From Bifidobacterium stellenboschense (GTDB lineage Bacteria; Actinomycetota; Actinomycetes; Actinomycetales; Bifidobacteriaceae), in assembly GCF_000741785.1 (NCBI RefSeq), contig NZ_JGZP01000011.1, positions 90,585 through 154,584 on the forward strand: DNA of 64,000 nt. The letters are read 5' to 3'. Below are positions 1 to 64,000 of the stretch, piece by piece. Below the pieces are notes generated by a model. The model had not been told where the DNA came from and did not search any database. It saw only the letters and a list, made by a program, of their open reading frames with translations. The first letter of the stretch is position 1, and every line of letters begins with the position of its first letter. The position numbers and the translations under genes are program-made.

Positions 1-113
1 ACCGGCGTCGAGGCGCCGGTCGCCTGCTTCGGCGACGAGAACACGCCGACCACCACCCATACCGCGACCATCGCCATCACCAGCACGACCATTCGCCTCA
101 TCGCCCTCACCAT
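1..113 (-). CDS. Partial secreted or membrane-anchored protein, N-terminus only
   Basis: The frame runs off the left edge, so only 37 codons from a minus-strand ATG are visible. They encode a basic start (MVRAMRR), one hydrophobic stretch at about residues 8-24 and then a Ser/Pro/Lys-containing linker. This is the profile of a signal peptide or N-terminal anchor. AGAGGTGG lies about 7 bases before the ATG and supports this start. The gene is divergent from lexA and shares its upstream region, including the LexA-type boxes, so it may be damage-responsive. In bifidobacteria a small LysM-type cell-wall protein often sits here, but no LysM motif is visible in the part present, so that identity is only inferred from context. 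Confidence 0.5.
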   Translation of the reverse strand, partial: MVRAMRRMVVLVMAMVAVWVVVGVFSSPKQATGASTP

Positions 114-127
114 GACGACCACCTCTT

Positions 128-159
128 TCGAACAGATGTTTTATCGAACAGTTGTATTG
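128..159. promoter_or_regulatory. Two adjacent LexA-type (SOS) half-palindromes
   Basis: TCGAAC is seen twice in direct succession (128-133 and 144-149), each followed four bases later by a degenerate GTT-type right half. The actinobacterial SOS box is TCGAAC-N4-GTTCGA. A converse site with a perfect right half GTTCGA lies at 174-179. Their position between the divergent left-edge gene and lexA fits autoregulation. The right halves are weak, so affinity is uncertain. Confidence 0.55.
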
Positions 160-197
160 ATTGTTGCACGGATGTTCGATTCGCGCAACCCGCCGTG

Positions 198-213
198 TCG
201 AACATATGTTTTG
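198..213. promoter_or_regulatory. LexA box overlapping the lexA -35 region
   Basis: TCGAACATATGTTTTG has a perfect left half and a partial right half of the TCGAAC-N4-GTTCGA box. It overlaps the presumed lexA -35 element at 211-216, where bound LexA would block RNA polymerase. This is the best placed of the boxes for autorepression. Confidence 0.6.
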
Positions 214-239
214 CCGTTTGTTCGAATCCGCGTTATGCT
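211..239 (+). promoter_or_regulatory. lexA promoter
   Basis: TTGCCG (211-216) and TATGCT (234-239) are separated by exactly 17 bases, a good sigma-70-type arrangement. It is followed about 15 bases later by the ribosome binding site GGAAAGGAG (254-262) and the lexA ATG at 269. Confidence 0.6.
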
Positions 240-268
240 TGCACCATCACGATGGAAAGGAGTGCGCC

Positions 269-1021
269 ATGAGCACGATCCCGTTCACCCCCCGCGACGC
301 CGGGCAGCCGGACGAGCGCGACCTGACGGAACGTCAACGAATGATCCTCGACGCGATCAGGGACTACCAGAACGAGCGCGGCTTCTCCCCCTCCTTCCGG
401 GACATCGGCAGGGCGACCGGCCTGAAGAGCCCGTCATCGGTCAAACATCAACTGCAGACCTTGGCGGAGAAGGGCTTCATCCGCCTCAATGCGAACAAGG
501 GCCGCGCCATCGAAATCCTTTCTCCGGCGACCGCGACGACTTCCGGCGCGACCGCCGGCGGCATCGGCACGACACCCGCACCCGAGTCCGCCGTCGATGG
601 CGAGGGCGCTCCGGTGGTGGTGCCGTTCCCCGCTTCGGTGCGTGAATCCCGTGACGTGCCGCTGGTGGGCCGCATCGCGGCTGGCGTGCCGATCACCGCG
701 GAGCAGCATGTCGAGGACGTGATGCGCCTGCCCGAACGGCTCACCGGGCCGGGAGGCAACCTGTTCATGCTGGAGGTCCATGGCGATTCGATGGTCGACG
801 CCGCCATCTGCGACGGCGACTTCGTGGTGGTCCGCGAACAGCATGACGCGGTGAACGGCGACATCGTCGCCGCCCTGCTCGACGGCGAGGCCACGGTGAA
901 GACGTACCGCAGCGAGGGTGGTCATCTGTGGCTGATGCCGCATAATCCGGCCTATCCGCCGATCGACGGCACTCATGCGACGATCATGGGGCGCGTGGTC
1001 ACGGTGCTGCGTCGCCTGTAG
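269..1021 (+). CDS. lexA: SOS repressor LexA
   Basis: LexA represses DNA-damage genes and is inactivated by RecA-stimulated self-cleavage. The 250-residue product starts with a winged helix-turn-helix (LTERQRMILDAIRDY, then SPSFRDIGRATGLKSPSSV). A linker rich in Ala/Thr follows, and then the S24-type peptidase domain. The Ala-Gly cleavage site is in RIAAGVPI near residue 138, the catalytic Ser is in HGDSMVD near 173, and the Lys is in ATVKTY near 210. The ATG at 269 was chosen over an in-frame upstream ATG at 161 because GGAAAGGAG lies 6 bases before it and the protein then begins just before the HTH domain, as in the family. The 161 start would lie inside the operator region. Autoregulation is expected from the boxes upstream. 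Confidence 0.95.
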   Translation: MSTIPFTPRDAGQPDERDLTERQRMILDAIRDYQNERGFSPSFRDIGRATGLKSPSSVKHQLQTLAEKGFIRLNANKGRAIEILSPATATTSGATAGGIGTTPAPESAVDGEGAPVVVPFPASVRESRDVPLVGRIAAGVPITAEQHVEDVMRLPERLTGPGGNLFMLEVHGDSMVDAAICDGDFVVVREQHDAVNGDIVAALLDGEATVKTYRSEGGHLWLMPHNPAYPPIDGTHATIMGRVVTVLRRL

Positions 1022-1118
1022 CGGCGGACACACCCACGCGGCCGTCGTTCATCGCCGCGCCCCGCCAAGGCGATTCCCGCCTGCGTGAGGAATCGCGTGC
1101 TATAGTCGTCATCGTCAT

Positions 1119-1143
1119 GGACCCCGGCAGAGCGCCGGGGTCC
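1119..1143 (+). terminator. Strong hairpin between lexA and the cation transporter gene
   Basis: A perfect 10-bp G+C-rich stem (GGACCCCGGC pairing with GCCGGGGTCC) encloses a 5-base loop and is followed by TCGTGTTTT. It is most simply the lexA terminator. A TATAGT hexamer at 1101-1106 lies just before it, so if that is a promoter the hairpin would be the 5' end of the next transcript instead. Confidence 0.6.
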
Positions 1144-1159
1144 TCGTGTTTTCGGGCGC

Positions 1160-1204
1160 TACCGGGAATGGTAGTGAGAAACGGTCTCACCTGCGTGGGA
1201 CCGA
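1160..1204 (+). promoter_or_regulatory. Leader with competing hairpins before the CDF gene
   Basis: GTGAGA can pair with TCTCAC across a short loop, while the same GGTCTCAC can instead pair with GTGGGACC (one G-U pair). The two stems are mutually exclusive and end about 20 bases before the ATG. This could be a regulatory leader of a metal-efflux gene, but I recognise no known riboswitch consensus. Confidence 0.25.
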
Positions 1205-1224
1205 TGGAAGCGAGGTGTCACGTC

Positions 1225-2175
1225 ATGGTTCACGATCATGCGCAGGATTCGGCCGCGGTGCGGCAAGCCGGCGGCGAGGCGGCGGCCCACCGTCGTAGGC
1301 TCACGGCCACGTTGGCGGTGACGGCTTCGGTGTTCGTCGTGGAAGTGGTGGCCGCGGTGTTGACCGGCTCCCTTGCCCTGCTGGTGGACGCCGGCCATAT
1401 GCTGACGGACATGTCGGTGCTGATCGCCTCGACGGTGACGGCGGTGTTGATGGCTCGCAGACCGAGCAGCACGCGCACATGGGGTTGGGCGCGGCTTGAG
1501 GTGCTGACCGCAGCGGCCGGCGCGGTGGTGCTGCTCATCGTGGGCGTGTATGCGCTGGTGGAGGCGGGCATGCGCCTGTTCGGCGGGGCCGCGCACGGCA
1601 TCGACGACGTGAACCTCCTGCTGTTCGTGGGCGTACTGGGCTTGTCCGCGAATGTGGCGTCGATCTTCATTCTCGCCTCGCAGCGAGGCGACAACATGAA
1701 CATGAAGGCGGCGTTCCTTGAGGTGATGAACGACGCGTTGGGGTCGGTGGCGGTGGTCTTGTCCGCCCTGGTGATGATGTCGACGGGCTGGATGGGCTTC
1801 GACGCGGTGGCGGGCGGCGTGATCGCCCTGATGATGATCCCCCGTGCCGTCTCGCTGCTGCATAAGGCGATGCATGTGCTGTTGGAGGAGACGCCGGAGG
1901 GTCTGGATCTGGACGAGGTGCGCGAACACTTGGAACAGGTGCCGCATGTGGTGGCGGTGCACGACCTGCATGCGAGCACCGTGTCGACGGGCATGCCGTT
2001 CCTGATGGCGCATGTGGTGGTGGAGAAGGGCATGACGATGGAGCAGGCGGCGGGAGTCCTCGAACAGCTGCAGGATTGCCTGCGCGAGCATTTCCCCGTC
2101 TCGGTTCCGCACACCACGTTCCAACTGGAGCCGGAAGGCTACGACTCCCCCTCCGACGAGTCCCTTCACGAGTAG
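1225..2175 (+). CDS. Cation diffusion facilitator (zinc/cobalt efflux) protein
   Basis: This is a proton-coupled exporter of divalent metals in the cytoplasmic membrane. From the chosen ATG the product has 316 residues, normal for the CDF family. About six hydrophobic segments are seen. The transmembrane metal site is marked by LVDAGHMLTDM in the second segment and FLEVMNDALGS in the fifth, the form common in actinobacterial CzcD-like proteins, in which the second site's first ligand is replaced. A cytoplasmic C-terminal domain follows (HVVAVHDLHASTVS, HVVVEKGM). An His-rich N-terminus (MVHDHAQ) fits. The frame is open further upstream to 1117, but GAGG before the ATG at 1225 and the hairpins upstream argue for the shorter form. 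The metal cannot be told from sequence. Confidence 0.88.
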   Translation: MVHDHAQDSAAVRQAGGEAAAHRRRLTATLAVTASVFVVEVVAAVLTGSLALLVDAGHMLTDMSVLIASTVTAVLMARRPSSTRTWGWARLEVLTAAAGAVVLLIVGVYALVEAGMRLFGGAAHGIDDVNLLLFVGVLGLSANVASIFILASQRGDNMNMKAAFLEVMNDALGSVAVVLSALVMMSTGWMGFDAVAGGVIALMMIPRAVSLLHKAMHVLLEETPEGLDLDEVREHLEQVPHVVAVHDLHASTVSTGMPFLMAHVVVEKGMTMEQAAGVLEQLQDCLREHFPVSVPHTTFQLEPEGYDSPSDESLHE

Positions 2176-2195
2176 CGGACCGCCAACCACCCTCA

Positions 2196-2231
2196 GTCGG
2201 CCTCCGGCCGACAGCTCCCGCCAGCGGGAGC
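2196..2231. repeat. Double palindromic intergenic repeat
   Basis: Two hairpins in tandem are seen: GTCGGCC-TCC-GGCCGAC, then GCTCCCGC-CA-GCGGGAGC, followed by a run of A. The second resembles the palindrome at 12708-12725. Such GCTCCCGC...GCGGGAGC units look like dispersed intergenic elements and may act as transcript ends. Confidence 0.55.
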
Positions 2232-2241
2232 GAAAAAGAAC

Positions 2242-2279
2242 AACCCCTGCACGGGCCACAAGGCATCCGTACAGGGGTT
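2242..2279. terminator. Bidirectional hairpin between CDF gene and ldh
   Basis: AACCCCTGCACGG pairs with CCGTACAGGGGTT (one mismatch) across a 12-base loop. On the minus strand it is followed by GTTGTTCTTTTT, which suits a second terminator for ldh. On the plus strand the tract is weaker. Confidence 0.6.
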
Positions 2280-2285
2280 ATTTCA

Positions 2286-2391
2286 TGAAAAAACGTTCTA
2301 CGCGTGCGGTCTCAAGGCGCGGAGAGTGAAGGCGTACGAAGGTACGTCGAACTCTCCGCAACGCAGAGAACGCTCCGTAGAACGGTTTTTC
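2286..2391 (-). terminator. Long nested inverted repeat just after ldh
   Basis: Outer arms lie at 2288-2302 and 2376-2391 (CGTAGAACG plus an A/T tract). A middle stem GCGGAGAG/CTCTCCGC is at 2319-2326 and 2352-2359, and an inner stem CGTAC/GTACG at 2333-2346. Read on the minus strand, the structure begins at the ldh stop codon and ends in six T residues, so it is a large three-tier terminator. Confidence 0.6.
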
Positions 2392-2392
2392 A

Positions 2393-3370
<978 letters not shown>

Positions 3371-3481
3371 TTAGAGTCAATGCCCGTTGCCGGGCATCAT
3401 TCAACCAACGGCTACCAATGTACTCGCATTACGTGACGACGCGTCGAACGATGGTTGACGATTTCCTTGCAACGTCAACGT

Positions 3482-3495
3482 TGTTACCGCTCACA
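3482..3495. promoter_or_regulatory. LacI-family (cre/AraQ-like) operator upstream of ldh
   Basis: TGTTACCGCTCACA fits the LacI-family consensus TGNNANCGNTNNCA at every fixed position. It lies about 130 bases before the ldh start. In bifidobacteria the LacI-type global regulator AraQ is known to bind sites of this type at central carbon genes including lactate dehydrogenase. Assigning AraQ here is inference. Confidence 0.5.
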
Positions 3496-3587
3496 CGCAC
3501 ATCGCGCGACACATGTGGGCAAAGTCACATCGCGTGTCATGGAGACACTGGACGTCGGCGCGACACCGCACGCCGCCGCGCCGCGCG

Positions 3588-5108
3588 TCAGTCGACGGCG
3601 ACGGCGACGATGCGCGCCGCGAGATGCGCGTCGACGTCGGCGACGACCCTCACGCCGTCGTCGCGCCATTCGACGCTCCCGACGTGGCCGTACTCGCGCA
3701 CCTGCGACAGCAGGGCGCCAGCCGTGTACGGCAGGAGCGCGTCCACGTGCACGTTGGGCACGGGCAGCAGCGATTCGACGGCGTCGCGCAGCGCGTCGAC
3801 GCCGCGGCCGTCGAACGCGGAGACGATGTGCGCGTCCGGTTCGAGCGCGGCGAGCCGTTCCAGCGTGGCCTCGTCGCACATGTCGGCCTTGTTGAACGCG
3901 ATGACGCGCGGGATGGATTCGGCGCCGTCGATGCCGGACAGCACCTCGTTGACCGCATCGATCTGCGAGAACGGGTCCGGGTGGGAGCCGTCGACGACGT
4001 GCAGGATCACGTCGGCCTCGGCGACCTCCTCCAGCGTGGATTTGAACGCCTCGACGAGCTGCGTGGGCAGACGGCGCACGAATCCGACGGTGTCGACGTA
4101 GGCGTAGAGGCGGCCGTCGCGCGCCTTCGCGCGGCGCACGGCCGTGTCGAGCGTGGCGAACAGCGCGTTCTCGACGAGTTCCGTCGATCCGGTGAGCCGG
4201 TTCGTCAGCGACGACTTGCCCGCGTTCGTGTAGCCGACGACGGCGATGGTGGGCAGCCCGTAGCGCCGGCGCGAGCCGCGCTTGACCTCGCGGGCGGGCG
4301 CCATCTCGCGGATCTGGCGCTTCAGGCGGGCGATGCGCGTGCGGATGACGCGTCGGTCCATCTCGATCTTCGTCTCGCCCGGGCCTCGCGAGCCGATGCC
4401 GCCGTCCGCGCCGGCCGCACGGCCGCCCGCCTGACGCGACAGGGACCCGCCCCAGCCACGCAGTCGCGGCAGCATGTATTCGAGCTGGGCGAGCTCCACC
4501 TGCGCCTTGCCCTCACGGCTGGTGGCGTGCTGGGCGAAGATGTCGAGGATCACGGCGGTGCGGTCGACGACCTTCACCTTGGCGGCGTCCTCGAGTCCGC
4601 GGCGCTGGCTCGGCGGCAGATCGTCGTCGACGACGATCGTGTCCGCCTCCTCGCGCGCGACGATGTCAGCAATCTCGCGCGCCTTGCCGGAACCCACGTA
4701 GGTGGCGGCATCCGGCTTGAGACGATGCTGGAGCAGGCCGTCGCACACCTCGGCGCCCGCGGTCTCGGCGAGCGCGGCGAGCTCGCGCAGCGACTCCTCG
4801 GCCTTGGCCTGCGTGGTCTTCGCGCTCGACCACACGCCGACGAGCACGACGCGTTCGAGGCGCACCTTGCGGTATTCGACCTCGGTGACGTCCTTGAGTT
4901 CGCCCAAGCCGGCGACGTGCTTCAGCTGGTTGCGCGACTCGCGTTCCTCCCACGCCTCGTCGTGGCGTTCCGCCCAACCGGCGCCGTTCCCCTCGTCGAG
5001 CAGCACCTCGGAGGATTCGGCGAGCACTCCCCCTCCGCCCGTCACGACGCCTTCCTCGTCGATGCGTCCGTCATGCGATGATTCATGGGTTGCGGGGCTG
5101 CTGCTCAA
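3588..5108 (-). CDS. hflX: GTPase HflX
   Basis: HflX binds the 50S subunit and splits stalled 70S ribosomes under stress. The frame shows the family's N-terminal domain (LERVVLVGVWS, YVGSGKAREIAD, VVDDDLPPSQRRGLEDA), the linker helices with GGIGSRGPGETKIEMDRR, and the G domain: G1 GYTNAGKSS, G3 DTVGF, G4 NKAD. I chose a TTG start at 5108 because AGAGG lies 5 bases before it; a GTG two codons upstream is the alternative. With TTG the product has 506 residues, and the first ~60 are a low-conservation tail. The frame stays open far upstream on this strand, antisense to hrpA, but that is a composition effect. Confidence 0.92.
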   Translation of the reverse strand: MSSSPATHESSHDGRIDEEGVVTGGGGVLAESSEVLLDEGNGAGWAERHDEAWEERESRNQLKHVAGLGELKDVTEVEYRKVRLERVVLVGVWSSAKTTQAKAEESLRELAALAETAGAEVCDGLLQHRLKPDAATYVGSGKAREIADIVAREEADTIVVDDDLPPSQRRGLEDAAKVKVVDRTAVILDIFAQHATSREGKAQVELAQLEYMLPRLRGWGGSLSRQAGGRAAGADGGIGSRGPGETKIEMDRRVIRTRIARLKRQIREMAPAREVKRGSRRRYGLPTIAVVGYTNAGKSSLTNRLTGSTELVENALFATLDTAVRRAKARDGRLYAYVDTVGFVRRLPTQLVEAFKSTLEEVAEADVILHVVDGSHPDPFSQIDAVNEVLSGIDGAESIPRVIAFNKADMCDEATLERLAALEPDAHIVSAFDGRGVDALRDAVESLLPVPNVHVDALLPYTAGALLSQVREYGHVGSVEWRDDGVRVVADVDAHLAARIVAVAVD

Positions 5109-5261
5109 TGTCACCTCTGGTCCGTCGGAAGGTTCCTCGATTGCGTTATGGTCCTTATTATCATCATTGAGGTGACATGCGCCGGCATGCGCACCATCGT
5201 ACGGATGGTCCGGGCGCCGCGCGACGCGGACGTCGGGGCGGTAAGGAGTGTGAAGGACATC

Positions 5262-5915
5262 ATGGCGGAACAGTATTTCGCGGCGGAACCGACGTCGAAG
5301 GACGTGCGTCGCACGATGCACGTCACCCTGCGCGGCCACGAGGCGGACGTGGAGACGTCGAACGGCGTGTTCTCCGGTTCGCGCGTGGATCTCGGCACGT
5401 CGGTGCTGCTCAGGCAGGCGCCGGAACCGCCGGAGACCGGCGATCTGCTCGATCTCGGCTGCGGCTGGGGCCCGGTCGCGCTGGCGTTGGCCGCCGAATC
5501 GCCCGAGGCGCGCGTGTGGGCGGTGGATGTCAACGAACGCGCGCTGGAACTGACCGCGTCGAACGCGCGTCGCAACGGTGCGGCGAACGTGCATGTGACG
5601 GCGACGGACGCGCATGGCGCGCCGCTCGCCGACCAGCCGCTCGACGTGTGCGAGACGCTGCCGGACGATCTCATGTTCGACGCGATCTGGTCGAACCCGC
5701 CGATCCGCATCGGCAAGGAGGCGCTGCACACGCTGCTGATGGCGTGGCTGCCGCGCCTGAAGCCGGGGACGGGCGCCGCGTATCTGGTCGTGCAGCGCAA
5801 CCTCGGCTCGGATTCGCTGATCCCGTGGCTGGCAGACGCGCTCGGCGAGGGTTATGCGGTGGGCAAATACGCGAGCTCCAAGGGATTCCGTATCATTGAG
5901 GTTTTGCGAAAGTAA
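5262..5915 (+). CDS. Class I SAM methyltransferase, RsmC/RlmG small-domain type
   Basis: The 217-residue product matches the methyltransferase-small domain of the enzymes that make N2-methylguanine in rRNA. Motif I is LLDLGCGWGPVAL, the acidic end of strand 2 is AVDVNERAL, and the substrate motif is SNPPIRIGKEALH. It lacks the extra N-terminal domain of proteobacterial RsmC, as is usual in Gram-positive relatives. The ATG at 5262 follows GAAGGA by 4 bases; a GTG at 5250 in the same frame is possible. It is divergent from hflX and ends 27 bases before hrpA, so the two are probably cotranscribed. The rRNA target is inferred from the family. Confidence 0.85.
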   Translation: MAEQYFAAEPTSKDVRRTMHVTLRGHEADVETSNGVFSGSRVDLGTSVLLRQAPEPPETGDLLDLGCGWGPVALALAAESPEARVWAVDVNERALELTASNARRNGAANVHVTATDAHGAPLADQPLDVCETLPDDLMFDAIWSNPPIRIGKEALHTLLMAWLPRLKPGTGAAYLVVQRNLGSDSLIPWLADALGEGYAVGKYASSKGFRIIEVLRK

Positions 5916-5942
5916 CGACCAGTAGGAAGTCAGCCCAGCAGC

Positions 5943-8900
5943 ATGCGTTTCGAATATCCAGCGGAATTGCCGGTCTCGGCGGCGCGCGACGAGATCGCCG
6001 ACGCCGTCCGTCACAGCCAGGTGGTGATCGTCTCCGGACAGACCGGTTCGGGCAAGACCACGCAGCTGCCGAAGATCCTGCTGGAATTGGGGCGCGGCAC
6101 GCACGGCAGGCAGATCGTGCACACGCAGCCGCGCCGCATCGCCGCGCGCACGGTCGCCGAGCGCATCGCCTCCGAGATGGGCGTGCGGCTCGGCGACGAG
6201 ATCGGCTATCAGGTGCGTTTCACCGACGAAAGCTCGCCGAAAACGCGTCTGAGGGTCGTGACCGACGGCATCCTGCTCGCGCAGATCCAACGTGACCCGC
6301 AGCTGAGCCGCTACGACACGATCGTCATCGACGAGGCGCATGAGCGCAGCCTCAACATCGACTTCCTGCTCGGATACCTGACGGCCCTGCTGCCCAAGCG
6401 CCGCGATCTGAAGCTCGTCATCACGTCCGCGACCATCGACTCGGAGAAGTTCCAGGAGCATTTCGAACGCGCCCTGCATGAGAAGGTGCCGGTCATCGAG
6501 GTGTCGGGACGCACCTACCCGGTGCAGGTCGTCTACGAGCCGCTCGGCACGGCGCCCGCGCTGATGCGCGAGGTGCCGGGCTTCGCGACGGGCGCCAGGC
6601 CCGGAGACGCCGACTACGAGGAGCTGGCGAACGCGATCGCCGGCGAGGACGACGGCCCGTCGCGCGGGGGCCGCGGCTCGGGGCGCAACGCGAACTCGTC
6701 GTATGAGGACGACGGCATCACCGACATGCCGACGGCCGTGGCGCGCGCCTGCGCCGAGCTCGTCATCCACTCCTCGCACGAGCGGGGCCCGCGCGACATC
6801 CTCGTGTTCGCGTCCGGCGAGCGCGACATCCACGAATTCGAGGCGGCGCTGCGGCATCATTACGGCCCGCGCGCCGAGGACATGCGCCGCGCGGACGCCA
6901 TCGAGATCATGCCGCTGTTCGCGAGGCTCTCCGCCGCCGACCAGCACAAGGTGTTCGAGGCGCATACGCACCAGCGCATCGTCATCGCGACGAACGTGGC
7001 GGAGACGTCGCTGACCGTGCCGGGCATCCGCTACGTGGTCGACCCGGGCACGGCGCGCATCTCCCGCTATTCGAAGACGGCGAAGGTGCAGCGCCTGCCG
7101 ATCGAGCCGATCAGCCAGGCGAGCGCCAACCAGAGGAGCGGCCGATGCGGCCGTGTGGCGGACGGCATCGCGATCCGCCTCTACTCGCGCGAGGACTTCG
7201 AGACTCGCCCGCGCTTCACCGAGCCGGAGATCCTCAGGACCTCGCTCGGCGCGGTCGTGCTGCACATGCTGTCGGTGGGCGTGGCCCGCACCGCCGAGGA
7301 CGTGACCGGCTTCGGATTCATCGACCCGCCGGACGTGAAGGCCGTCTCCGACGGCTTCAACGAGCTCACCGAGTTGAAGGCTGTGGCGAGGAAGCGCGGC
7401 GAGGTGACGCTCACGCATATCGGCCGCCAATTGGCGCGCATCCCGATCGACGTGAGGCTCGGACGCATGGTGATCGAGGCGGCGCGCACCACGTCGCCGA
7501 ACACGCTGGCCGCGGTGCTCGTCGTCGTCGCGTTCCTGAGCCTGCAGGACCCGCGCGAACGCCCGGACGAGAAGCGCGAGGAGGCGGACCGCATCCACAA
7601 CCGCTACGCCGACCCGACCTCCGACTTCCTCACGGCCCTGAACATCTGGGACCGCGTGTTCCAAGCGGACGGCAATCCGAGCAACAACGCGCTGCGCCGC
7701 ATCTGCAAGACCGAGTACTTCAGCTGGCTGAGGATGCGCCAGTGGAAGGATCTGGTCGCCCAGCTGACACAGATGTGCCGCGAGATGAAATTCAAGGTGG
7801 GCGACCCTCTGCCCGCCTCGCGCGCGGGGCTGGAGATCCGGCAGCTGCCGATCAACCAGCAGGCCGCACATTCGATGTGCTGCTCGTGGGACGCCGAAGG
7901 CATCCACAAGTCGATGCTCGCCGGACTCCTGTCGATGATGGGCATGCAGGTGGTGCGCGAGCCGAAGGCCTCCGACTACGCGCACCTCAAGGGCGCGGCA
8001 AGGGCGAGGGCCCTGAAGCGCGCGCAGAAGATGTCGAAGAACGACTATCTGGGCGCGCGCGGCACGCATTTCGCCCTGTTCCCCGCCTCCGCGGTCGCCA
8101 AGTCGACGCCCAGCTGGGTGATGTCCACCGAACTGGTGGAGACGTCGCGCCTGTGGGCCCGGTATTCGGCGGTCATCGACCCGGCGTGGGCCGAGCCGCT
8201 GGCCGGTACGCTCACGCGCACCACGTACGCGGAGCCGCACTGGTCCGGTTCGCGCGGCTCGGCCGTGGCGACCGCGCGCGTGCTCCTCTACGGTCTGCCG
8301 ATCGTGCAGGACCGCACCGTGCAGTGGGGCCGCATCAACCCGTTGGAGGCGCGCGACTTCCTGCTGCGTCAGGGACTCGTGGAGGGCGACATCCAGCAGC
8401 GGTTCAGCTACGACGACTTCGTCACGAAGAATCTCAAACAGCTGGAGGACGCGGCGGACGACGCGAACCGCACGCGCCAGATCGCCGAGACCGTATCCGA
8501 TGAGGACCTGTTCGACTTCTACAACGCGGTCATCCCGCACGACGTGACGAGCGTCGCCGCCCTCGCGAAATGGTGGAAGGGCGAGCATGACGCGCATCCG
8601 ACGATGCTCGACTTCGACCCGAGCAAGGTGGAGCGTCTCCAGTCCGCCGAATCGGTGAGCCTCGACGACTATCCGGACCATTGGCATACGCTCGGCACCG
8701 ACGGCCAGCCGATCGACCTGCGTTTGAGCTACGTGTACGACCCGTCCGACAAGGCGGACGGCGTCACCGTGCACGTGCCGTTGAAGGCGCTCTCGCGCGT
8801 CACGCCCGAACAGTTCACGTGGAACGTGCCCGGCCTGCTCGACGAGCTCATCCTCGCGATGATCAAGGCGTTGCCGAAGAAGCTGCGCGTCCAGTTCGTG

Positions 8901-10145
8901 CCCGCGCCCGACGCGACGCGCAAGATCCGCGCGTGGATCGACGAGCATTACCCGGACCTGCCCGGCTCCGGCTCGCAGCGCAAGCCGAACCTGCCGCCGG
9001 AGGACGCGGTGGAGGACGGCACCGGCGGCATCGCGGGAGCGGCGGGAGGCGCCGCGTGGCCGGATCTCGCGCACGTGTTCACGCGCGCCGCGATCGAAAC
9101 GGTCGGCGCACAGATCCACCCCGAAGTGCTGGGGCCGGAGCTCGTCGAACGGCTCTCCCCGTACCTCAGGATGACGTTCGCGGTCGAACAGCCGCTGGAC
9201 GACGGGCGCGGTTCCGGGCGCGGCGACGGCCGCCGAGGACGCAGACGCAGCAGGAACGCCGTCAAGACGCTCGGCACCGGCAAGGATCTGAAGGCACTGC
9301 AGGTGAAATTCGCACAGGAGGCGCAGGTCTCCGCGCGCAAGGCCGTACGGCGGAAGGCCGACCAGGCCGCCGGCCAGGGCAAGCTCGTCGAACAGGCGAA
9401 CCTGCTGCACAAGGCGGGCGCGACCACCGAGTCGCGTGCGTCGATGCTGTGGCGGGGCGCGCTCGACGCGCTGAAGCTCCCCGACGAACGCGTCTCGTCG
9501 CGTTGGCTCGGCACGGAGGCGCTCATGCTCGCCGCCGCCCCCTACAAGTCGACGAAGGCGCTCGTCGAGGACCTGCAGCTCGCGGCCGTCAAACGGCTGC
9601 TGCCCGACGTGGACCGTCTGCCCGACGACGAGGCGCTGGCCAACGCGGTGCTCGACGTGCGCGAAGTGTACGAGGACACCGTCTATCAGGTGGCGCACGA
9701 CGTGATCGCGATCCTCAAACGCTACGCGGAAGTGGACAAGGCGGTGTCCGGCAAGGCGGACCTGCCGATGCTCTCCGTGCTCCAGTCGATCCGCGAACAC
9801 ATCGCCACGCTCGTCTACCCCGGGTTCATCGGCGCCGCTCCCCCGGCCTCGCTGCGGCACATCGAACGGTACCTGCACGCCGACCTCATGCGTCTCAACA
9901 AGGCCAAGTCGGACAAGAACCGCGACGTGAAATGGGCGTGGGAGGCGGACGAGGCGAAACAGCTCGTCGACAAGGCCATGGCCAAGGCGAAGGCCGAACC
10001 CGCGGGCCCCAGGCACGAGGAACTCATGCGCAAGGCCACGGACGCGCAATGGCTGTTGGAGGAGTTCTACGTGAGCCTGTGGGCGCAGGAGCTCGGCGCG
10101 CCCAAGCCGGCCAGCATGAACCGCATCCGCAAGGCGCTCGCCTGA
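5943..10145 (+). CDS. hrpA: ATP-dependent RNA helicase HrpA
   Basis: This is a DEAH-box helicase of 1400 residues, close to the usual ~1300. Motifs in order: I GQTGSGKTTQ near residue 32, Ia TQPRRIAA, II DEAH near 130, III SAT, IV-V region VIATNVAETSLTVPGI, and VI QRSGRCGR near 395. Next come the winged-helix/ratchet region and a long C-terminal DUF3418-type region. An acidic, Gly/Arg-rich insertion (about residues 235-250) interrupts the second RecA domain, and a basic GRGDGRRGRRRSR loop lies near 1095. HrpA has been linked to mRNA processing and rescue of stalled ribosomes, which suits its place beside hflX and an rRNA methyltransferase. AGGAAG precedes the ATG at a longish distance. Confidence 0.93.
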   Translation: MRFEYPAELPVSAARDEIADAVRHSQVVIVSGQTGSGKTTQLPKILLELGRGTHGRQIVHTQPRRIAARTVAERIASEMGVRLGDEIGYQVRFTDESSPKTRLRVVTDGILLAQIQRDPQLSRYDTIVIDEAHERSLNIDFLLGYLTALLPKRRDLKLVITSATIDSEKFQEHFERALHEKVPVIEVSGRTYPVQVVYEPLGTAPALMREVPGFATGARPGDADYEELANAIAGEDDGPSRGGRGSGRNANSSYEDDGITDMPTAVARACAELVIHSSHERGPRDILVFASGERDIHEFEAALRHHYGPRAEDMRRADAIEIMPLFARLSAADQHKVFEAHTHQRIVIATNVAETSLTVPGIRYVVDPGTARISRYSKTAKVQRLPIEPISQASANQRSGRCGRVADGIAIRLYSREDFETRPRFTEPEILRTSLGAVVLHMLSVGVARTAEDVTGFGFIDPPDVKAVSDGFNELTELKAVARKRGEVTLTHIGRQLARIPIDVRLGRMVIEAARTTSPNTLAAVLVVVAFLSLQDPRERPDEKREEADRIHNRYADPTSDFLTALNIWDRVFQADGNPSNNALRRICKTEYFSWLRMRQWKDLVAQLTQMCREMKFKVGDPLPASRAGLEIRQLPINQQAAHSMCCSWDAEGIHKSMLAGLLSMMGMQVVREPKASDYAHLKGAARARALKRAQKMSKNDYLGARGTHFALFPASAVAKSTPSWVMSTELVETSRLWARYSAVIDPAWAEPLAGTLTRTTYAEPHWSGSRGSAVATARVLLYGLPIVQDRTVQWGRINPLEARDFLLRQGLVEGDIQQRFSYDDFVTKNLKQLEDAADDANRTRQIAETVSDEDLFDFYNAVIPHDVTSVAALAKWWKGEHDAHPTMLDFDPSKVERLQSAESVSLDDYPDHWHTLGTDGQPIDLRLSYVYDPSDKADGVTVHVPLKALSRVTPEQFTWNVPGLLDELILAMIKALPKKLRVQFVPAPDATRKIRAWIDEHYPDLPGSGSQRKPNLPPEDAVEDGTGGIAGAAGGAAWPDLAHVFTRAAIETVGAQIHPEVLGPELVERLSPYLRMTFAVEQPLDDGRGSGRGDGRRGRRRSRNAVKTLGTGKDLKALQVKFAQEAQVSARKAVRRKADQAAGQGKLVEQANLLHKAGATTESRASMLWRGALDALKLPDERVSSRWLGTEALMLAAAPYKSTKALVEDLQLAAVKRLLPDVDRLPDDEALANAVLDVREVYEDTVYQVAHDVIAILKRYAEVDKAVSGKADLPMLSVLQSIREHIATLVYPGFIGAAPPASLRHIERYLHADLMRLNKAKSDKNRDVKWAWEADEAKQLVDKAMAKAKAEPAGPRHEELMRKATDAQWLLEEFYVSLWAQELGAPKPASMNRIRKALA

Positions 10146-10254
10146 CCCTGCCGGTACAATCCGATACGACGACGATACCGGCGACGGCGAAGCCGCGTCG
10201 AAGAGACGCGAATCAGGAAACCCATCAACCAATCACAACAACGAAGGAAACGAC

Positions 10255-10560
10255 ATGGCACTGACCAAGAAGCAGATCAAGCAGCTGCGCGGCATGGCAA
10301 ACACGATCAAGCCGCTCATCAACATCGGCAAGAACGACGTGACCGACGCGCTCGTCAAGCAGTCGAGCGAAACCCTGGAGAACCGCGAACTCGTCAAGTT
10401 CAGCGTGCAGGACGGTTCCGGACTGACCGCCAAGGAGGCCGCCGAGAACCTGGCCGGCCAGCTCGGCGCCGAAGTCGTGCAGACCATCGGCAACCGCTTC
10501 ACCCTGTTCCGCCGCTCCAAGCGCAAGGACGTCGAGCACATCCGCCTCGTGCGCGAATAA
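10255..10560 (+). CDS. YhbY-family RNA-binding protein (CRM domain)
   Basis: This 101-residue protein is a single CRM domain, which binds pre-50S particles in Escherichia coli and group II introns in plants. Visible signatures are the N-terminal LTKKQIKQLRGMANTIKPL and the GxxG-type loop NIGKNDVTD, followed by LVKFSVQD and TIGNRFTLFRRSK. GAAGGAAA lies 6 bases before the ATG. It follows hrpA by 109 bases, with a TACAAT hexamer at 10155-10160 as a weak candidate promoter, so it may be made both from the hrpA transcript and alone. Confidence 0.92.
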   Translation: MALTKKQIKQLRGMANTIKPLINIGKNDVTDALVKQSSETLENRELVKFSVQDGSGLTAKEAAENLAGQLGAEVVQTIGNRFTLFRRSKRKDVEHIRLVRE

Positions 10561-10631
10561 GCAGGTTCAGGGGGGCGTCACCCCTAGTCATCGCTCCCGG
10601 TGTTGTCCAGCATGACGCGCTACACTGCACA

Positions 10632-10676
10632 CGCCGGGAGCTCTCCGCAAATCCGTGCGGCCAGGGCCGGCTTTTC
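10632..10676 (+). terminator. Probable terminator after yhbY
   Basis: GCCGG pairs with CCGGC around an inner CCGC/GCGG stem, and TTTTC follows at once. A weaker hairpin (AGGGG/CCCCT) lies earlier at 10569-10585. Confidence 0.4.
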
Positions 10677-10757
10677 ATCCTCCTGGACAGTCAGGCCATT
10701 CGCATCCGCGCCCGCAATCGGGGCGCATGCGGCATCACTATGGGATTTGCAGAACCA

Positions 10758-12251
10758 ATGACAGTACAACAGAAGACAACGGACACGCATCGCGCAGTAG
10801 CAGCGAGCCCGAATACACCGGATGACAAGATTCCCGTCAAGCTGATTGGCGCGATCATCGCGACCGGCGCGCTCGCGTTCATCGGCATCCTCACCGAGAC
10901 GGTGATGACGGTGCTGTTCCCCGCGCTCATGCGCGAATTCCACGTGGACACGGCCACCGTGCAGTGGATCACCACGATCTACCTGCTCACCGTGGCGGCG
11001 ACGATGCCGATGTCGTCGTTCCTCAAACGCCGATTCCGGCTGAAGCGAATCTTCGTGGCGGCCGTCGCGCTGGCGCTCATCGGATCGGTCATCATGGTCG
11101 TCGCGCACGCGTTCCCGCTGCTCATCGTCGCCCGCATCATCCAAGGCATCGGCTCGGGAGTCGCCACGCCGCTGATGATGAACATCATCCTCGAACAGTC
11201 GCCGCGTTCCAAGATCGGTCGTCTCATGGGCGTCGGCTCCCTGGTCATCACGGTCGCGCCGGCCATCGGGCCGACCGTCGGCGGCGCGGTGACGACCATT
11301 CTGCCGTGGCGTGCGATCTTCGTGATCGCCGTGCCGTTCATCCTGCTCGCGCTGCTGCTCGGCATGCTGTGCATCGAGCAGAAGTCCCCCACCGAGGCGG
11401 CATACCTCGACCCGTTCCAGGTCGTGACGATCGTCGTGGCGCTCGTCGGCATGGTGCTGGGACTGAATCAGGCCGGCGTCGCGGTGAGCGCCGCCGTGGC
11501 CGGACGCTCCTCGACGCGCGCGGCTGTGGTCGCCATCGTGAGCGTCGTCGTCGGTCTCGCCGCGCTGGCCGCATTCTGCTGGCTGACAAAACGCGCGTTC
11601 TCGCCGCTGCTCAGACTCGGCATCCTGCGTGACCCGGTCGTGCTGCTGCATCTGGTCGCCTATCTGGTGATGCCGATCGTGTCGATCGGATTCGGCTATG
11701 TGATCACCAACGTGGCGCAGCTGGGACTCGGCACGAACGCGTTCCTCGCCGGTTCGCTGGTGTTGCCGGGCGCTCTGATCGGCGCCGTGTGCGCGCCCGT
11801 GGGCGGCTGGCTGTATGACCGGTTCGGTGCGGTCGGCCCCGTGCTCATCCCCTTCGGCGTGGCGACGCTCGGCCCCGTGCTGTTGTTCGCGTTCGCGCTG
11901 CACCTGACCCCGGCGATGCTCGCCGGCTTCTACTTCGTCTTCGGATTCTGCTTCGCGCTCGGCAACTCCAATGTGATGACGAGCGCCCTGAGCTCCATCC
12001 CCCGCCAGTTCGCGCCGGACGGCAACGCCATCTTCAACACGGCGCTCCAATTCGGCGGAGCGGCCGGCACCGCCCTGTTCTCGACGATCCTGGCGGTCGC
12101 GCAAGCCGGTCATGGCACGGAGGGTTCGGCGGAGTTCATGCATGCGACCGCGGTGGGCGGCCAGTGGGTGTTCGCCACGATGACCGTGATCTGCGTGATC
12201 GGGTGGGTCTCGCTCGCCGCGGCGTTCCGCATCCGCGCCCGTCGCGGCTGA
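10758..12251 (+). CDS. MFS multidrug exporter, DHA2 (EmrB/QacA) type
   Basis: This is a drug/proton antiporter-like protein of 497 residues with about 14 hydrophobic segments, the DHA2 topology. Visible motifs are the first helix pair (LFPALMREFHVDTATVQWITTIYLL), the loop after helix 2 (MSSFLKRRFRLKRI, motif A region) and motif C (APAIGPTVGGAV) in helix 5, which marks antiporters. The ATG at 10758 was chosen so the protein starts with a short polar tail; an in-frame ATG at 10740 is possible and neither has a clear Shine-Dalgarno sequence. It stands alone, with repeats downstream. The substrate is unknown. Confidence 0.85.
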   Translation: MTVQQKTTDTHRAVAASPNTPDDKIPVKLIGAIIATGALAFIGILTETVMTVLFPALMREFHVDTATVQWITTIYLLTVAATMPMSSFLKRRFRLKRIFVAAVALALIGSVIMVVAHAFPLLIVARIIQGIGSGVATPLMMNIILEQSPRSKIGRLMGVGSLVITVAPAIGPTVGGAVTTILPWRAIFVIAVPFILLALLLGMLCIEQKSPTEAAYLDPFQVVTIVVALVGMVLGLNQAGVAVSAAVAGRSSTRAAVVAIVSVVVGLAALAAFCWLTKRAFSPLLRLGILRDPVVLLHLVAYLVMPIVSIGFGYVITNVAQLGLGTNAFLAGSLVLPGALIGAVCAPVGGWLYDRFGAVGPVLIPFGVATLGPVLLFAFALHLTPAMLAGFYFVFGFCFALGNSNVMTSALSSIPRQFAPDGNAIFNTALQFGGAAGTALFSTILAVAQAGHGTEGSAEFMHATAVGGQWVFATMTVICVIGWVSLAAAFRIRARRG

Positions 12252-12300
12252 TACCCCGCCGAAGCTGATACCCCGCCGCGAGCGATACGCCATTCCAGCG
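12249..12300 (+). repeat. Short tandem GCTGATACCCCGCCG repeat
   Basis: Two copies of GCTGATACCCCGCCG lie back to back at the end of the MFS gene, and a decayed third (GCGATACGCC) follows. The first copy covers the stop codon. They open an intergenic region of about 820 bases that holds only repeats and hairpins. Confidence 0.6.
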
Positions 12301-12310
12301 GGCAGCGCCC

Positions 12311-12484
12311 CAGCGTCAGAAATCCCGGAGATTATCCCCATCGTCCGGGATATGTGACGCTGACCGCGTCTCAGCGTCCCGCTGTCGGGATGATGGGCTC
12401 GTTCTCCGGGATTTCTGACGCTGACGCCCTCTCAGCGTCAGAAATCCCGGACGAAGCCATCGATTCCCGGGATTTCTGACGCCG
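12311..12484. repeat. Three 52-base palindromic units at an exact 61-base period
   Basis: Units start at 12311, 12372 and 12433. Each is an inverted repeat built from CAGCGTCAGAAATCCCGG and its complement CCGGGATTTCTGACGCTG around a variable loop. The 9-base spacers ACCGCGTCT and ACGCCCTCT are also similar. The middle unit has a diverged left arm. Each unit can fold into a stem of about 15-18 pairs. The function is unknown; transcript ends, binding sites or a REP-like element are possible. Confidence 0.75.
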
Positions 12485-12507
12485 GGCGCTGGCTGAATAC
12501 AGCGGCT

Positions 12508-12558
12508 ACCAAGCGACACGCCCCACCAAGCGACATGCCCCACCAAGCGAGATAACTC
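12508..12558. repeat. Three 17-base direct repeats (ACCAAGCGACAYGCCCC)
   Basis: Copies lie at 12508-12524, 12525-12541 and 12542-12558. The first two differ at one base; the third keeps only ACCAAGCGA. No gene covers them convincingly. Confidence 0.7.
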
Positions 12559-12607
12559 ACCGGGTTCACGTCATCCGAGGTGTTGTGAACCACCGAGGCA
12601 CGACAAT

Positions 12608-12646
12608 GGATATTCCGCTCGGTCGGAATATCGAATCGCTTGATTC
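12608..12646. repeat. Two short consecutive hairpins
   Basis: GATATTCCG pairs with CGGAATATC at 12608-12631, and GAATC pairs with GATTC just after. A perfect 18-base palindrome CCTCCCGCCGGCGGGAGG lies further on at 12708-12725. All are intergenic. Confidence 0.5.
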
Positions 12647-12776
12647 TCGACCAACACCTCCAGATCAACACCTCCAGACCGTGACCACCCTCCGACGCTG
12701 CGCGCCACCTCCCGCCGGCGGGAGGAAGAGTCGAATCGCAACCGTACAGGCTAGACAACCACAACAGACAACAACA

Positions 12777-12816
12777 CGTGTGGCCCGTTCCGAAGCAATT
12801 CGGAACGGGCCACACG
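12777..12816. terminator. Perfect 18-bp hairpin with GCAA tetraloop
   Basis: Arms at 12777-12794 and 12799-12816 are perfectly complementary, and the loop is GCAA, a stable GNRA tetraloop on the plus strand. On the minus strand a T/G-rich tract (GTGTTGTTGTC) follows. It may be the distal terminator of the leftward ABC operon, although it lies 260 bases beyond fruG. Confidence 0.55.
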
Positions 12817-12957
12817 CGGATGAAAGGAAGGAGAAGAAGAAAGAGAGGCGGATGTCGACGGACGAACCGTGCACGGTCCCCGCTGGAAGCTCTCGTTGCT
12901 TCGAGGCGAGGAGGAATGCCTTGCGGGGGCACCGATGGCACGCCCGTCGACCTCCAT

Positions 12958-12998
12958 GTTCAGTTATCACGATGTTCAGTTATCACGGTATTCGGTTA
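12958..12998. repeat. 16-base tandem repeat (GTTCAGTTATCACGRT)
   Basis: GTTCAGTTATCACGAT and GTTCAGTTATCACGGT are adjacent at 12958-12989. A degenerate third unit (ATTCGGTTAT) follows. Confidence 0.6.
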
Positions 12999-13018
12999 TG
13001 GGATTCAATCCGGTGGCC

Positions 13019-13070
13019 GACCGGCCGGTGAGAATCCGAACTCACAGGAACGGAGCCTCACCGACCGGCC
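13019..13070 (-). terminator. Putative terminator of the sugar ABC operon
   Basis: GACCGGCCGGTGAG at 13019-13032 pairs with CTCACCGACCGGCC at 13057-13070 in 12 of 14 positions, just downstream of the fruG stop codon. No clear T tract follows on the minus strand, so it may be Rho-aided or only protect the 3' end. Confidence 0.4.
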
Positions 13071-13075
13071 ATCGC

Positions 13076-14098
13076 CTATTTCTTCGAACCGACGGCGGTC
13101 ACCACACGCTGGAGGACCACGAAGGCCAGAATCATCAGGCCAACCACGATGGTCGTCCACTCGGCCGGGACGCCGAAGTCGGAGGTCAGCGGGTCGATGA
13201 TGGAGCGGACCAGGGCACCGAGGGCGGAGCCGAGGACGTAGCCGAAGCCACCGGTGATGATCGTGCCGCCGATGACCACGGAGGCGACGGCGTCGAGCTC
13301 CCAGCCGACACCGACCGTGTTCTTCGCGGAGCCGAGGTTGGCGATGTACACGATCGAGGCCAGCGCGGCGAGGGTCGCGGAGGTGATGTAGATCGTGAAC
13401 TGGGCGCGCTTCACGGGCAGACCCATGAGCTCAGCGGAGGAGCGGGAGCCACCGATCGCGTAGATGGTGCGGCCGATGCGGGTGTGGTGCAGCAGGATGT
13501 AGCCGAACACCAGAACGACGAGCGCGATCACGACGCCGAGGTTGAAGTACAGATCGTGGCTCAGCTTCGGCTGGTCGATGATCGTGATGCTCTTGGAGAG
13601 CACGTCGAAGTTGTTGTTGTCCGGGAAGGTCAGCGAATCGGTGGAGATGATGGAGGCGATACCGCGGGCGAGGAACATCGTGGACAGCGTCGCGATGAAC
13701 GGCTGCATGTTGAATTCCTCGATCAGGGTGGCCGCCAGCACGCCGAACACGGCGCCGATCAGCAGCATGACGATCATCACGACGAAGGCGGGGACACCTG
13801 CGTTGGCCATCTTGATGCCGATGACGGCGGTGATGGCGACGATGGCGCCGACCGACAGGTCGATGCCGCCGGTGAGGATCGGGAGGGTCATGGCCACGGC
13901 CAGGATGATGAGGTAGGCGTGGTCGATGAACAGGGTGGAGATGAAGCCGAGACGGAGATAGGTGCCGAAGAGCGCCTGTCCCATGATCATCATCAGGATG
14001 AAGATCACCACTGCGGCGATCGTCGGGATCATCTGCGCGTCGATGCGACGCGTCTTCTTCACGGCCTTCTTGGCCGGGGTTGCCGTAGCGTTTGTCAT
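13076..14098 (-). CDS. fruG: Sugar ABC transporter permease (FruG-like)
   Basis: This is a membrane subunit of a carbohydrate-uptake-type-2 (ribose/fructose) importer. The 340-residue product has 8-10 hydrophobic segments and the BPD_transp_2 signatures ILTGGIDLSVGAIVAITAV and a downstream GGSRSSAELMGLPVKR cytoplasmic loop that meets the ATPase. The N-terminus is a short Lys/Thr-rich tail. Its ATG overlaps the fruF stop (ATGA), so translation is coupled. It is the last gene of the operon. The fructose assignment rests on similarity in order and sequence to the bifidobacterial FruEKFG system as I know it; other sugars are possible. Confidence 0.85.
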   Translation of the reverse strand: MTNATATPAKKAVKKTRRIDAQMIPTIAAVVIFILMMIMGQALFGTYLRLGFISTLFIDHAYLIILAVAMTLPILTGGIDLSVGAIVAITAVIGIKMANAGVPAFVVMIVMLLIGAVFGVLAATLIEEFNMQPFIATLSTMFLARGIASIISTDSLTFPDNNNFDVLSKSITIIDQPKLSHDLYFNLGVVIALVVLVFGYILLHHTRIGRTIYAIGGSRSSAELMGLPVKRAQFTIYITSATLAALASIVYIANLGSAKNTVGVGWELDAVASVVIGGTIITGGFGYVLGSALGALVRSIIDPLTSDFGVPAEWTTIVVGLMILAFVVLQRVVTAVGSKK

Positions 14099-15168
14099 GC
14101 TGCCACCGCCTTTTCAGAGGACTTGAGCGCGCGCTTACGCTTGAGTTCGGCGCTCAGGTTACGAACCTTGGGAGCCTGCATCACGCAGATCACGATCACG
14201 ACGACGGCGAAGAAGGCCGGGGTTGCGGCGGAATCGATGCCGAGGGTGATGATGGTCTTGCGGATCATGGCGATGATGACGGCGCCGACGGCGCTGCCTG
14301 CGAGGGAGAACTTGCCACCGAGCAGCGAGGTGCCGCCGATGACGACCGCCAGGATGGCGTACATTTCGAGATCCTGACCGGTCTTGACCACGTCGACGCG
14401 CATCACGGATGCGGTGGCGAACAGGCCGGCGATGGCGGCAAGGAAGCCGGAGATCGCGTAGACGAGGAAGAGGATCTGCTTGGGCTTGATACCGGTCATG
14501 CGGGAGGCTTCGGGGTTGATGCCGACGGCCTCGATGAACATGCCCATGGCGGTCTTACGGCACAGCAGGCCGACGAGGATCACGATGACGACGGCGATCA
14601 CGAAGTTGGCGGGGATGCCGAGGATGAAGCCGTTGGCCATCCACTTGAGCGGCTCGTTGCCGGCGACCGCGGAGGCGTCGGTGTTCTCACCGGAGGTGAT
14701 GACCTTCGCGAGGCCACGGCCGGCGAGCATCATGATCAGCGTGGTGATGAACGGCTGGAGTCCGAGGAACGCGACGAGCGCGCCGTTGACGCAGCCGACG
14801 GCCAGACCGATGACGAGGGCCAGCAGGATGGCGAGCCACACGTTGGTGCCGTTGGTGAGGGCCTGCATGGCCGCGGCGCCGGCGACCGCCATGACGGAAC
14901 CGACGGAGAGGTCGATGCCTGCGGTGGAGATGACCAGCGTCATGCCGGTGGCGATCATCAGGTATCGGGCGGATTCCTGAAGCATCGTGATGAGCGGGCC
15001 GGCGAGACCGCCGGTGTTGTCGTTCCAGCTCAGGGCGAGGAACGCGTGGTCAAACGCGGTGCACAGCAAAACCAGCAGGATGAGTGCGATCACCTCGACG
15101 GTGATATTCGAGGAGAGCAGCTTCTTGAAGATGTTGTTCTTCTCTTCTGCTTGCTTCTTATCAGCCAT
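14095..15168 (-). CDS. fruF: Sugar ABC transporter permease (FruF-like)
   Basis: This is the second membrane subunit of the importer and pairs with FruG. The 357-residue product has a charged N-terminal tail (MADKKQAEEKN), 8-10 hydrophobic segments and the family motif STAGIDLSVGSVMAVAG. AAGGAGG ends four bases before the ATG at 15168, so that start is preferred to the one three bases upstream. The ribosome binding site overlaps the fruK stop codon, so fruK and fruF are coupled. Codon use is biased, as in a well expressed operon. Confidence 0.85.
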   Translation of the reverse strand: MADKKQAEEKNNIFKKLLSSNITVEVIALILLVLLCTAFDHAFLALSWNDNTGGLAGPLITMLQESARYLMIATGMTLVISTAGIDLSVGSVMAVAGAAAMQALTNGTNVWLAILLALVIGLAVGCVNGALVAFLGLQPFITTLIMMLAGRGLAKVITSGENTDASAVAGNEPLKWMANGFILGIPANFVIAVVIVILVGLLCRKTAMGMFIEAVGINPEASRMTGIKPKQILFLVYAISGFLAAIAGLFATASVMRVDVVKTGQDLEMYAILAVVIGGTSLLGGKFSLAGSAVGAVIIAMIRKTIITLGIDSAATPAFFAVVVIVICVMQAPKVRNLSAELKRKRALKSSEKAVAA

Positions 15169-15179
15169 CATCCCTCCTT

Positions 15180-16709
15180 TCAGTTCTTCACGTTCGTGTT
15201 GGCGATCGTCTCGACGATGGTCGACTGCGAGACGGTGTCGCCGTTTTCGATTTCAGCGATCTTGTGGCGATCCTTGAGGACCTCGATGTCGTCGGACAGA
15301 CGCACGACCTCTTCGAGCTCCGAGGAGATGAAGACGACGCCCATGCCCTTCGAGGCCAGGTCGAGGACGACCTGCTGGATCTCGGCCTTGGCACCGATGT
15401 CGATGCCTCGGGTCGGCTCGTCGAGGATGAGGAGCTCCGGGTGGGTGGCCAGCCAACGGCCGATGAGGACCTTCTGCTGGTTGCCGCCGGAGAGGTTCTT
15501 GATCGGGCGATCCGGATCGGCCGGTCGCACGTTCATTTCCTTCATGTACTTGTCGACGATCGCGTCCGCTTCCTTCTTCGGAATCGGCTTGAACATGCCG
15601 CGCGTCGCCTGGAGGGCGATGAGGATGTTCTGGCGAACGGTCAGGTCGCCGATGATGCCCTCGTCGCGGCGGTTCTCGGTGGAGTACGCGATCTTGTTCT
15701 TCAGGGCGGTGGCCGGGTCGTTGATGGAGACCTGCTTGCCGTTGAGCGTGTACTCGCCGGAATCCGGCTTGTCGGCGCCGTAGAGGAGTCGGCCGAGTTC
15801 GGTACGGCCGGAGCCGAGCAGACCGGCGAAGCCGACGACCTCGCCCGCGTAGATGTCGAGATCCACCGGGTTGATGGTGCCCTTCTTGCCAAGGCCCTTG
15901 ACGTCGACGATCGGCTTCTCGCCGGGTTCGATGGCGCGACGCGCCTTCTTGGCACCGATCTGGGACAGTTCCTCGGCGGACTTGCCGATCATCATGCCGA
16001 TGAGCTCGTCACGCGGGGTGTCCTTGGTCATGACCTCCTTGATGAACTTGCCGTTGCGCAAGACGGTCAGGCGGTCGGTGATCTCGTAGATCTGGTCAAG
16101 GAAGTGGGAGACGAACAGGATGGCGACGCCGGAGTCGCGCACCTTGCGCATGATGGCGAACAGATCCTGCACCTCGTTGGCGTCGAGGGAGGAGGTCGGC
16201 TCGTCGAGAATCAGCACCTTGGCGTTGATGACCATGGCGCGGGCGATGGCGACCAGCTGCTGCATGGCGATGGAGATCGAGCTCAGCGGGGTGTGCGGAT
16301 CGATGTGCTCCAGACCCATCTGCTTGAGGTACGTCTTCGCCGCCTCATGGGTCTTCTTCCAGTCGATGCCGAACGGGCCGCGCTTCTCGTGGCCGAGCAT
16401 GACGTTCTCGCCCACGGAGAGGTTGGTGCACAGGTTGACTTCCTGGTACACGGTGGCGATGCCGGCGTTCTGCGCGTCCAGCGTGCCGTTGAACTGCTGC
16501 GGCTTGCCTTCGACGGTGATGGTGCCCGCGTCGATCTTGTAGACGCCGGTGAGCGCCTTGATCATCGTGGACTTGCCCGCGCCGTTCTCACCCATGAGAG
16601 CGTGGACCTCGCCCGGGTACAGCGTCAGGTCGACGCCGTCCAGGGCCTTGACGCCCGGGAACTCGATCGTGATGCCCTTCATCACGACGATAGGGGTTTT
16701 GTCTGTCAT
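15180..16709 (-). CDS. fruK: Sugar ABC transporter ATP-binding protein (FruK-like)
   Basis: This double ATPase subunit powers the importer. The 509-residue chain has two ABC domains. The first has Walker A GENGAGKST near residue 39 and LDEPTSSLDANE as Walker B. The second has a degenerate Walker A (GLLGSGRTELGRLLYG), as usual in the RbsA/MglA type, but a clear signature LSGGNQQKVLIGRWL and LDEPTRGIDIGAK. The ATG at 16709 follows AAAGGCAACGAA; an open frame extends upstream through the palindrome at 16768-16805 but codes nothing sensible. It is the first intact gene of the transporter set, since the binding-protein gene ahead of it is truncated. Confidence 0.9.
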   Translation of the reverse strand: MTDKTPIVVMKGITIEFPGVKALDGVDLTLYPGEVHALMGENGAGKSTMIKALTGVYKIDAGTITVEGKPQQFNGTLDAQNAGIATVYQEVNLCTNLSVGENVMLGHEKRGPFGIDWKKTHEAAKTYLKQMGLEHIDPHTPLSSISIAMQQLVAIARAMVINAKVLILDEPTSSLDANEVQDLFAIMRKVRDSGVAILFVSHFLDQIYEITDRLTVLRNGKFIKEVMTKDTPRDELIGMMIGKSAEELSQIGAKKARRAIEPGEKPIVDVKGLGKKGTINPVDLDIYAGEVVGFAGLLGSGRTELGRLLYGADKPDSGEYTLNGKQVSINDPATALKNKIAYSTENRRDEGIIGDLTVRQNILIALQATRGMFKPIPKKEADAIVDKYMKEMNVRPADPDRPIKNLSGGNQQKVLIGRWLATHPELLILDEPTRGIDIGAKAEIQQVVLDLASKGMGVVFISSELEEVVRLSDDIEVLKDRHKIAEIENGDTVSQSTIVETIANTNVKN

Positions 16710-16767
16710 TTCGTTGCCTTTGAACAGTGGGATTGTTACCGTTTTGTGATATTTCGGCCTCACATGA

Positions 16768-16805
16768 ATGATGGTGTACGAGGAACGTTCCTCGTACACC
16801 ATCAT
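16768..16805. promoter_or_regulatory. Perfect 38-base palindrome between binding-protein gene and fruK
   Basis: Two 19-base arms meet without a loop (centre between 16786 and 16787). On the minus strand it lies between the stop of the binding-protein remnant and fruK and has no T tract after it. In ABC operons such a hairpin protects the binding-protein mRNA from 3' decay and lowers expression of the downstream genes. That role is inferred. Confidence 0.65.
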
Positions 16806-16858
16806 CTTGTGGTCATGTGTGGTTGTCGATTATCACTGATGGAGGCGTGGAGCCTGAA

Positions 16859-17413
16859 TCAGTAGGCGCGGGAGTTGGAATCCAGGGCTTCCTTGGCGCT
16901 GGTGGCGTCGAAGGTCTTGGACTCGATCTGGATGTCGGACTTGACGTCCTTGCCGTCCAGGTAGTCCTTGACGGCCTGCGCGGTCTCCTTGCCGAAGATC
17001 GGGTTGTACTCGATCACGTAGGAGAGATCGCCGTCGACGAGGGCCTGCAGGGCGTTCTTGGTACCGTCGATGGTGATGATCTTGACCTTGCCCTTGAGGC
17101 CGGCGGCGTCAACGGCCTGCGCGGTGAGGAACTGGCGTGCCACGCGGTAGCCGTCCGACTGCACGCCGGCGGGCATCGCGTTGAAGAATCCCTCGACGAT
17201 GCTTTCCGGCTGGGCATCGTCCGTCGGGCCTTCCGGACTCGTGTATACGCGCTGCGTCTGCTGTTCGACCGGCGAGAGCGTCTGCACGCCGCCGCCCGTC
17301 GGCAGTCCGATCGGACTGGAACATGCGCCGGTGGCGCAGATGAGGGCCGCTGCCACCACGGCGGCGACGATGCGAGCGACGTGGCGGATCCGTCTGGTGG
17401 TACCGGCCATCAT
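16859..17413 (-). CDS. In-frame chimera: start of lipoprotein LpqB joined to end of sugar-binding protein FruE
   Basis: This 184-residue product is two unrelated halves. Residues 1-~100 are the start of an LpqB lipoprotein: a signal peptide, the lipobox Cys31 in CATGACSSP, and GVQTLSPVEQQTQRVY then GYRVARQFLT. LpqB works with MtrAB, and the ATG overlaps the mtrB stop (ATGA), the normal lpqB position. From about residue 104, GLKGKVKIITIDGTKNALQ to the end DATSAKEALDSNSRAY is the C-terminal fifth of a periplasmic sugar-binding protein, as expected directly before fruK. Codon bias also changes, from mixed to highly biased. Most of both genes is missing. The product can have neither function. Either a deletion or rearrangement, or a misassembly, placed the join near 17095-17125. 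Confidence 0.85.
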   Translation of the reverse strand: MMAGTTRRIRHVARIVAAVVAAALICATGACSSPIGLPTGGGVQTLSPVEQQTQRVYTSPEGPTDDAQPESIVEGFFNAMPAGVQSDGYRVARQFLTAQAVDAAGLKGKVKIITIDGTKNALQALVDGDLSYVIEYNPIFGKETAQAVKDYLDGKDVKSDIQIESKTFDATSAKEALDSNSRAY

Positions 17414-19176
17414 TCGTCTCCTCCCTCGGTGGGGTCCGTGCGCGTCGTCGCGGGATCCGCCACGGGATCCGCCGCCGATTCAACCGCGCCATCCGTCGCG
17501 CGTTTGACGTAGTCGGCGCTGCGGTTGTCCGCGATGCCGAATCCTCCGGTGATGCGCAGCGCCCTAGTGCCGCGTTCGAAATCGACCGGCATCTCGTTGT
17601 CGGGCACCGCGCCGAGCGAGGGGTCGCGCGGCAGCATGACGAGGAACCAGGTGCCCTCGCCTTCCTCGGAGCGCACGCGGATCGTCCCCTGGTGCAGTTT
17701 CGCGTCGGTCATCGCGATCGACAATCCCAGCCCAGTGCCGCCGGTGGTGCGCGCGCGCGAAGGGTCGCCGCGCCAGAACCGGTCGAACACGTGCGGCACC
17801 TGGTCGCGCGACATGCCTACGCCGTAGTCGCGCACGGAGATGACGAAGGCCTTGCGGTTGGCGGCGAGACGTATCTCGATCGGGCCGTCCTCGGCGAAGT
17901 CGATGGCGTTGGCGAGCAGATTGCGGATGATACGCACGATGCGACGCGTGTCGAAATAGGCCAGCACGCCGATGTTCGGCAGGTACGTGCGGATGGGCAC
18001 GCCTTTGGCCTTGGCGAGTCCGTCCACCTGGTCGACGGCTTCGTCGATCGTCTCGCGGATGTCCGACTCGACCAGGTCGAGCGCGGCGTATCCGGCGTCG
18101 TAGCGGGAGATCTCCAGCAGGTCGGCGAGCATGTCCTGGAAGCGGTTGATCTGACCGGACAGCAGTTCGACGGTGCGCCGCGTCATCGGATCATAGTCGT
18201 CCTTGCGGCTTTCCAGCAGATCGGACGCCATGCGCATCGTAGTGACCGGCGTGCGCAGCTCATGGCTCACGTCGGACACGAACCGGCGCTGCATGGCTCC
18301 CGCCTCCTCCAGTTCGTCGATCTTCTGGTTCAACGCATCGGCCATCTTGTTGAACGAGTCCTGCAACGAGCCGATCTCATCCTTGCGCGTCACCGGCACG
18401 CGCGCGTCGAGGTCGCCGGCGGCGAAGGTCTCGGCCGCCGCGGCCACGGCTCCGACCGGACGGATGATGCCGTGCAGCGTCATCCACACGACGACGCCGA
18501 CCATCATGCTCAACGCGAGGCATATGGCGATGAGGTTCATCTGGATTTGAGCGAGCGACCTGTCCTGGGATTCGTAGGAGAACAGGGCGTAGAGTTCGAG
18601 GCCGCCCGCGGCGCCGAATTCGAGTGTGGTGCCGAGCACCGCGCCGGGGACGCCCGTACGCCCGGCGACGTCGAGGGAGACGGGCTGGTAGAAGACGCGG
18701 TTGTGCGTGTCGGAGTCCACGGCGGCGCGCATGTCGTCGGTGATGAGCGACTCGTAGGTAGGGTCGGTGGACACGGGGACGATGAAGCGGCTCTCGTCGT
18801 CCTTGCCCCACAGGTACACGCTGGTGAGATTGGAGGCGCCCTCGTTCTGCAGTGAGGAGGCGAGGTCGTTGACGAGCTGCTGGTATTGCACCGAATCGGT
18901 CACGTCGGACGAGTCGAGTCCGTTCTGCGCCTGCTGGACCATGGTGGAGAAGTCGTTGCGCGCCTGCATGGACACCTGGTCGTGCAGCGTGGAGCGGACG
19001 GAGATCATCGACAGTACGGAGAACACGACCGCCACGGCGAGCGTGACCGCCACGACTAGGGCGACGGTGCGCGCCTGTAGCGAACGACGTACCTCGGCGC
19101 GTCCGCTTTTCAGCAGACGCCGCCAGCTGAACCGTCTGCCTGCGATGATGCGGCGGGCGGCCTCACCCCCGCTCAT
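17410..19176 (-). CDS. mtrB: Sensor histidine kinase MtrB
   Basis: This membrane sensor of the actinobacterial MtrAB system controls cell-wall and osmotic functions. The 588-residue chain has a TM at about 37-58, an extracytoplasmic domain, a second TM near 208-232, a HAMP linker (TFAAGDLDARVPVTRKDEIGSL), the H box SHELRTPVTTMRMASDLLE, and ATPase boxes N (NLLANAIDFAE), G1 (VRDYGVGMS), F (FDRFWRGDPSRA) and G2 (GGTGLGLSIA). The C-terminal tail is acidic and Pro/Thr-rich. It overlaps the mtrA stop and the lpqB start by 4 bases each. The gene is intact, although its response regulator is frameshifted and its lipoprotein partner truncated. Confidence 0.9.
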   Translation of the reverse strand: MSGGEAARRIIAGRRFSWRRLLKSGRAEVRRSLQARTVALVVAVTLAVAVVFSVLSMISVRSTLHDQVSMQARNDFSTMVQQAQNGLDSSDVTDSVQYQQLVNDLASSLQNEGASNLTSVYLWGKDDESRFIVPVSTDPTYESLITDDMRAAVDSDTHNRVFYQPVSLDVAGRTGVPGAVLGTTLEFGAAGGLELYALFSYESQDRSLAQIQMNLIAICLALSMMVGVVVWMTLHGIIRPVGAVAAAAETFAAGDLDARVPVTRKDEIGSLQDSFNKMADALNQKIDELEEAGAMQRRFVSDVSHELRTPVTTMRMASDLLESRKDDYDPMTRRTVELLSGQINRFQDMLADLLEISRYDAGYAALDLVESDIRETIDEAVDQVDGLAKAKGVPIRTYLPNIGVLAYFDTRRIVRIIRNLLANAIDFAEDGPIEIRLAANRKAFVISVRDYGVGMSRDQVPHVFDRFWRGDPSRARTTGGTGLGLSIAMTDAKLHQGTIRVRSEEGEGTWFLVMLPRDPSLGAVPDNEMPVDFERGTRALRITGGFGIADNRSADYVKRATDGAVESAADPVADPATTRTDPTEGGDE

Positions 19177-19939
19177 GCCGTCTGGCCGGAAAGCGGGCTC
19201 GGGGTGACGAACTTGTATCCGATGCCCCGCACGGTGACGATGATCTGCGGCTTCTCCGGATCATCCTCGACCTTGGCGCGCAGACGCTGGATATGCACGT
19301 TCACGAGACGCGTGTCGCCGTTGCCGTCATACCCCCACACCTTCTTGAGCAGCGTGGAGCGGCTGATGGCCTCGCCCGAACCGGCGGCGAGCACGGCGAG
19401 CAGCTCGAACTCCATGGGGGTGAGCGCCAGGTCGACGCCGTCCTTGGTAGCGGTGTGCCCGGCGCGGTCGATGACGATCGCGCCGCGTTCGATGTGCTGC
19501 GGGTCCTCGCCGGAGCCCGTCTCGTCGGCGCCGCGGCGGATGCGGCGGCGAGCTTGGCGCGGATGCGGAACCGCGCTCGGATGCGGGCGATGAGCTCCGC
19601 GACCTTGAACGGTTTGGGCACGTAGTCGTCGGCGCCGGCCTCGAGGCCGGCGACCACGTCGACGGTGTCGGACTTGGCGGTGAGCATGATGATCGGCACG
19701 TTCGACGAGGTCTCGCGGATGCGGCGGGCCACCTCGGTGCCGTCGATACCCGGCAGCATGACGTCGAGCAGGATGAGATCCGGGACGACGGTGGGGAACA
19801 TCTCCACGGCGCGCAGGCCGTCCAGACAGGTCGTGGTGCGGAAGCCTTCGTTCTCCAGCACGATGGAGAGCATCTCGCCCAGTGCCTGGTCGTCGTCGAC
19901 GATCATGATCATCTTGCCGGCGATATCATCCTGCGTCAT
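19173..19939 (-). pseudogene. mtrA: Response regulator MtrA, interrupted by a frameshift
   Basis: Two frames together make a full OmpR/PhoB-type regulator. The first (from ATG 19939) has the receiver: acidic pocket VDDD, phosphoacceptor in LILLDVMLPG near residue 59, TAKS, and the Lys of YVPKPF. It loses sense after RIRAKLAAASAAA. From about 19530 the other frame continues with ADETGSGEDPQHIERG and then the winged helix (LTPMEFELLAVLA, STLLKKVWGYDGNGDTRLVNVHIQRLRAK, VRGIGYKF). One base missing in the G+C-rich GCCGCGGCGCC stretch (19527-19535), or two extra, explains it. No slippery heptamer is seen, so programmed frameshifting is unlikely. As read, the product lacks its DNA-binding domain. 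A sequencing error is possible. Confidence 0.85.
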
Positions 19940-19975
19940 TGCATCTTCCTTTCCGTCCCGTCGTGGTTCCGGTTC

Positions 19976-20004
19976 ATTGTACCCCGTAACCGCTTACCTG
20001 TCAG
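19976..20004 (-). promoter_or_regulatory. mtrA promoter
   Basis: On the minus strand CTGACA (plus 19999-20004) and TACAAT (plus 19976-19981) are separated by exactly 17 bases. Both match sigma-70 consensus in five of six positions. It would drive mtrA-mtrB and, because of the fusion, the fru genes. Confidence 0.6.
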
Positions 20005-20042
20005 CGTTCGCCGACATTCACCGATGCCATCGTCGGCTTCCA

Positions 20043-21425
20043 TCACCGCCCGTCGTTCCCGTCGCCGCCGTGCAGGATCGGCTCGATGCGGGCGAGCCGC
20101 GCCCCCACCTCGCGCTCATAACCGCGGTTGTTCGGCCGGTAGTAGCGCGTCCCGCGCAGATCCTCGGGCAGGTACTCCTGCGGGGCGACCGCGCCCGGCC
20201 AGTCGTGCGCGTACTTGTACCCTTCGTGGTTGCCCCACTCCTTCATCAACTTGGTGGGCGCGTTCCTCAGATACAGCGGCACGGCGCCGATGTGCCCGGC
20301 GTCCACGTCCGCGAGCGCCTCGTTGATGGCCGTGTAGCTGGCGTTGGACTTCGGCGCCGTCGCGACGGCGATGGCGGCCTCGGCGAGGATGATGCGCGCT
20401 TCGGGCATGCCGACGAGCGCGACGGCCTGCGCGGCGGCGACGGTCACTTGAAGGATCTGCGGCGCGGCCATGCCGACCTCCTCGGCGGCGGCGATCATGA
20501 TGCGCCGCGCGATGAATCGCGGGTCCTCGCCGGCGCGGATCATGCGCGCGAGGTAGTGCACGGCGGCGTCCGGGTCGGACCCGCGCATCGATTTGATGAA
20601 CGCGGAGATCACGTCGTAATGGTCGTCGCCGTCCTTGTCGTAGCGCACGGTGGCCACGTCCATCACGGTGGAGACCACGTCGGGCGTGATGATCGGGCGG
20701 CGCCGGCCCTTCTCGCGCGCCTTGTCGCCGGTAACGGCACCGGCCGCCGCCTCGAGGATGGTGAGGGACTTGCGCGCGTCGCCGCCAGCCATACGCACGA
20801 TCTCGGCGATCGCCTCGTCGCTGGCACGCACCTCACCTCTGAGCCCATGCTCGGAGGAGAGCGCGCGGCGCACGAGGTCGTCGAGCTGTGCGGGTTCCAA
20901 CGATTCGAGCTTGACGACGACGGAACGGCTCAGCAACGGTTTGATGACGGAGAAGCTCGGGTTCTCGGTGGTCGCGCCGATGAACGTGACGTCGCGGTTC
21001 TCGACGGCCGGCAGGAGCGCGTCCTGCTGGGATTTGGAGAACCGGTGCACCTCGTCGATGAACAGGACGGTCTCCTCGCCTTTCGCGACGAGCCGTTCGT
21101 GCGCGCGGTCGAGCACGGCGCGCACGTCCTTGACGCCGCTCGTCACGGCGGACAGCTCCTCGAACACGCGGCCGGACTGGCGCGCGACGATCGTGGCGAG
21201 CGTCGTCTTGCCGACGCCGGGAGGACCGAACATGATAATCGAGCTGGGGGCGGTGAGCGAGCCCTTCGACGCCGGGTTGGCGAGGCGGCGCAGGGGCGAG
21301 CCCTCCCCCAGCACGTGGGATTGGCCGATCACCTCGTCAAGCGTGCGTGGCCGCATGCGCACGGCGAGCGGACGCGTCACCTCGTCCGGCACGTCGGATG
21401 CGGCGAACAGGTCGTTGTCGGTCAT
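20043..21425 (-). CDS. rarA: Replication-associated recombination protein A (RarA/MgsA)
   Basis: This AAA+ ATPase related to clamp loaders acts at stalled replication forks. The 460-residue product shows PLAVRMRPRTLDEVIGQSHVLGEG, Walker A GPPGVGKTTLA, Walker B FIDEVHRFSKSQQDALL, sensor 1 GATTENPSF, and sensor 2 near GGDARKSLTILEAA. The C-terminal tetramerisation region has FIKSMRGSDPDAAVHYLARM and ends in YKYAHDWPGA and QEYLPEDLRG, all as in the family. The ATG at 21425 overlaps the stop of the upstream helicase gene (ATGA), so the two are coupled. An open frame upstream of it is only the helicase gene in another frame. Confidence 0.93.
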   Translation of the reverse strand: MTDNDLFAASDVPDEVTRPLAVRMRPRTLDEVIGQSHVLGEGSPLRRLANPASKGSLTAPSSIIMFGPPGVGKTTLATIVARQSGRVFEELSAVTSGVKDVRAVLDRAHERLVAKGEETVLFIDEVHRFSKSQQDALLPAVENRDVTFIGATTENPSFSVIKPLLSRSVVVKLESLEPAQLDDLVRRALSSEHGLRGEVRASDEAIAEIVRMAGGDARKSLTILEAAAGAVTGDKAREKGRRRPIITPDVVSTVMDVATVRYDKDGDDHYDVISAFIKSMRGSDPDAAVHYLARMIRAGEDPRFIARRIMIAAAEEVGMAAPQILQVTVAAAQAVALVGMPEARIILAEAAIAVATAPKSNASYTAINEALADVDAGHIGAVPLYLRNAPTKLMKEWGNHEGYKYAHDWPGAVAPQEYLPEDLRGTRYYRPNNRGYEREVGARLARIEPILHGGDGNDGR

Positions 21426-24118
21426 TCGTTGCCGACCTTGTAGTCGAAGAAGACGACCTCGCCGCTCTCCTGAGTGGCGTCGAGGTCGACGACGCCTTCG
21501 ATGGCCCAGTCGTGGTCGCCGTCGGAGTCGTCGATGATCTGGCGCACCCTCCACGAGTGCTCGTCCTTCTCATGCTTCGTGTCGAGCATGAACAGGTCGG
21601 CGGAACGGGCCTTCGCGTCGGTGTTCACGTATTCGTGCTCGTCGTAGTAGTCGTCGAGCGCGTCCTCCCATTCGTGCACGCCGTAGCCCCAGTCCTTGTC
21701 GAGCGCGCCGAGCGTGTCCGGATCGTCGAGGTCCATGAGCGTGACGCGGCGGAACAGGGCGTTGCGCACGAGCACGGTGAGGCCGCGGCGGTCCTCGACG
21801 ACGGCGTCGCGCGCGCCGGGCGCGGCGAGCGACGCGGCCGCTTCGGACGCGTCGGTGGAGCCGTCGGCACCCGCGTTCTCCCATTCGTCGACGAGCGAGG
21901 AGTCGATGGAGCGCACGAGCACGCGCAGCCAGGCGATGATGTCGTCCAGCTGCTCGTCGCGTTTCTCCGGCGGCACGGTGCGGGCGAGCGCACGGTACGC
22001 GTCGGACAGGTAGCGCAGCAGCGTGCCTTCGGAGCGGGCGATGTTGTAGCGGGCGATGTAGCCGGTGAAGTCGGAGGCGGTCTCGACCATGTCGCGCACC
22101 ACCGACTTGGGGCTCAGCCAGTAGTCGTTGGCCCACGGCACGTCGTGGCGGTATTGGTCGAACGCCGCGTCGAGCATGTCCTCCAAGGGCTTGGGGTAGG
22201 TGATCTCCTGGAGGCGGTCCATGCGCTCGTCGTAGTCGAGGCCGTCGGCCTTCATGTCGGCCATGGCCTTGTCGCGGGCGGCGCGTTCCTGGGCGCGCAG
22301 CACCTGCTTCGGGTCGTCGAGCGTCGCCTCGACCATGGAGATCACGTCGAGCGCGTACGTGTCCGACTCGGGGTCGAGGAGTTCGAGCGCGGCGAGCAGG
22401 AACGGCGAGAGCGGCTGGTCGAGCGCGAAGTCGTCGGGCACGTCGAGCGTCATCACGTAGTCCTTGCCGCCGTCGCGGCCTTCGAGCACCTCGATCACGT
22501 CGGTGTCGAACAGCGTCTGGAAGATCTCGTCGGCGCGCTGGTGGAGCTTCTCCTTCTGGTCGGGGGTCTGCGCGGAGTCGTCGATGAGGTCGTCGATGCG
22601 CGCGCGGGCGTCGCCGCCCTGCTCGACCTCGTTGAGCACCATCGAATGTGTGATCTTCAGGTGCGGCACGAGCGTTTCGGGCGCGGCGTCGATGAGCTTG
22701 TCGAACGTGTTCTGGTTCCACGTGACGAAGCCTTCGGGCGCCTTCTTGCGCTTCACCTTCTTGAGCTTCTTCGGGTCGCCGCCCGCCTTGGCGATGGCCT
22801 TCTGGTTCTCGATCTCGTATTCGGGCGCCTCGGCGACGACGAGGCCCTCCGTGTCGAAGCCCATGCGGCCGGCGCGGCCGGCGATCTGGTGGAACTCACG
22901 GGCCTTGAGCCGGCGCATCTTCGTGCCGTCGAACTTGGTGAGCGCGGTGAGCACGACCGAGTGAATGGGCACGTTGATGCCGACGCCGAGCGTGTCGGTG
23001 CCGCAGATGACGGGCAGCAGGCCCTGCTGGGCGAGCTGTTCGACGAGACGCCGGTAGCGCGGGAGCATGCCCGCGTGGTGGATGCCGACGCCGGTGCGCA
23101 GGAGTCGCTGGAGGATCTTGCCGAACGCGGTGGTGAACTTGACTCCCTTGATCGCCTCGGCGATGGCGGCGCGCTGCTCCTTCGAAGAGACACCGGTGGA
23201 GGCGAGCGCCTGCGCGGTCTCCAGGGCGGCGTCCTGCGAGAAGTGGACGACGTAGATGGGGGTCTCCCCGTTCCTGAACGCGAGTTCGACGGTTTTCTCC
23301 AACGGGTCGAGCGTGTACTCGTAGCTCAGCGGCACGGGGCGCGGCGCGTCGGCGATCACGTCCACGTCGGGCACGTCGTTGAGCTCTTCGAGCTTGTTCG
23401 CGATCGCGTCGACGTTGCCGAGCGTCGCGCTCATGAGCAGGAAGCGGGTCTGCGGCAGGGTGAGCAGCGGCACCTGCCACGCCCATCCGCGCTCCGGATC
23501 GCCGTAGTAGTGGAACTCGTCCATCGCGACCATGCCGATGTCGGCGTGCTCGCCCTCGCGCAGCGCCTGGTTGGCGAGGATCTCCGCGGTGCAGCAGATG
23601 ATCGGCGCGTCCGCGTTGATGTGGCTGTCGCCGGTGATCATGCCCACGTTGTCGCGGCCGAACACCGCGACGAGGTCGAAGAACTTCTCGGAGACGAGCG
23701 CTTTGATGGGCGCCGTGTAGTAGGAGCGCCGTCCGGTGCACAGGGCGGCGAAGTGCATGCCGAGCGCGACCAGCGACTTGCCGGAGCCGGTGGGCGTGTT
23801 GAGGATCACATGGTCGCCGGCGAGCAGGTCCATGATGGCCTCCTCCTGGTGGGGCCATGGTTCGATGCCCTTGACGTCCTCCACCCATCCGAAGAACCGT
23901 TCGTAGATGTCATCGTCCGTGAGGTTGCGCTCACGTTCGCTCCCGTCCCATTCCGGGGCCAATCGTCCCAGCGACCCGTAGCGGGACGTCATATCCGCGT
24001 CCATGTCCGCGCCCGCGCCGTCGCGCGGCGCATCGTCCGTCGCCCGCATCTCAGCTCCCCTCTCATCGCGCGTCGCGTCGTCGCGCTCCATATCGTCGTA
24101 TTCCTTCTCGTCGATCAT
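21422..24118 (-). CDS. DEAD/DEAH-box helicase, DUF3516 (actinobacterial) type
   Basis: This superfamily 2 RNA/DNA helicase of 898 residues has the motifs PHQEEAIMDLLAGDHVILNTPTGSGKS (Q and I), TAPIKALVSEK (Ia), DEFHYYGDPERG (II, written DEFH), LMSATLG (III), VCGTDTLGVGINVPI-like GTDTLGVGINVPIH (V) and HQIAGRAGR (VI). The C-terminal half matches the DUF3516 region of actinobacterial helicases. The N-terminal ~45 residues are very acidic. A TACACT hexamer lies at 24127-24132, so transcription would start close to the ATG and the mRNA may be leaderless. rarA follows with a 4-base overlap. The biological substrate is unknown. Confidence 0.88.
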   Translation of the reverse strand: MIDEKEYDDMERDDATRDERGAEMRATDDAPRDGAGADMDADMTSRYGSLGRLAPEWDGSERERNLTDDDIYERFFGWVEDVKGIEPWPHQEEAIMDLLAGDHVILNTPTGSGKSLVALGMHFAALCTGRRSYYTAPIKALVSEKFFDLVAVFGRDNVGMITGDSHINADAPIICCTAEILANQALREGEHADIGMVAMDEFHYYGDPERGWAWQVPLLTLPQTRFLLMSATLGNVDAIANKLEELNDVPDVDVIADAPRPVPLSYEYTLDPLEKTVELAFRNGETPIYVVHFSQDAALETAQALASTGVSSKEQRAAIAEAIKGVKFTTAFGKILQRLLRTGVGIHHAGMLPRYRRLVEQLAQQGLLPVICGTDTLGVGINVPIHSVVLTALTKFDGTKMRRLKAREFHQIAGRAGRMGFDTEGLVVAEAPEYEIENQKAIAKAGGDPKKLKKVKRKKAPEGFVTWNQNTFDKLIDAAPETLVPHLKITHSMVLNEVEQGGDARARIDDLIDDSAQTPDQKEKLHQRADEIFQTLFDTDVIEVLEGRDGGKDYVMTLDVPDDFALDQPLSPFLLAALELLDPESDTYALDVISMVEATLDDPKQVLRAQERAARDKAMADMKADGLDYDERMDRLQEITYPKPLEDMLDAAFDQYRHDVPWANDYWLSPKSVVRDMVETASDFTGYIARYNIARSEGTLLRYLSDAYRALARTVPPEKRDEQLDDIIAWLRVLVRSIDSSLVDEWENAGADGSTDASEAAASLAAPGARDAVVEDRRGLTVLVRNALFRRVTLMDLDDPDTLGALDKDWGYGVHEWEDALDDYYDEHEYVNTDAKARSADLFMLDTKHEKDEHSWRVRQIIDDSDGDHDWAIEGVVDLDATQESGEVVFFDYKVGNE

Positions 24119-24126
24119 GTCTCACG

Positions 24127-24132
24127 AGTGTA
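24127..24132 (-). promoter_or_regulatory. -10 element for a leaderless helicase transcript
   Basis: TACACT on the minus strand ends 8 bases before the ATG at 24118, so the start point would fall on or next to the start codon. No Shine-Dalgarno sequence is present. No good -35 was found. Confidence 0.45.
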
Positions 24133-24350
24133 GCCGCAGGAGCGCACCTGCCGTGAACCGCATCTCCGATCATCAGATCCGAATGACCGCGATCCGGCAA
24201 TCGGAGCGTCGTTCCGATGCTTTCCGAAAGGGGCATCTTACGAAAGAGGTCACAAAGGGGTGCCTCTCGAAAAGGTGTTCGTCTTCCAAAACCGAAAGTC
24301 CACAACCGGCATTGTTTTGCTCTCTGGCCACGCGATGACAGCGCCATCCC

Positions 24351-24893
24351 GCTCTTGAACAGTCCAATGGCAAGCAGGTGTCCGATAAGACACCAAGATA
24401 CGAGGTCAGCCCCCGGTCAATACAGCCAATATATACAGTCAATACAGTCATTCAAGCCAATACCCGGCCAATGCAAGTCAACAATCCGGCGAACAGCTAC
24501 AGACCGAGACCAACGGACCGATCAGCTACAGACCAAGGCACCACGGGCCAAACCATTACAGATCAAACCATTACAGATCAAACCATTACAGATCAAACCG
24601 TTACAGACCGAAGCATTACGGCTCTTGACCAGGCCAATGGCAAGCCGGTGTCCGATAAGATACCAAGATACAAGGTCAACACCCGGTCAATACGGTCAAT
24701 ACAGTCAATACAGTCAATACGGTCAATACGGTCAATACAGTCAATACAGTCAATACGGTCCATTCAGGTCAACACCCAGTCAACACAGGTCAACTATCCG
24801 GCGAACCGTCACAGACCGAACCGTCACTGATCGAACCGTCACTGATCGAACCGTCACTGATCGAATCGTCACTGATCGAACCGTCACAGACCG
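24351..24893. repeat. Tandem ~270-base duplication with internal satellites
   Basis: Copies start at 24351 and 24621. Each begins with GCTCTTGAMCAGKCCAATGG and a GGTGTCCGATAAGA palindrome half. Each then has a run of 9-10-base GTCAATACR units (expanded in copy 2, 24687-24758), the segment ATCCGGCGAAC, and a 16-base minisatellite. In copy 1 the minisatellite is ATTACAGATCAAACC (24552-24600). In copy 2 it is GTCACTGATCGAACC (24806-24893). Copy 2 is longer in satellites, suggesting slippage after duplication. Confidence 0.75.
24377..24394. promoter_or_regulatory. Palindrome GGTGTCCGATAAGACACC, first of five
   Basis: The same 18-base palindrome recurs at 24647-24664 (one mismatch), 25283-25300, 25507-25524 and 25631-25648. 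The third and fourth are in the opposite orientation (GGTGTCCCATCGGACACC). The repeated inverted halves GGTGTC and GACACC suggest a protein-binding site or a small hairpin element. Confidence 0.5.
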
Positions 24894-25724
24894 AAGTGTC
24901 ACCTTGCATTGAGGGCGCAATCGTCATTCGTCATGATGCAATACCCGCCCTCGTCACATGAAGCCATACTCATTCGCCCGAGATCACAGCGAAGCTCGTT
25001 GAGACGCGATCGTGAGACGCGATCGTCATTCGTCGTGATGCAATACCCATCCTCGTCATGGTGCCATACCCGTCATGGCACCTTTCCTTCGACCCACAAT
25101 CAACGGGCGAAACCAGTCCACGCTCCGGCCCCGCACTCCAAGCCAAATTACAACCCATGCCATGCATTCCAATCGCATATCCCAACCAACCGCCCGATCG
25201 CACACCCCATTGCGCGCCCCGTCACACAACCCCAACCCAGTTATCCAACCAGTTGCACCACTCCCGGGACGACCCGCTCAGCGGTGTCCCATCGGACACT
25301 GGCTTGTCACTGGCACAGGCGCGATTTCCTCCTCCTCTCCCATTCCGAAGCCAACCACACTCTTCTGTCACATATCCAATACACGCCTCGCCCCGCACTC
25401 TTCAGACGAGTGTCAGAGCCGTGTCACACTCCAGTTGACCCGCCCCACAAGCCCGCCTCCCGGGACGCCCTCATGCCCACACCTCCCGATGACGGTCCCG
25501 GTCAACGGTGTCCCATCGGACACCGCCCTGTCATTGGGGACTGCCTCAGGAAGCATGCAACTGGCTGTTGTCCGCCGGTTGCGGAGTCGACGGTGAAGCT
25601 CTTCGCTCTTGGCTGGGCCAATGGCAAGCCAGTGTCCGATGAGACACCGCAGTACAACCGTATTGCCCGTCCGAGTTCTCAATGGAGTGCAGCATCCGTC
25701 TTTGGTTGTCTGGAGTGGTTCCAC

Positions 25725-25811
25725 GGCCGGCAATTAAAGCCGGTTACACACTTTCCGAGAAGGTTCCGCCTCTATGGCCGGCAATTTAAGCCAGTTACAC
25801 ACTTTCCGAGA
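25725..25811. repeat. 36-base direct repeat, two copies
   Basis: Copies at 25725-25760 and 25776-25811 share GGCCGGCAATT and GTTACACACTTTCCGAGA and differ at two bases, with a 51-base period. They lie about 270 bases before the XRE gene. Confidence 0.75.
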
Positions 25812-25985
25812 CAGTCCCGTCATTGACATGGGAACACTTCTTTCCCTCCCCTATTCCCAATCCGAACGGCTTCCCGAAAGTGCGGAACAGGCTCTTGACC
25901 AAACCAATGGCACGGTGACGGAACGAATTACGAGACACAGGGATAGAATAGCTACAGGGGCAAGGCCGCTCCATACGCACGAGGG

Positions 25986-26083
25986 GATGCAATACACGAG
26001 GGGATGCGATGATGAACATTTTGGTTGCGGTTATGAGGAACACGCTGAACGATGCAATATACGAGGGGATGCGATGATGAACA
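25986..26083 (+). repeat. 65-base tandem duplication of the XRE start region
   Basis: The 33 bases at 25986-26018 recur at 26051-26083 with one mismatch, including the ribosome binding site GAGGGG and the ATGATGAACA start. A further copy of CACGAGGGGATGC lies at 25978. The duplication gives the gene a second start signal upstream. Confidence 0.85.
26009..26077 (+). CDS. 22-codon upstream ORF overlapping the XRE start
   Basis: It starts at the upstream duplicated ATGATG with its own GAGGGG 5 bases ahead. It reads MMNILVAVMRNTLNDAIYEGMR and stops at a TGA (26075-26077) inside the start region of the XRE gene. The layout predicts translational coupling or competition. It could equally be a by-product of the duplication. 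Confidence 0.4.
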   Translation: MMNILVAVMRNTLNDAIYEGMR

Positions 26084-26787
26084 CGACGGATATACTGCAA
26101 TCGATCATGGCCGACACGGGGTGGACCGCGAGCGAGCTGGCCAGACACATGGGCATCGACAAGTCGTCGGTCGCCAAGGTGCTGCGCGGCGAAAGAAGCA
26201 TGGGATCCGACCTGCTCGCCAAAGGCTTGGAACGAGCCGGATTCACGGTCAGGGTCGAACGGTCGGCACCGTTCGACCCGTCTCCGACGGACGAACTGCA
26301 CGGGCTTCTTGCCGAATTGCGTCGGCCGATCGACCAACGGCTCATCGACAACGGCATGACATGGCGTTCCCTGTCGTCGCGCCTCGACGACCTGTTCCAC
26401 GCTTCCGACCGCGACGACCAATGCATCGCATTCACACAGGCGTCCTACGGCATACGGGACCATCGATGGCTCGCCACATTGGCGGGAATCTACCGTCACC
26501 TGCGATGGGGAGACGGCACGTCTCGCCATCTCATGGCGACGACCGCCACCTCCGTGGGACGCCGATACCGCCTCGCCTCCCCATGGTCTCCGCTGCCGAC
26601 GGGCATCATCGACCATGAACGCGAACGGTCGTCACGCAGGGGAAAGCAACCCGACACGACATTCTCCCAAGGCTTCCTCATCTACAACGTGCTGATACCG
26701 ACCGCGGATCTTCCCGACGAATCCACGCCCACGAACGGCATCGGAACCAACGGCGGAACCGCATGGCAACGGACGGATATACTCTGA
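26074..26787 (+). CDS. XRE-type helix-turn-helix protein
   Basis: Residues about 8-60 form an XRE/Cro HTH (ILQSIMADTGWTASELARHMG, then IDKSSVAKVLRGERSMGSD). The remaining ~175 residues match nothing I recognise and contain no obvious membrane or catalytic motif. GAGGGG is 5 bases before the ATG at 26074 (a second ATG follows directly). The frame is open far upstream but only through repeats. The gene sits between the repeat block and a zinc-ribbon protein gene, so it could bind the repeated palindromes upstream; this is inference. The 12-base word GACGGATATACT occurs at both ends of the gene (26085 and 26772). Confidence 0.7.
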   Translation: MMNTTDILQSIMADTGWTASELARHMGIDKSSVAKVLRGERSMGSDLLAKGLERAGFTVRVERSAPFDPSPTDELHGLLAELRRPIDQRLIDNGMTWRSLSSRLDDLFHASDRDDQCIAFTQASYGIRDHRWLATLAGIYRHLRWGDGTSRHLMATTATSVGRRYRLASPWSPLPTGIIDHERERSSRRGKQPDTTFSQGFLIYNVLIPTADLPDESTPTNGIGTNGGTAWQRTDIL

Positions 26788-26841
26788 AGAAATAGCCAAT
26801 CGACGATCATCGAAGCGGATGAGGGGAAGAAGGGAAACATC

Positions 26842-27852
26842 ATGCGGTATTGCGGACGATGCGGAACGAGGAACACCAACGAGTGCCGGTTCTGCACGGG
26901 ATGCGGCAGCCCACTGACGCCGACAGACACCGAATCGACAGACACCTCACCGATGAGCACCACACCGATAGGCGCCACACCGATGAGCACCACACGGACA
27001 GGCACCGCGCAGACGGGGACCGCGCAGACGGTGATTCCGTCAAGGCGGCCGCCGTTGCCGCCACGGCCCTCCGCACCGGCTTCCACCGCGCAAGGCTCCT
27101 CCGCTCAGTCCCCGCAGCCGCCTCGGTACACGGCACCCCGGCCGTCGGTACCACTCCCGGCAACGACCACAACCACGTCCACGACCACGACATCCGATGG
27201 ACAGCCCGCCATGCCGAAGACGACGGACAACGCCGACACGCTGAAATACGTCGCCGTCGCGCTGCTGCTGGGATTCCTGATCGTCTGCGTCATCGTGGCG
27301 TTCGCGTTCACCAACAAGACGAAGGTCGACCCCTCGACATCATCGAACAACACATTGCCGGAGCTGCCTGCGGGCGTCGTCGGCTACTACTCCAACAAAG
27401 ACTCCGACAAGGACAAGTGCACGATCTACAAGGCGTTCCGCACGTACTACGACACATCGTCGTGCCGGCCCAAGTGGATGGCGAACATCACATCCGATGG
27501 CACGCTCTCCGATGTCACAAGCGGCACCCACTACCGGACCAAAGCGACAGCCGACACGACGGACGACACACTGGGGACTTACGGCGAGCTGACACGCGAC
27601 CTGTACTTCCTGGTGGCCGACGGCGACATCGAGGAGGACGAGATCGACTCGTCGCTCACGCTCCATCTCTCCGTGTGCGATGCCGTCGACGACGAGGATG
27701 ACGGTTCCTACACCGGGTGCCACGAACTCGACTTCCGCGGCACCGACATCAACGACTACAATCTGCACGTATTGTCGCTCACCCCGCGTGAGATCATCAT
27801 CGCCTCGGACGCCAACGGCACCATCTACCGCTACGACGCCGAACAGAGCTGA
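26842..27852 (+). CDS. Zinc-ribbon membrane protein
   Basis: The 336-residue chain starts with a zinc ribbon (RYCGRCGTRNTNECRFCTGCGSPL, four CxxC cysteines). A Thr/Pro-rich linker of about 110 residues follows, then one TM at about 136-158 (YVAVALLLGFLIVCVIVAFAF) and an outer domain of ~175 residues with several Cys residues. The layout predicts a cytoplasmic ribbon and an external domain. A TATACT hexamer at 26778-26783, over the end of the XRE gene, is a plausible -10. The ATG at 26842 lies 12 bases after GAAGGGAAA. It belongs to the same broad architecture as the proteins at 30771-32066 and 57872-59155. The function is unknown. Confidence 0.75.
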   Translation: MRYCGRCGTRNTNECRFCTGCGSPLTPTDTESTDTSPMSTTPIGATPMSTTRTGTAQTGTAQTVIPSRRPPLPPRPSAPASTAQGSSAQSPQPPRYTAPRPSVPLPATTTTTSTTTTSDGQPAMPKTTDNADTLKYVAVALLLGFLIVCVIVAFAFTNKTKVDPSTSSNNTLPELPAGVVGYYSNKDSDKDKCTIYKAFRTYYDTSSCRPKWMANITSDGTLSDVTSGTHYRTKATADTTDDTLGTYGELTRDLYFLVADGDIEEDEIDSSLTLHLSVCDAVDDEDDGSYTGCHELDFRGTDINDYNLHVLSLTPREIIIASDANGTIYRYDAEQS

Positions 27853-27960
27853 CCCTCCCTCCTTTCCTCCGCACGACCCTGATGCGCGACACGCTGAGGG
27901 AGGGGATCGGCGTCGTCCGTGATGGCATGGGGAGGGAAACTTGTCTCAAACTCCGGCGGT

Positions 27961-29649
27961 TCAGTCGTTCCCCGGACGCGGCGGTAGCGGAACGGAGGGA
28001 GGGACGCCGTGTCCCGTTCTCGGCGGCAACGGCACGGAAGGTTTGGAATCGACACGCGTCGGTAATGGAACCGGCGGCGACGTACTCATGGTCACGCCCA
28101 CCGTCGCGGCTCCGGACGGAATCCCGTCGGGCGTGACCGAGGGAACTGGCGGATGCCCACCGTCGTCCGTCGGAGACGCCGACGAGCTTCCCGCCTGCCG
28201 TCTCCGGCGGATGACGATCCACGCAACCGCCGCGACGACGACCAGAACGGCTCCGGCAGTGATGCCGATGCCCACGGTCCTTCCCACGGATCCGGCCGCG
28301 GAAGGACCTTCGATGCTCGACGTGATGCCGGTGGAATACGCGGTGATGCCGAAGTGGTTGAAAGAGCCTTCGCCATCGGTGGTATGAGTCGTCAGCAGCA
28401 CTCGCCCGTCATCGCTCAACGCGTATACGCCCTCACGCGAGGAGTTCTTCTTCAGTGTCGTGAGCGTGTCTTTCTCGGTATCGTAGGAGAAGATCTCCTT
28501 TCTGTCATAGCCGGCGAAGAACAGGTATCGGCCGTCGTTGGTGATTTCGGCGAAGTCGTAGTAATCGTTCTTTACGTACTCCTGCACCTGGTCATACAAT
28601 TCACGGGACAGCTTCTCGCTACGCACCGCCCTGCCCGAGTCGTCCGTGATCGTCAGCATCATGTCGTCGGAGTACTCGTGCGGCAGATCATCGTCCGGCG
28701 AGCCCGACTGCATATGCATGTAGGCCTGCGCGTGTTCGGCATCCGCCAGTTTCCTGTACGGATGGTCGAAGAACAGCTCCCCTTTGCCGCTTTCCGGATC
28801 GATGCGGGCGTAATGGGTGACTTTCGAAATCGAATCGTCGTGCGTGCCGTGCATGGACAACGGACTTACGTAGGCGATGATCGACCCGTCGTCCGCCACG
28901 TGCAGCGGGTCGACGAACTGGGTGGCGTCGACGCCGCCGATGACGATGTCATGGGTTCCCGCCGTCGAACAGGTCGACGCGTCCACCGTCTTCAGCACGG
29001 GCTTCGTCCCGTTGAGTATGACGTGGATGCGTTTGCGGTCGTTGGACGCCAACGTGCCCGTCGCGGCGCCGATGTCACATGCCGCCGTCACCTGCTGCGT
29101 TGCGGGATCGTATATCTGCATGTTGCTTGAGGCTTGCAGATTGTACTCATCGCCCAAATCGGAATCCAGCTCATACGACAGCACCGCCAGCGACCCGTTG
29201 TCGGGGGACGTGCGAACCTCCTTGGCGTTCCACATGTCGACATTGCCGTAGGTCTTGACGTCACCGGTCTTCATGTCGAAGCCGAACAGCGCCGATCCTA
29301 CGGAATCGGTCGTGTAGAGGGTCTTGTTGTCACTGGAGAGCACGACGGGGAACACCATGCCGTTGTTCGGCGCGAGGAAGTCCGCGGACCCGTCGGTGCG
29401 GTATACATGGATGCCGCCATGCTGGTTGACACCCACCGCCTCGCCGGTGCCGTATGCGTCACCATACAGATATGACCCTTCTACGCTCAACGTGTGCTGT
29501 TGCGTAAGCGCGGGTTCCGCCGCGTAGGCCGCGGGAGATGCCGTCAGCATCGCCAAAAGACATACGGCGATCGTTGCGATCGATGCACCGGCGGCCGCAG
29601 GGCGGCGGATGGCAGATGGACGGCATGTGCCGGATTCGTTCGCGGTCAT
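27961..29649 (-). CDS. Secreted, membrane-anchored propeller-like protein
   Basis: The 562-residue product has a signal peptide ending near TASPAAYAAEP (about residue 43). A repetitive extracellular region with blades such as DNKTLYTTDSVGSALFGFDMKTGDV and DGRYLFFAGYDRKEIFSYDTEKDT suggests a seven-blade beta-propeller. One TM follows near residue 465 (VGIGITAGAVLVVVAAVAWIV), stopped by RRRR, and then a cytoplasmic Pro-rich tail with VPLPPR repeats. Such tails often recruit partners. It starts 31 bases after the ppk2 stop on the same strand, so the two may be cotranscribed. No enzyme motif is seen. Confidence 0.7.
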   Translation of the reverse strand: MTANESGTCRPSAIRRPAAAGASIATIAVCLLAMLTASPAAYAAEPALTQQHTLSVEGSYLYGDAYGTGEAVGVNQHGGIHVYRTDGSADFLAPNNGMVFPVVLSSDNKTLYTTDSVGSALFGFDMKTGDVKTYGNVDMWNAKEVRTSPDNGSLAVLSYELDSDLGDEYNLQASSNMQIYDPATQQVTAACDIGAATGTLASNDRKRIHVILNGTKPVLKTVDASTCSTAGTHDIVIGGVDATQFVDPLHVADDGSIIAYVSPLSMHGTHDDSISKVTHYARIDPESGKGELFFDHPYRKLADAEHAQAYMHMQSGSPDDDLPHEYSDDMMLTITDDSGRAVRSEKLSRELYDQVQEYVKNDYYDFAEITNDGRYLFFAGYDRKEIFSYDTEKDTLTTLKKNSSREGVYALSDDGRVLLTTHTTDGEGSFNHFGITAYSTGITSSIEGPSAAGSVGRTVGIGITAGAVLVVVAAVAWIVIRRRRQAGSSSASPTDDGGHPPVPSVTPDGIPSGAATVGVTMSTSPPVPLPTRVDSKPSVPLPPRTGHGVPPSVPLPPRPGND

Positions 29650-29680
29650 GATGGTTCTTTCTCGTTGGTCGGCTAGGCGG

Positions 29681-30712
29681 CTAGGCGGCGAGGCGTCGTC
29701 GGGCCTCGTCGGGGTCGATCTCCGGTTCCAGCGGAGGCCAGGACATGTTCATGTTGCGCAGCGTGGTGCGTAGCAGCTCCGAGACGACGGCCCTCGAATA
29801 CCAGCGGTTGTCGGCGGGGACGAGATACCACGGGGCGAACGTGGTGCTGGTCTTCTCGAACACTTCCTGCCATGCGTCCATGTAGTCGTCCCAACGGTCC
29901 CGCGCGTCCAGGTCGGAGATGTCGAACTTCCAGTATTTGGTGGGATCGTCGAGGCGTGCGAGGAAGTGCCGCCGCTGCTCCTCGCGGCTGGAGACGAGGA
30001 AGATCTTGATGACCGCGCATCCGGAGGCGACGAGACTGCGCTCGAACGCGTTGACCAGATCGTAGCGTTCCCGCCACACGCTTTCGGGAAACGTGCCGTA
30101 CACGTGCGGCATGACGATGTCCTCGTAATGCGACCGGTCGAACACGCCGATCCATCCGGGTTGGGGCAGTTCGCGTTCCACGCGCCACAGGAACCCATGG
30201 GACGCCTCCTCCTCGGTGGGTTTACCGAACCCGTGGTAGTGGATGCCCATCGGGTCACCCTGACGGAACACGTGGCGCACGATGCCGCCCTTGCCGGAGG
30301 CGTCCATGCCCTGCAGCACGATGAGCAGCCGTCTGGGTGAGCCCTTCACGCCGTTCGCGTACATGAGCCGCTGGTAGCGGGCGATGCCCGACGAGCTCAG
30401 GTCGATGAACCGTTCGCCGTCGTACTTGTCGCCGTCGAATCCGGGCGTCTCCCCCGCGCCGGACGCGGCCATCTCCCCCACATCCACTCCATGATGGAAC
30501 ATGAGCCGCTGCGCGGGAGGCAGCGACCAGACGGCGCTCAGCAGCTCGCTTGATTTGGCGGCGTTGGCGAGGCGTTCCGCCACGGTGTCGCTCTCCTCGA
30601 TAGCGCCGATGCGCGCCTCGGCCGCGTCGAGCGCCTTGTCGACGCGTTTGCGCGCCGACTTGCCGCCGCCCTTGCCGGTCTTCCTGTCGTCCTTGATGTC
30701 GTCCTTGGCCAT
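29681..30712 (-). CDS. ppk2: Polyphosphate kinase 2
   Basis: PPK2 transfers phosphate between polyphosphate and nucleotides. The 343-residue product has Walker A GMDASGKGG, the lid region with DPMGIHYHGFGKPTEEE, Walker B-like VFDRSHYED, and the C-terminal WYLVPADNRWYSR. This single-domain layout is the short, class I or III-like form; the nucleotide preference is not clear. The ATG at 30712 was chosen because a TACAAT hexamer at 30720-30725 lies 7 bases upstream, suggesting a leaderless transcript, and because upstream sequence codes nothing conserved. A charged N-terminal helix with DDIKDDRKTGKGGGKSARKR precedes the kinase core. Confidence 0.88.
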   Translation of the reverse strand: MAKDDIKDDRKTGKGGGKSARKRVDKALDAAEARIGAIEESDTVAERLANAAKSSELLSAVWSLPPAQRLMFHHGVDVGEMAASGAGETPGFDGDKYDGERFIDLSSSGIARYQRLMYANGVKGSPRRLLIVLQGMDASGKGGIVRHVFRQGDPMGIHYHGFGKPTEEEASHGFLWRVERELPQPGWIGVFDRSHYEDIVMPHVYGTFPESVWRERYDLVNAFERSLVASGCAVIKIFLVSSREEQRRHFLARLDDPTKYWKFDISDLDARDRWDDYMDAWQEVFEKTSTTFAPWYLVPADNRWYSRAVVSELLRTTLRNMNMSWPPLEPEIDPDEARRRLAA

Positions 30713-30719
30713 GCGTCCG

Positions 30720-30725
30720 ATTGTA
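30720..30725 (-). promoter_or_regulatory. -10 element for a leaderless ppk2 transcript
   Basis: TACAAT on the minus strand ends 7 bases before the ppk2 ATG, so the message would begin at or beside the start codon. No ribosome binding site is present. Confidence 0.5.
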
Positions 30726-30770
30726 CGCCGCCGCGCACGTCCGCAGAAGGCCGCCGCACCCGCGCCGCGC

Positions 30771-32066
30771 TCATTCCAGGTTGACCGGCAGGCAGTCGAC
30801 CTGCCCGTATCCGTTGGAATGGCACCAGTTCCACGCGTCATCGGTCGATCCGAAACTCTCGCCGGAGATGATCACGTAGTATTTCGTCGGGTTCGCGTCG
30901 TAGGTCGGCCAGTCGCCGGACCAGATGAGCAGCACGTTCGGATGCTTGTCGCGCAGCGTGATGAAATGGGCGAGGATGTCGCGGCAGCTCCACGTCTTGC
31001 CGTCGATGACCATGCCCTGCCGTTTGCTCGACAACTGCGTCGTGTACGTGCTCATGAACGCGGACGCCTTGGATTTGTCCTGCGCGACCTGCCATTGCAG
31101 AGCGTTGCACGCGTCCTGTTCGGCCTCGTCGTCGGAGGCGCTTTCGCCGCCGAGCGCCCCGGACCGGGAGGATGGTCCGGTCGACGTGGACGCGCCGGAA
31201 CCGGCGGACGCCGCGTAGACGTATTTGACGATGAGCTCGGCGGGATCGTCCTGGAACGTCCGCTCCAGTTCGGTGGCGGGACGGTAGAACTGCGTGGGCG
31301 CATACGAGAGCTTGATCCGCTTGCCCTTCGCGGGGATCGTCTGCATGTCGGACGAGAAGTCGAACACGGCGTCGGCGACCGTGTCGCCGCTCGAATCGCG
31401 CAGCGTGACGCGCGTCGAATCGTCGTCGAGCGTGGTGGTCGTACCGGATTCGCAGTCGTCGGACGGCGTGACGAGCACGGTGACGACCAGATCGTTGCCG
31501 ACGCTTTCGACGGAGACGACCTTCATGTCCGGTTCCGCGTCGCAGGCGAGGTTCCTGCCTTCCGTATCGGGCCAGGAATCGTCGGAGCCCGTCGTGGTGG
31601 ATTCTGAGGACGCCGACGTGTCCGACGACGATTGCGCCTGCGTGCCGAACTGGAACGGCTTGTTTCCCTGTGACACGGAGATGACGTACATCAGGAGCAG
31701 GATCAGCAGACCGATCAGTATCGGGGACAGCACGGCGAGCGTGACTTTCGTCTCCGAGCTCATGCCCGACGATCCGGACGCGTTCGGGCGCAGGGGCCGC
31801 GCCGCCGGCATCTGCGGACTGGCGGCGGATGTGGATGACGAGGACGCCATCGCGTCGTTCGCCGCCGGGCGCGGCGGGACGGACGGTCGTGGCGGCATCG
31901 CCGGCGACGGCGCGACGCCCGTCCCCGCCCCATACGGCACGGTGCGGTTCGCGCCGCCGTCGAGCACCGTCGCGTCGTTGACCGGCGCGGCGGCGAGCGG
32001 CGCTCCGCATTCCGTACAGAACCGGCATCCCGCCGGATTCGAGAATCCGCATTGCTGACAGACCAT
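30771..32066 (-). CDS. Zinc-ribbon membrane protein, paralogue of the one at 57872-59155
   Basis: The 431 residues start with a zinc ribbon (CQQCGFSNPAGCRFCTECGAPL). A Pro/Ala/Ser-rich linker and one TM near residue 110 follow (LAVLSPILIGLLILLLMYVISV). The external region begins with PDMKVVSVESVGNDLVVTVLVT, an immunoglobulin-like DUF4352-type fold. A C-terminal ~100 residues with paired Cys (KTWSCRDILAHF, WNWCHSNGYGQVDCLPVNLE) ends the chain. The ATG at 32066 has GGAGAAG 6 bases upstream. The PDM-VVSVE-GNDLVVT block is closely shared with the protein at 57872-59155, so these are paralogues placed 26 kb apart on both sides of the chaperone/GTPase locus. Confidence 0.75.
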   Translation of the reverse strand: MVCQQCGFSNPAGCRFCTECGAPLAAAPVNDATVLDGGANRTVPYGAGTGVAPSPAMPPRPSVPPRPAANDAMASSSSTSAASPQMPAARPLRPNASGSSGMSSETKVTLAVLSPILIGLLILLLMYVISVSQGNKPFQFGTQAQSSSDTSASSESTTTGSDDSWPDTEGRNLACDAEPDMKVVSVESVGNDLVVTVLVTPSDDCESGTTTTLDDDSTRVTLRDSSGDTVADAVFDFSSDMQTIPAKGKRIKLSYAPTQFYRPATELERTFQDDPAELIVKYVYAASAGSGASTSTGPSSRSGALGGESASDDEAEQDACNALQWQVAQDKSKASAFMSTYTTQLSSKRQGMVIDGKTWSCRDILAHFITLRDKHPNVLLIWSGDWPTYDANPTKYYVIISGESFGSTDDAWNWCHSNGYGQVDCLPVNLE

Positions 32067-32443
32067 GATTCTTCTCCGTTCTCCTTGACATCCGCGGCGA
32101 CCGCTGCGATGCGGCTCGACGGCCTCCACTCCCCCGAACCACATGCGAGCGGAGGCCACTGCCTCGAAACTCATTCCAGTATATGCCGCGACGGCCACGG
32201 ATCGGGAGACGAAAACCGTCCGACCGCGCGAGCGAAGCCCCCCCCCCGGACAATTCCCGGTCGGGATGCGTGCATGTGGTACGATACGGCTTGTTCAGGG
32301 CACTCGCCCATCTCCTTCTTCTTGTATGCAGATGCGCTTTTCAGTTTTTCGCATCCGGATGCGCCCGTTTCGCGACATATCCCCGCCGACGGATATCGAC
32401 GAACGGCGTGCGACGGTTTCGCGCGCTGAGGAAGGATCGAACG
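32067..32443. other. Divergent intergenic region with a ten-base poly-C tract
   Basis: The 377 bases separate the zinc-ribbon gene from the rightward accessory genes. A run of ten C lies at 32238-32247. Such runs are prone to slippage. No strong promoter pair or hairpin was found. No gene is seen. Confidence 0.5.
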
Positions 32444-33388
32444 ATGTTGGCTCTCCCCTCATCCCGCCCGCAGCGGGTGACCGACGGCGAGGACACGCGA
32501 CGGCTCGCACGCTACGTGCTGTCCGGCTCACGCACGAGGCCGGTGCTCGTCGTCACCGCGCGGGGGAACGCGCACGACGCGTGGAACGACGTCGAGGCGA
32601 TCGCGGCGCTGACGGGCGGCGCGTTGGACGTCGTGCTGCTCGACGGAGCCGGCAGGACCGTCGATGGCGCGGACGAGACGTTCAACGCGGCTCTGGCCGC
32701 GGACGGCCACGGCACACCCGGCGTCTACAACGGGGCGGCGCGGCTCTACCCCGCGCCGCCGGCGGCGACGACGCTCTACTATCTGGACACCGCGGCGCAT
32801 CGCGGCCGGCTGATCGCCGACCTGCTGCGGCGCGACGACGATGCCGCCACCGGACCGTCCGCCGCGCCGTCCGAAGACGCCGTCCGACGGTTCGTCGAAC
32901 GGTCCGACGAGACGCGCTCCTACGATCTGGAGGAACTGCGCAGACGGCATCCGGCGCATGTGATCCGCACGAAGGCGGAGGCGCGCGAACTCGCCGACCT
33001 GCTGCTGTCGCCGGAACGCCGCAAACCGGTCGTCGTGGTGTCGCGGTCGGCGGGATCACGCCGGACGTGCGTGGACGTCGACCTCATCTCGACCATGCTG
33101 CACGGGCTCGCCGCGACCGTGATGCTCGACTCGAACGAGGCGATCTCCGAGTTCAAACGCCACGTCGCGCAACCGGCGTGGGTGTTCGGCGACGCGGGAC
33201 GCGTGTTCCCCGCCGACGCCTCGTGGAACGACCCGAAGGCGCGGATGCGGCTGTTCCTGCCGAACGAGCACGTTTCGCGCATGCTGCTGACGAACATCAT
33301 GATCAAGGACGCGCTGCTGCTGGTCGCCGACGGCCTGCGCGAGAGGATCTCCGAGAACCGCGTGGACCACACGAATCGCACGGAGTGA
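32444..33388 (+). CDS. Two-domain protein of unknown function at the head of the accessory locus
   Basis: The 314-residue product is made of two similar halves. Half one has RPVLVVTARGNAHDAWNDVEAI and VYNGAARLYP. Half two has KPVVVVSRSAGSRRTCVDVDLI and VFGDAGRVFPAD. So a ~100-residue domain with a [RK]PVxVVS/T strand, a DVD/DVE motif and a GxAGRVxP end is duplicated. I recall similar modules in actinobacterial hypothetical proteins but know no function. GAGGAAGGA lies 7 bases before the ATG at 32444, and the frame upstream is not coding-like. It has no membrane segment. It is followed after 200 bases by the zinc-ribbon gene that starts the long operon. Confidence 0.7.
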   Translation: MLALPSSRPQRVTDGEDTRRLARYVLSGSRTRPVLVVTARGNAHDAWNDVEAIAALTGGALDVVLLDGAGRTVDGADETFNAALAADGHGTPGVYNGAARLYPAPPAATTLYYLDTAAHRGRLIADLLRRDDDAATGPSAAPSEDAVRRFVERSDETRSYDLEELRRRHPAHVIRTKAEARELADLLLSPERRKPVVVVSRSAGSRRTCVDVDLISTMLHGLAATVMLDSNEAISEFKRHVAQPAWVFGDAGRVFPADASWNDPKARMRLFLPNEHVSRMLLTNIMIKDALLLVADGLRERISENRVDHTNRTE

Positions 33389-33589
33389 ACCGCCCGCACG
33401 AATCGTACGTCCCACGCAAGTCGTACCGCACCGCCGCGACCCGGCGGTGATACGATGAGAACTGTTTTCGAGGCACTCGCCTCCCCTCTTTTTCAATGTC
33501 GAAACCATTGCGCCCGAAACCATGCGGCAGTCGCCCGACGTACGACGACCGTGCGATGTTCGGGCCGGACGGAGGGAAACCATCATGCC

Positions 33590-33739
33590 ATGTACACCTA
33601 TTACAAGCCCGGCGAATACGGCGCGGACAGCAGCATGGTGCGCGACTGCCCCAGCTGCGGCGCACGCTGCTACAGCAGCTACTCGCTCAACAGCCACACG
33701 AACACCGCCGCCTGCCCGTACTGCGGCCGCGAGTTCTGA
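33590..33739 (+). CDS. Small zinc-ribbon protein
   Basis: This is a 49-residue protein with one C2-C2-type ribbon: RDCPSCGARCYSSYSLNSH then TAACPYCGREF at the very C-terminus. It is too small for other domains. GGAGGG lies 13 bases before this ATG. A closer ATG at 33585 is in another frame, but only the 33590 frame encodes the cysteine pairs. It begins the tight rightward operon; the next gene starts 40 bases later. It may be an adaptor or a structural module shared by the system. Confidence 0.7.
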   Translation: MYTYYKPGEYGADSSMVRDCPSCGARCYSSYSLNSHTNTAACPYCGREF

Positions 33740-33779
33740 CGCGTCGCGATACCGCCGATTCCAAGGGGAAGGCCATCGG

Positions 33780-34079
33780 ATGGAGGATTTGTTCATCGTA
33801 CTCGCGGTCATCGTTCTGGTGCTCGTCGTCATCTACTATCTGGTGGTCTTCCTCATCAAGATCCTGCCGATGATGCTGACGGTCATCGGCGTCCTCACCG
33901 CCGTCGCATTGGGGACGATGCTCGTCATCGGACTCGTCAAAGGCGCGTACGGCGGCATCGTCGGCTACTACGAGACGCTGCGCGACGTGTACGGCAAAGG
34001 CAGGGGGCTCGCCATCGGGCTCGCCGTCACCGCGTTCTGGATCGCGCTCGGCGCACTCGCCGTGGCGCTCGCCGTGTGA
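33780..34079 (+). CDS. Small membrane protein
   Basis: The 99-residue product has two long hydrophobic stretches (residues about 3-45, probably two helices: LFIVLAVIVLVLVVIYYLVVF and ILPMMLTVIGVLTAVALGTMLVI) and a third at the C-terminus (GLAIGLAVTAFWIALGALAVALAV). A short polar loop with YYETLRDVYGKGRG lies between. AAGGGGAAGG precedes the ATG. It recalls no family. Its position between a zinc ribbon and a membrane-associated GTPase suggests a membrane partner. Confidence 0.7.
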   Translation: MEDLFIVLAVIVLVLVVIYYLVVFLIKILPMMLTVIGVLTAVALGTMLVIGLVKGAYGGIVGYYETLRDVYGKGRGLAIGLAVTAFWIALGALAVALAV

Positions 34080-34121
34080 TGCGACGGCGCCGCCGTATCG
34101 ACGCATCATCGGGAAAGGCTC

Positions 34122-36332
34122 ATGCATATGGGGAAGAAGAAGGGGACCACGAAGCCCGCGAGACCGCCGAAGCCGCGCAGACCCGACGACCCGGCGAAGG
34201 TCTCGTACCTGTTCGGCCCGGGTTTCGCCGACATTTCGCGGGTCATCAGGTCCACTACGGACAAGGCGCGCACGAACATCGACGATATGACGCGCGCCGC
34301 TGTCGAAGTGTCCGAGGGCACGACGTTCGACAGCATGATCGTACGCGCCGGATGGACGGCCTGCCGGTACGTGTACTGGCTGGCGTGCTGTCTCGGCATG
34401 GTGGTCACGAGCGTCATCTACTGCGTCGGCATGCTGCTGCCGCAGACCATCGCCTTCCTGTGCTACGAGCTCGTCGGATCGGCATTATGCGCGGCCACAT
34501 GGCTGACCGACACGCTCTTCCTCGCCATCCTGCGCATCTCCAACGTCTGCGACTACTGCCACAAACGGTTCGCCCGCCCCGTCTACCAGTGCCCGAACTG
34601 TGGCGCCAAGCACCGCGACCTGTTCCCCGGACGCTACGGCATCCTCCACCACACCTGCCGATGCGGCCAGAGACTGCCGTCAAGCATCCTCGACCGCCGC
34701 AAACCGCGCCGCAAGCTCACCGCCCTGTGCCCGTACTGCCTCGCCGCCGGTCATGACGAGATCATCCGCTCCGCCGGCAGCCGCACCATCTGCATCCCCG
34801 TGGTGGGCGGCGCCTCAAGCGGCAAGACCTCGCTCATCAACGCGTACGCCGTGTCACTGATCACGCGCCGCGCCGGCGAGCATGGCCTCACCACGCGCTT
34901 CTACGACGAGGCGCGCAAGCAGCGGTTCGCCACGATGGTGGCCGACAGCGAGCGCGGCTTCGTCGACAAGACCGCCGTCGAGACCGACGGGCAACGCGCC
35001 AGCGCGTTCTCGATGAGCTTCTATCTCGACGGGGGCGGTCTCAGACCGTCGCGTCTCGTGCAGCTGCTCGACATCGCCGGCGAGACGTTCGTCCGCGGCG
35101 ACGAGAACGAACAGCAGAACCAGTATGCGCACTGCGAGGGCATCGTGCTGGTCATCGACCCTCTGGCCATTCCCCAGGTGAAGGCCCGCGTCGCATCCGG
35201 CCTGCGCGGCACGGACGCCGGCTCGATCAGCGCCTCCCCGCTCGGCGACGTGATGAACGCGCTGCGCAACGACATCGACGCGAATCTGGCGAGGAACCGC
35301 GGCAAACGTCTGACGACGCCGTTGGCCGTCGTCATCAACAAGGTCGACGCGGCGCCGCTCCTCGACGAGCGTCTCGACGCGCCCGCGATCGCACGGTTCC
35401 GTCAGGCGGAGCCGGAGCGATGCGCGAACGACCTCGACACGATGGATTTCCTGTGCCGCCAGTTCCTCGTCGACATGGACATGGGCGACGTGGTCGACAT
35501 GATCCAGCAGCAGTTCGCCGTCTCCCGGTTCTTCGCGGCGAGCGCCATCGGGCACACGGCCGGCGAGGGACGGTTCATGCCGCGCGGCGTGGACGACGTC
35601 ATCGATTGGATCGTCTCGCTCAGCGACCCCGCCCTCGCCAAGGCGCTCGCCATCCACGAGTTCCCGAAGACGAAGTTGCCGGTGTTCACGCCCGGCATCG
35701 GACGGTTCGAGGGCATCCCCGCCGAGGCGGCGCAGCGCGAACGCGACCGCATCGCGCAGGAACAGGCCAAGGCGGACAGGGAACGCGCCAAGCGGGAACG
35801 CAAGGCCCCGCAGGGGCATGCCGGTGCGGCGACGACATCCCCGGTACCTGCACCTGTTCCATTCACCCGGCCGGGTCCTGCGCCGGTTCCGCCCCCCACG
35901 CCCATTCCCTCGGCACCGGAACCCGTATCGAGGCCCGCGCACCCCGCCGTCGTGCCGACTCCCCCACCGCAGCCGGCACGACGGCAACAGGCGAGTCCCG
36001 TGCCGATGCCACAGGCACAACCGATACAACCTGCGCAGCAGCCCGCCCCTCAGCCAGCACGACGGAGCTTCAGACCGCAACGTACCCGCCCCTACCACCG
36101 GGCGGGTACCGGAGCGACGCCCTCCCAGGGCATCCCCGCCCCGAACGAGCCGCTTCCCGCGAACGGCGCTCGATCCGGCACCGACCGGCGAGACGCGCAA
36201 CCCAAGGTGCCGCGGCCGGCCATGCCGCAGGAACCCGCCCCGTGGACGGGCCAACCGTCCGTTCCGTCGCCCAGACCGCGTCGGACACGGCCCCGGCGCA
36301 CCGGCAACGACCATGACAACCCGCACCAATAG
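34122..36332 (+). CDS. Membrane-associated zinc-ribbon P-loop GTPase with Pro-rich tail
   Basis: The 736-residue protein has a basic start and two or three TM helices (about residues 77-145, e.g. LACCLGMVVTSVIYCVGMLL). A zinc ribbon (CDYCHKRF, YQCPNCGAKH, then TCRCGQ and CPYCLAAG) precedes a GTPase domain. P-loop GGASSGKTS is near residue 229, G3 is DIAGE, followed by GIVLVIDP, and G4 is NKVD. An active NTPase fold is therefore likely. The last ~190 residues are charged, then Pro/Gln-rich. It resembles the 'double-GTPase' proteins predicted in GTPase-centred conflict systems, and a second such GTPase is encoded at 44506. It is in the operon 42 bases after the small membrane protein gene. Confidence 0.75.
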   Translation: MHMGKKKGTTKPARPPKPRRPDDPAKVSYLFGPGFADISRVIRSTTDKARTNIDDMTRAAVEVSEGTTFDSMIVRAGWTACRYVYWLACCLGMVVTSVIYCVGMLLPQTIAFLCYELVGSALCAATWLTDTLFLAILRISNVCDYCHKRFARPVYQCPNCGAKHRDLFPGRYGILHHTCRCGQRLPSSILDRRKPRRKLTALCPYCLAAGHDEIIRSAGSRTICIPVVGGASSGKTSLINAYAVSLITRRAGEHGLTTRFYDEARKQRFATMVADSERGFVDKTAVETDGQRASAFSMSFYLDGGGLRPSRLVQLLDIAGETFVRGDENEQQNQYAHCEGIVLVIDPLAIPQVKARVASGLRGTDAGSISASPLGDVMNALRNDIDANLARNRGKRLTTPLAVVINKVDAAPLLDERLDAPAIARFRQAEPERCANDLDTMDFLCRQFLVDMDMGDVVDMIQQQFAVSRFFAASAIGHTAGEGRFMPRGVDDVIDWIVSLSDPALAKALAIHEFPKTKLPVFTPGIGRFEGIPAEAAQRERDRIAQEQAKADRERAKRERKAPQGHAGAATTSPVPAPVPFTRPGPAPVPPPTPIPSAPEPVSRPAHPAVVPTPPPQPARRQQASPVPMPQAQPIQPAQQPAPQPARRSFRPQRTRPYHRAGTGATPSQGIPAPNEPLPANGARSGTDRRDAQPKVPRPAMPQEPAPWTGQPSVPSPRPRRTRPRRTGNDHDNPHQ

Positions 36333-36362
36333 ACGACCACACCAAACCGAAAGGAATCCATC

Positions 36363-37355
36363 ATGCTCGGATCCAAGCTTCCACAGCCCGTTCCCCCGGA
36401 CGGACCGCAGGCATCGGCCGTTCCGGCAACGGCCGATGCACAGCCCGCACTGCCGGTCTCCCCCGTCGTGTCCGAGACGGCCCCCGCTATCCCACCGGCC
36501 CAACCCACCGAAACGGTTGCGACTCCTCAGCCCGCGCCGGTCGAGCCGACGGAGCCAACGCCCGAACGAGAACCCGAACCATCCGAATCAGCGGCCGAAC
36601 CCACCGAGGCCCCCGTCCAATCAGAGATTCCCGCCCCGTCCGGTGAGTCGGGAGTCCCCGTCTCACCGGCACCGACCGTTCCCGATTGGACTGACCGCTT
36701 CGATGGTCTGGACGGGCGGCTGGCCGACGCCGACGCCCGTCTCGACGCGTTCGACGCCCGCTTCGAAGCGCTGGGCAAGCGCCTCGACGGATTGCGTGAA
36801 TCGTTGGACGGACTCTCAGAGGCGTTCTCGAAGCGGTCGCAATACGACGAGGCCAAGGAGAAGGTCATCGACCGCCAGCATGCGGAACTCAACAAGCTGC
36901 GCGACGGACTGACCCTCGATCTGAGGGAGCCGGTGCTGCAGGACATCGCCTCGGCGCTCGCCAAGATCAACACGATGAAGGGCGAGCTTCCCGAAGACGA
37001 CGCCGAGGCGCAAAGCATGCTGGAGGACATCGACTACATGCTCGGCGCGATCCTCGACGACTACGACGTGGCGCGCGTCGACAGCGAACCGGGTTCCCGC
37101 TACAACGCGGCCCGCCAGAGGTTCCTTCCGAAGGACGTCGAAACCACCGACGACCCCGCCAAGGCACGCACCATCGCACGTTCCAAGGCACCCGGCTACG
37201 TCTACGAGGCCGGCGAGCGCCCGCGCGTGCTCCTCAAGGAGCAGGTGGTGATGTACAAGGTCGTCAAACCGGCGCCACCGGCCGAAACTCCGGACGGACC
37301 CGCCGACGCTCCCGCGGCCCCCGAAACCCCTGACACCCCGTCGTCGATCGGCTGA
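36363..37355 (+). CDS. GrpE-like nucleotide exchange factor for the adjacent Hsp70s
   Basis: GrpE speeds ADP release from DnaK. The 330-residue product has a ~110-residue Pro/Glu-rich front, then a long helical region (LDGRLADADARLDAFDARFEALGKRL and KEKVIDRQHAELNKLRDGL), the GrpE-like middle REPVLQDIASALAKINTM, and a beta head ending in GYVYEAGERPRVLLKEQVVMYKV. This mirrors the family's GYxxxxRVLRPAxVxV close. The sequence is far from housekeeping GrpE, so the call rests on layout, this end motif, and its place directly before two Hsp70 genes. The C-terminal 30 residues are Pro-rich. Confidence 0.6.
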   Translation: MLGSKLPQPVPPDGPQASAVPATADAQPALPVSPVVSETAPAIPPAQPTETVATPQPAPVEPTEPTPEREPEPSESAAEPTEAPVQSEIPAPSGESGVPVSPAPTVPDWTDRFDGLDGRLADADARLDAFDARFEALGKRLDGLRESLDGLSEAFSKRSQYDEAKEKVIDRQHAELNKLRDGLTLDLREPVLQDIASALAKINTMKGELPEDDAEAQSMLEDIDYMLGAILDDYDVARVDSEPGSRYNAARQRFLPKDVETTDDPAKARTIARSKAPGYVYEAGERPRVLLKEQVVMYKVVKPAPPAETPDGPADAPAAPETPDTPSSIG

Positions 37356-37478
37356 CCCGCCGAACACCGTCCGCCCGAATCCCGACATCCGGAATCCGCG
37401 TGGACGGCGCATATATACGTGCAGCGTCGCTGCGACATACCACGCATAACCGCACAACACCATAAGGAGAACGACATC

Positions 37479-39137
37479 ATGTCGAAATACGTGTATGGCA
37501 TCGATCTGGGCACGACCTACTCGTGCATCGCCTATCAGGAGGGCGACCGCCCGACCGTGCTCAAGAATCTGGACAACAACTCGGACACCACGCCTTCGGT
37601 GGTCCAGTGGGGCGAGGACGGCACCGTGATCGTCGGCCAGGAGGCCAAGGACACCTCCGTGCTCGAGGAATCCGCAGGCCGGACCGTATCCTTCGTCAAG
37701 CGGCTCATCGGCAAATCGCAGGTCGCCACCACCATCGACGGACGGCAGATCTCCCCCGTCGAGGTCTCCGCCTACATCCTGCGCGAGCTCGTCCGCCAAG
37801 CCCAACAGCAGACCGACGACGAGGTCAAGGACGTCGTCATCACCTGCCCCGCCTACTTCGGCGATACCGAACGCACCGCCACCAAGCAGGCGGGCGAGAT
37901 GGCCGGGCTCAACGTACTGTCCATCATCGAGGAGCCGACCGCCGCCGCCATCTGCTACGGCGTCACCAAGGCCGACTCCAACAGGAACGTGCTCATCTAC
38001 GATCTGGGCGGCGGCACGTTCGACATCACCGTACTCAAGATCACCAACGGCGAGATCCGCGTGATCACCACCGAAGGCGACCATGATCTGGGCGGCAAGA
38101 ATTGGGACGACGCGCTTTCCACGCTCATGGTCGACAAGTTCCTCGACGAGAGCGGCTACACGGGCGACCCGTTCGACGAGGACGGCAACGAGGAGTTCAT
38201 GCAGCAGCTGATGATCGAGTCGGAGAAGACCAAGCAGGCGCTGTCGAACAGGACCAGCGTCAAGAAGCTCCTGGACTACAACGGACAGCGCGCGAAGATC
38301 GAAGTGACGCGCGACGAGTTCGACGACATCACCAGCGAGCTGCTCGAACGCACCAAGGACCTCACGCAGAAGGCGATCGACGAGGCCAAGGCGCAGGGCG
38401 TCGCCATCGACGAGATCCTGCTCGTCGGCGGTTCGACGATGATGCCTCAGGTACAGAACATGGTGGGGAACACGTTCGGCGTGCCGTTCAAGATCTTCGA
38501 ACCGCATGAGGCGGTCGCCAAGGGCGCGGCGATCTACGCGATCATCCAGGCCACCAAACAGAGCGAGGTCAACAGCACCGAGGTCAAGGAGCAGGATGCC
38601 GAAGGCAACGACGTGGCCCGCGACACCACGACCGGCGAGACGCGCATGCTGCCGACCATCGGCGGCGGCTCCACGCTGCCCACCAACCTCAACGCCGACA
38701 CGAAGGTCATCTCCGTCTCCACGAAGAGCTTCGGCATCAAGGCGAACGACAGCCAGACCGGCGAGCCGCGCATCTTCAACATCGTGAAGAAGGACGACGA
38801 GCTGCCCGCGCACGCCTCCCAGCGGTTCGCCACCGTCGACGCCAACCAGGAGCAGGTGCTCATCGAACTGTTCGAATCCCCGGAGAAGGCCGACGACCTG
38901 CCGGTCGACGCGAGCAGCAGAATCGGCGATTGCGAGATGAATCTGCCCGCCGGCCTGCCCGCGCACACCCCGCTGGAGATCACGCTGGCCGTGCAGGAGG
39001 ACGGCACCATCTCCCTCCACGGCCAGACGCTCGACAACGGCACCAACATCGACACCGTGTTCAAGTCGGAGAACGTGCTGAGCAAGGAGGAGATCGAGGA
39101 AGCCAGGAAGCGCGTCTCCACCGGACTCGTGTTCTGA
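37479..39137 (+). CDS. Hsp70 (DnaK-like) chaperone
   Basis: This ATP-driven chaperone has 552 residues, shorter than DnaK's ~620. The ATPase domain is complete: phosphate-1 GIDLGTTYSC, VITCPAYF, EEPTAAAICYG, phosphate-2 YDLGGGTFDIT, and LVGGSTMMPQV. The substrate-binding half has a recognisable SFGIKA start and beta-sandwich (LPTNLNADTKVISVSTKSFG..., LPAGLPAHTPLEITLAVQEDGTISL), but the helical lid is almost absent, with only SKEEIEEARKRV at the end. AAGGAGA lies 7 bases before the ATG. A TATATA at 37412-37417 in the 123-base gap ahead could be an internal promoter. It is one of two Hsp70s in this locus. Confidence 0.9.
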   Translation: MSKYVYGIDLGTTYSCIAYQEGDRPTVLKNLDNNSDTTPSVVQWGEDGTVIVGQEAKDTSVLEESAGRTVSFVKRLIGKSQVATTIDGRQISPVEVSAYILRELVRQAQQQTDDEVKDVVITCPAYFGDTERTATKQAGEMAGLNVLSIIEEPTAAAICYGVTKADSNRNVLIYDLGGGTFDITVLKITNGEIRVITTEGDHDLGGKNWDDALSTLMVDKFLDESGYTGDPFDEDGNEEFMQQLMIESEKTKQALSNRTSVKKLLDYNGQRAKIEVTRDEFDDITSELLERTKDLTQKAIDEAKAQGVAIDEILLVGGSTMMPQVQNMVGNTFGVPFKIFEPHEAVAKGAAIYAIIQATKQSEVNSTEVKEQDAEGNDVARDTTTGETRMLPTIGGGSTLPTNLNADTKVISVSTKSFGIKANDSQTGEPRIFNIVKKDDELPAHASQRFATVDANQEQVLIELFESPEKADDLPVDASSRIGDCEMNLPAGLPAHTPLEITLAVQEDGTISLHGQTLDNGTNIDTVFKSENVLSKEEIEEARKRVSTGLVF

Positions 39138-39169
39138 CATTCATCACGGCGAAGGAACGGAATCGCAAC

Positions 39170-41314
39170 ATGGGCATCAGGGTCGGCATCGACTTGGGGA
39201 CCACGTATTCGGCGGTGGCGCGCATCGACCCGGCGACGGGCCGGGCGACCATCATCCCAAACAGGTACGGGCATGCCGTCACGCCTTCGGTCGTGGCGGT
39301 CACGGAGGACGGCGAGGAGTTGTTCGGCGAGGACGCCAAGGAGCGTCAGGAGCTGGGCGAGACCGGCACCGCGTCGTTCTTCAAACGGGTCATGGGCGAC
39401 CCCGGATTCAGGCTCGACCTGCCCGGGCGTCCATGCACGCCGGTCGACCTGTCGGCCATGCTGCTCAAAGGCCTCGTCGGCCAGGCCGAGATGATGTCCG
39501 GTGAGCACGTCGACGCTGCGGTCGTCACCGTGCCCGCCTACTTCCGCAACGCGGAACGCGAGGCGACCCTGGCCGCGGCACGCCGGGCGGGCATCACGGT
39601 GCTCGGCCTGCTCAACGAGCCGACCGCCGCCGCCTTCGCCTATGGCCTGGGCGGGTCGAGCGCGAACCGGACGATCCTCGTCTACGATCTGGGCGGCGGC
39701 ACGTTCGACGTGACGCTCGCCCGGGTGGATGCCGGCGAGATCCGCATCCTCGGCTCGGACGGCGACCATTATCTCGGCGGGAAGGACTGGGACGACGACG
39801 TGGCAACGTGGATCGCCGACCGGTTCGAGGACGAGTTCGGCGAGGATCCGCTGGACGACACCGAACAGGCCGACATCATCGGCGTGACGGCCGAGAAGAC
39901 GAAGAAGCGCCTCACCAACGCCACGTCTGCCCCGGTGAGCGTGGCATGGCACGGACATCGAGGACGCTATACGCTCACCCGACGCGAGTTCGATGAGCTG
40001 ACCTCCTACCGGCTCATGCGCACCGCCGACATCATCGACCGTCTGTTCGCGAGCTTCACGCCGGCCAGACGGTGGAGCGACGTGGACGGCGTGATTCTCG
40101 TGGGCGGTTCGACGCGCATGCCCCAAGTGCACGAATACGTCGAACGCATGACCGGCAAACCGCCGCTGGCCGGCGTGAACGTCGACGAGGCGGTGGCGCT
40201 CGGCGCGGCGATCCGCGCCAACCAGGATGCCTCCGGCAATGCGACGCCGCCCACCATCGGCGGCACCAAGGCCCGGAACCAGGCGCTGCCGCTCATCGGC
40301 GGCAGGAAGATCACCGACGCGACGTCGCACGCGCTCGGCATGATCGCCGAATCCGAGGACCGCGAACGCTACGTCAACGACATCCTCATCGCGAAGAACG
40401 CCGCCATCCCCGCGCGCAACACGCAACGTCGCGAACTGGCCGTGCCGAGGCGCGGCGGCGAGCTCGACGTCTACCTGCTGCAGGGTTCGGAGCCGGCGCC
40501 GCTCGACAACGACGTGGCGGGACTGTACGCGTTCACCGGCATCCCGTATGTGGATGGAGGCCGCACGCTCATCGACGTGACGTACCGCTATGACGCCGAC
40601 GGCGTGATCAAGGTATCCGCCACGCAGGTCGAGACCGGACGGAAGCTCCACATGGAACGCAGACCCCTCCCCGATGACATGAGCTGGCTGGAACGCAGCC
40701 CGAAGAAGAACGACAGGCAGGCGCCGCCCGCGGGCGCCGTGTATCTCGCAATCGACTTCTCGGGCAGCATGTGCGGGAATCCCTTCCGCCAGGCGATGGA
40801 TGCCTGCCGGGATTTCATCGCCTCCATCGATGTGGCGGCGCTCAACGTCGGCCTCATCGGCTTCGCCGACAGGACCAAGACCTATCTCGAACCCACGGAT
40901 GATGGCGGAGCCATCCGGCAGGGCATACGCGACCTCGCCGCCGGATTCGACGCCGAGGAACTGTCCTTCGGGAACGATGCCTCCCCGTTCCCCGACGTCC
41001 TCGCCGGGGGACTGGACCGATACGACGGGCCGAAGTACGCCATCGTCCTCACCGACGGCGTCTGGTACGACCAGGACACGGCGATCCGACAGGCGCGGCA
41101 ATGCAACGAGGCGGGGATCGACACCATCGGATTGGGATTCGGCGGCGCCGACGAAACCTTCATCGACGCCATCTCCTCGATGAAGGACCTCGCCCGGCTC
41201 ACCGATCTGAGGCATCTGGGCGACAGCTTCTCGAACATCGCACGCGTCATCGGCGGCTCCACCGGCCTCGTCTCGGGCTCGTCCGGCACCGCCATCGGCC
41301 ATTCCGGAAGGTGA
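39170..41314 (+). CDS. Hsp70 fused to a von Willebrand factor A domain
   Basis: The 714-residue protein starts with a full Hsp70 ATPase domain (GIDLGTTYSAVA, VTVPAYFRNAERE, NEPTAAAFAYG, YDLGGGTFDVT, VGGSTRMPQVHEYV) and a beta substrate-binding part (MIAESEDRERYVNDILI, PLDNDVAGLYAFTGIPY). In place of the lid, a vWA domain begins near residue 523: MIDAS AIDFSGSMCG, then VGLIGFAD and AIVLTDGVW with a conserved Asp. vWA domains bind ligands through a metal, so this Hsp70 may dock a partner directly. It is 32 bases after the first Hsp70 gene, with GAAGGAA ahead of the ATG. Confidence 0.9.
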   Translation: MGIRVGIDLGTTYSAVARIDPATGRATIIPNRYGHAVTPSVVAVTEDGEELFGEDAKERQELGETGTASFFKRVMGDPGFRLDLPGRPCTPVDLSAMLLKGLVGQAEMMSGEHVDAAVVTVPAYFRNAEREATLAAARRAGITVLGLLNEPTAAAFAYGLGGSSANRTILVYDLGGGTFDVTLARVDAGEIRILGSDGDHYLGGKDWDDDVATWIADRFEDEFGEDPLDDTEQADIIGVTAEKTKKRLTNATSAPVSVAWHGHRGRYTLTRREFDELTSYRLMRTADIIDRLFASFTPARRWSDVDGVILVGGSTRMPQVHEYVERMTGKPPLAGVNVDEAVALGAAIRANQDASGNATPPTIGGTKARNQALPLIGGRKITDATSHALGMIAESEDRERYVNDILIAKNAAIPARNTQRRELAVPRRGGELDVYLLQGSEPAPLDNDVAGLYAFTGIPYVDGGRTLIDVTYRYDADGVIKVSATQVETGRKLHMERRPLPDDMSWLERSPKKNDRQAPPAGAVYLAIDFSGSMCGNPFRQAMDACRDFIASIDVAALNVGLIGFADRTKTYLEPTDDGGAIRQGIRDLAAGFDAEELSFGNDASPFPDVLAGGLDRYDGPKYAIVLTDGVWYDQDTAIRQARQCNEAGIDTIGLGFGGADETFIDAISSMKDLARLTDLRHLGDSFSNIARVIGGSTGLVSGSSGTAIGHSGR

Positions 41315-41320
41315 TTCGAC

Positions 41321-44300
41321 ATGACATCCAATGACGGCAACGGCATCAACTTCTACCAGCTGCTCGACCTGTTCGACTTCGAGCATGATCTCGTCGGCCG
41401 CGCGGACGAGGACCCTGCCATCGCCAAGACGTTCACCGACGCGTTCAAGGCGCAGGAGGCCCGCTGGTCGAAGCTCCGTAACAACCCCCGCGAGGGCGCG
41501 CAGGCGCAGCAACGGCTCGACGAGCTGAACCGCGCCAACCGCGAACTACCCGCGTTCCTCGCGTCCCGCGACGAACGCGCCCGGCAATACGCCGAAGCCC
41601 GGGCCCGAGCCGAGCACGACGTGACCGCCATCATCACCATGTTCGCGATCAAAGGCTACATGACGCCGGATGACCTCGCCACCATCGCGGGCCAGGCCAA
41701 GGAACGATACGGATACACGGTGCCGCAGAACGTGGTGCGTGAGCTCATCCCCTCCACCATGGAGATCCGCGAACAGGAGACGCGCAAGGGACGTGAGCTC
41801 GCCAAACCGAAATCCTTTACGGCGTTCAACAAGGCTGAGTCGGAACTGGCCACCTGCGGCTACCGTGACCTCTACCAGATGCTCGACCCGGGCAACATGC
41901 GCCCGGCGGCCACGTCCACCGCGGTGTGGCTGAAGAAGGCGACCGCCGACGACCCGAAGAACAACGCCAAGCAGGACGCGCGCACCACCGCCCTCAAGAA
42001 CCTGTACAAGATGTGCATCGGCAGGGTGTTCAAGGACGATGCCTCCCGCGCCGCATACGACGACTATCTCGCCTACACGGCCATGCAGCGGGTGCTTGAT
42101 GAGGTGGCGACGGTCTTCCAGCCGTCCGGCGTCCTGCCGCAGGACGTGGCCGACAAATACGTGGACCGCATTCTGGAGGGCGGCACCTCGCACGGCGCCG
42201 CAATCACCCGCGACGACGCCGAGGACCATCTCATCTGGTGGTGCCGCACCCATGACATCGCCTATACGCCAGTCCAACAGGAAGAGGCCGCCGCCGGGCC
42301 GAAGGCGGAACCCTGCCCGTGGTGCGGCATGCTGCTCGCCCCCGGCACCTCCACCTGCGCCCACTGCGGCGGCCAGGTGGAAGTCGCCTGCCCGCAGTGC
42401 CATGAGCGGAACCGCGCCGACGTACGCTTCTGCGGCAACTGCGGCTACGCGTACACCAACCTCGCCAAGGCGACGGCCCTATGCGACGAGGCCCGCGGCG
42501 AAGCGGCCTCGCTGCGCTTCGACGAGGCGGAACGACTACTCGATCAGGCGGACGGACTATGGGCGGGACTGCAGGACGTCACGCGCACGAAATCGGACAT
42601 CGCGAACACGCGCCGACTCGTCGGCGATCTCGGCACACGGCTCCACGCCGCGATCGACGCCCATGAGCTCGCCAACGCCGACCGCATCTACCGGGAGATC
42701 GCCGGCCGAAGCCCCGGCTTCGCCGATCCCGAAGCGAGGAACGCCATCGACACGGGCCTTGCGAAGGCCAGGAACGCCGCGCTTCTGGCCCGTTCGGCAC
42801 CGACTCCGAAGACGCTGCCGGAACTTCTGGACGCCTACGACGCCTGCCGTGACCTGCCGGAACTCAACACGGCGCTCGCCGCCTTCACGCCCCGACCGGT
42901 CGCCGCCGTGCAGGCGAAGGCGGACGGAGCCGGCCGGCGGATCGTCGTCTCGTGGCGGCCGGCGTCAGGCCCGCAGCCCTCCTATGTGCTGGTGCGCAAG
43001 CGCGGCTCGCGCCCGCTAACCATCCGCGACGGCGAGACGCTCACCGAGACCACGGCCACCACCTACGTGGATGCGGACGTCGAGCCGGCGGTCGACTACT
43101 GCTACGCGGTGGCCGCGAAGGTCGGACCGACCATGTCCGCGGCCGTCCCATCCCCTGCAACGACCGTGCTGTTCGAAGTGGACGACCTCAAGGTCACGCC
43201 CGACGAATCGTCGGTGCATATGGCATGGGGCAGGCCGCGCGGCGGCGTGGTCGAGGTGTGGCGCCGCCCCGACCGGGCGCCGGTCCGGCCGGGCGACGGC
43301 GTGCGCGTGACGAACGTCATCGATTCCGGCATGGACGACCGGGGGCTTGCGAACGACGTGCCCGTCCACTACACGGTCTTCGTCGGATACCGTATGCCGG
43401 ACGGCACGCCCGCCTATTCCTCGGGCGTGCGGGTCACGACGACGCCCTCCGCGCCGGCCGAGCCCATTGACTTCCTCATGGCGCAGCTCATGCCCGGCGA
43501 CGTGTTCTCGCTCGAATGGGACGCTCCGGAAGGCGGCGAGGCCCGGTTCTACGCGACACGCGGTCGCATCCCGTGGCGCAAGGGCGACATGGTCCCGTTG
43601 CGGGAGATCGCCTCCAAGGCATCTCCACTGCCGGTCACGCCACGCGGCGACGACACCGGCACGTTCCGGCTCGCCGACGACGCGATCTACCACATCGTCG
43701 CCGTGACCGCGAAGAACGACATGGGCGTGATCGGCGAGACGACCACCGTCTCGAAGCGCAAGGCGGTGGAGATCACGCGCATCCAGGCCTCCGGCGCGGA
43801 CGCGATCGTGCGCTTCGATTGGCCGAAGGACTGCACGCGCGTGCTGCTCGCATGGCGCACCGACCGGTTCCCCGCCTCCGCGCAGGAGAAGGGCGCGACC
43901 ACGATGGGCGCGACCAAGGCGCTCTACGACATGGCCCAGGCGCTCGTGGTCAGGGGCCTCGACCCGCACGCCACCTACTACTTCAGCCTGTTCGCGCTCA
44001 TCGGCGAAGGCACCTCCTCATCGTATTCGGCGAGCAGCAGCCGCATGTTCAGCTTCAGCGGCATGCCCGGCGTACCACTGCCCGCCCGGGCGGCCACGGA
44101 TCGCGGCGGCGTGCCGATGCCCGGCATGGGCGCGCAGGCCGTCTATCAGGTGACGGCCCACAAGGGCGGATTCGGATTCGGCCGCGTGTCCCGCGCCCAG
44201 CTCGACATCAGAACCTCCGGCCCGCTGCCCGCCACCGAACTGCGCGGCCAGCAGGGCGCCCTGCCGATGTTCGTCACCCAGGGCGTGTCGATCGCGCAGA

Positions 44301-44455
44301 TCCCGCCGATCGACGCGGCCGGCTCCCACAGCTTCCCCCTGCCGGCGAACCTGCTCGCCAAAGGCGTGTTCTACCGGCTGTTCTTCACCGACGAACACGC
44401 CTACGAGACGAACAGCCTCACCGTCGCCCCCGGTGTCATGCCGCGGATCGGCTGA
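41321..44455 (+). CDS. J-like domain, double zinc ribbon and Fn3 repeat protein
   Basis: The 1044 residues start with NFYQLLDLFDFEHD, which looks like helix I of a J domain. The HPD that activates Hsp70 is replaced by NNPR (KLRNNPREG). A ~200-residue helical region shared with the protein at 49647-51503 follows (KSFTAFNKAESELATCGYRDLYQML, WLKKAT, DYLAYTAMQRVLDE). A double zinc ribbon (CPWCG, CAHCG, CPQCH, CGNCG) sits at about 331-374, and a helical TPR-like part next (EAASLRFDEAERLLDQADGL). Three or more fibronectin-III-like domains fill the rest from about 523 on. It starts 6 bases after the Hsp70-vWA gene. It is a probable Hsp70 partner and scaffold. Confidence 0.75.
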   Translation: MTSNDGNGINFYQLLDLFDFEHDLVGRADEDPAIAKTFTDAFKAQEARWSKLRNNPREGAQAQQRLDELNRANRELPAFLASRDERARQYAEARARAEHDVTAIITMFAIKGYMTPDDLATIAGQAKERYGYTVPQNVVRELIPSTMEIREQETRKGRELAKPKSFTAFNKAESELATCGYRDLYQMLDPGNMRPAATSTAVWLKKATADDPKNNAKQDARTTALKNLYKMCIGRVFKDDASRAAYDDYLAYTAMQRVLDEVATVFQPSGVLPQDVADKYVDRILEGGTSHGAAITRDDAEDHLIWWCRTHDIAYTPVQQEEAAAGPKAEPCPWCGMLLAPGTSTCAHCGGQVEVACPQCHERNRADVRFCGNCGYAYTNLAKATALCDEARGEAASLRFDEAERLLDQADGLWAGLQDVTRTKSDIANTRRLVGDLGTRLHAAIDAHELANADRIYREIAGRSPGFADPEARNAIDTGLAKARNAALLARSAPTPKTLPELLDAYDACRDLPELNTALAAFTPRPVAAVQAKADGAGRRIVVSWRPASGPQPSYVLVRKRGSRPLTIRDGETLTETTATTYVDADVEPAVDYCYAVAAKVGPTMSAAVPSPATTVLFEVDDLKVTPDESSVHMAWGRPRGGVVEVWRRPDRAPVRPGDGVRVTNVIDSGMDDRGLANDVPVHYTVFVGYRMPDGTPAYSSGVRVTTTPSAPAEPIDFLMAQLMPGDVFSLEWDAPEGGEARFYATRGRIPWRKGDMVPLREIASKASPLPVTPRGDDTGTFRLADDAIYHIVAVTAKNDMGVIGETTTVSKRKAVEITRIQASGADAIVRFDWPKDCTRVLLAWRTDRFPASAQEKGATTMGATKALYDMAQALVVRGLDPHATYYFSLFALIGEGTSSSYSASSSRMFSFSGMPGVPLPARAATDRGGVPMPGMGAQAVYQVTAHKGGFGFGRVSRAQLDIRTSGPLPATELRGQQGALPMFVTQGVSIAQIPPIDAAGSHSFPLPANLLAKGVFYRLFFTDEHAYETNSLTVAPGVMPRIG

Positions 44456-44505
44456 CGAGGATGGCGACGAATCATGCACACGAACGAAGAAGGAGACCAC
44501 GACCC

Positions 44506-45702
44506 ATGTTCATGAGAAGACGCTACCTGTGCCCGTTCTGCTTCACCGAGCACGCCCTCGACGATGTGGAGTTCGAATGTCAGTCTCGGGCCCGCTGCCG
44601 CACGGAGCCCGACGAGCAGATGGCCCGGTACCTGGGCGAGCCAAGCCATATGGGCCACCATCATTTCCGTTCCGCGGCCTCATCGCGGTTCGGTTCGGTC
44701 ATGCCCGACGTCGCCGAGTGCGATCTATGCCATCAGATGAGCCGCGCGCGCGTCTGCCCCGCATGCCACAACCAGCTGCCGAGCGACATCGACACGGCGG
44801 AGCCGATGATCATCTCGCTGATCGGCACGCGCGGCGTGGGCAAAAGCACCTATGTGGGCGTGCTCATCCACGAGATGATGAAGCGGCTCGTCCGCCCGTT
44901 CGGCGCCACGTTCACCCTGCCCACGGCGCTCGACCAGAGCCAATACCGCGAACGGTTCGAGGCGCCGCTGTACAACTACGGCCAGCCGGTCGGACAGACG
45001 CACTCCTACGACAACCTGAGGATCGAGAAACGTCCGATCCTCGCCACGCTCACGAAGACCGAACGCTTCGGCAGGCTCAGGACCTTCACGCTCGTGTTCT
45101 TCGACTCCGCGGGCGAGGATTGGCAGAACCCCGACATCATCGCCTCCGTGGCACGCTATGTCAGCCATTCGGCGGGCATCATCTTCCTGCTCGACCCGCT
45201 CAACAACCGCACGGTGCTGGGATCCATCACCGATCAGGCGGCCATCGCCTCCTCCAAGGTGGTCGGCTATGATCCGGCCGCCGACCCGGCCACCGTGATC
45301 GGCAACGTGGCCACGCTGATCCGCCAGCAGCAGGGGCTGCGCAACAACCAGCGCATCACCATTCCCGTGGCCGCGTCGTTCTCGAAGCTCGACGTGCTTG
45401 AGGACATGGGCTTCGTGCGCGGCTCCACGCTGTCGCGCCCTTCGCCCCACGCCTTGCAGGGCGTGTTCGACGAGAACGACTCCCGGCTGGTGGACGGCGA
45501 GATGCGAGGCCTGCTCGAACAGTGGGGCAACGGCGATTTCCTCGCGTTTCTCGACCAGACCTATGCGACGAACCGGTGCTTCGCGTTCTCCGCCTACGGA
45601 CGCCGCCCCGACAAGGATTCCCAAGGCCGCATCCCCGTGCCGGTTCCCAAACGCATCGAGGACGCGATGTTCTGGCTGCTGCATCTCAACAAGGCCCTGT
45701 AG
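44506..45702 (+). CDS. Zinc-ribbon double-GTPase-type protein
   Basis: The 398 residues start with a zinc-finger region (YLCPFCFTEH, FECQSRARC, CDLCHQMSRARVCPACHNQLP). A GTPase domain follows: P-loop GTRGVGKST near residue 108, G3 FDSAGED near 203, GIIFLLDPLNN, and a G4-like SFSKLD in place of NKxD. It resembles the DO-GTPase2 family, usually found next to GAP1 proteins, as here with 36 bases between the genes. AGGAG lies 10 bases before the ATG at 44506; an in-frame ATG at 44461 overlaps nothing but lacks a spaced ribosome binding site. The likely role is a signalling GTPase of the locus. Confidence 0.75.
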   Translation: MFMRRRYLCPFCFTEHALDDVEFECQSRARCRTEPDEQMARYLGEPSHMGHHHFRSAASSRFGSVMPDVAECDLCHQMSRARVCPACHNQLPSDIDTAEPMIISLIGTRGVGKSTYVGVLIHEMMKRLVRPFGATFTLPTALDQSQYRERFEAPLYNYGQPVGQTHSYDNLRIEKRPILATLTKTERFGRLRTFTLVFFDSAGEDWQNPDIIASVARYVSHSAGIIFLLDPLNNRTVLGSITDQAAIASSKVVGYDPAADPATVIGNVATLIRQQQGLRNNQRITIPVAASFSKLDVLEDMGFVRGSTLSRPSPHALQGVFDENDSRLVDGEMRGLLEQWGNGDFLAFLDQTYATNRCFAFSAYGRRPDKDSQGRIPVPVPKRIEDAMFWLLHLNKAL

Positions 45703-45738
45703 CAGCCGACAGACACACATGTATACGCGAAAGGTCGC

Positions 45739-48645
45739 ATGATGAAAGCGGAACAGCGGATCTACACCTCCTGCAACAGGGGCATCTCCGGGAACACGTC
45801 GGGCTTCCAGGTGTACTCCCAGTCCCCCGGCATGGCGCGATGGCTGGCCGACGGCAACGATCTGGGCCCACAGGAGTACGCCGCCCCACGTGGCCCGCAA
45901 TTCCCGCCCCAGCCAAGCACCCCCGAAGAACTCGCACTCTACCCGAGCCGCAACCATTTCGGTCCCATGAACGGTCCGGACGGCCTGTACCGCTTGGCGT
46001 TGGCCACGTACATCGGCCGCGACTACCCGGAGGGCGTGATCCGCGGAGGCAACTACATCGACCACGCGCTCGTGGTCCGCACCGCCGACATGGACGCCTA
46101 CCCATGCCAGTACATCCAGTCCCCCACGTTCTGGACGACGATGGATCTGAATCTGGCGCGCAGCGCACAGGCGCCGCACCCGTTGCCCGAGGTGGAGCCG
46201 CAACGCAACGGCGTCACAGCCGAAGCCGTACGGCGGTTCATCGCGCAGGACGAGCCGAACATCGGCGTCCCGCGTTCCCAGATCCTCACCGACATGCTGC
46301 GACGCTTCCTCGGCCGGCATACGACCGTCGCCGGCAAACCGTACACACGCAGGATCGTCATCCGCTGCAGCGCCGACGACTTCACGATGTGGGTGTCGGC
46401 GATCCAGATGGCGCTGCCCATCCGTCAGGCCCTCGGCTACGGCTTCTCCACCTATGAGAAGGACATCACCTACGCGAACGCGGACATCGTGCGCGCCGTG
46501 GACGGCATCAACGGCATGTCCGCCGATCTCACGGCATCCTGCGCCGTGTTCGACCTCCTCGACCCTTCCGCGCCGCAACCGCCGCACATGGTCTTCGGCG
46601 CGGACGAGCCCACGCCGGAGGCCAGCGTGCTCGAATCCCTCACCGCCGACGAGCTGTGCACGTTCATCGTGGGCGCCATGCAGTACAGTCCCGACTCGCT
46701 GACCGTGTTCCACCGGTTCCTCGACGAGACCGATTATGCGGGCGCGGACACGCAGCTCGGCGCGGCGTACGCGCTGCTGCGGCTCGTCAACGGCATGACG
46801 CCGTTCGCGCGGATGGACGCCGACTCCATCGACGCGGCGATCGCGTTCCTGCAACGCCATTGCCGCCCGGACATGTGGCGGCGGTTCGCGGACGGCATGT
46901 TCCGCGACATCGCCTCGACGACCTTCGACGAGCGGCGGCTCGACATCATCGCCAACACGCTCGGCGGCATCGCGGAAAGCGATTCCGATTATGCGGCGAC
47001 GGCGGCGCAACGGTGCCTCGATCTCATCGTCGACGTGTTCTCCACGTCCGCTCCGGACCATACCGCCTACGAGCAGCGGCACGCGATCGCCGCCAACGTG
47101 TTCGCCGCGGCGCACCGCGACCTCGACACCGAACTGTTCGCACGTCTCGCCGACAATCCGAACATCGATCTGGGAGACGGCGCCGCGCCGGGAACGCCGA
47201 TGCCGTGGACGGCGCATGTCGTGGCGGCGTGGTTCGCCGGCGCGGTGCGCGCGGCCGCGCAGGCGACGCGCGGCGACGATCCGCTCGGACGACCGTTGAG
47301 CATGATGGTGCAGGCGGCCGGCACCCGCAACACGCTGATGATGGACCGGATCGTCCGCGTCATCATCGCCCATGACGGCGACGCGGACGCCTCCCGTCTC
47401 GTGGACGACACGGCGCGCGCGCTGGCGCCCATACCGTGGGCGTGGTTCCTGTTCCTCATCGACGTGCTGTCCGGCAGCGCGGACGCACGGTTCGTGGACT
47501 CCCCGCAACCGGCTGCCCTGCCGAGCCAGGCCGCCGCGGCCTGTTATGCGATGCTGCGCGACTGGTATCTCGCGCAGGACGACGACGTGCGACTTCGCTG
47601 CCTGCGGACGCTATGCGGCGACGCCGAATACCATCGGCTGGCCGACCTGCTGTTGAGCGAGCAGGCGCGATCGGCGGACACGCCGCCGTCCCGGTTCCTC
47701 GACCTGCTCGCCACGCCGGCCTTCGGCGATGCCCTGTCGGACGCGTACAGGCAGGCGCACCTGAACCAGCTGCTCGGCATCATAGAGACGGCGGCCGGGC
47801 GTGACGGCTCGCCGTTCACCCGCTACCGCGGCATGGTCGCGGCGAGCCGGCTGCTCGGCGCAAACGTGCCGAAACCATGGTACGAACGGCAGATCGCCGA
47901 CGTGGACGCGGGCATGCCGCTCGACGCGCGGCCGGGCGACGACTACGACCGGCTGCGCGACAGCACACGGCAACTGTGCGGCCAATTGGGCACGCCCGTC
48001 CCGCCGCGCATGCGACTCGTCGGATACCGGCGTCTCGTCACGTCGCTCGCGCGTTCGGTCACGACGAAACGCCCCGACGAGAACGCGGCGAACGTCGCGC
48101 TGCGACGTATCCAGGCCTCCGCCGCGGGTCTGCCGTTGGCAGCCGCCGGCAACGAGCTGGACGCGTATCTGGGCGCCATCGCGCGGGACGTGGCGGCATG
48201 CGTGCCGACCGGACGATCCGGCTGGAGCCTGCAGGCGATCGTCGTTCCCCGCGATCATACGGCGACGATCATCCGCGCCGTGATGCGCGAAACCGCCGCC
48301 CACGCACGCGCCGACGACATTCTGCTCCTCATCGCCGTGGACGCGGGATTCGTCGACGGCACACAGGGCGTGCGCTACCGCGCGGACCAGCTGGCGCGCG
48401 CGATCGCCGAGGAGCTGGCCGGCAACGGCGTGCGGTCGAAGACGCTCGCACGCGCCGACGACAAGCGGCAGATGGACAAGCTCATCGCACGCTACGAACG
48501 GTCGTACGGGATCCGGTTCCCCGACCAGTCGTTCGACGAGCTCTACAACGGCATCATCGTCGCATTGGAGGCGACGGAACAGCGACACAGACCGTCCATC
48601 CTCGGTGCGGTCCAAGGCATCTTCGGCGGGAAAAGGAGGCATTGA
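45739..48645 (+). CDS. GTPase-associated protein 1 (GAP1)-like protein
   Basis: The 968-residue product begins with RIYTSCNRGISGNTSGFQVYSQSPGM, then LYRLALATYIGRDYPEGVIRGGNYIDHALVV and YIQSPTFWTTMD. This is the pattern I know for the GAP1-N2 domain of proteins encoded beside double-GTPases. The middle (about 180-330) has RRIVIRCSADDFTMWVSAIQMALP, and the rest is a long helical array of ~600 residues without known motifs. No membrane segment is seen. AAAGG lies a few bases before the ATG pair. The pairing with the GTPase gene just upstream supports the family call, which is from memory of those families. Confidence 0.7.
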   Translation: MMKAEQRIYTSCNRGISGNTSGFQVYSQSPGMARWLADGNDLGPQEYAAPRGPQFPPQPSTPEELALYPSRNHFGPMNGPDGLYRLALATYIGRDYPEGVIRGGNYIDHALVVRTADMDAYPCQYIQSPTFWTTMDLNLARSAQAPHPLPEVEPQRNGVTAEAVRRFIAQDEPNIGVPRSQILTDMLRRFLGRHTTVAGKPYTRRIVIRCSADDFTMWVSAIQMALPIRQALGYGFSTYEKDITYANADIVRAVDGINGMSADLTASCAVFDLLDPSAPQPPHMVFGADEPTPEASVLESLTADELCTFIVGAMQYSPDSLTVFHRFLDETDYAGADTQLGAAYALLRLVNGMTPFARMDADSIDAAIAFLQRHCRPDMWRRFADGMFRDIASTTFDERRLDIIANTLGGIAESDSDYAATAAQRCLDLIVDVFSTSAPDHTAYEQRHAIAANVFAAAHRDLDTELFARLADNPNIDLGDGAAPGTPMPWTAHVVAAWFAGAVRAAAQATRGDDPLGRPLSMMVQAAGTRNTLMMDRIVRVIIAHDGDADASRLVDDTARALAPIPWAWFLFLIDVLSGSADARFVDSPQPAALPSQAAAACYAMLRDWYLAQDDDVRLRCLRTLCGDAEYHRLADLLLSEQARSADTPPSRFLDLLATPAFGDALSDAYRQAHLNQLLGIIETAAGRDGSPFTRYRGMVAASRLLGANVPKPWYERQIADVDAGMPLDARPGDDYDRLRDSTRQLCGQLGTPVPPRMRLVGYRRLVTSLARSVTTKRPDENAANVALRRIQASAAGLPLAAAGNELDAYLGAIARDVAACVPTGRSGWSLQAIVVPRDHTATIIRAVMRETAAHARADDILLLIAVDAGFVDGTQGVRYRADQLARAIAEELAGNGVRSKTLARADDKRQMDKLIARYERSYGIRFPDQSFDELYNGIIVALEATEQRHRPSILGAVQGIFGGKRRH

Positions 48646-48647
48646 TC

Positions 48648-49571
48648 ATGACGAACGGATCCTCTGGGTGGACACGCTCCAGCTCGGCCTCATCGAACGG
48701 CGGGAGCACCACCGGCTCGGGCGGCACCACCGGCGACGGCCATGGCGGGTGGACACGCTCCGGCGCCGCGCAACCGGCAGGTTCTCCGGCACCGAGCGGC
48801 TGGACACGCCCATCTTCCTCGTCCGCGCCGTCTGGTGGCTCACCGGTATCTCCGATGCCAGGCGGTTCGGGTTGGTCGCGACCTACCTCCTCCTCACCGT
48901 CCGGCGATTCCACGGGGAACGAACCCGATACGTCCACCCCGTCACCATCAGGCTCATCATCCCCGACGCCCTCGGCGGGGAAGCCCGGCACAGCCACACC
49001 GACCGAACCGGTCGAACCGATCTCGATCGCCTCGGTCGGCGTGGGCATGCTGGGCTCGCTCTCCCCGATCATCCTCCTCCAGGTCTTCCAACCGGGGAAC
49101 GCGCGCATCCACATCACGCCGACGATGATGGCAATCGTCGTAATCGGCGCCACGACCGCGTATCTCGTGACATATCTGGCATGCCGGTATCTGGGCCGCA
49201 TAGCCACGACCGGCGCGGACCGCCTTGTCTGCGCGGTCGTCACCGCGGTCATGGCGTGCGGCGCCGTGATGTTCGCCAGCTCGTCGATCGTCGTGCTGAT
49301 GATGGGGCAGCTGCATGCCATCCCCCTCACCGCCTCCCATTTCTTCACGCCGCGATACCAGCTTCTGCCGCAGATACCCATAGCCTGGGCGTACGCCGTA
49401 TTCGCCGTACTGGCCTTCCTCATCGCCGCATGGCTCGCGACCGCGGCGGAACGGCCGACGACCGGCAAAGGGGCACGCATCGCGCTGTACGTCATCGTCG
49501 CCGTGGTCGTCGTCTTCGGCTGCGCCATCATGCCGGCGGTCCAGCTCGCCTCCATCGGCTTCCGACCGTAG
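48648..49571 (+). CDS. Membrane protein with N-terminal SGWTR repeats
   Basis: The 307-residue product starts two bases after the GAP1 stop codon. Its first ~125 residues are a Ser/Gly/Pro/Thr-rich disordered region with four copies of an [SG]GW[TS]R[SP] motif at about residues 5, 32, 48 and 73. Four or five hydrophobic helices follow (SVGVGMLGSLSPIILLQVF, MMAIVVIGATTAYLVTYLAC, LVCAVVTAVMACGAVMFAS, AVFAVLAFLIAAWLATAA, IALYVIVAVVVVFGCAI). The evenly spaced Trp-Arg motifs could be docking sites. No family is recognised. Confidence 0.7.
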   Translation: MTNGSSGWTRSSSASSNGGSTTGSGGTTGDGHGGWTRSGAAQPAGSPAPSGWTRPSSSSAPSGGSPVSPMPGGSGWSRPTSSSPSGDSTGNEPDTSTPSPSGSSSPTPSAGKPGTATPTEPVEPISIASVGVGMLGSLSPIILLQVFQPGNARIHITPTMMAIVVIGATTAYLVTYLACRYLGRIATTGADRLVCAVVTAVMACGAVMFASSSIVVLMMGQLHAIPLTASHFFTPRYQLLPQIPIAWAYAVFAVLAFLIAAWLATAAERPTTGKGARIALYVIVAVVVVFGCAIMPAVQLASIGFRP

Positions 49572-49646
49572 GACCGGACGGGAGAACACGGGAACGACGG
49601 CATCACGACGGGCCGCATCACGACATAGGGAAGGATCATATCGATC

Positions 49647-51503
49647 ATGAACGCATCGACGAACTACTATCTGCTGCTCGGCATCTTCGATCCGGACGAC
49701 GATCTGTCCGGTACGAGCGATGCCGATCCGGAAGTGATGGAACCGATTCGTCGGGCGATTCGCGACAAGCAGCTCGAAAACGCCCGGGCCATCAACAACC
49801 CCCGCAAGGCGTTGGCGGGCAAACGCAGACTCGACCTGCTGCAGCATGCCGAAGCGGCACTGGACACGCAGGCGAAACGCGAACGGCAGTTCGATGAAGC
49901 GCGCGGCATCGTCGATGAGGCGATGACGAAGCATGTGGGCAATTTCGCCAGCAAAGGATTCATCGCCGACCCCGAAATCGGTCTCATCGCCGGCAAGATC
50001 GCCGACGAAACCGGCTATGCGCCGACACCGATCTCCGTACGCGCGTTCATCCGGCGGAAGCATATCGACATTCGTCGGACGGCCACGCCATCCGACGCCC
50101 TTGTACCGGTCGAACCGCCGAAACCCCGTTCCTTCACCATGTACGAGAGAATCCGTTCGTCCCTCGCCGTCTGCGGCGTGGAGGACCTGTACACGTTCCT
50201 CGGCGGCAGCCCGCGGACCTGCTGGTACAAGTCGGCGTTCGAACTGCGCGGCGACGCCCGCGAACGGTTCGAGGCGATGCCGCGCAAGCACGATACGCTG
50301 ACCGAGGCGCGCACGAAGCTGTTCCGCTGCTGCATCGACAGGACGTTCGCCAGCGAACGTTCGAAGGCGGACTATGACGAGTACCTGCGGTATCTGGCGA
50401 TGATGCGGGTGCTGGAGGACGCCGGCGAGGCGTGCGCCTACACGAAGACGATGGAAAGCACCAACCAGGCGCCGCACTTCATCCGCATGCTGCGCGACGC
50501 CTCCGGCACGGCCGGCACACTCGTCAGCGCCAGTACCGCCGCGGGATACCTGCTGTGGTACTGCCAGGCCCACGACATCGCCTGCACGCCGTCGCAGTGG
50601 CGGTTCGACGGGCACACGCCGGAAGCCGCATCGGCATCTGAGGGCTCCGCACCGAAGGTCGCCGAAACACCACGCCCCTGGCCGAAGCCGGGCAGCCAGC
50701 AGCGGCCCGCGCCGAAGCCGAAGACCCCGCAGCCGTCGGGCTGGCAGCCGTCGGCCTATTCCACGTCACGCCCGCACGCGTCGGAACCACGCGAAGCCCA
50801 GCCCACTGCGAGCCGTGAGACTCCGGAGGAATGGTATCGACGCGGCGAACAAGCCCGTAAGGACAAGGATTTCAAGGCCGCCGCCGCATGGTATCGCAAA
50901 GCCGGCGAAGCCGGCCACGTCAAAGCCCAGATCAAAGTAGGCGACTGTTACATGTACGGCGTGGGAACACCCAAGGACGAGGAACAGGCCAGATCATGGT
51001 ACCGTCGGGCGGCGGAGCAGGGCGACCGCACGGCACAGGTGCTGCTCGCCGACGCGCTGCACCATATCGACGACGGGCAATCCGCCTATTGGTGCCGAAA
51101 GGCGGCGGAGCAAGGGGACGCCGGCGCCATGTTCGGTCTCGGCGTGAGATACGAGAAGGGAGAAGGCGTCGAAAAGGACTACGAGCAGGCGGCGCATTGG
51201 TACCGGCTGGCGACCGAGCAAGGCAAGGGACTGTCACCATGCCTTGCAGCCTGCCAGCTGGGCGACATGTACCTCAAGCACCGGAACGCAAAAGGATGGA
51301 CGACCGACGAACGTCAAGGCGCACTCGGACAATGGGCATACGAACACGGCAAAGCCGCGAAGAAGAATGCCGCATGGGCCGCATACTGGTACCATCAGTC
51401 GATCGCATTGACCCCCGAACCCGATACGCAACACAATGTGAAGTATGTGCAGGATCATAAGCTGAAGCCCCTGCTGAAACGGTATCCGCATCTTGCGGCG
51501 TAG
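49647..51503 (+). CDS. J-like domain protein with Sel1 repeats
   Basis: The 618 residues begin NYYLLLGIFDPDDD and carry INNPRK where a J domain has HPD, matching the protein at 41321-44455. The following helical region is also shared (PRSFTMYERIRSSLAVCGVEDLYTFL, YDEYLRYLAMMRVLED). A Pro-rich linker follows near residues 330-390, and then five or six Sel1-like repeats (AAAWYRKAGEAGHVKAQIKVGDCYMYG, EQARSWYRRAAEQGDRTAQ, QAAHWYRLATEQG, WAAYWYHQSIAL). Sel1 repeats are protein-binding solenoids. It closes the eleven-gene rightward run and faces a convergent membrane-protein gene across a long inverted repeat. Confidence 0.75.
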   Translation: MNASTNYYLLLGIFDPDDDLSGTSDADPEVMEPIRRAIRDKQLENARAINNPRKALAGKRRLDLLQHAEAALDTQAKRERQFDEARGIVDEAMTKHVGNFASKGFIADPEIGLIAGKIADETGYAPTPISVRAFIRRKHIDIRRTATPSDALVPVEPPKPRSFTMYERIRSSLAVCGVEDLYTFLGGSPRTCWYKSAFELRGDARERFEAMPRKHDTLTEARTKLFRCCIDRTFASERSKADYDEYLRYLAMMRVLEDAGEACAYTKTMESTNQAPHFIRMLRDASGTAGTLVSASTAAGYLLWYCQAHDIACTPSQWRFDGHTPEAASASEGSAPKVAETPRPWPKPGSQQRPAPKPKTPQPSGWQPSAYSTSRPHASEPREAQPTASRETPEEWYRRGEQARKDKDFKAAAAWYRKAGEAGHVKAQIKVGDCYMYGVGTPKDEEQARSWYRRAAEQGDRTAQVLLADALHHIDDGQSAYWCRKAAEQGDAGAMFGLGVRYEKGEGVEKDYEQAAHWYRLATEQGKGLSPCLAACQLGDMYLKHRNAKGWTTDERQGALGQWAYEHGKAAKKNAAWAAYWYHQSIALTPEPDTQHNVKYVQDHKLKPLLKRYPHLAA

Positions 51504-51508
51504 TGAGT

Positions 51509-51557
51509 CTTGTCTCCATGGTCGCCGACGGCTAGTCGGTGGCGACCATGGAGACGA
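51509..51557. terminator. Bidirectional inverted repeat between convergent genes
   Basis: GTCTCCATGGTCGCC (51509 onward) pairs perfectly with GGCGACCATGGAGAC (to 51557), with a further GAC/GTC inside. The right arm overlaps the last codons of the leftward gene (encoding SMVATD). The left arm lies just after the stop of the rightward operon. Confidence 0.7.
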
Positions 51558-52572
51558 GACCGTCGATCAGGGCGCACACGACGAAGCCGGCGGCGACCAT
51601 GACGCCGGCGGACTGAATGAATGTCGTCACGGTGATGAGGCGCTCGCTCATCTGCATACCTGCATATATGGTGCCACCCATACACACAATATAGCCGATT
51701 GCAATCGTCCAGTTAGGCGTCTTCAACGGCTTACCCGATGCGGCGCACATCACGGCGAGCACGACCACGCCGATCACGGCCCCGATGACCGCGCCGATTG
51801 CGCTGATCTTGGCGAAATCGGCGATGGGACCGCCGTCCGGCGCGACCCAATCCCAGAGCAGCGGGGCGACGGCGAACACGAAGGCAGCAGCCACGACACC
51901 GAAATACAGCATCATCTGTTCGCCGAGCGCCTCCGCGGTATTGAAAATCTTGAGCCGGTTCATGAAATCGGCGAAGGAGGATTGCTCGGATGTTGCGGAG
52001 GCCGACGTCGATGAAGGCGCGGAAGAGGCGGCAGCCGCCTGTCGCCGCGTGGATGTCTGCCCCGTCGCCCCCGTGGCCGATGCGGCGAGGAACACGGAAT
52101 CCAGCATCGACCTGCCCACCAGACACGTGCCATAGTCGTCCGGCCCCGCCATCTGAACGGCGTGCGCGAGCGCGGTGAGGTCGACGGCTCCGGGCAGTTC
52201 CCGCAGATACCGGTCCGCGAGACGCTTCGATTCGGCGACGTACTCGACCGGATCGCGCTGCCCCAACGCGTAACGGAATGTGTCGCCGATGGAGCTCTCC
52301 ACTATTCCGTACATCAGCTCGGCATACGAGGCCGGCACCATCGATATCGCCGGGCCGATCTGTCCGCCCCAACGTCTGAGCCGTGTAGTGGCGTCAAGGT
52401 AACGGTTGGCGGTATCAGTATCAAACCCCGCCAGCTGCGCTGCGATCACCGCCAGCTTGCCGTTGTCCGCGACGTGCGTCAGCCATTGGGCGCTCGCCTT
52501 GTCGTTAGAGGCGAGTCGTATGGCCTCCATCAGCGTGTCCTGATCGAGCGTCCTTCCCTCGAACGTCGTCAT
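51532..52572 (-). CDS. Membrane protein of unknown function
   Basis: The 346-residue chain has a soluble N-terminal half (helical; NDKASAQWLTHVADNGKL, RLADRYLRELPGAVDL), a Ser/Ala linker, and four TM helices in the C-terminal half (MLYFGVVAAAFVFAVAPLLW, ISAIGAVIGAVIGVVVLAVM, WTIAIGYIVCMGGTIYAGM, AGVMVAAGFVVCALIDGLV). GAGAGG is 6 bases before the ATG. It follows the zinc-ribbon gene 52604-53713 by 31 bases on the same strand, so both are likely in one transcript. The function is unknown. Confidence 0.7.
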   Translation of the reverse strand: MTTFEGRTLDQDTLMEAIRLASNDKASAQWLTHVADNGKLAVIAAQLAGFDTDTANRYLDATTRLRRWGGQIGPAISMVPASYAELMYGIVESSIGDTFRYALGQRDPVEYVAESKRLADRYLRELPGAVDLTALAHAVQMAGPDDYGTCLVGRSMLDSVFLAASATGATGQTSTRRQAAAASSAPSSTSASATSEQSSFADFMNRLKIFNTAEALGEQMMLYFGVVAAAFVFAVAPLLWDWVAPDGGPIADFAKISAIGAVIGAVIGVVVLAVMCAASGKPLKTPNWTIAIGYIVCMGGTIYAGMQMSERLITVTTFIQSAGVMVAAGFVVCALIDGLVSMVATD

Positions 52573-52603
52573 CGTGCCTCTCCTCTCCGTATCGGCTCAT
52601 CCG

Positions 52604-53713
52604 TCAGCGCAGTTTCGCGCCGCATTGCGTGCAGAATCGGCGGTTCGCGGGAATCCTGCCGCCGCATCGCGGGCAGACGACCTTTTCGGCGACGTTCCGC
52701 CGGTTCGCACGTTGCGGCGATGCCGTGGGCTGAGGCGACGCCGTCGGCTGCGAGACGGGCTGGGGCGCCGGAACCGTAGCGGAGAACACCTGCGAATCCG
52801 TCCGGAATCCGTTGCGCCCATCGGCCAGAAACCGTTGCACGATGTCCTCGACGATCCGGCGGTACTGGTCCCGCGACTGTCCTGGGGCGAAGCAGCTTCT
52901 CGGCACCGGCAGCGCGAACTGCACGATTCCCTCCCCGTCGCCGGCATCCGCCCATACGATGTGGTAGCCGCCATTGATGACGTGGTCGCCGCCGTACCGT
53001 GCGACGTAGGAGTCGCGATCGGTGATCTCCACCGGCATCGACATCACCGGCGACGGCAATCCCATCGATTCGAGACCCTGATCGCCGAACATGACCGTCT
53101 GCGCCGCGTCCCCCTCGCCGATCACGGTGGTGTAGCATCCGTATGAGCCGCGTTCCCAGCCTCCCATGGCGCAGAGGAAGCCTGCCGGCATCAGGTCGAT
53201 CACCGGATACTCCTCCACGCCTTCCACGTGTTGTACGAGCTGCCCGTAGCCCGGCACCTCCCATGGCGCGACGAGGCCTCCTGCGCGCATGATCTCGCAT
53301 GCGTCACGGTCGGCCATAACGGTCCTTGGACTGCTGAAATGCAGATCATGCTGCGAAAAGACGTCCGCGGCGCCTCGGCACAGGAATCTCAATGTCGCCT
53401 GCGGATCCTTGCTGGGCAGAATCATCAAAGCGGACCCCGCCGGACCATCGAACAGCATCCACGCCACTTCGGCGCTCCCGCTTGCCACGATGCCTTCGAC
53501 CATATACCTGCTCCGCGTCAGATCCTCCTCGATCAGCGAATCGACCAAGGGCAGCAACTGCGCGGATGTCAGAGTCGACGAGTAGTAGACCATGACCGTT
53601 CTCTGAGCATCCCTGATATGTCTACGCAGTCCGACCTTCGGATCGTCGTCGCTCGCCGGTTCAAGATAGTCGTAGACATCCACCGCGCGCTTTCCATCAG
53701 ACAATCCCACCAT
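52604..53713 (-). CDS. Zinc-ribbon-tagged protein, paralogue of 54536-55777
   Basis: The 369 residues comprise a soluble N-terminal region (VDVYDYLEPASDD, VMVYYSSTLTSAQLLPLVDSL, AWMLFDGPAGSALMILP), a conserved centre GLVAPWEVPGYGQL, a Pro/Thr linker and a C-terminal zinc ribbon (VCPRCGGRIPANRRFCTQCGAKLR). The protein at 54536-55777 shares the order and the landmarks (LLYWSLFEGPQGSAMM, VVAPWYVPGFE, terminal ribbon), so they are divergent paralogues. GGGAGGA lies 6 bases before the ATG at 53713; longer in-frame starts upstream lack a site. No membrane segment is seen. Confidence 0.7.
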   Translation of the reverse strand: MVGLSDGKRAVDVYDYLEPASDDDPKVGLRRHIRDAQRTVMVYYSSTLTSAQLLPLVDSLIEEDLTRSRYMVEGIVASGSAEVAWMLFDGPAGSALMILPSKDPQATLRFLCRGAADVFSQHDLHFSSPRTVMADRDACEIMRAGGLVAPWEVPGYGQLVQHVEGVEEYPVIDLMPAGFLCAMGGWERGSYGCYTTVIGEGDAAQTVMFGDQGLESMGLPSPVMSMPVEITDRDSYVARYGGDHVINGGYHIVWADAGDGEGIVQFALPVPRSCFAPGQSRDQYRRIVEDIVQRFLADGRNGFRTDSQVFSATVPAPQPVSQPTASPQPTASPQRANRRNVAEKVVCPRCGGRIPANRRFCTQCGAKLR

Positions 53714-53993
53714 GTCGGTTCCTCCCGTCGCCGACGCATGCCGGCCGTAGTCGTCCCGCATGCGTCCATGCATGCGTCTTCGAGAAGGGGATGGCGACTG
53801 CCATGAATGATTCCGATGATACCGCCTTTCGTCTCCGTTTGCGGCATCGACGCGACATGTCCCATGTCGAACACGGAACGAACGGCCTCATGGTGCTAGG
53901 GTGAAAGATACGTTCCGGCCATTCGGCCCCTCCTTTTTCCCTGGCACCGCGACGTCGCGGCGGCCGCATCACCCATCGGCGAAGGAGAGCATC

Positions 53994-54500
53994 ATGGCGA
54001 ACTACAGTCCCGACCTGTTCCACGCGGTCACCGCGTATCTCGATTCGCGGAATTTCACGTACGAGACGAACCCCGATACGGGCGTGATCACGTTGGAATG
54101 GAATTTCTCGCGGGCCACCTCCATCAAGAGGGCGCGCATCAACTTCGACATCACGTCCGAGGCGATCTGCGTCACCAACCAGCCGGAGGTCCCCGAAGGA
54201 TCGCTGTCGGTCGTCAGGCAGGTCCCCGTCGACGACACGGACCGTCTCGCGGACGCGATGATCTTCCTCACGGCGGCGAACTACAACCGCATCCACTTCG
54301 CGTTCCAGATGGATCCGACCACGGGGACGGTCAACAGCACCAGCAGCCTGTACTGCGGCGCGTACGTCCCGCCGGCCGAACTCATCGACCAGGTGTTCCG
54401 GCATGCGAACGACGCGTGGGAAATCAACGGCGACGAGTTCATCAACGTGCTGGAGCACCGCAAGGATCCGCTCGTCGCCGCCGCGGACGCGAACCGTTGA
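53994..54500 (+). CDS. YbjN-like protein
   Basis: The 168-residue protein has the alternating strand/helix pattern of the YbjN fold (AVTAYLDSRNFTYETNPDTGVITLEW, RARINFDITSEAICVTN, RLADAMIFLTAANYNRIHFAFQMDPTTGTV, YCGAYVPPAELIDQVFRHANDAW). This fold resembles type III secretion chaperones and is often found with stress-related genes. GAAGGAG lies 7 bases before the ATG at 53994. It precedes the zinc-ribbon protein gene by 35 bases, so they are probably cotranscribed. The family call is moderate. Confidence 0.6.
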   Translation: MANYSPDLFHAVTAYLDSRNFTYETNPDTGVITLEWNFSRATSIKRARINFDITSEAICVTNQPEVPEGSLSVVRQVPVDDTDRLADAMIFLTAANYNRIHFAFQMDPTTGTVNSTSSLYCGAYVPPAELIDQVFRHANDAWEINGDEFINVLEHRKDPLVAAADANR

Positions 54501-54535
54501 TTCCGTACATCGACCGCCAGGGAAAGGAAGACACC

Positions 54536-55777
54536 ATGGTCGATCTCAGCCTGTTCAACGACACAAGCAGCGCTCCGGTCACACGATTCGGAGGCCCGTT
54601 CGACGACAACGACATGACCAAAGGGGTGTATAACCTACTGTCCGCAGCACCGGGAATCATCTTTTATTCGCAGGCGCCGGCGGAGCAATTGCTCACCACG
54701 CTCGACGGCATATTCCCGGACCTCAACTTCAAATCTTCAAGACACTCCGACTCCGGCTGCCTGAACACGGATATGACCGGCGAACTCGCCGGCGAACTAT
54801 TGTACTGGAGTCTCTTCGAGGGCCCGCAGGGTTCCGCCATGATGTGCATCGCAGCCGGAGGCGAAGCGACGAAGTTGCTGCGCGTCGAATGTCTGCATGA
54901 AACGCTGATATGGTCGAAACGACATCCGGATTTCGCCATCGTCAACGCCCTGTTCGACAACGGCGTCGCAACCGTGGGAGCGGCCGCGGCGATCGGCATG
55001 GGCAGCGTGGTGGCGCCATGGTACGTGCCAGGTTTCGAACGTACGCATGAACCCACGACTCATAACGATTCGGCGAAGGACGGCTATGATCTGGGACTGA
55101 TGTCGCCGGAGCTCGTCCGTGAACTGACTTCATGGCGACAAGTCGGCTACGACATGTACCAGAAACCATACAACGCCGAGGGATTCGGCGACGTCAACCT
55201 GTTCGTAATCGGCGGCGTCGAACACGACGCCCCCGGCCCGAAACTCCTGTTCCCCCTCGATACCATGACGGAGCAGGAACTGACGGCCACGTGGAGCGGT
55301 GTGGAACGGTTCGGCCCATGCCGACCGTATCTGTTTTCCGGCATCGGAACGGTGATGTGCGATCTCGATCCACAGGCGACGGCGGAGCTGGTGGATGAAC
55401 GAGCCCGTGAGCTGTTGGACACCGTCCACCGATGGCTGCACCGCAATGACGGCGGCAACGACGACGCCACATCGGCGTCTCCCGTATCGACCGCATCGAC
55501 ATCCCAATCGGCATCCTCATCCGATTCCCACTCGCGTCGCCTGCATGACGCGCTCAAGGCGCGTCTCGACGCGACGCTGGGTCGTTCGCCGGCGAGCGCG
55601 GCGACCACGCCGAGCGCGAGCCCTGCCGCCGCCCCCGTTCCCATGCCATCGGCCCCATCCGCCCCGTCACCCGCCGCAGCCATGCCGCAGACCGGCAGAC
55701 GGTTCTGCACGAGCTGCGGCGCGCAGCTGCCGCCGAACGCGAAGTTCTGCGGCCAATGCGGCACGAAGGTCCGCTGA
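54536..55777 (+). CDS. Zinc-ribbon-tagged protein, paralogue of 52604-53713
   Basis: The 413 residues have a soluble N-terminal region (GVYNLLSAAPGIIFYSQAPAEQLLTTL, LLYWSLFEGPQGSAMMCIA), the shared centre SVVAPWYVPGFE, a ~110-residue Ser/Ala/Pro linker and a C-terminal zinc ribbon (FCTSCGAQLPPNAKFCGQCGTKVR). Its relation to the leftward gene at 52604-53713 suggests duplication with inversion around the YbjN-like gene. GGAAAGGAAG lies just before the ATG. It ends 25 bases before the convergent tubulin-like gene. No catalytic motif is seen. Confidence 0.7.
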   Translation: MVDLSLFNDTSSAPVTRFGGPFDDNDMTKGVYNLLSAAPGIIFYSQAPAEQLLTTLDGIFPDLNFKSSRHSDSGCLNTDMTGELAGELLYWSLFEGPQGSAMMCIAAGGEATKLLRVECLHETLIWSKRHPDFAIVNALFDNGVATVGAAAAIGMGSVVAPWYVPGFERTHEPTTHNDSAKDGYDLGLMSPELVRELTSWRQVGYDMYQKPYNAEGFGDVNLFVIGGVEHDAPGPKLLFPLDTMTEQELTATWSGVERFGPCRPYLFSGIGTVMCDLDPQATAELVDERARELLDTVHRWLHRNDGGNDDATSASPVSTASTSQSASSSDSHSRRLHDALKARLDATLGRSPASAATTPSASPAAAPVPMPSAPSAPSPAAAMPQTGRRFCTSCGAQLPPNAKFCGQCGTKVR

Positions 55778-55802
55778 GCCGGCCCATCCGCGGGAACCGG
55801 AC

Positions 55803-57659
55803 TCAGACGGCGACCGGCATGAACCGTGTGACACGGAGGCGGTCGGGCATGGAATCGACGCGGATGGTGACGCCCGGCATCGTGGCGGCGAGCTGTCGCG
55901 TAGTTTCCATGAGCGCCGGGTCGCCGGCCGGCAAGGTGACGACCGTCCGCCATCGCGCTTCGGAACCGACGCCGCGACCGTCATCGTCGCCGGAATCCTC
56001 CGCGACATCCACCGTGGCCTGTTCCATCAGCCCATGCAGGAGGTCGTCCGCCGCATCCTCGGCGGGACGGCTCTCCCATCCGTCGCCGGCGAGCAGATCC
56101 GTCACGGCCAAACCGACGATTCCGGGGAAACGGTTCCTCGCGAACCGGCAGAAGCGCCGGTACACCGTCAGTTCGTCGATGCTCGGCTTGCCCTCGTCGT
56201 CGCCTTCACCCCGGGCGAGCGCCCACAGCAGGTCGTGGGCGACGGCGGCATCGTCGACCGGCGTGCCGGCGACGATGCGTCGGGCCGCATCGTACGGCCA
56301 CGTCGAATCGAGTGTCCCTCTCTTGTCCAGGACCTCGGACCATTCGTGGACGTTCTTCCGATACTCCTTGAACGTCTGGGAAAGCTCACCCGCCGCCCCA
56401 AGGAACATGTCGGCGTCTCCGGGCAGCCGGACCTCGGGGAGAACGAAATCGCCGAGCTCTCCGAGATGGATGACCGTGGCCTCGCGATCCGGGCGATGGT
56501 CGGGGTCGATGCCGATCGTCTTCTGGAACCGCCGGTATTCCTCGGCGGGCATGCCCTTCCCCTCGCTCAGATCGTCCAACATGGCGACCGGCCGTTCCAG
56601 CAGATCCGAGAGCATCATCGAATACGGCAGCATCACGTCGGCGACCGTCATCACGTCCACGGCCGGATCATCGGCGCCCGCGTCGCTTCCGCCGCCGTCA
56701 TCCCGTATCAGCATGTCGATCAGGCAATCCGCCAGACGATCGTACGGCGCAGAGGGACGGAGCACCCGGCTCCATTCGTCGACGCCGCTCCGCACGACCA
56801 GATGGCACCGGTCGAACGGAGGCATCGTCGTATCCACGGCCAGCGAACCGCCTTCGGAGTACGCCTGCCGCCACGCCGTGTGACGGCCATCGTCGCGCAT
56901 GCGGTCGAGCATCTCCCACAGCGTCCGCTCCGCATCGACCCGGCACGCTCCCGCCTCGTGAAGATGCCTCACATCGGGCTCGTGCACGAGCAGGAACCCG
57001 TGCGATTCCACCCGCGGATACGCCTCCAGAGCCTTGCGGACCAGATGGCAGGCGTCCATCAGCACGCCCGAGCCGGTGCCCTCGTCGAGCCCGGCGACCA
57101 CGATCACCCTGATCGGCGTCGAGGCGTCGAGACCACGCATCGCCGAGGCGACGACCCGTTGCACATGCCGCACGAACCCCTCGGCCGCGAGAATCATGAG
57201 GAACCGGCCCATCCGACGGCTCCCGTCGGTGGACTCGTACGACAGACCGTCCAACCGGGCCGCCATGTCATCGAAGTCAAGCCAATCCCGGAACCGTGGG
57301 TCACGTTCGTAACGGGCGCGGTCATCGCGGAACCACTCGGGGAAGTACTCGCTGATCCCGATGTCCAAGTATTCGCTCCCCTCCGGGTCATCGGTGTCAT
57401 ATTCGCGCAAGGCCATGGGCGAGCTTGCACCGCCCTGCATGAACCAGTCGGCGGTGACGGCGAGGAACCGCGTGCGGTCGAACGGACCCGGAGAGCGGAA
57501 CCGCAGGAACATCTCCCGTTTGAGCGAACGCAACGCCCAGGTGCCCGCGTCCCCCAATCCGATGGCCAACGTCACGGAATCGTCGTGAACGTATTTCATC
57601 GTCCCGTCGAAAACGTCGAACACGCCTCCGCCGGACACATCCAGCGAGTCGAACGTCAT
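55803..57659 (-). CDS. Tubulin-like GTPase
   Basis: The 618-residue product matches the tubulin-like (Tubulin_2-type) family of bacteria: an N-terminal nucleotide motif AIGLGDAGTWALRSLKREM near residue 34, then IRVIVVAGLDEGTGSGVLMDACHLVRKAL near 190-215, with the GTGSG loop that binds GTP in tubulin/FtsZ. The remaining ~400 residues are helical and acidic, typical of this family but not of FtsZ. GGAAAGGAG is 9 bases before the ATG. Such proteins occur in actinobacteria beside vWA, Hsp70 or GTPase genes. Polymerisation is not shown by sequence. Confidence 0.75.
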   Translation of the reverse strand: MTFDSLDVSGGGVFDVFDGTMKYVHDDSVTLAIGLGDAGTWALRSLKREMFLRFRSPGPFDRTRFLAVTADWFMQGGASSPMALREYDTDDPEGSEYLDIGISEYFPEWFRDDRARYERDPRFRDWLDFDDMAARLDGLSYESTDGSRRMGRFLMILAAEGFVRHVQRVVASAMRGLDASTPIRVIVVAGLDEGTGSGVLMDACHLVRKALEAYPRVESHGFLLVHEPDVRHLHEAGACRVDAERTLWEMLDRMRDDGRHTAWRQAYSEGGSLAVDTTMPPFDRCHLVVRSGVDEWSRVLRPSAPYDRLADCLIDMLIRDDGGGSDAGADDPAVDVMTVADVMLPYSMMLSDLLERPVAMLDDLSEGKGMPAEEYRRFQKTIGIDPDHRPDREATVIHLGELGDFVLPEVRLPGDADMFLGAAGELSQTFKEYRKNVHEWSEVLDKRGTLDSTWPYDAARRIVAGTPVDDAAVAHDLLWALARGEGDDEGKPSIDELTVYRRFCRFARNRFPGIVGLAVTDLLAGDGWESRPAEDAADDLLHGLMEQATVDVAEDSGDDDGRGVGSEARWRTVVTLPAGDPALMETTRQLAATMPGVTIRVDSMPDRLRVTRFMPVAV

Positions 57660-57828
57660 TATCGCGGCTCCTTTCCGATCCCCGCGTCGCTCCGACGGCG
57701 GACCACTTGACGCAACGTGGCATACCGTGGCGCGACGTGCGTCATCGCAAGAAAACGGAGCGGCCCATTGGCCGGAAACACGCCAATCGTACCATCGTCC
57801 GGACCATGTGCGAACGCCCGCAGCCGCC

Positions 57829-57834
57829 TATACT
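57829..57834 (+). promoter_or_regulatory. -10 element before the 57872 gene
   Basis: TATACT lies about 37 bases ahead of the GTG start. No good -35 is seen at 17 bases. It would begin transcription of the three-gene zinc-ribbon set 57872-61949. Confidence 0.35.
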
Positions 57835-57871
57835 GGAATCCAGAGGAAAACTCGCGGAGGAGGGCGGATTC

Positions 57872-59155
57872 GTGATCTGTTCGAGATGTGGGGCGACGAT
57901 CGCAGCGGGCAACCGGTTCTGCACGGAGTGCGGCCAGCCGACGCAGCCGGTCGGCACGGACGCGGACGCCACGGTGGTCGACGGCGCGCGGAACCACTAC
58001 GTGCCCGCTCCATCGCCGACGGCGTCCACCGTCCCGAACGGGGACCGGTACGTCTATCCCGCGCCGCAGCCGGCCATGTCGCCGTCGCCGACGACCTTGT
58101 CGCAGCCGCAATCCTCGCAGCCGATCCGTCCGCCGATGCCGGCGGCGACCGTCGCGAAGCAGCCGTGGAGCAACGGCCAGAAGATGCTCGTCGCGATCGG
58201 TGCCGCCGTCGCCGCGATCCTGCTCGCCGTCGGCGTCGTCTTCGGCGTGTCGATGTACCGCGATGCCCATTCGTCGCCGGTGTCCACCGCGTCGTCCTCG
58301 TCGGACGGGACCGGCAGTACGTCCGGTTCCGGCTCCGGCTCCGGCGGGACGACGGACGCCTCGTGCGACTCCACGCCGGACATGCAGGTCGTGTCGGTGG
58401 AGCGCTCCGGCAACGACCTCGTCGTGACGATCCTCGTCACCTCCACGTGTTCGGACGGCTCGTCCACGCGCTTCGACGATCCGAAGGCGCGCATCACGCT
58501 CAAGGACGCCAGCGGCGAGACGATGGCGGACAACACGTTCGACTTCTCCGGCAAGCGCGCCCGCACGGTCACCGCGAGCGGCTCGAAGGTGAAGGTCACG
58601 TACACGCCGGACATGTGCAAGCGTTCCGTGACGGACATCGTCGACGAGGCGAACGACGACCCGTCCCTGCTCATCATCCGCTACATCTACCGCAACCGCG
58701 GCGGCGACTCGGACGATTCCGGCGACTCGACCGCCAACGACGCGGACACCGCGCCCTCCTCCACGTTGAAACGCTACGAGAACGCGGCGGGCCGCTACGC
58801 GATCAGCGTGCCGGACAACTTCCGCAAGACCGGCACCACGTCCGACGGCACCGGGTTCACGTTCGCCGGTTCGGGCGTGACGATCACCACGTGGCGCTCC
58901 GCCAACACGACCGGCTCCGCGGCGGGCGAGATGGCGCGGCTGGAGGCGGACGCAGGCGTACCGATCACCTACGACCTCAACGCGGACCCGTCGATCTACG
59001 TGAGCTACTACAAGGGCGGCTACGTGTACTACATCAAGGAGATCGTCTACGCGGACCACATCATCGGCGTGCAGCTCAAATACTCCGACGAGCATCGCGA
59101 CGTGCGCGACCCGTTGACCGAGAAGATCCCGCCCACGCTCGAGGATCTCGGCTGA
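57872..59155 (+). CDS. Zinc-ribbon membrane protein, paralogue of 30771-32066
   Basis: A GTG start was chosen: GGAGGAGG lies a few bases before it and the protein then starts directly with the ribbon ICSRCGATIAAGNRFCTECG. The 427 residues continue with a Pro/Thr linker, one TM near residue 112 (MLVAIGAAVAAILLAVGVVFGVSMY) and a Ser/Gly-rich stalk. The shared block PDMQVVSVERSGNDLVVTILVT (an Ig-like DUF4352-type fold) follows, with TFDFSG and a C-terminal domain (YAISVPDNFRKTGTTSDGTGFTF, YYIKEIVYADHIIGVQL). The C-terminal domain differs from that of the paralogue. Confidence 0.75.
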   Translation: MICSRCGATIAAGNRFCTECGQPTQPVGTDADATVVDGARNHYVPAPSPTASTVPNGDRYVYPAPQPAMSPSPTTLSQPQSSQPIRPPMPAATVAKQPWSNGQKMLVAIGAAVAAILLAVGVVFGVSMYRDAHSSPVSTASSSSDGTGSTSGSGSGSGGTTDASCDSTPDMQVVSVERSGNDLVVTILVTSTCSDGSSTRFDDPKARITLKDASGETMADNTFDFSGKRARTVTASGSKVKVTYTPDMCKRSVTDIVDEANDDPSLLIIRYIYRNRGGDSDDSGDSTANDADTAPSSTLKRYENAAGRYAISVPDNFRKTGTTSDGTGFTFAGSGVTITTWRSANTTGSAAGEMARLEADAGVPITYDLNADPSIYVSYYKGGYVYYIKEIVYADHIIGVQLKYSDEHRDVRDPLTEKIPPTLEDLG

Positions 59156-59234
59156 GATCTCGTATCCCGACCGGCCTGATGCGCGACATATCCGTTCCGA
59201 CAGTACATCCCGGAGCATCCACGACGAAGGAGGA

Positions 59235-59900
59235 ATGATGACGGACGATGACGGCAAGCCGGTGCGCGGCGTCAACACCATCCGCGAGGAGCTCGACAAG
59301 GCGCGTGGCGAGAACACGTACAAAAGCGCGTTCGCCGCGCTCGGCGCGGCCATCGTGGGCACGGTGCTGTCATACGTGGGATACGAGTATGCGAACACGG
59401 TCTACGTGTGGCTGTGGATCGGAACCGGCGCCGCATGGCTCGCCGGTATCGGCATGCTCGTCTTCGGCAAAAGCATGGAGGACGACCGCCACAAGAAGAT
59501 CGCCGAACTCGAAGCGGAACTCGCCAAGGCGACCGCGGCGCGCGACGGGGACCGCTCGCGATCGAACGGTCCTGCCACTGCCGAAACGCCGTCTCCGGCT
59601 GGGCCGAAGTCCACCTCCACGGCATCGCCGATACGACCTCCCGCACCGGTACCGCTGCCGGAACCTGCCGCATCCCCACGTGCGGACGCCGCTCCGGCGC
59701 CTCTGCCGGGCTGGACGCCGCAGGCCGCACGGACGAAGACCGCACCGTTGCCGCCCTCCACGCCCACCACGCCCACCGCCGCGACGCACGGCCCGTCGCC
59801 GACGACCCCAGCGCATGATCGCAAATTCTGCGGCCAATGCGGCGCGCAACTGCAACACGACATGACGTTCTGCACGCGGTGCGGCGCACGCGTCGCCTGA
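59235..59900 (+). CDS. Membrane protein with C-terminal zinc ribbon
   Basis: The 221 residues hold two TM helices at about 28-75 (SAFAALGAAIVGTVLSYVGY and YVWLWIGTGAAWLAGIGMLVF), a short coiled coil (DDRHKKIAELEAELAKATAAR), a Pro/Thr/Ala linker and a final ribbon (FCGQCGAQLQHDMTFCTRCGARVA). AAGGAGGA precedes two consecutive ATG codons; the second, at 59238, has the better spacing. It is followed after 27 bases by another ribbon-tagged membrane protein. The function is unknown. Confidence 0.7.
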   Translation: MMTDDDGKPVRGVNTIREELDKARGENTYKSAFAALGAAIVGTVLSYVGYEYANTVYVWLWIGTGAAWLAGIGMLVFGKSMEDDRHKKIAELEAELAKATAARDGDRSRSNGPATAETPSPAGPKSTSTASPIRPPAPVPLPEPAASPRADAAPAPLPGWTPQAARTKTAPLPPSTPTTPTAATHGPSPTTPAHDRKFCGQCGAQLQHDMTFCTRCGARVA

Positions 59901-59927
59901 TCGACGCGAACAGCAAAGGAGTTCATC

Positions 59928-61949
59928 ATGAATGACAGCGGCAGCACCGCCCTCGGCGTGCTCATCTTCGTCGGACTCTTCGCCATCTGCCTCGTATGGG
60001 AGATCCTGAAACGCAAGGCGAACACCGCGTTGAACCGCAACGTGTTCAGCCGCGGCACCTATCAGGAGCAGCAGGCGTTGATCGAACACAGGTTCACCTA
60101 CCCGTGCCAGGCCAAGTGGAGCGACGTCAAGCCGCTGCTGAAGGAGTCCCCGCTCGGCGACAATCTGCAGGTCGCGAAGGAGACCGACGACGGCGTCCAA
60201 TGGATCTACTACGCGTTCCACCTGCGCACCACCGGCAATGGCGAGTTCACCGCGTACCTCCAGATCGACGAGCAGGCGCAGCGCGCCACGTTCGAATTCA
60301 TCCGATGGGCGAACGTGGACGGCGTGGTCCGTCACATCGACCAGATGAAACAGCTCAAGACATGGGTCCAGGATGTCATCGAACAGGCGAACCGCAACCA
60401 GACCACGCAACCCACGCAGACCGCACAGACCGCGACACAACCAACTCGCCCGGTTCCATCCCCGCAACCACCACAACCGTCTCCGCAGTCCGCGCAACCC
60501 GACACGCATGCGGTGCCGCTGCCGTCGCAGGGGCCCGTCGTGCGGATCCATCTGTCGGTGCCGACACGGACGCCCGCGACCGCCAAGGCGCCCGACGCGA
60601 CGACCGGCGAGACGTCCAACGAAACATCCACCGGTCCGGCGGCATCCGCTGTACAGCCGGCGGCCCCGACATCGGCCGACGCGGATCAGGCATCGCCGAC
60701 GACGCCGGCATCCGAGACGGATACCGCCTCCGCACTCGCCGAAAACCACATGAAACCGACGAAACCGTTCACGCCACAGGAATGGACCATCGGCGAATGG
60801 CATCCGCTGCTGCCGATGTTCCAGCAGCGTTGGAAGTACGCGGCATTCGTTCCCCCGGTGATCGGACTCATCGGCGTGCTCTATTTCGGATTCAAACCAT
60901 CCGGCTCCTACGCCGGGTACACGGCCGGATCGATCATCCTGCCGGACAGGTACACGGATTACGGCACCGGATCCATACTCGAGGAGTACGGGTACATGTC
61001 CGCCGACCAGTTGAACGGTATTCTTGCGGACCTGCGCGCCGAGAACATGCACGGGTTCATCGGATGGATCGTGTTCACGCTGGCCATGCTGGCCTTGGTC
61101 GCCGTACTGTCGATGGCCTACGACGCCAGTTCACGCAGCATAGCGACGTTGCTGTCCAACGACGACGACATGTACCGGTTCTTCCGCGACCGGTATGAGT
61201 CGGAACACGGCAAATACACGCCGACGTTCCAGGACGAGGCGCTGAACCTGCCGCTCACCATCGCCGACTACTCGTACGAATGGCTGCTGCGGCCCGGCAT
61301 GCTCAGCGCGAATCGGGACGCCCCGATCACGGAGGACTATAAGGCCGCCGTCTACCAGCAGTCACGCACCTTCCTCGGCAGACTGTACCTGCTGTACAAC
61401 GATCTGTGGTTCGACGCGGGGACGACCACGGCGAAACGCCTGTTCGGCGCGCTCGGCGGCAATGCGACGCCCGCGGCGACCACGGCGCCGACGTGGCAGA
61501 CCATGACGGCGCAGGCGCGGTCCGAAAACACGACCATGCAACCCAGGAAGACTCCCGCGGCATCCGCCGCGCCGGCCACGTCTGCCACACCCGCCGCACC
61601 CGCGAATCCCGAGGCATCCGCGAATCCTGCCGCATCCCCGGCGGTCCCTGCCTCTCCAGTGCCTGCATCCGCACCCCTGCCCGCACCAGCCCCCGCATCC
61701 GTACCCATGCGTGTGCCAGCTCCCGTATCCGCCGCCGCGCCTGACAATGCGACTTCGAGCACGTCCGGGAACACGACACCGTTCACGCCGCAATCGCAGA
61801 TGCCGCCCGTCCCCCTGCCTCAACCCGCAGCTGCACCCGTTCCGAAGTCAACCACGTCACGCGATTACAAATTCTGCGGTCAGTGCGGCGCGAAGCTGAA
61901 GCGGGAGATGGCGTTCTGTACCCAGTGCGGCGCGAAATGCGTCCGATAA
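59928..61949 (+). CDS. Large membrane protein with C-terminal zinc ribbon
   Basis: The 673 residues start with a TM (STALGVLIFVGLFAICLVWEIL) and a ~120-residue soluble domain (FTYPCQAKWSDVKPLLKESPLG, VQWIYYAFHLRTTGNGEFTAYLQID). A Thr/Pro/Ala linker and two more TM helices near residues 306-325 and 380-400 follow. A cytoplasmic part is next (SNDDDMYRFFRDRYESEHGKYTPTFQDEAL), then a long Ala/Pro-rich low-complexity stretch and the terminal ribbon (FCGQCGAKLKREMAFCTQCGAKCVR). AAAGGAG is 7 bases before the ATG. It ends the rightward zinc-ribbon set. Confidence 0.7.
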   Translation: MNDSGSTALGVLIFVGLFAICLVWEILKRKANTALNRNVFSRGTYQEQQALIEHRFTYPCQAKWSDVKPLLKESPLGDNLQVAKETDDGVQWIYYAFHLRTTGNGEFTAYLQIDEQAQRATFEFIRWANVDGVVRHIDQMKQLKTWVQDVIEQANRNQTTQPTQTAQTATQPTRPVPSPQPPQPSPQSAQPDTHAVPLPSQGPVVRIHLSVPTRTPATAKAPDATTGETSNETSTGPAASAVQPAAPTSADADQASPTTPASETDTASALAENHMKPTKPFTPQEWTIGEWHPLLPMFQQRWKYAAFVPPVIGLIGVLYFGFKPSGSYAGYTAGSIILPDRYTDYGTGSILEEYGYMSADQLNGILADLRAENMHGFIGWIVFTLAMLALVAVLSMAYDASSRSIATLLSNDDDMYRFFRDRYESEHGKYTPTFQDEALNLPLTIADYSYEWLLRPGMLSANRDAPITEDYKAAVYQQSRTFLGRLYLLYNDLWFDAGTTTAKRLFGALGGNATPAATTAPTWQTMTAQARSENTTMQPRKTPAASAAPATSATPAAPANPEASANPAASPAVPASPVPASAPLPAPAPASVPMRVPAPVSAAAPDNATSSTSGNTTPFTPQSQMPPVPLPQPAAAPVPKSTTSRDYKFCGQCGAKLKREMAFCTQCGAKCVR

Positions 61950-62196
61950 GGCAACGATAGGGTCCTCTCCGATTGTGGCGTGCCCGATCTGTGCAGGCAT
62001 GGTCATATGGGCTTTCCAACCTGAGTGGAAGAAACCGCCTTCCACTCAACCGGCATCATCCCGGTTTCCAGGTTGGATGGGAGGAAATACCCGCCACTCA
62101 ACTTCGCTGGCGGTTGCACATGCCTTGCTGGCGACCGGAGCGAAACGTCCATGCCCCGTATGACCGAATCGTTTCGCCCCGACGAACCACGGGGAA
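61950..62196. other. Intergenic region with a three-way-junction inverted repeat
   Basis: Outer arms CCAACCTG (62016-62023) and CAGGTTGG (62069-62076) enclose two hairpins: AGTGGAAG/CTTCCACT (62024-62046) and AACCGG/CCGGTT (62048-62066). A further stem CCGCCA/TGGCGG follows. The set lies between convergent genes, so it may end both transcripts. A GTG-started 62-codon frame (61975-62163) over it has no ribosome binding site and is not called. Confidence 0.6.
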
Positions 62197-64000
62197 CTAC
62201 CGCGTCAGCCCGAGCTTCCGCGCCCGGTCCAGCCGCTCCTGCACCTGCTCGCGCAGCGTCACGCCCTCGTACTCCCCCGCGTCCGGCGCGGCGACGGTGT
62301 AGATCACCCCGTCGCGCGTGGCGGCGATGACCCGCTTGCCGTCGGGCGCGTACACGACGGCGCGCACTTCGCCGGGAATCTCGCGTACGAGGGGGCCGGT
62401 CTGCATGTCGTAGCGGGCGAACATGACCGACCCGTCGGCCAGTCCCGCGGCGAATGCGTTCCCGTCCGGCGCGGCGGCGACGGCGCGCGATTGGTGCGCG
62501 TCGGTGAGCGACGCGAAATCGGTCATGCCGATGTGCATCGTCCACGGGTCATCGTCGCGGCGTGCGGCGTCCACGCCGTTCGCCCCGCCGTCGCCGGTCT
62601 TCGAACGGGAGATGCCGCGCGAGCAGAGCTGTGCGGGCGTGCCGTCGCCGACGAACAGCGCCTTGCTTCCGGACACGGCGATGGCGCGCGCGGTGCCGCC
62701 CAGGCAGATACCGATGCTGCCCACATCCGAGGCGGCGGCGCCCGGCAGGATCAGCGTGGACGCCCCCGCCTCCACGACGGCGAGCGTGCCGCCGTCGAAT
62801 CCGACGAACAGGCGTCCCTCGCCGTCCGCGCGCAGGGCGGTCACCTCCGCGCCCGCATCGTTGACGATCGTGCGCGACGGTCCGCCGCCGCGCACGCCGA
62901 TCACGTCGACCTGCGCGCCGCATCCGATGGCGATCTCGCGGCCGCCGGGCAGCACGGCGAGCGCACCCGGCGCGCAGCCGTCGGGCACGTCGATCCGGGT
63001 CGTCTTCCCCACGTCACCGGAACCACCACCGGCACCATCCGCACCATCATCGAACGTGACCCGGTACAGCACGGTGCTCCCGTCCTTCGTGCCGGCGACG
63101 ACCGCGGTGTCGGCGGCGTCCGGGGCGGTTGCGATGGCGACGCCCACGTCGACCGGCACGCGCGTGGCGTCCGAGACCACGCGGCCTTTCGCCGTGTCGA
63201 CGAGCGTGACACGCCCGTCGCGCGCGAGCAGCGCGGCGCGGCTCCCGTTGCCGCTCGTCCCACCCGCGCCCGCAGCGGAACCGGCACCCGTACCGCCCAG
63301 TGCGGCGCCGTCCATGAACCATGATCCGGTGTCCCTGACGACCGTCGTGCTCGCGCGCACCTTCCACACGGTCGCCTTCCCGTCGGAGGAGCGTACGGCG
63401 AGCGCCGACCCGTCCTCGCTCCATGCCATCGACGTGGTCTCCGTAAGGTCCGCGCCGGTGAGCGTCATCATCGTGCCGCCGCGTCGCGCGTCGAGGATGC
63501 GCACGTCGGTGCCGCCCAGTGCGGCGACTTCGAGCCCGTCGGGTGAGACGGCGTATCCGCGCGTCTTGCCGTCAGATGCGGCGCCTACGCCCGCGTCGGC
63601 GAGCGCGTCGGGCGTGCGCGTGTCGAGTGCGTCCGGGAAGTCGTATCCGGCGAACCGCTGGTCCGTGGCGTCCCCGTGGTCGTCGGGCACATGCGTGGCG
63701 AGCACCATGCGCATTGTGGCGACATACATGCTTCCGCGCATCGTGGCCGTGTCGTGCGGTTGGGCGAGCACGGTCCTCATCGCCGTGTACGGGTCGTCGT
63801 CGAGCGCGTCGCGCAGGGCGTCCCATCGCCGTGATTCCTCGTTCGCCTGGGCGTTGGCCTCGTCGATCTGGCGCATGCGGGTCGCGAACGTCGCGCCGCT
63901 CACGCCGGCGCAGACGATCGCGATCGCGGCGAGCACGGCGAGCACGCGCAGGATGACGCCGCGGCGGATGGATTGCGTGAGGTAGCGGGCGGCGACGGAT
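62197..64000 (-). CDS. Partial WD40-repeat protein, probably a STAND NTPase
   Basis: The frame stays open to the right edge, so only the last ~600 residues are visible. The part starts ARYLTQSIRRGVILR, then one hydrophobic segment (LAVLAAIAIVCAGVSGATF), a helix QIDEANAQANEESRRWDALRDALDDDPYTAMRTVLAQ, and a beta-propeller (YAVSPDGLEVAALGGTDVRILDARRG, MAWSEDGSALAVRSSDGKATVWKV, LFVGFDGGTLAVVEAG, YAPDGKRVIAATRDGVIYTVAAPDAG). The TM-helix-WD40 order is typical of the back half of STAND NTPases with WD40 sensors. The NTPase itself is outside the window, so this remains inference. Confidence 0.7.
   Translation of the reverse strand, partial: SVAARYLTQSIRRGVILRVLAVLAAIAIVCAGVSGATFATRMRQIDEANAQANEESRRWDALRDALDDDPYTAMRTVLAQPHDTATMRGSMYVATMRMVLATHVPDDHGDATDQRFAGYDFPDALDTRTPDALADAGVGAASDGKTRGYAVSPDGLEVAALGGTDVRILDARRGGTMMTLTGADLTETTSMAWSEDGSALAVRSSDGKATVWKVRASTTVVRDTGSWFMDGAALGGTGAGSAAGAGGTSGNGSRAALLARDGRVTLVDTAKGRVVSDATRVPVDVGVAIATAPDAADTAVVAGTKDGSTVLYRVTFDDGADGAGGGSGDVGKTTRIDVPDGCAPGALAVLPGGREIAIGCGAQVDVIGVRGGGPSRTIVNDAGAEVTALRADGEGRLFVGFDGGTLAVVEAGASTLILPGAAASDVGSIGICLGGTARAIAVSGSKALFVGDGTPAQLCSRGISRSKTGDGGANGVDAARRDDDPWTMHIGMTDFASLTDAHQSRAVAAAPDGNAFAAGLADGSVMFARYDMQTGPLVREIPGEVRAVVYAPDGKRVIAATRDGVIYTVAAPDAGEYEGVTLREQVQERLDRARKLGLTR

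Follow-up and report, generated by a model that had tools for sequence, protein, structure and literature searches.

The question raised by positions 32444..61949 of a 64,000-nt stretch of Bifidobacterium stellenboschense DNA (contig NZ_JGZP01000011.1; hereafter the window, to which all positions refer) is whether its genes form a single system, as a first-pass annotation had proposed, and what such a system would do. Eleven + strand genes, B to L (33590-51503), were separated by intergenic gaps of 2-123 nt. The ORF layout and Pfam searches confirmed this co-directional, tightly spaced run with its two Hsp70s and GAP1-like protein, and both of the P-loop GTPases named earlier contained a Walker A motif, DO-GTPase2 being matched over the cut-off by D and below it by I. 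The tubulin-like gene and the five more zinc-ribbon proteins reported after the operon were borne out by a Tubulin_2 match and CxxC pairs (Table 1).

Table 1. Genes and features of the locus, in window positions.
Feature	Position	Strand	Description	Evidence or remark
A	32444..33388	+	314 aa	partial PADLOC HEC-07 similarity, 5.5e-17 over residues 144-279
B	33590..33739	+	49-aa zinc-ribbon microprotein	two CxxC
C	33780..34079	+	small membrane protein	three hydrophobic segments; weak relative at same place in B. tissieri
D	34122..36332	+	membrane DO-GTPase, N-terminal TM segments and zinc ribbons	PF19993 1.3e-8
E	36363..37355	+	GrpE-family exchange factor, long N-terminal extension	profile and alignment evidence
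F	37479..39137	+	short Hsp70, 552 codons	PF00012 1.7e-101; nucleotide motifs intact
G	39170..41314	+	Hsp70-vWA fusion with ATPase and beta-type substrate region	PF00012 1.9e-98
H	41321..44455	+	presumed scaffold with FN3 domains, a double zinc ribbon and a helical N-terminus lacking HPD	Pfam fn3, ribbon
I	44461..45702	+	second GTPase, N-terminal zinc ribbons	PF19993 0.0019, below cut-off; start may be 44506
J	45739..48645	+	GAP1	GAP1-N2 8.7e-13, GAP1-M 4.7e-6 (Pfam)
K	48648..49571	+	membrane protein, five hydrophobic segments	weak match in B. tissieri, 4.5e-5
L	49647..51503	+	paralogue of H N-terminus fused to Sel1 repeats	Sel1 2.1e-26
M	51532..52572	-	membrane protein	no Pfam match; no relative in regions compared
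N	52604..53773	-	C-terminal zinc ribbon, paralogue of P	N/P-like genes in G055, G115
O	53994..54500	+	about 168 aa	E 1.2e-4 to G007:C31 (triple-tubulin locus of the family); no Pfam match
P	54536..55777	+	C-terminal zinc ribbon	PF13240 1.1e-8
Q	55803..57659	-	divergent short tubulin-like protein	Tubulin_2 63.5 bits, 1-270 of 356
R	57872..59155	+	zinc ribbon, TM, outer domain; paralogue of 30771-32198	GTG start
S	59235..59900	+	TM and C-terminal ribbon; site resident	S-like gene in G558
T	59928..61949	+	TM and C-terminal ribbon; site resident	shorter T-like gene in G558
A-to-S stretch	33389..59234	.	25.8 kb missing at matching place in G558	site comparison

Alignment of F with DnaK was strong over residues 5-356 and weak over 431-541 (13.8 bits), and its length would leave no room for a C-terminal lid. 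The DnaK alignment of G spanned residues 4-491; its vWA domain (523-679, 6.7e-11) occupies the place of a lid, and the DxSxS motif was present in 32 of its 33 Hsp70-vWA relatives. E alone gave no GrpE match in the Pfam search; 13 of the 18 members of its alignment matched PF01025, and the profile matched GrpE in the PDB (7.8e-10). This gene had gone unnamed in the text of the first-pass annotation.

The Walker A motif of D lies at residue 229, with a TM region at 87-128 and CxxC pairs at 143, 157 and 203; that of I lies at 122, with CxxC pairs at 24, 87 and 99, and I scored 49-54% against its relatives. J is the only GAP1-N2 match in this genome. The fn3 match of H (6.1e-6) was shared by 9/13 members of its alignment (A2). 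L showed 31.5% to H over 317 aa and matched the H genes of the family relatives. The earlier 'J-like' label is uncertain: none of 13 homologues of H matched DnaJ at E<=1, the HPD expected between helices II and III of a J domain is absent from H and L (the H loop reads NNPREG), and J domains appeared among low-Z matches in a fold search.

As judged from these sequences, C to J, the core of the locus, fall under a class of predicted conflict systems that has already been described, the GAP1-N2 DO-GTPase systems, and within it under the HSP70 theme. Passages of Kaur et al. 2020 (PMC7159879) already combine DO-GTPases, GAP1-N2, an FNIII protein, HSP70 and GrpE in one class, so the combination cannot be called undescribed, as it had been; the accompanying statement that GAP1 and GTPase families occur together in predicted conflict systems agrees with them. 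Here HSP70 and GrpE were found in F, G and E, a GAP1 with an N2-type domain in J, FNIII repeats in H, and ribbon-bearing DO-GTPases, one with N-terminal TM segments, in D (over the cut-off) and I (under it). A DnaJ or TPR domain fused to the FNIII protein is, in the same passages, typical and not obligatory. G was considered as the second HSP70 without a peptide-binding domain that is a trait of a subset of the theme, and was rejected since it follows DnaK to the point where the vWA takes over.

GAP1-N2 was rare, being present in 4/161 genomes of the family. A conserved-neighbourhood search, as had been proposed earlier, found the order D-E-F-(G)-H-I-J kept in 3/3 family relatives (B. tissieri, B. 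criceti and Pseudoscardovia radai, G being absent from the P. radai operon) and no relatives of M to T in the 60 kb around each operon. The one-system claim was supported for the GTPase-GAP1-Hsp70 genes and not for the whole 30 kb. Of 54 GAP1-N2 regions from the class and family, 21 contained both a full Hsp70 and a GrpE at a distance of about 20 kb or less; 11 of the 17 among them that lie outside the family were ordered GrpE-Hsp70-FN3-GTPase-GAP1-GTPase.

The operons of the three relatives start with a NERD/FtsK-like gene, which the window operon does not have; A lies upstream of the latter at the place of this gene. The NERD score was over the cut-off of 22.1 bits in B. criceti (22.4) and below it in P. 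radai (19.6) and B. tissieri (17.5), an FtsK_SpoIIIE match just below cut-off (3.7e-5) was seen in B. criceti only, and the DxD and DVK residues were identical in all three proteins. Additionally, B. tissieri encodes a downstream Mrr-type protein (Mrr_cat 1.6e-14). The window yielded no recognisable nuclease, and PADLOC models matched the core only weakly, at E, F and I.

What was observed directly is the content, order and conservation of the genes, the intact nucleotide-binding motifs and the partner genes that differ between species. From these we propose, at a probability slightly short of even, that C to J, with K and L, form a membrane-linked GTPase switch that drives a private Hsp70/GrpE set acting on a partner that varies, probably as protection against invaders. 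D, with its TM segments, would pair with the soluble GTPase I, both binding the GAP1 protein J, and a membrane signal would shift their GTP state. With H as FN3 scaffold, together with its paralogue L, D and I would bring F and G to a client, which the vWA of G may hold where a lid normally closes, and E would reset both Hsp70s. The set contained no recognisable HPD J-protein, and the trigger that such a protein normally supplies would therefore come from the GTPases and scaffold. For the relatives, the best candidate client would be the nuclease-like product of the first gene, or the Mrr-type protein in B. tissieri, silenced or assembled by the chaperone and later released; candidates in the window would be K, L or Q. 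The conserved order, the GrpE identity of the E family, the intact Hsp70 and Walker A motifs and the DxSxS motif were counted for this switch, as were its patchy presence, a site free of the island, the nuclease-like partners in relatives and the conflict functions predicted for the class in passages of Kaur et al. 2020 (PMC7159879). Counted against it were the weak PADLOC matches, the lack of a recognised nuclease in the window, the uncertain J-like fold, three genomes whose core has no evident effector beside it (G514, G401 and G537, below) and a literature search in which no experiment on any GAP1-N2 system was found. A is also a site resident, so the window operon may have an empty partner slot.

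The core could alternatively be an envelope proteostasis device whose GTPases sense membrane or cell-wall damage and whose Hsp70s tend membrane or exported proteins, with no invader; this we consider rather unlikely. The hydrophobic segments of C, D and K and the ribbon-TM neighbours would fit it, and in G514, G401 and G537 the six-gene core lay among ordinary-looking neighbours with no evident effector (judged by eye), which a housekeeping role suits equally well. The nuclease-like genes at the ends of the relatives' operons argue against it, as do the rare, patchy occurrence within the family and the variation of the partner genes.

Compatible with both the GTPase switch and proteostasis is a reading of the extent of the locus, to which we give an even chance: a chromosomal hotspot of separate modules (Hsp70 core, tubulin remnant and ribbon-TM genes) with joint function only in the core. 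In another Bifidobacterium (G558), A, the S-like and T-like genes and U lie together without the 25.8 kb, which identifies them as residents of the site. A also recurs with S- and T-like genes in G007, with N/P- and R-like genes in G115, and with B and an N/P-like gene in G055, where the copy of B is 94% identical and adjoins the N/P-like gene; GAP1-N2 was not found in G055 or G115. The arrangements in G558, G055 and G115 favour a hotspot, as do the strand changes from M to T, whereas a probable linkage in B. parmae (below) and the strong clustering of ribbons speak against it. Of 17 Zn_Ribbon_1 matches genome-wide, 9 (8 ORFs) fell within the window, with 0.4 expected from length alone, and 7 of these, in 6 ORFs, lay within 32444..61949. 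CxxC pairs occurred in nine products (B, D, H, I, N, P, R, S and T), in keeping with the at least nine ribbon products counted earlier; several are mutual paralogues, so part of the clustering is duplication.

Q carries the Tubulin_2 domain of the GAP1-N2 tubulin theme, and its earlier label, 'tubulin-like GTPase', was left in doubt by its altered glycine-rich loops. It has 618 aa, roughly half as many as its closest relatives (1141-1172 in G007), and four relatives besides itself were found among 5.8 billion proteins searched. No tubulin-theme GAP1, vWA or FNIII-HRDC partner for Q was detected among M to T (Pfam, E<=0.01). That the Hsp70 core and Q, with O, form one composite, in which the GTPase switch would govern both chaperone and tubulin-like assembly, appears improbable. 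The tubulin (P0003) and Hsp70-vWA protein (P0010) of B. parmae each gave a longest contig of 33,364 bases, and this species probably carries both on the same contig. In a genus of another family, GrpE and a short Hsp70 lay 0.3, 3.1 and 10.1 kb from a GTPase-GAP1-FN3-tubulin set (G536, G641 and G615); in that genus Tubulin_2 occurred in 4/8 genomes with the short Hsp70 and 0/4 without it (12/101 genomes tested). The two kinds of locus also have genes in common, one O-like and one for a TM protein. All of this favours a composite, but Tubulin_2 was unmatched in B. tissieri, B. criceti and P. radai, that is, in 3/4 GAP1-N2 genomes of the family, GAP1-N2 was likewise unmatched in 3/4 of its Tubulin_2 genomes, and no GTPase was found in the 20 kb around the GrpE-Hsp70 pair in G650, G588 and G620. 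The opposite strand, short length and altered loops of Q count against it as well. The earlier inclusion of the tubulin in the system thus drew partial support from B. parmae and the other-family genus, and none from the three family relatives. The Hsp70/GrpE and tubulin designs coincide in the window, in three genomes from another family and probably also in B. parmae; passages of Kaur et al. 2020 (PMC7159879) report the two designs as non-overlapping and also mention GTPases combined with tubulin homologues and HSP70.

If the proposed GTPase switch is true, a conflict system would have its own Hsp70 under GTP control, as opposed to one that assists folding in general, and something else would take over the control normally exerted by J-proteins. 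The class is testable in B. tissieri, B. criceti and P. radai, whose loci are compact and each include a nuclease-like partner gene, and finding Hsp70 and tubulin genes together would call for a revision of the published view of mutually exclusive themes. It is decidedly improbable, though conceivable, that membrane GTPases and GAP1 act through an HPD-less scaffold on a lid-less Hsp70 and an Hsp70-vWA, without a J trigger, to arm or release a changing nuclease, that some lineages couple tubulin assembly to it, and that the two designs are halves of one immune machine.

Compared with the HSP70 theme as set out in passages of Kaur et al. 2020 (PMC7159879), the locus shares GAP1-N2, a ribbon GTPase and a TM-GTPase, the FNIII protein, HSP70, GrpE and a second HSP70. 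It differs in that this second Hsp70 has retained a beta-type substrate region and is fused to a vWA, the FNIII protein has no detectable DnaJ domain and no HPD, the TM-GTPase lies early in the operon, a tubulin gene adjoins, and the relatives' operons, not that of the window, start with a NERD/FtsK-like gene. Shared with the tubulin theme of the same passages are a Tubulin_2 protein encoded close to genes for DO-GTPase, GAP1 and FN3 proteins and an O-like gene as in G007; unlike that theme, Q is short, lies on the opposite strand and has altered loops, and no tubulin-theme GAP1, YtkA-vWA or HRDC-FNIII partner was seen. The Hsp70 ATPase motifs and a GrpE are shared with the housekeeping DnaK-DnaJ-GrpE set, whereas here the set would have no lid and no HPD J-protein was found in it; three DnaJ genes over the cut-off lie elsewhere in the genome. 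The CoCoNuT type IV restriction systems, as portrayed in passages of PMC11090510, likewise combine Hsp70-like units, GTPases and zinc ribbons in what is predicted to be a defence context, but their GTPases are of the McrB (AAA+) type whereas those here are DO-GTPases.

Genes A to T were delimited by ORF and codon-position analysis. Eleven of them (B to L) all lie on the + strand with intergenic distances of 2-123 nt.

Domain assignments within the locus
Gene	Assignment	Source	Value
D	DO-GTPase2	Pfam	1.3e-8
F	Hsp70	Pfam	
G	Hsp70 + vWA domain	Pfam	
H	double zinc ribbon + fn3	Pfam	
I	DO-GTPase2, same family as D	Pfam	0.0019, below cut-off
J	GAP1-N2 + GAP1-M	Pfam	
L	Sel1 repeats	Pfam	
Q	Tubulin_2	Pfam	

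Gene E alone matched no GrpE model; in its alignment 13 of the 18 members matched GrpE, and their profile reached a solved GrpE at 7.8e-10. Genes D to J make up an HSP70-theme GAP1-N2 DO-GTPase operon, in which a membrane DO-GTPase (D), a GrpE-family protein (E), a short Hsp70 (F), an Hsp70-vWA protein (G), an FN3 protein (H), a second GTPase (I) and a GAP1 protein (J) follow in that order with their motifs intact. In this core the GTPase pair and J would form a switch, H would be the scaffold, and F and G would be the acting chaperones, reset by E. No J-protein with an HPD motif was found in the set. In 36 of 41 H-type proteins the open frame had no HPD-like triplet within its first 400 residues, and the other 5 had one such triplet at scattered positions. 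J domains were 16 of the 50 listed structural matches of a 125-residue model of the H N-terminus (pLDDT 85), and unrelated folds scored equally.

GAP1-N2 was found in 4 of 161 genomes of the family and 50 of 394 of the class, counts that are lower bounds as at least one relative escapes the profile (G007, which matched GAP1-M only). The family genomes were that of the window, Bifidobacterium tissieri DSM 100201, B. criceti Ham19E and Pseudoscardovia radai DSM 24742. The order D-E-F-H-I-J was kept in all three relatives; G was absent from P. radai. No relatives of M to T, the genes right of the operon, were found in the 60 kb around each of these cores, the sole exception being S, which matched the P. 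radai H gene over a short ribbon stretch. Among 54 regions compared (50 from the class, the window and three from the family), a full Hsp70 (over 500 bits) was present in 24, Hsp70 with GrpE in 21, a same-contig tubulin no more than ~11 kb away in 5, and Hsp70, GrpE and tubulin together in 2, the window and G536, a genome of another family; these are lower bounds, several regions being cut by contig ends. Tubulin_2 was matched anywhere in 12 of the 53 GAP1-N2 genomes, in 7 of these on another contig or at a large distance.

Another Bifidobacterium genome, G558, which was outside the 161 searched for GAP1-N2, held the left-flank helicase gene, then two small genes and A; beyond these came a T-like gene shorter than that of the window, a further small ORF, a gene resembling S, and the right-flank gene U. 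The 25.8 kb separating A and S in the window was missing, the S/T order differed, and no core relative was found in the 40 kb examined. A was also accompanied by a copy of B (94% identical) and an N/P-like gene in G055, by an R-like gene together with a ribbon gene of the N/P type in G115, and by S- and T-like genes in G007, there on a contig other than that of its tubulin locus. A was matched in 12 of 189 family genomes, its own included; the match covered most of its length in only these four and the C-terminal half in the other seven. Together these loci and the distribution of A mark A, S, T and U as residents of the site, and the loci show N/P-like genes and B travelling also without Hsp70. 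Left of the locus, window positions 24119-32443 had a lower GC content (61.7%) and encoded PPK2 and two more ribbon genes (26842 and 30771). A relative of the latter sits beyond U in G558, thus this stretch is also rearranged. Contig C11 ends at window position 64000; the locus may therefore extend further.

The nine ribbon products counted in the locus by the first-pass annotation were confirmed by their CxxC pairs. Zn_Ribbon_1 had 17 matches genome-wide, 9 of them within the window. Four more were in consecutive ribbon-TM genes of a different contig (C30, 6403-16233), a row of genes of ~770-850 aa with an N-terminal zinc ribbon, a TM segment and repeated outer domains; ribbon-TM proteins therefore recur more widely in this genome too. 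By eye, the outer repeats were PASTA-like and nearby genes resembled lysC and asd. Additionally, a + strand row in G115 (contig C8, 5108-11823) began with an N/P-like ribbon gene and included a further ribbon gene and a gene that, by eye, may encode an AAA-type protein; it had no Hsp70 match. In that row a core of another kind may be the partner of the N/P-like protein.

When 5.8 billion proteins were searched and the 7,997 candidates with the most words in common were scored, the tubulin-like Q had four homologues (73-87%) besides itself; only Q itself matched among 112 genomes of its genus. The Hsp70-vWA protein of B. parmae matched at 96% over the region searched. In its record and in that of the B. 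parmae Q homologue the longest contig measures 33,364 bases, and from the equal length and name we infer that both genes share one contig. Q has the loops LDEGTGSG and IGLGDAG, compared with LSGGTGAG, LSGGSGSG, LSGATGSG or LAGGTGSG and with IGLGGTG in five other tubulins. The nearest non-orthologues seen were three tubulins (1141-1172 aa) on contig C31 of G007, encoded with a ribbon GTPase, a GAP1-like protein and a vWA protein. This is a tubulin-theme system within Bifidobacteriaceae. It also had a gene like the small O (E 1.2e-4), and one of its membrane proteins shared 62-64% identity with one adjoining the B. tissieri core.

In the genus of G536, 8 of 101 genomes had a second Hsp70 that aligned to the G536 short Hsp70 nearly to its end; the alignment of the ordinary Hsp70 stopped at residue ~353. 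Tubulin_2 was found in 4 of the 8 genomes with the second Hsp70 versus 0 of 4 without (12 tested). A GTPase-GAP1-FN3 set lay 0.3 kb (G536), 3.1 kb (G641) and 10.1 kb (G615) away from the GrpE-Hsp70 pair, and the tubulin match was 11.4, 13.6 and 23.9 kb, respectively, from the Hsp70 match. Tubulin and pair were far apart in G620, and no GTPase-GAP1-FN3 neighbour was found in the 20 kb examined in G650 and G588. Within this one genus the pair thus occurred alone or near tubulin-type GAP1 systems.

The genes around the core changed between relatives. The first operon gene of B. tissieri, B. criceti and P. radai belonged to a single family (40-46% identity) with a NERD nuclease-like domain in B. 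criceti (22.4 bits, cut-off 22.1) and matches below cut-off in P. radai (19.6 bits) and B. tissieri (17.5 bits); FtsK_SpoIIIE similarity was just under cut-off in B. criceti. B. tissieri also encoded an Mrr-type nuclease (Mrr_cat, 1.6e-14; 2426-3295 of the locus read) two genes downstream of GAP1. The window had neither gene; upstream its operon had B, then the site resident A with partial HEC-07 similarity, and L was found in the window only.

A literature collection with few subscription papers yielded no experimental study on DO-GTPase, GAP1-N and related terms. The PFNA cluster of bifidobacteria also has an fn3 gene. It is a different, species-specific gene cluster (PMC6803598). Kaur et al. 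(PMC7159879) predict conflict functions for the class from partner genes that vary around a stable core, a pattern that the window and its relatives fit. They describe the tubulin, HSP70 and kinase themes as non-overlapping, and the loci that combine Hsp70/GrpE with tubulin are exceptions to this.
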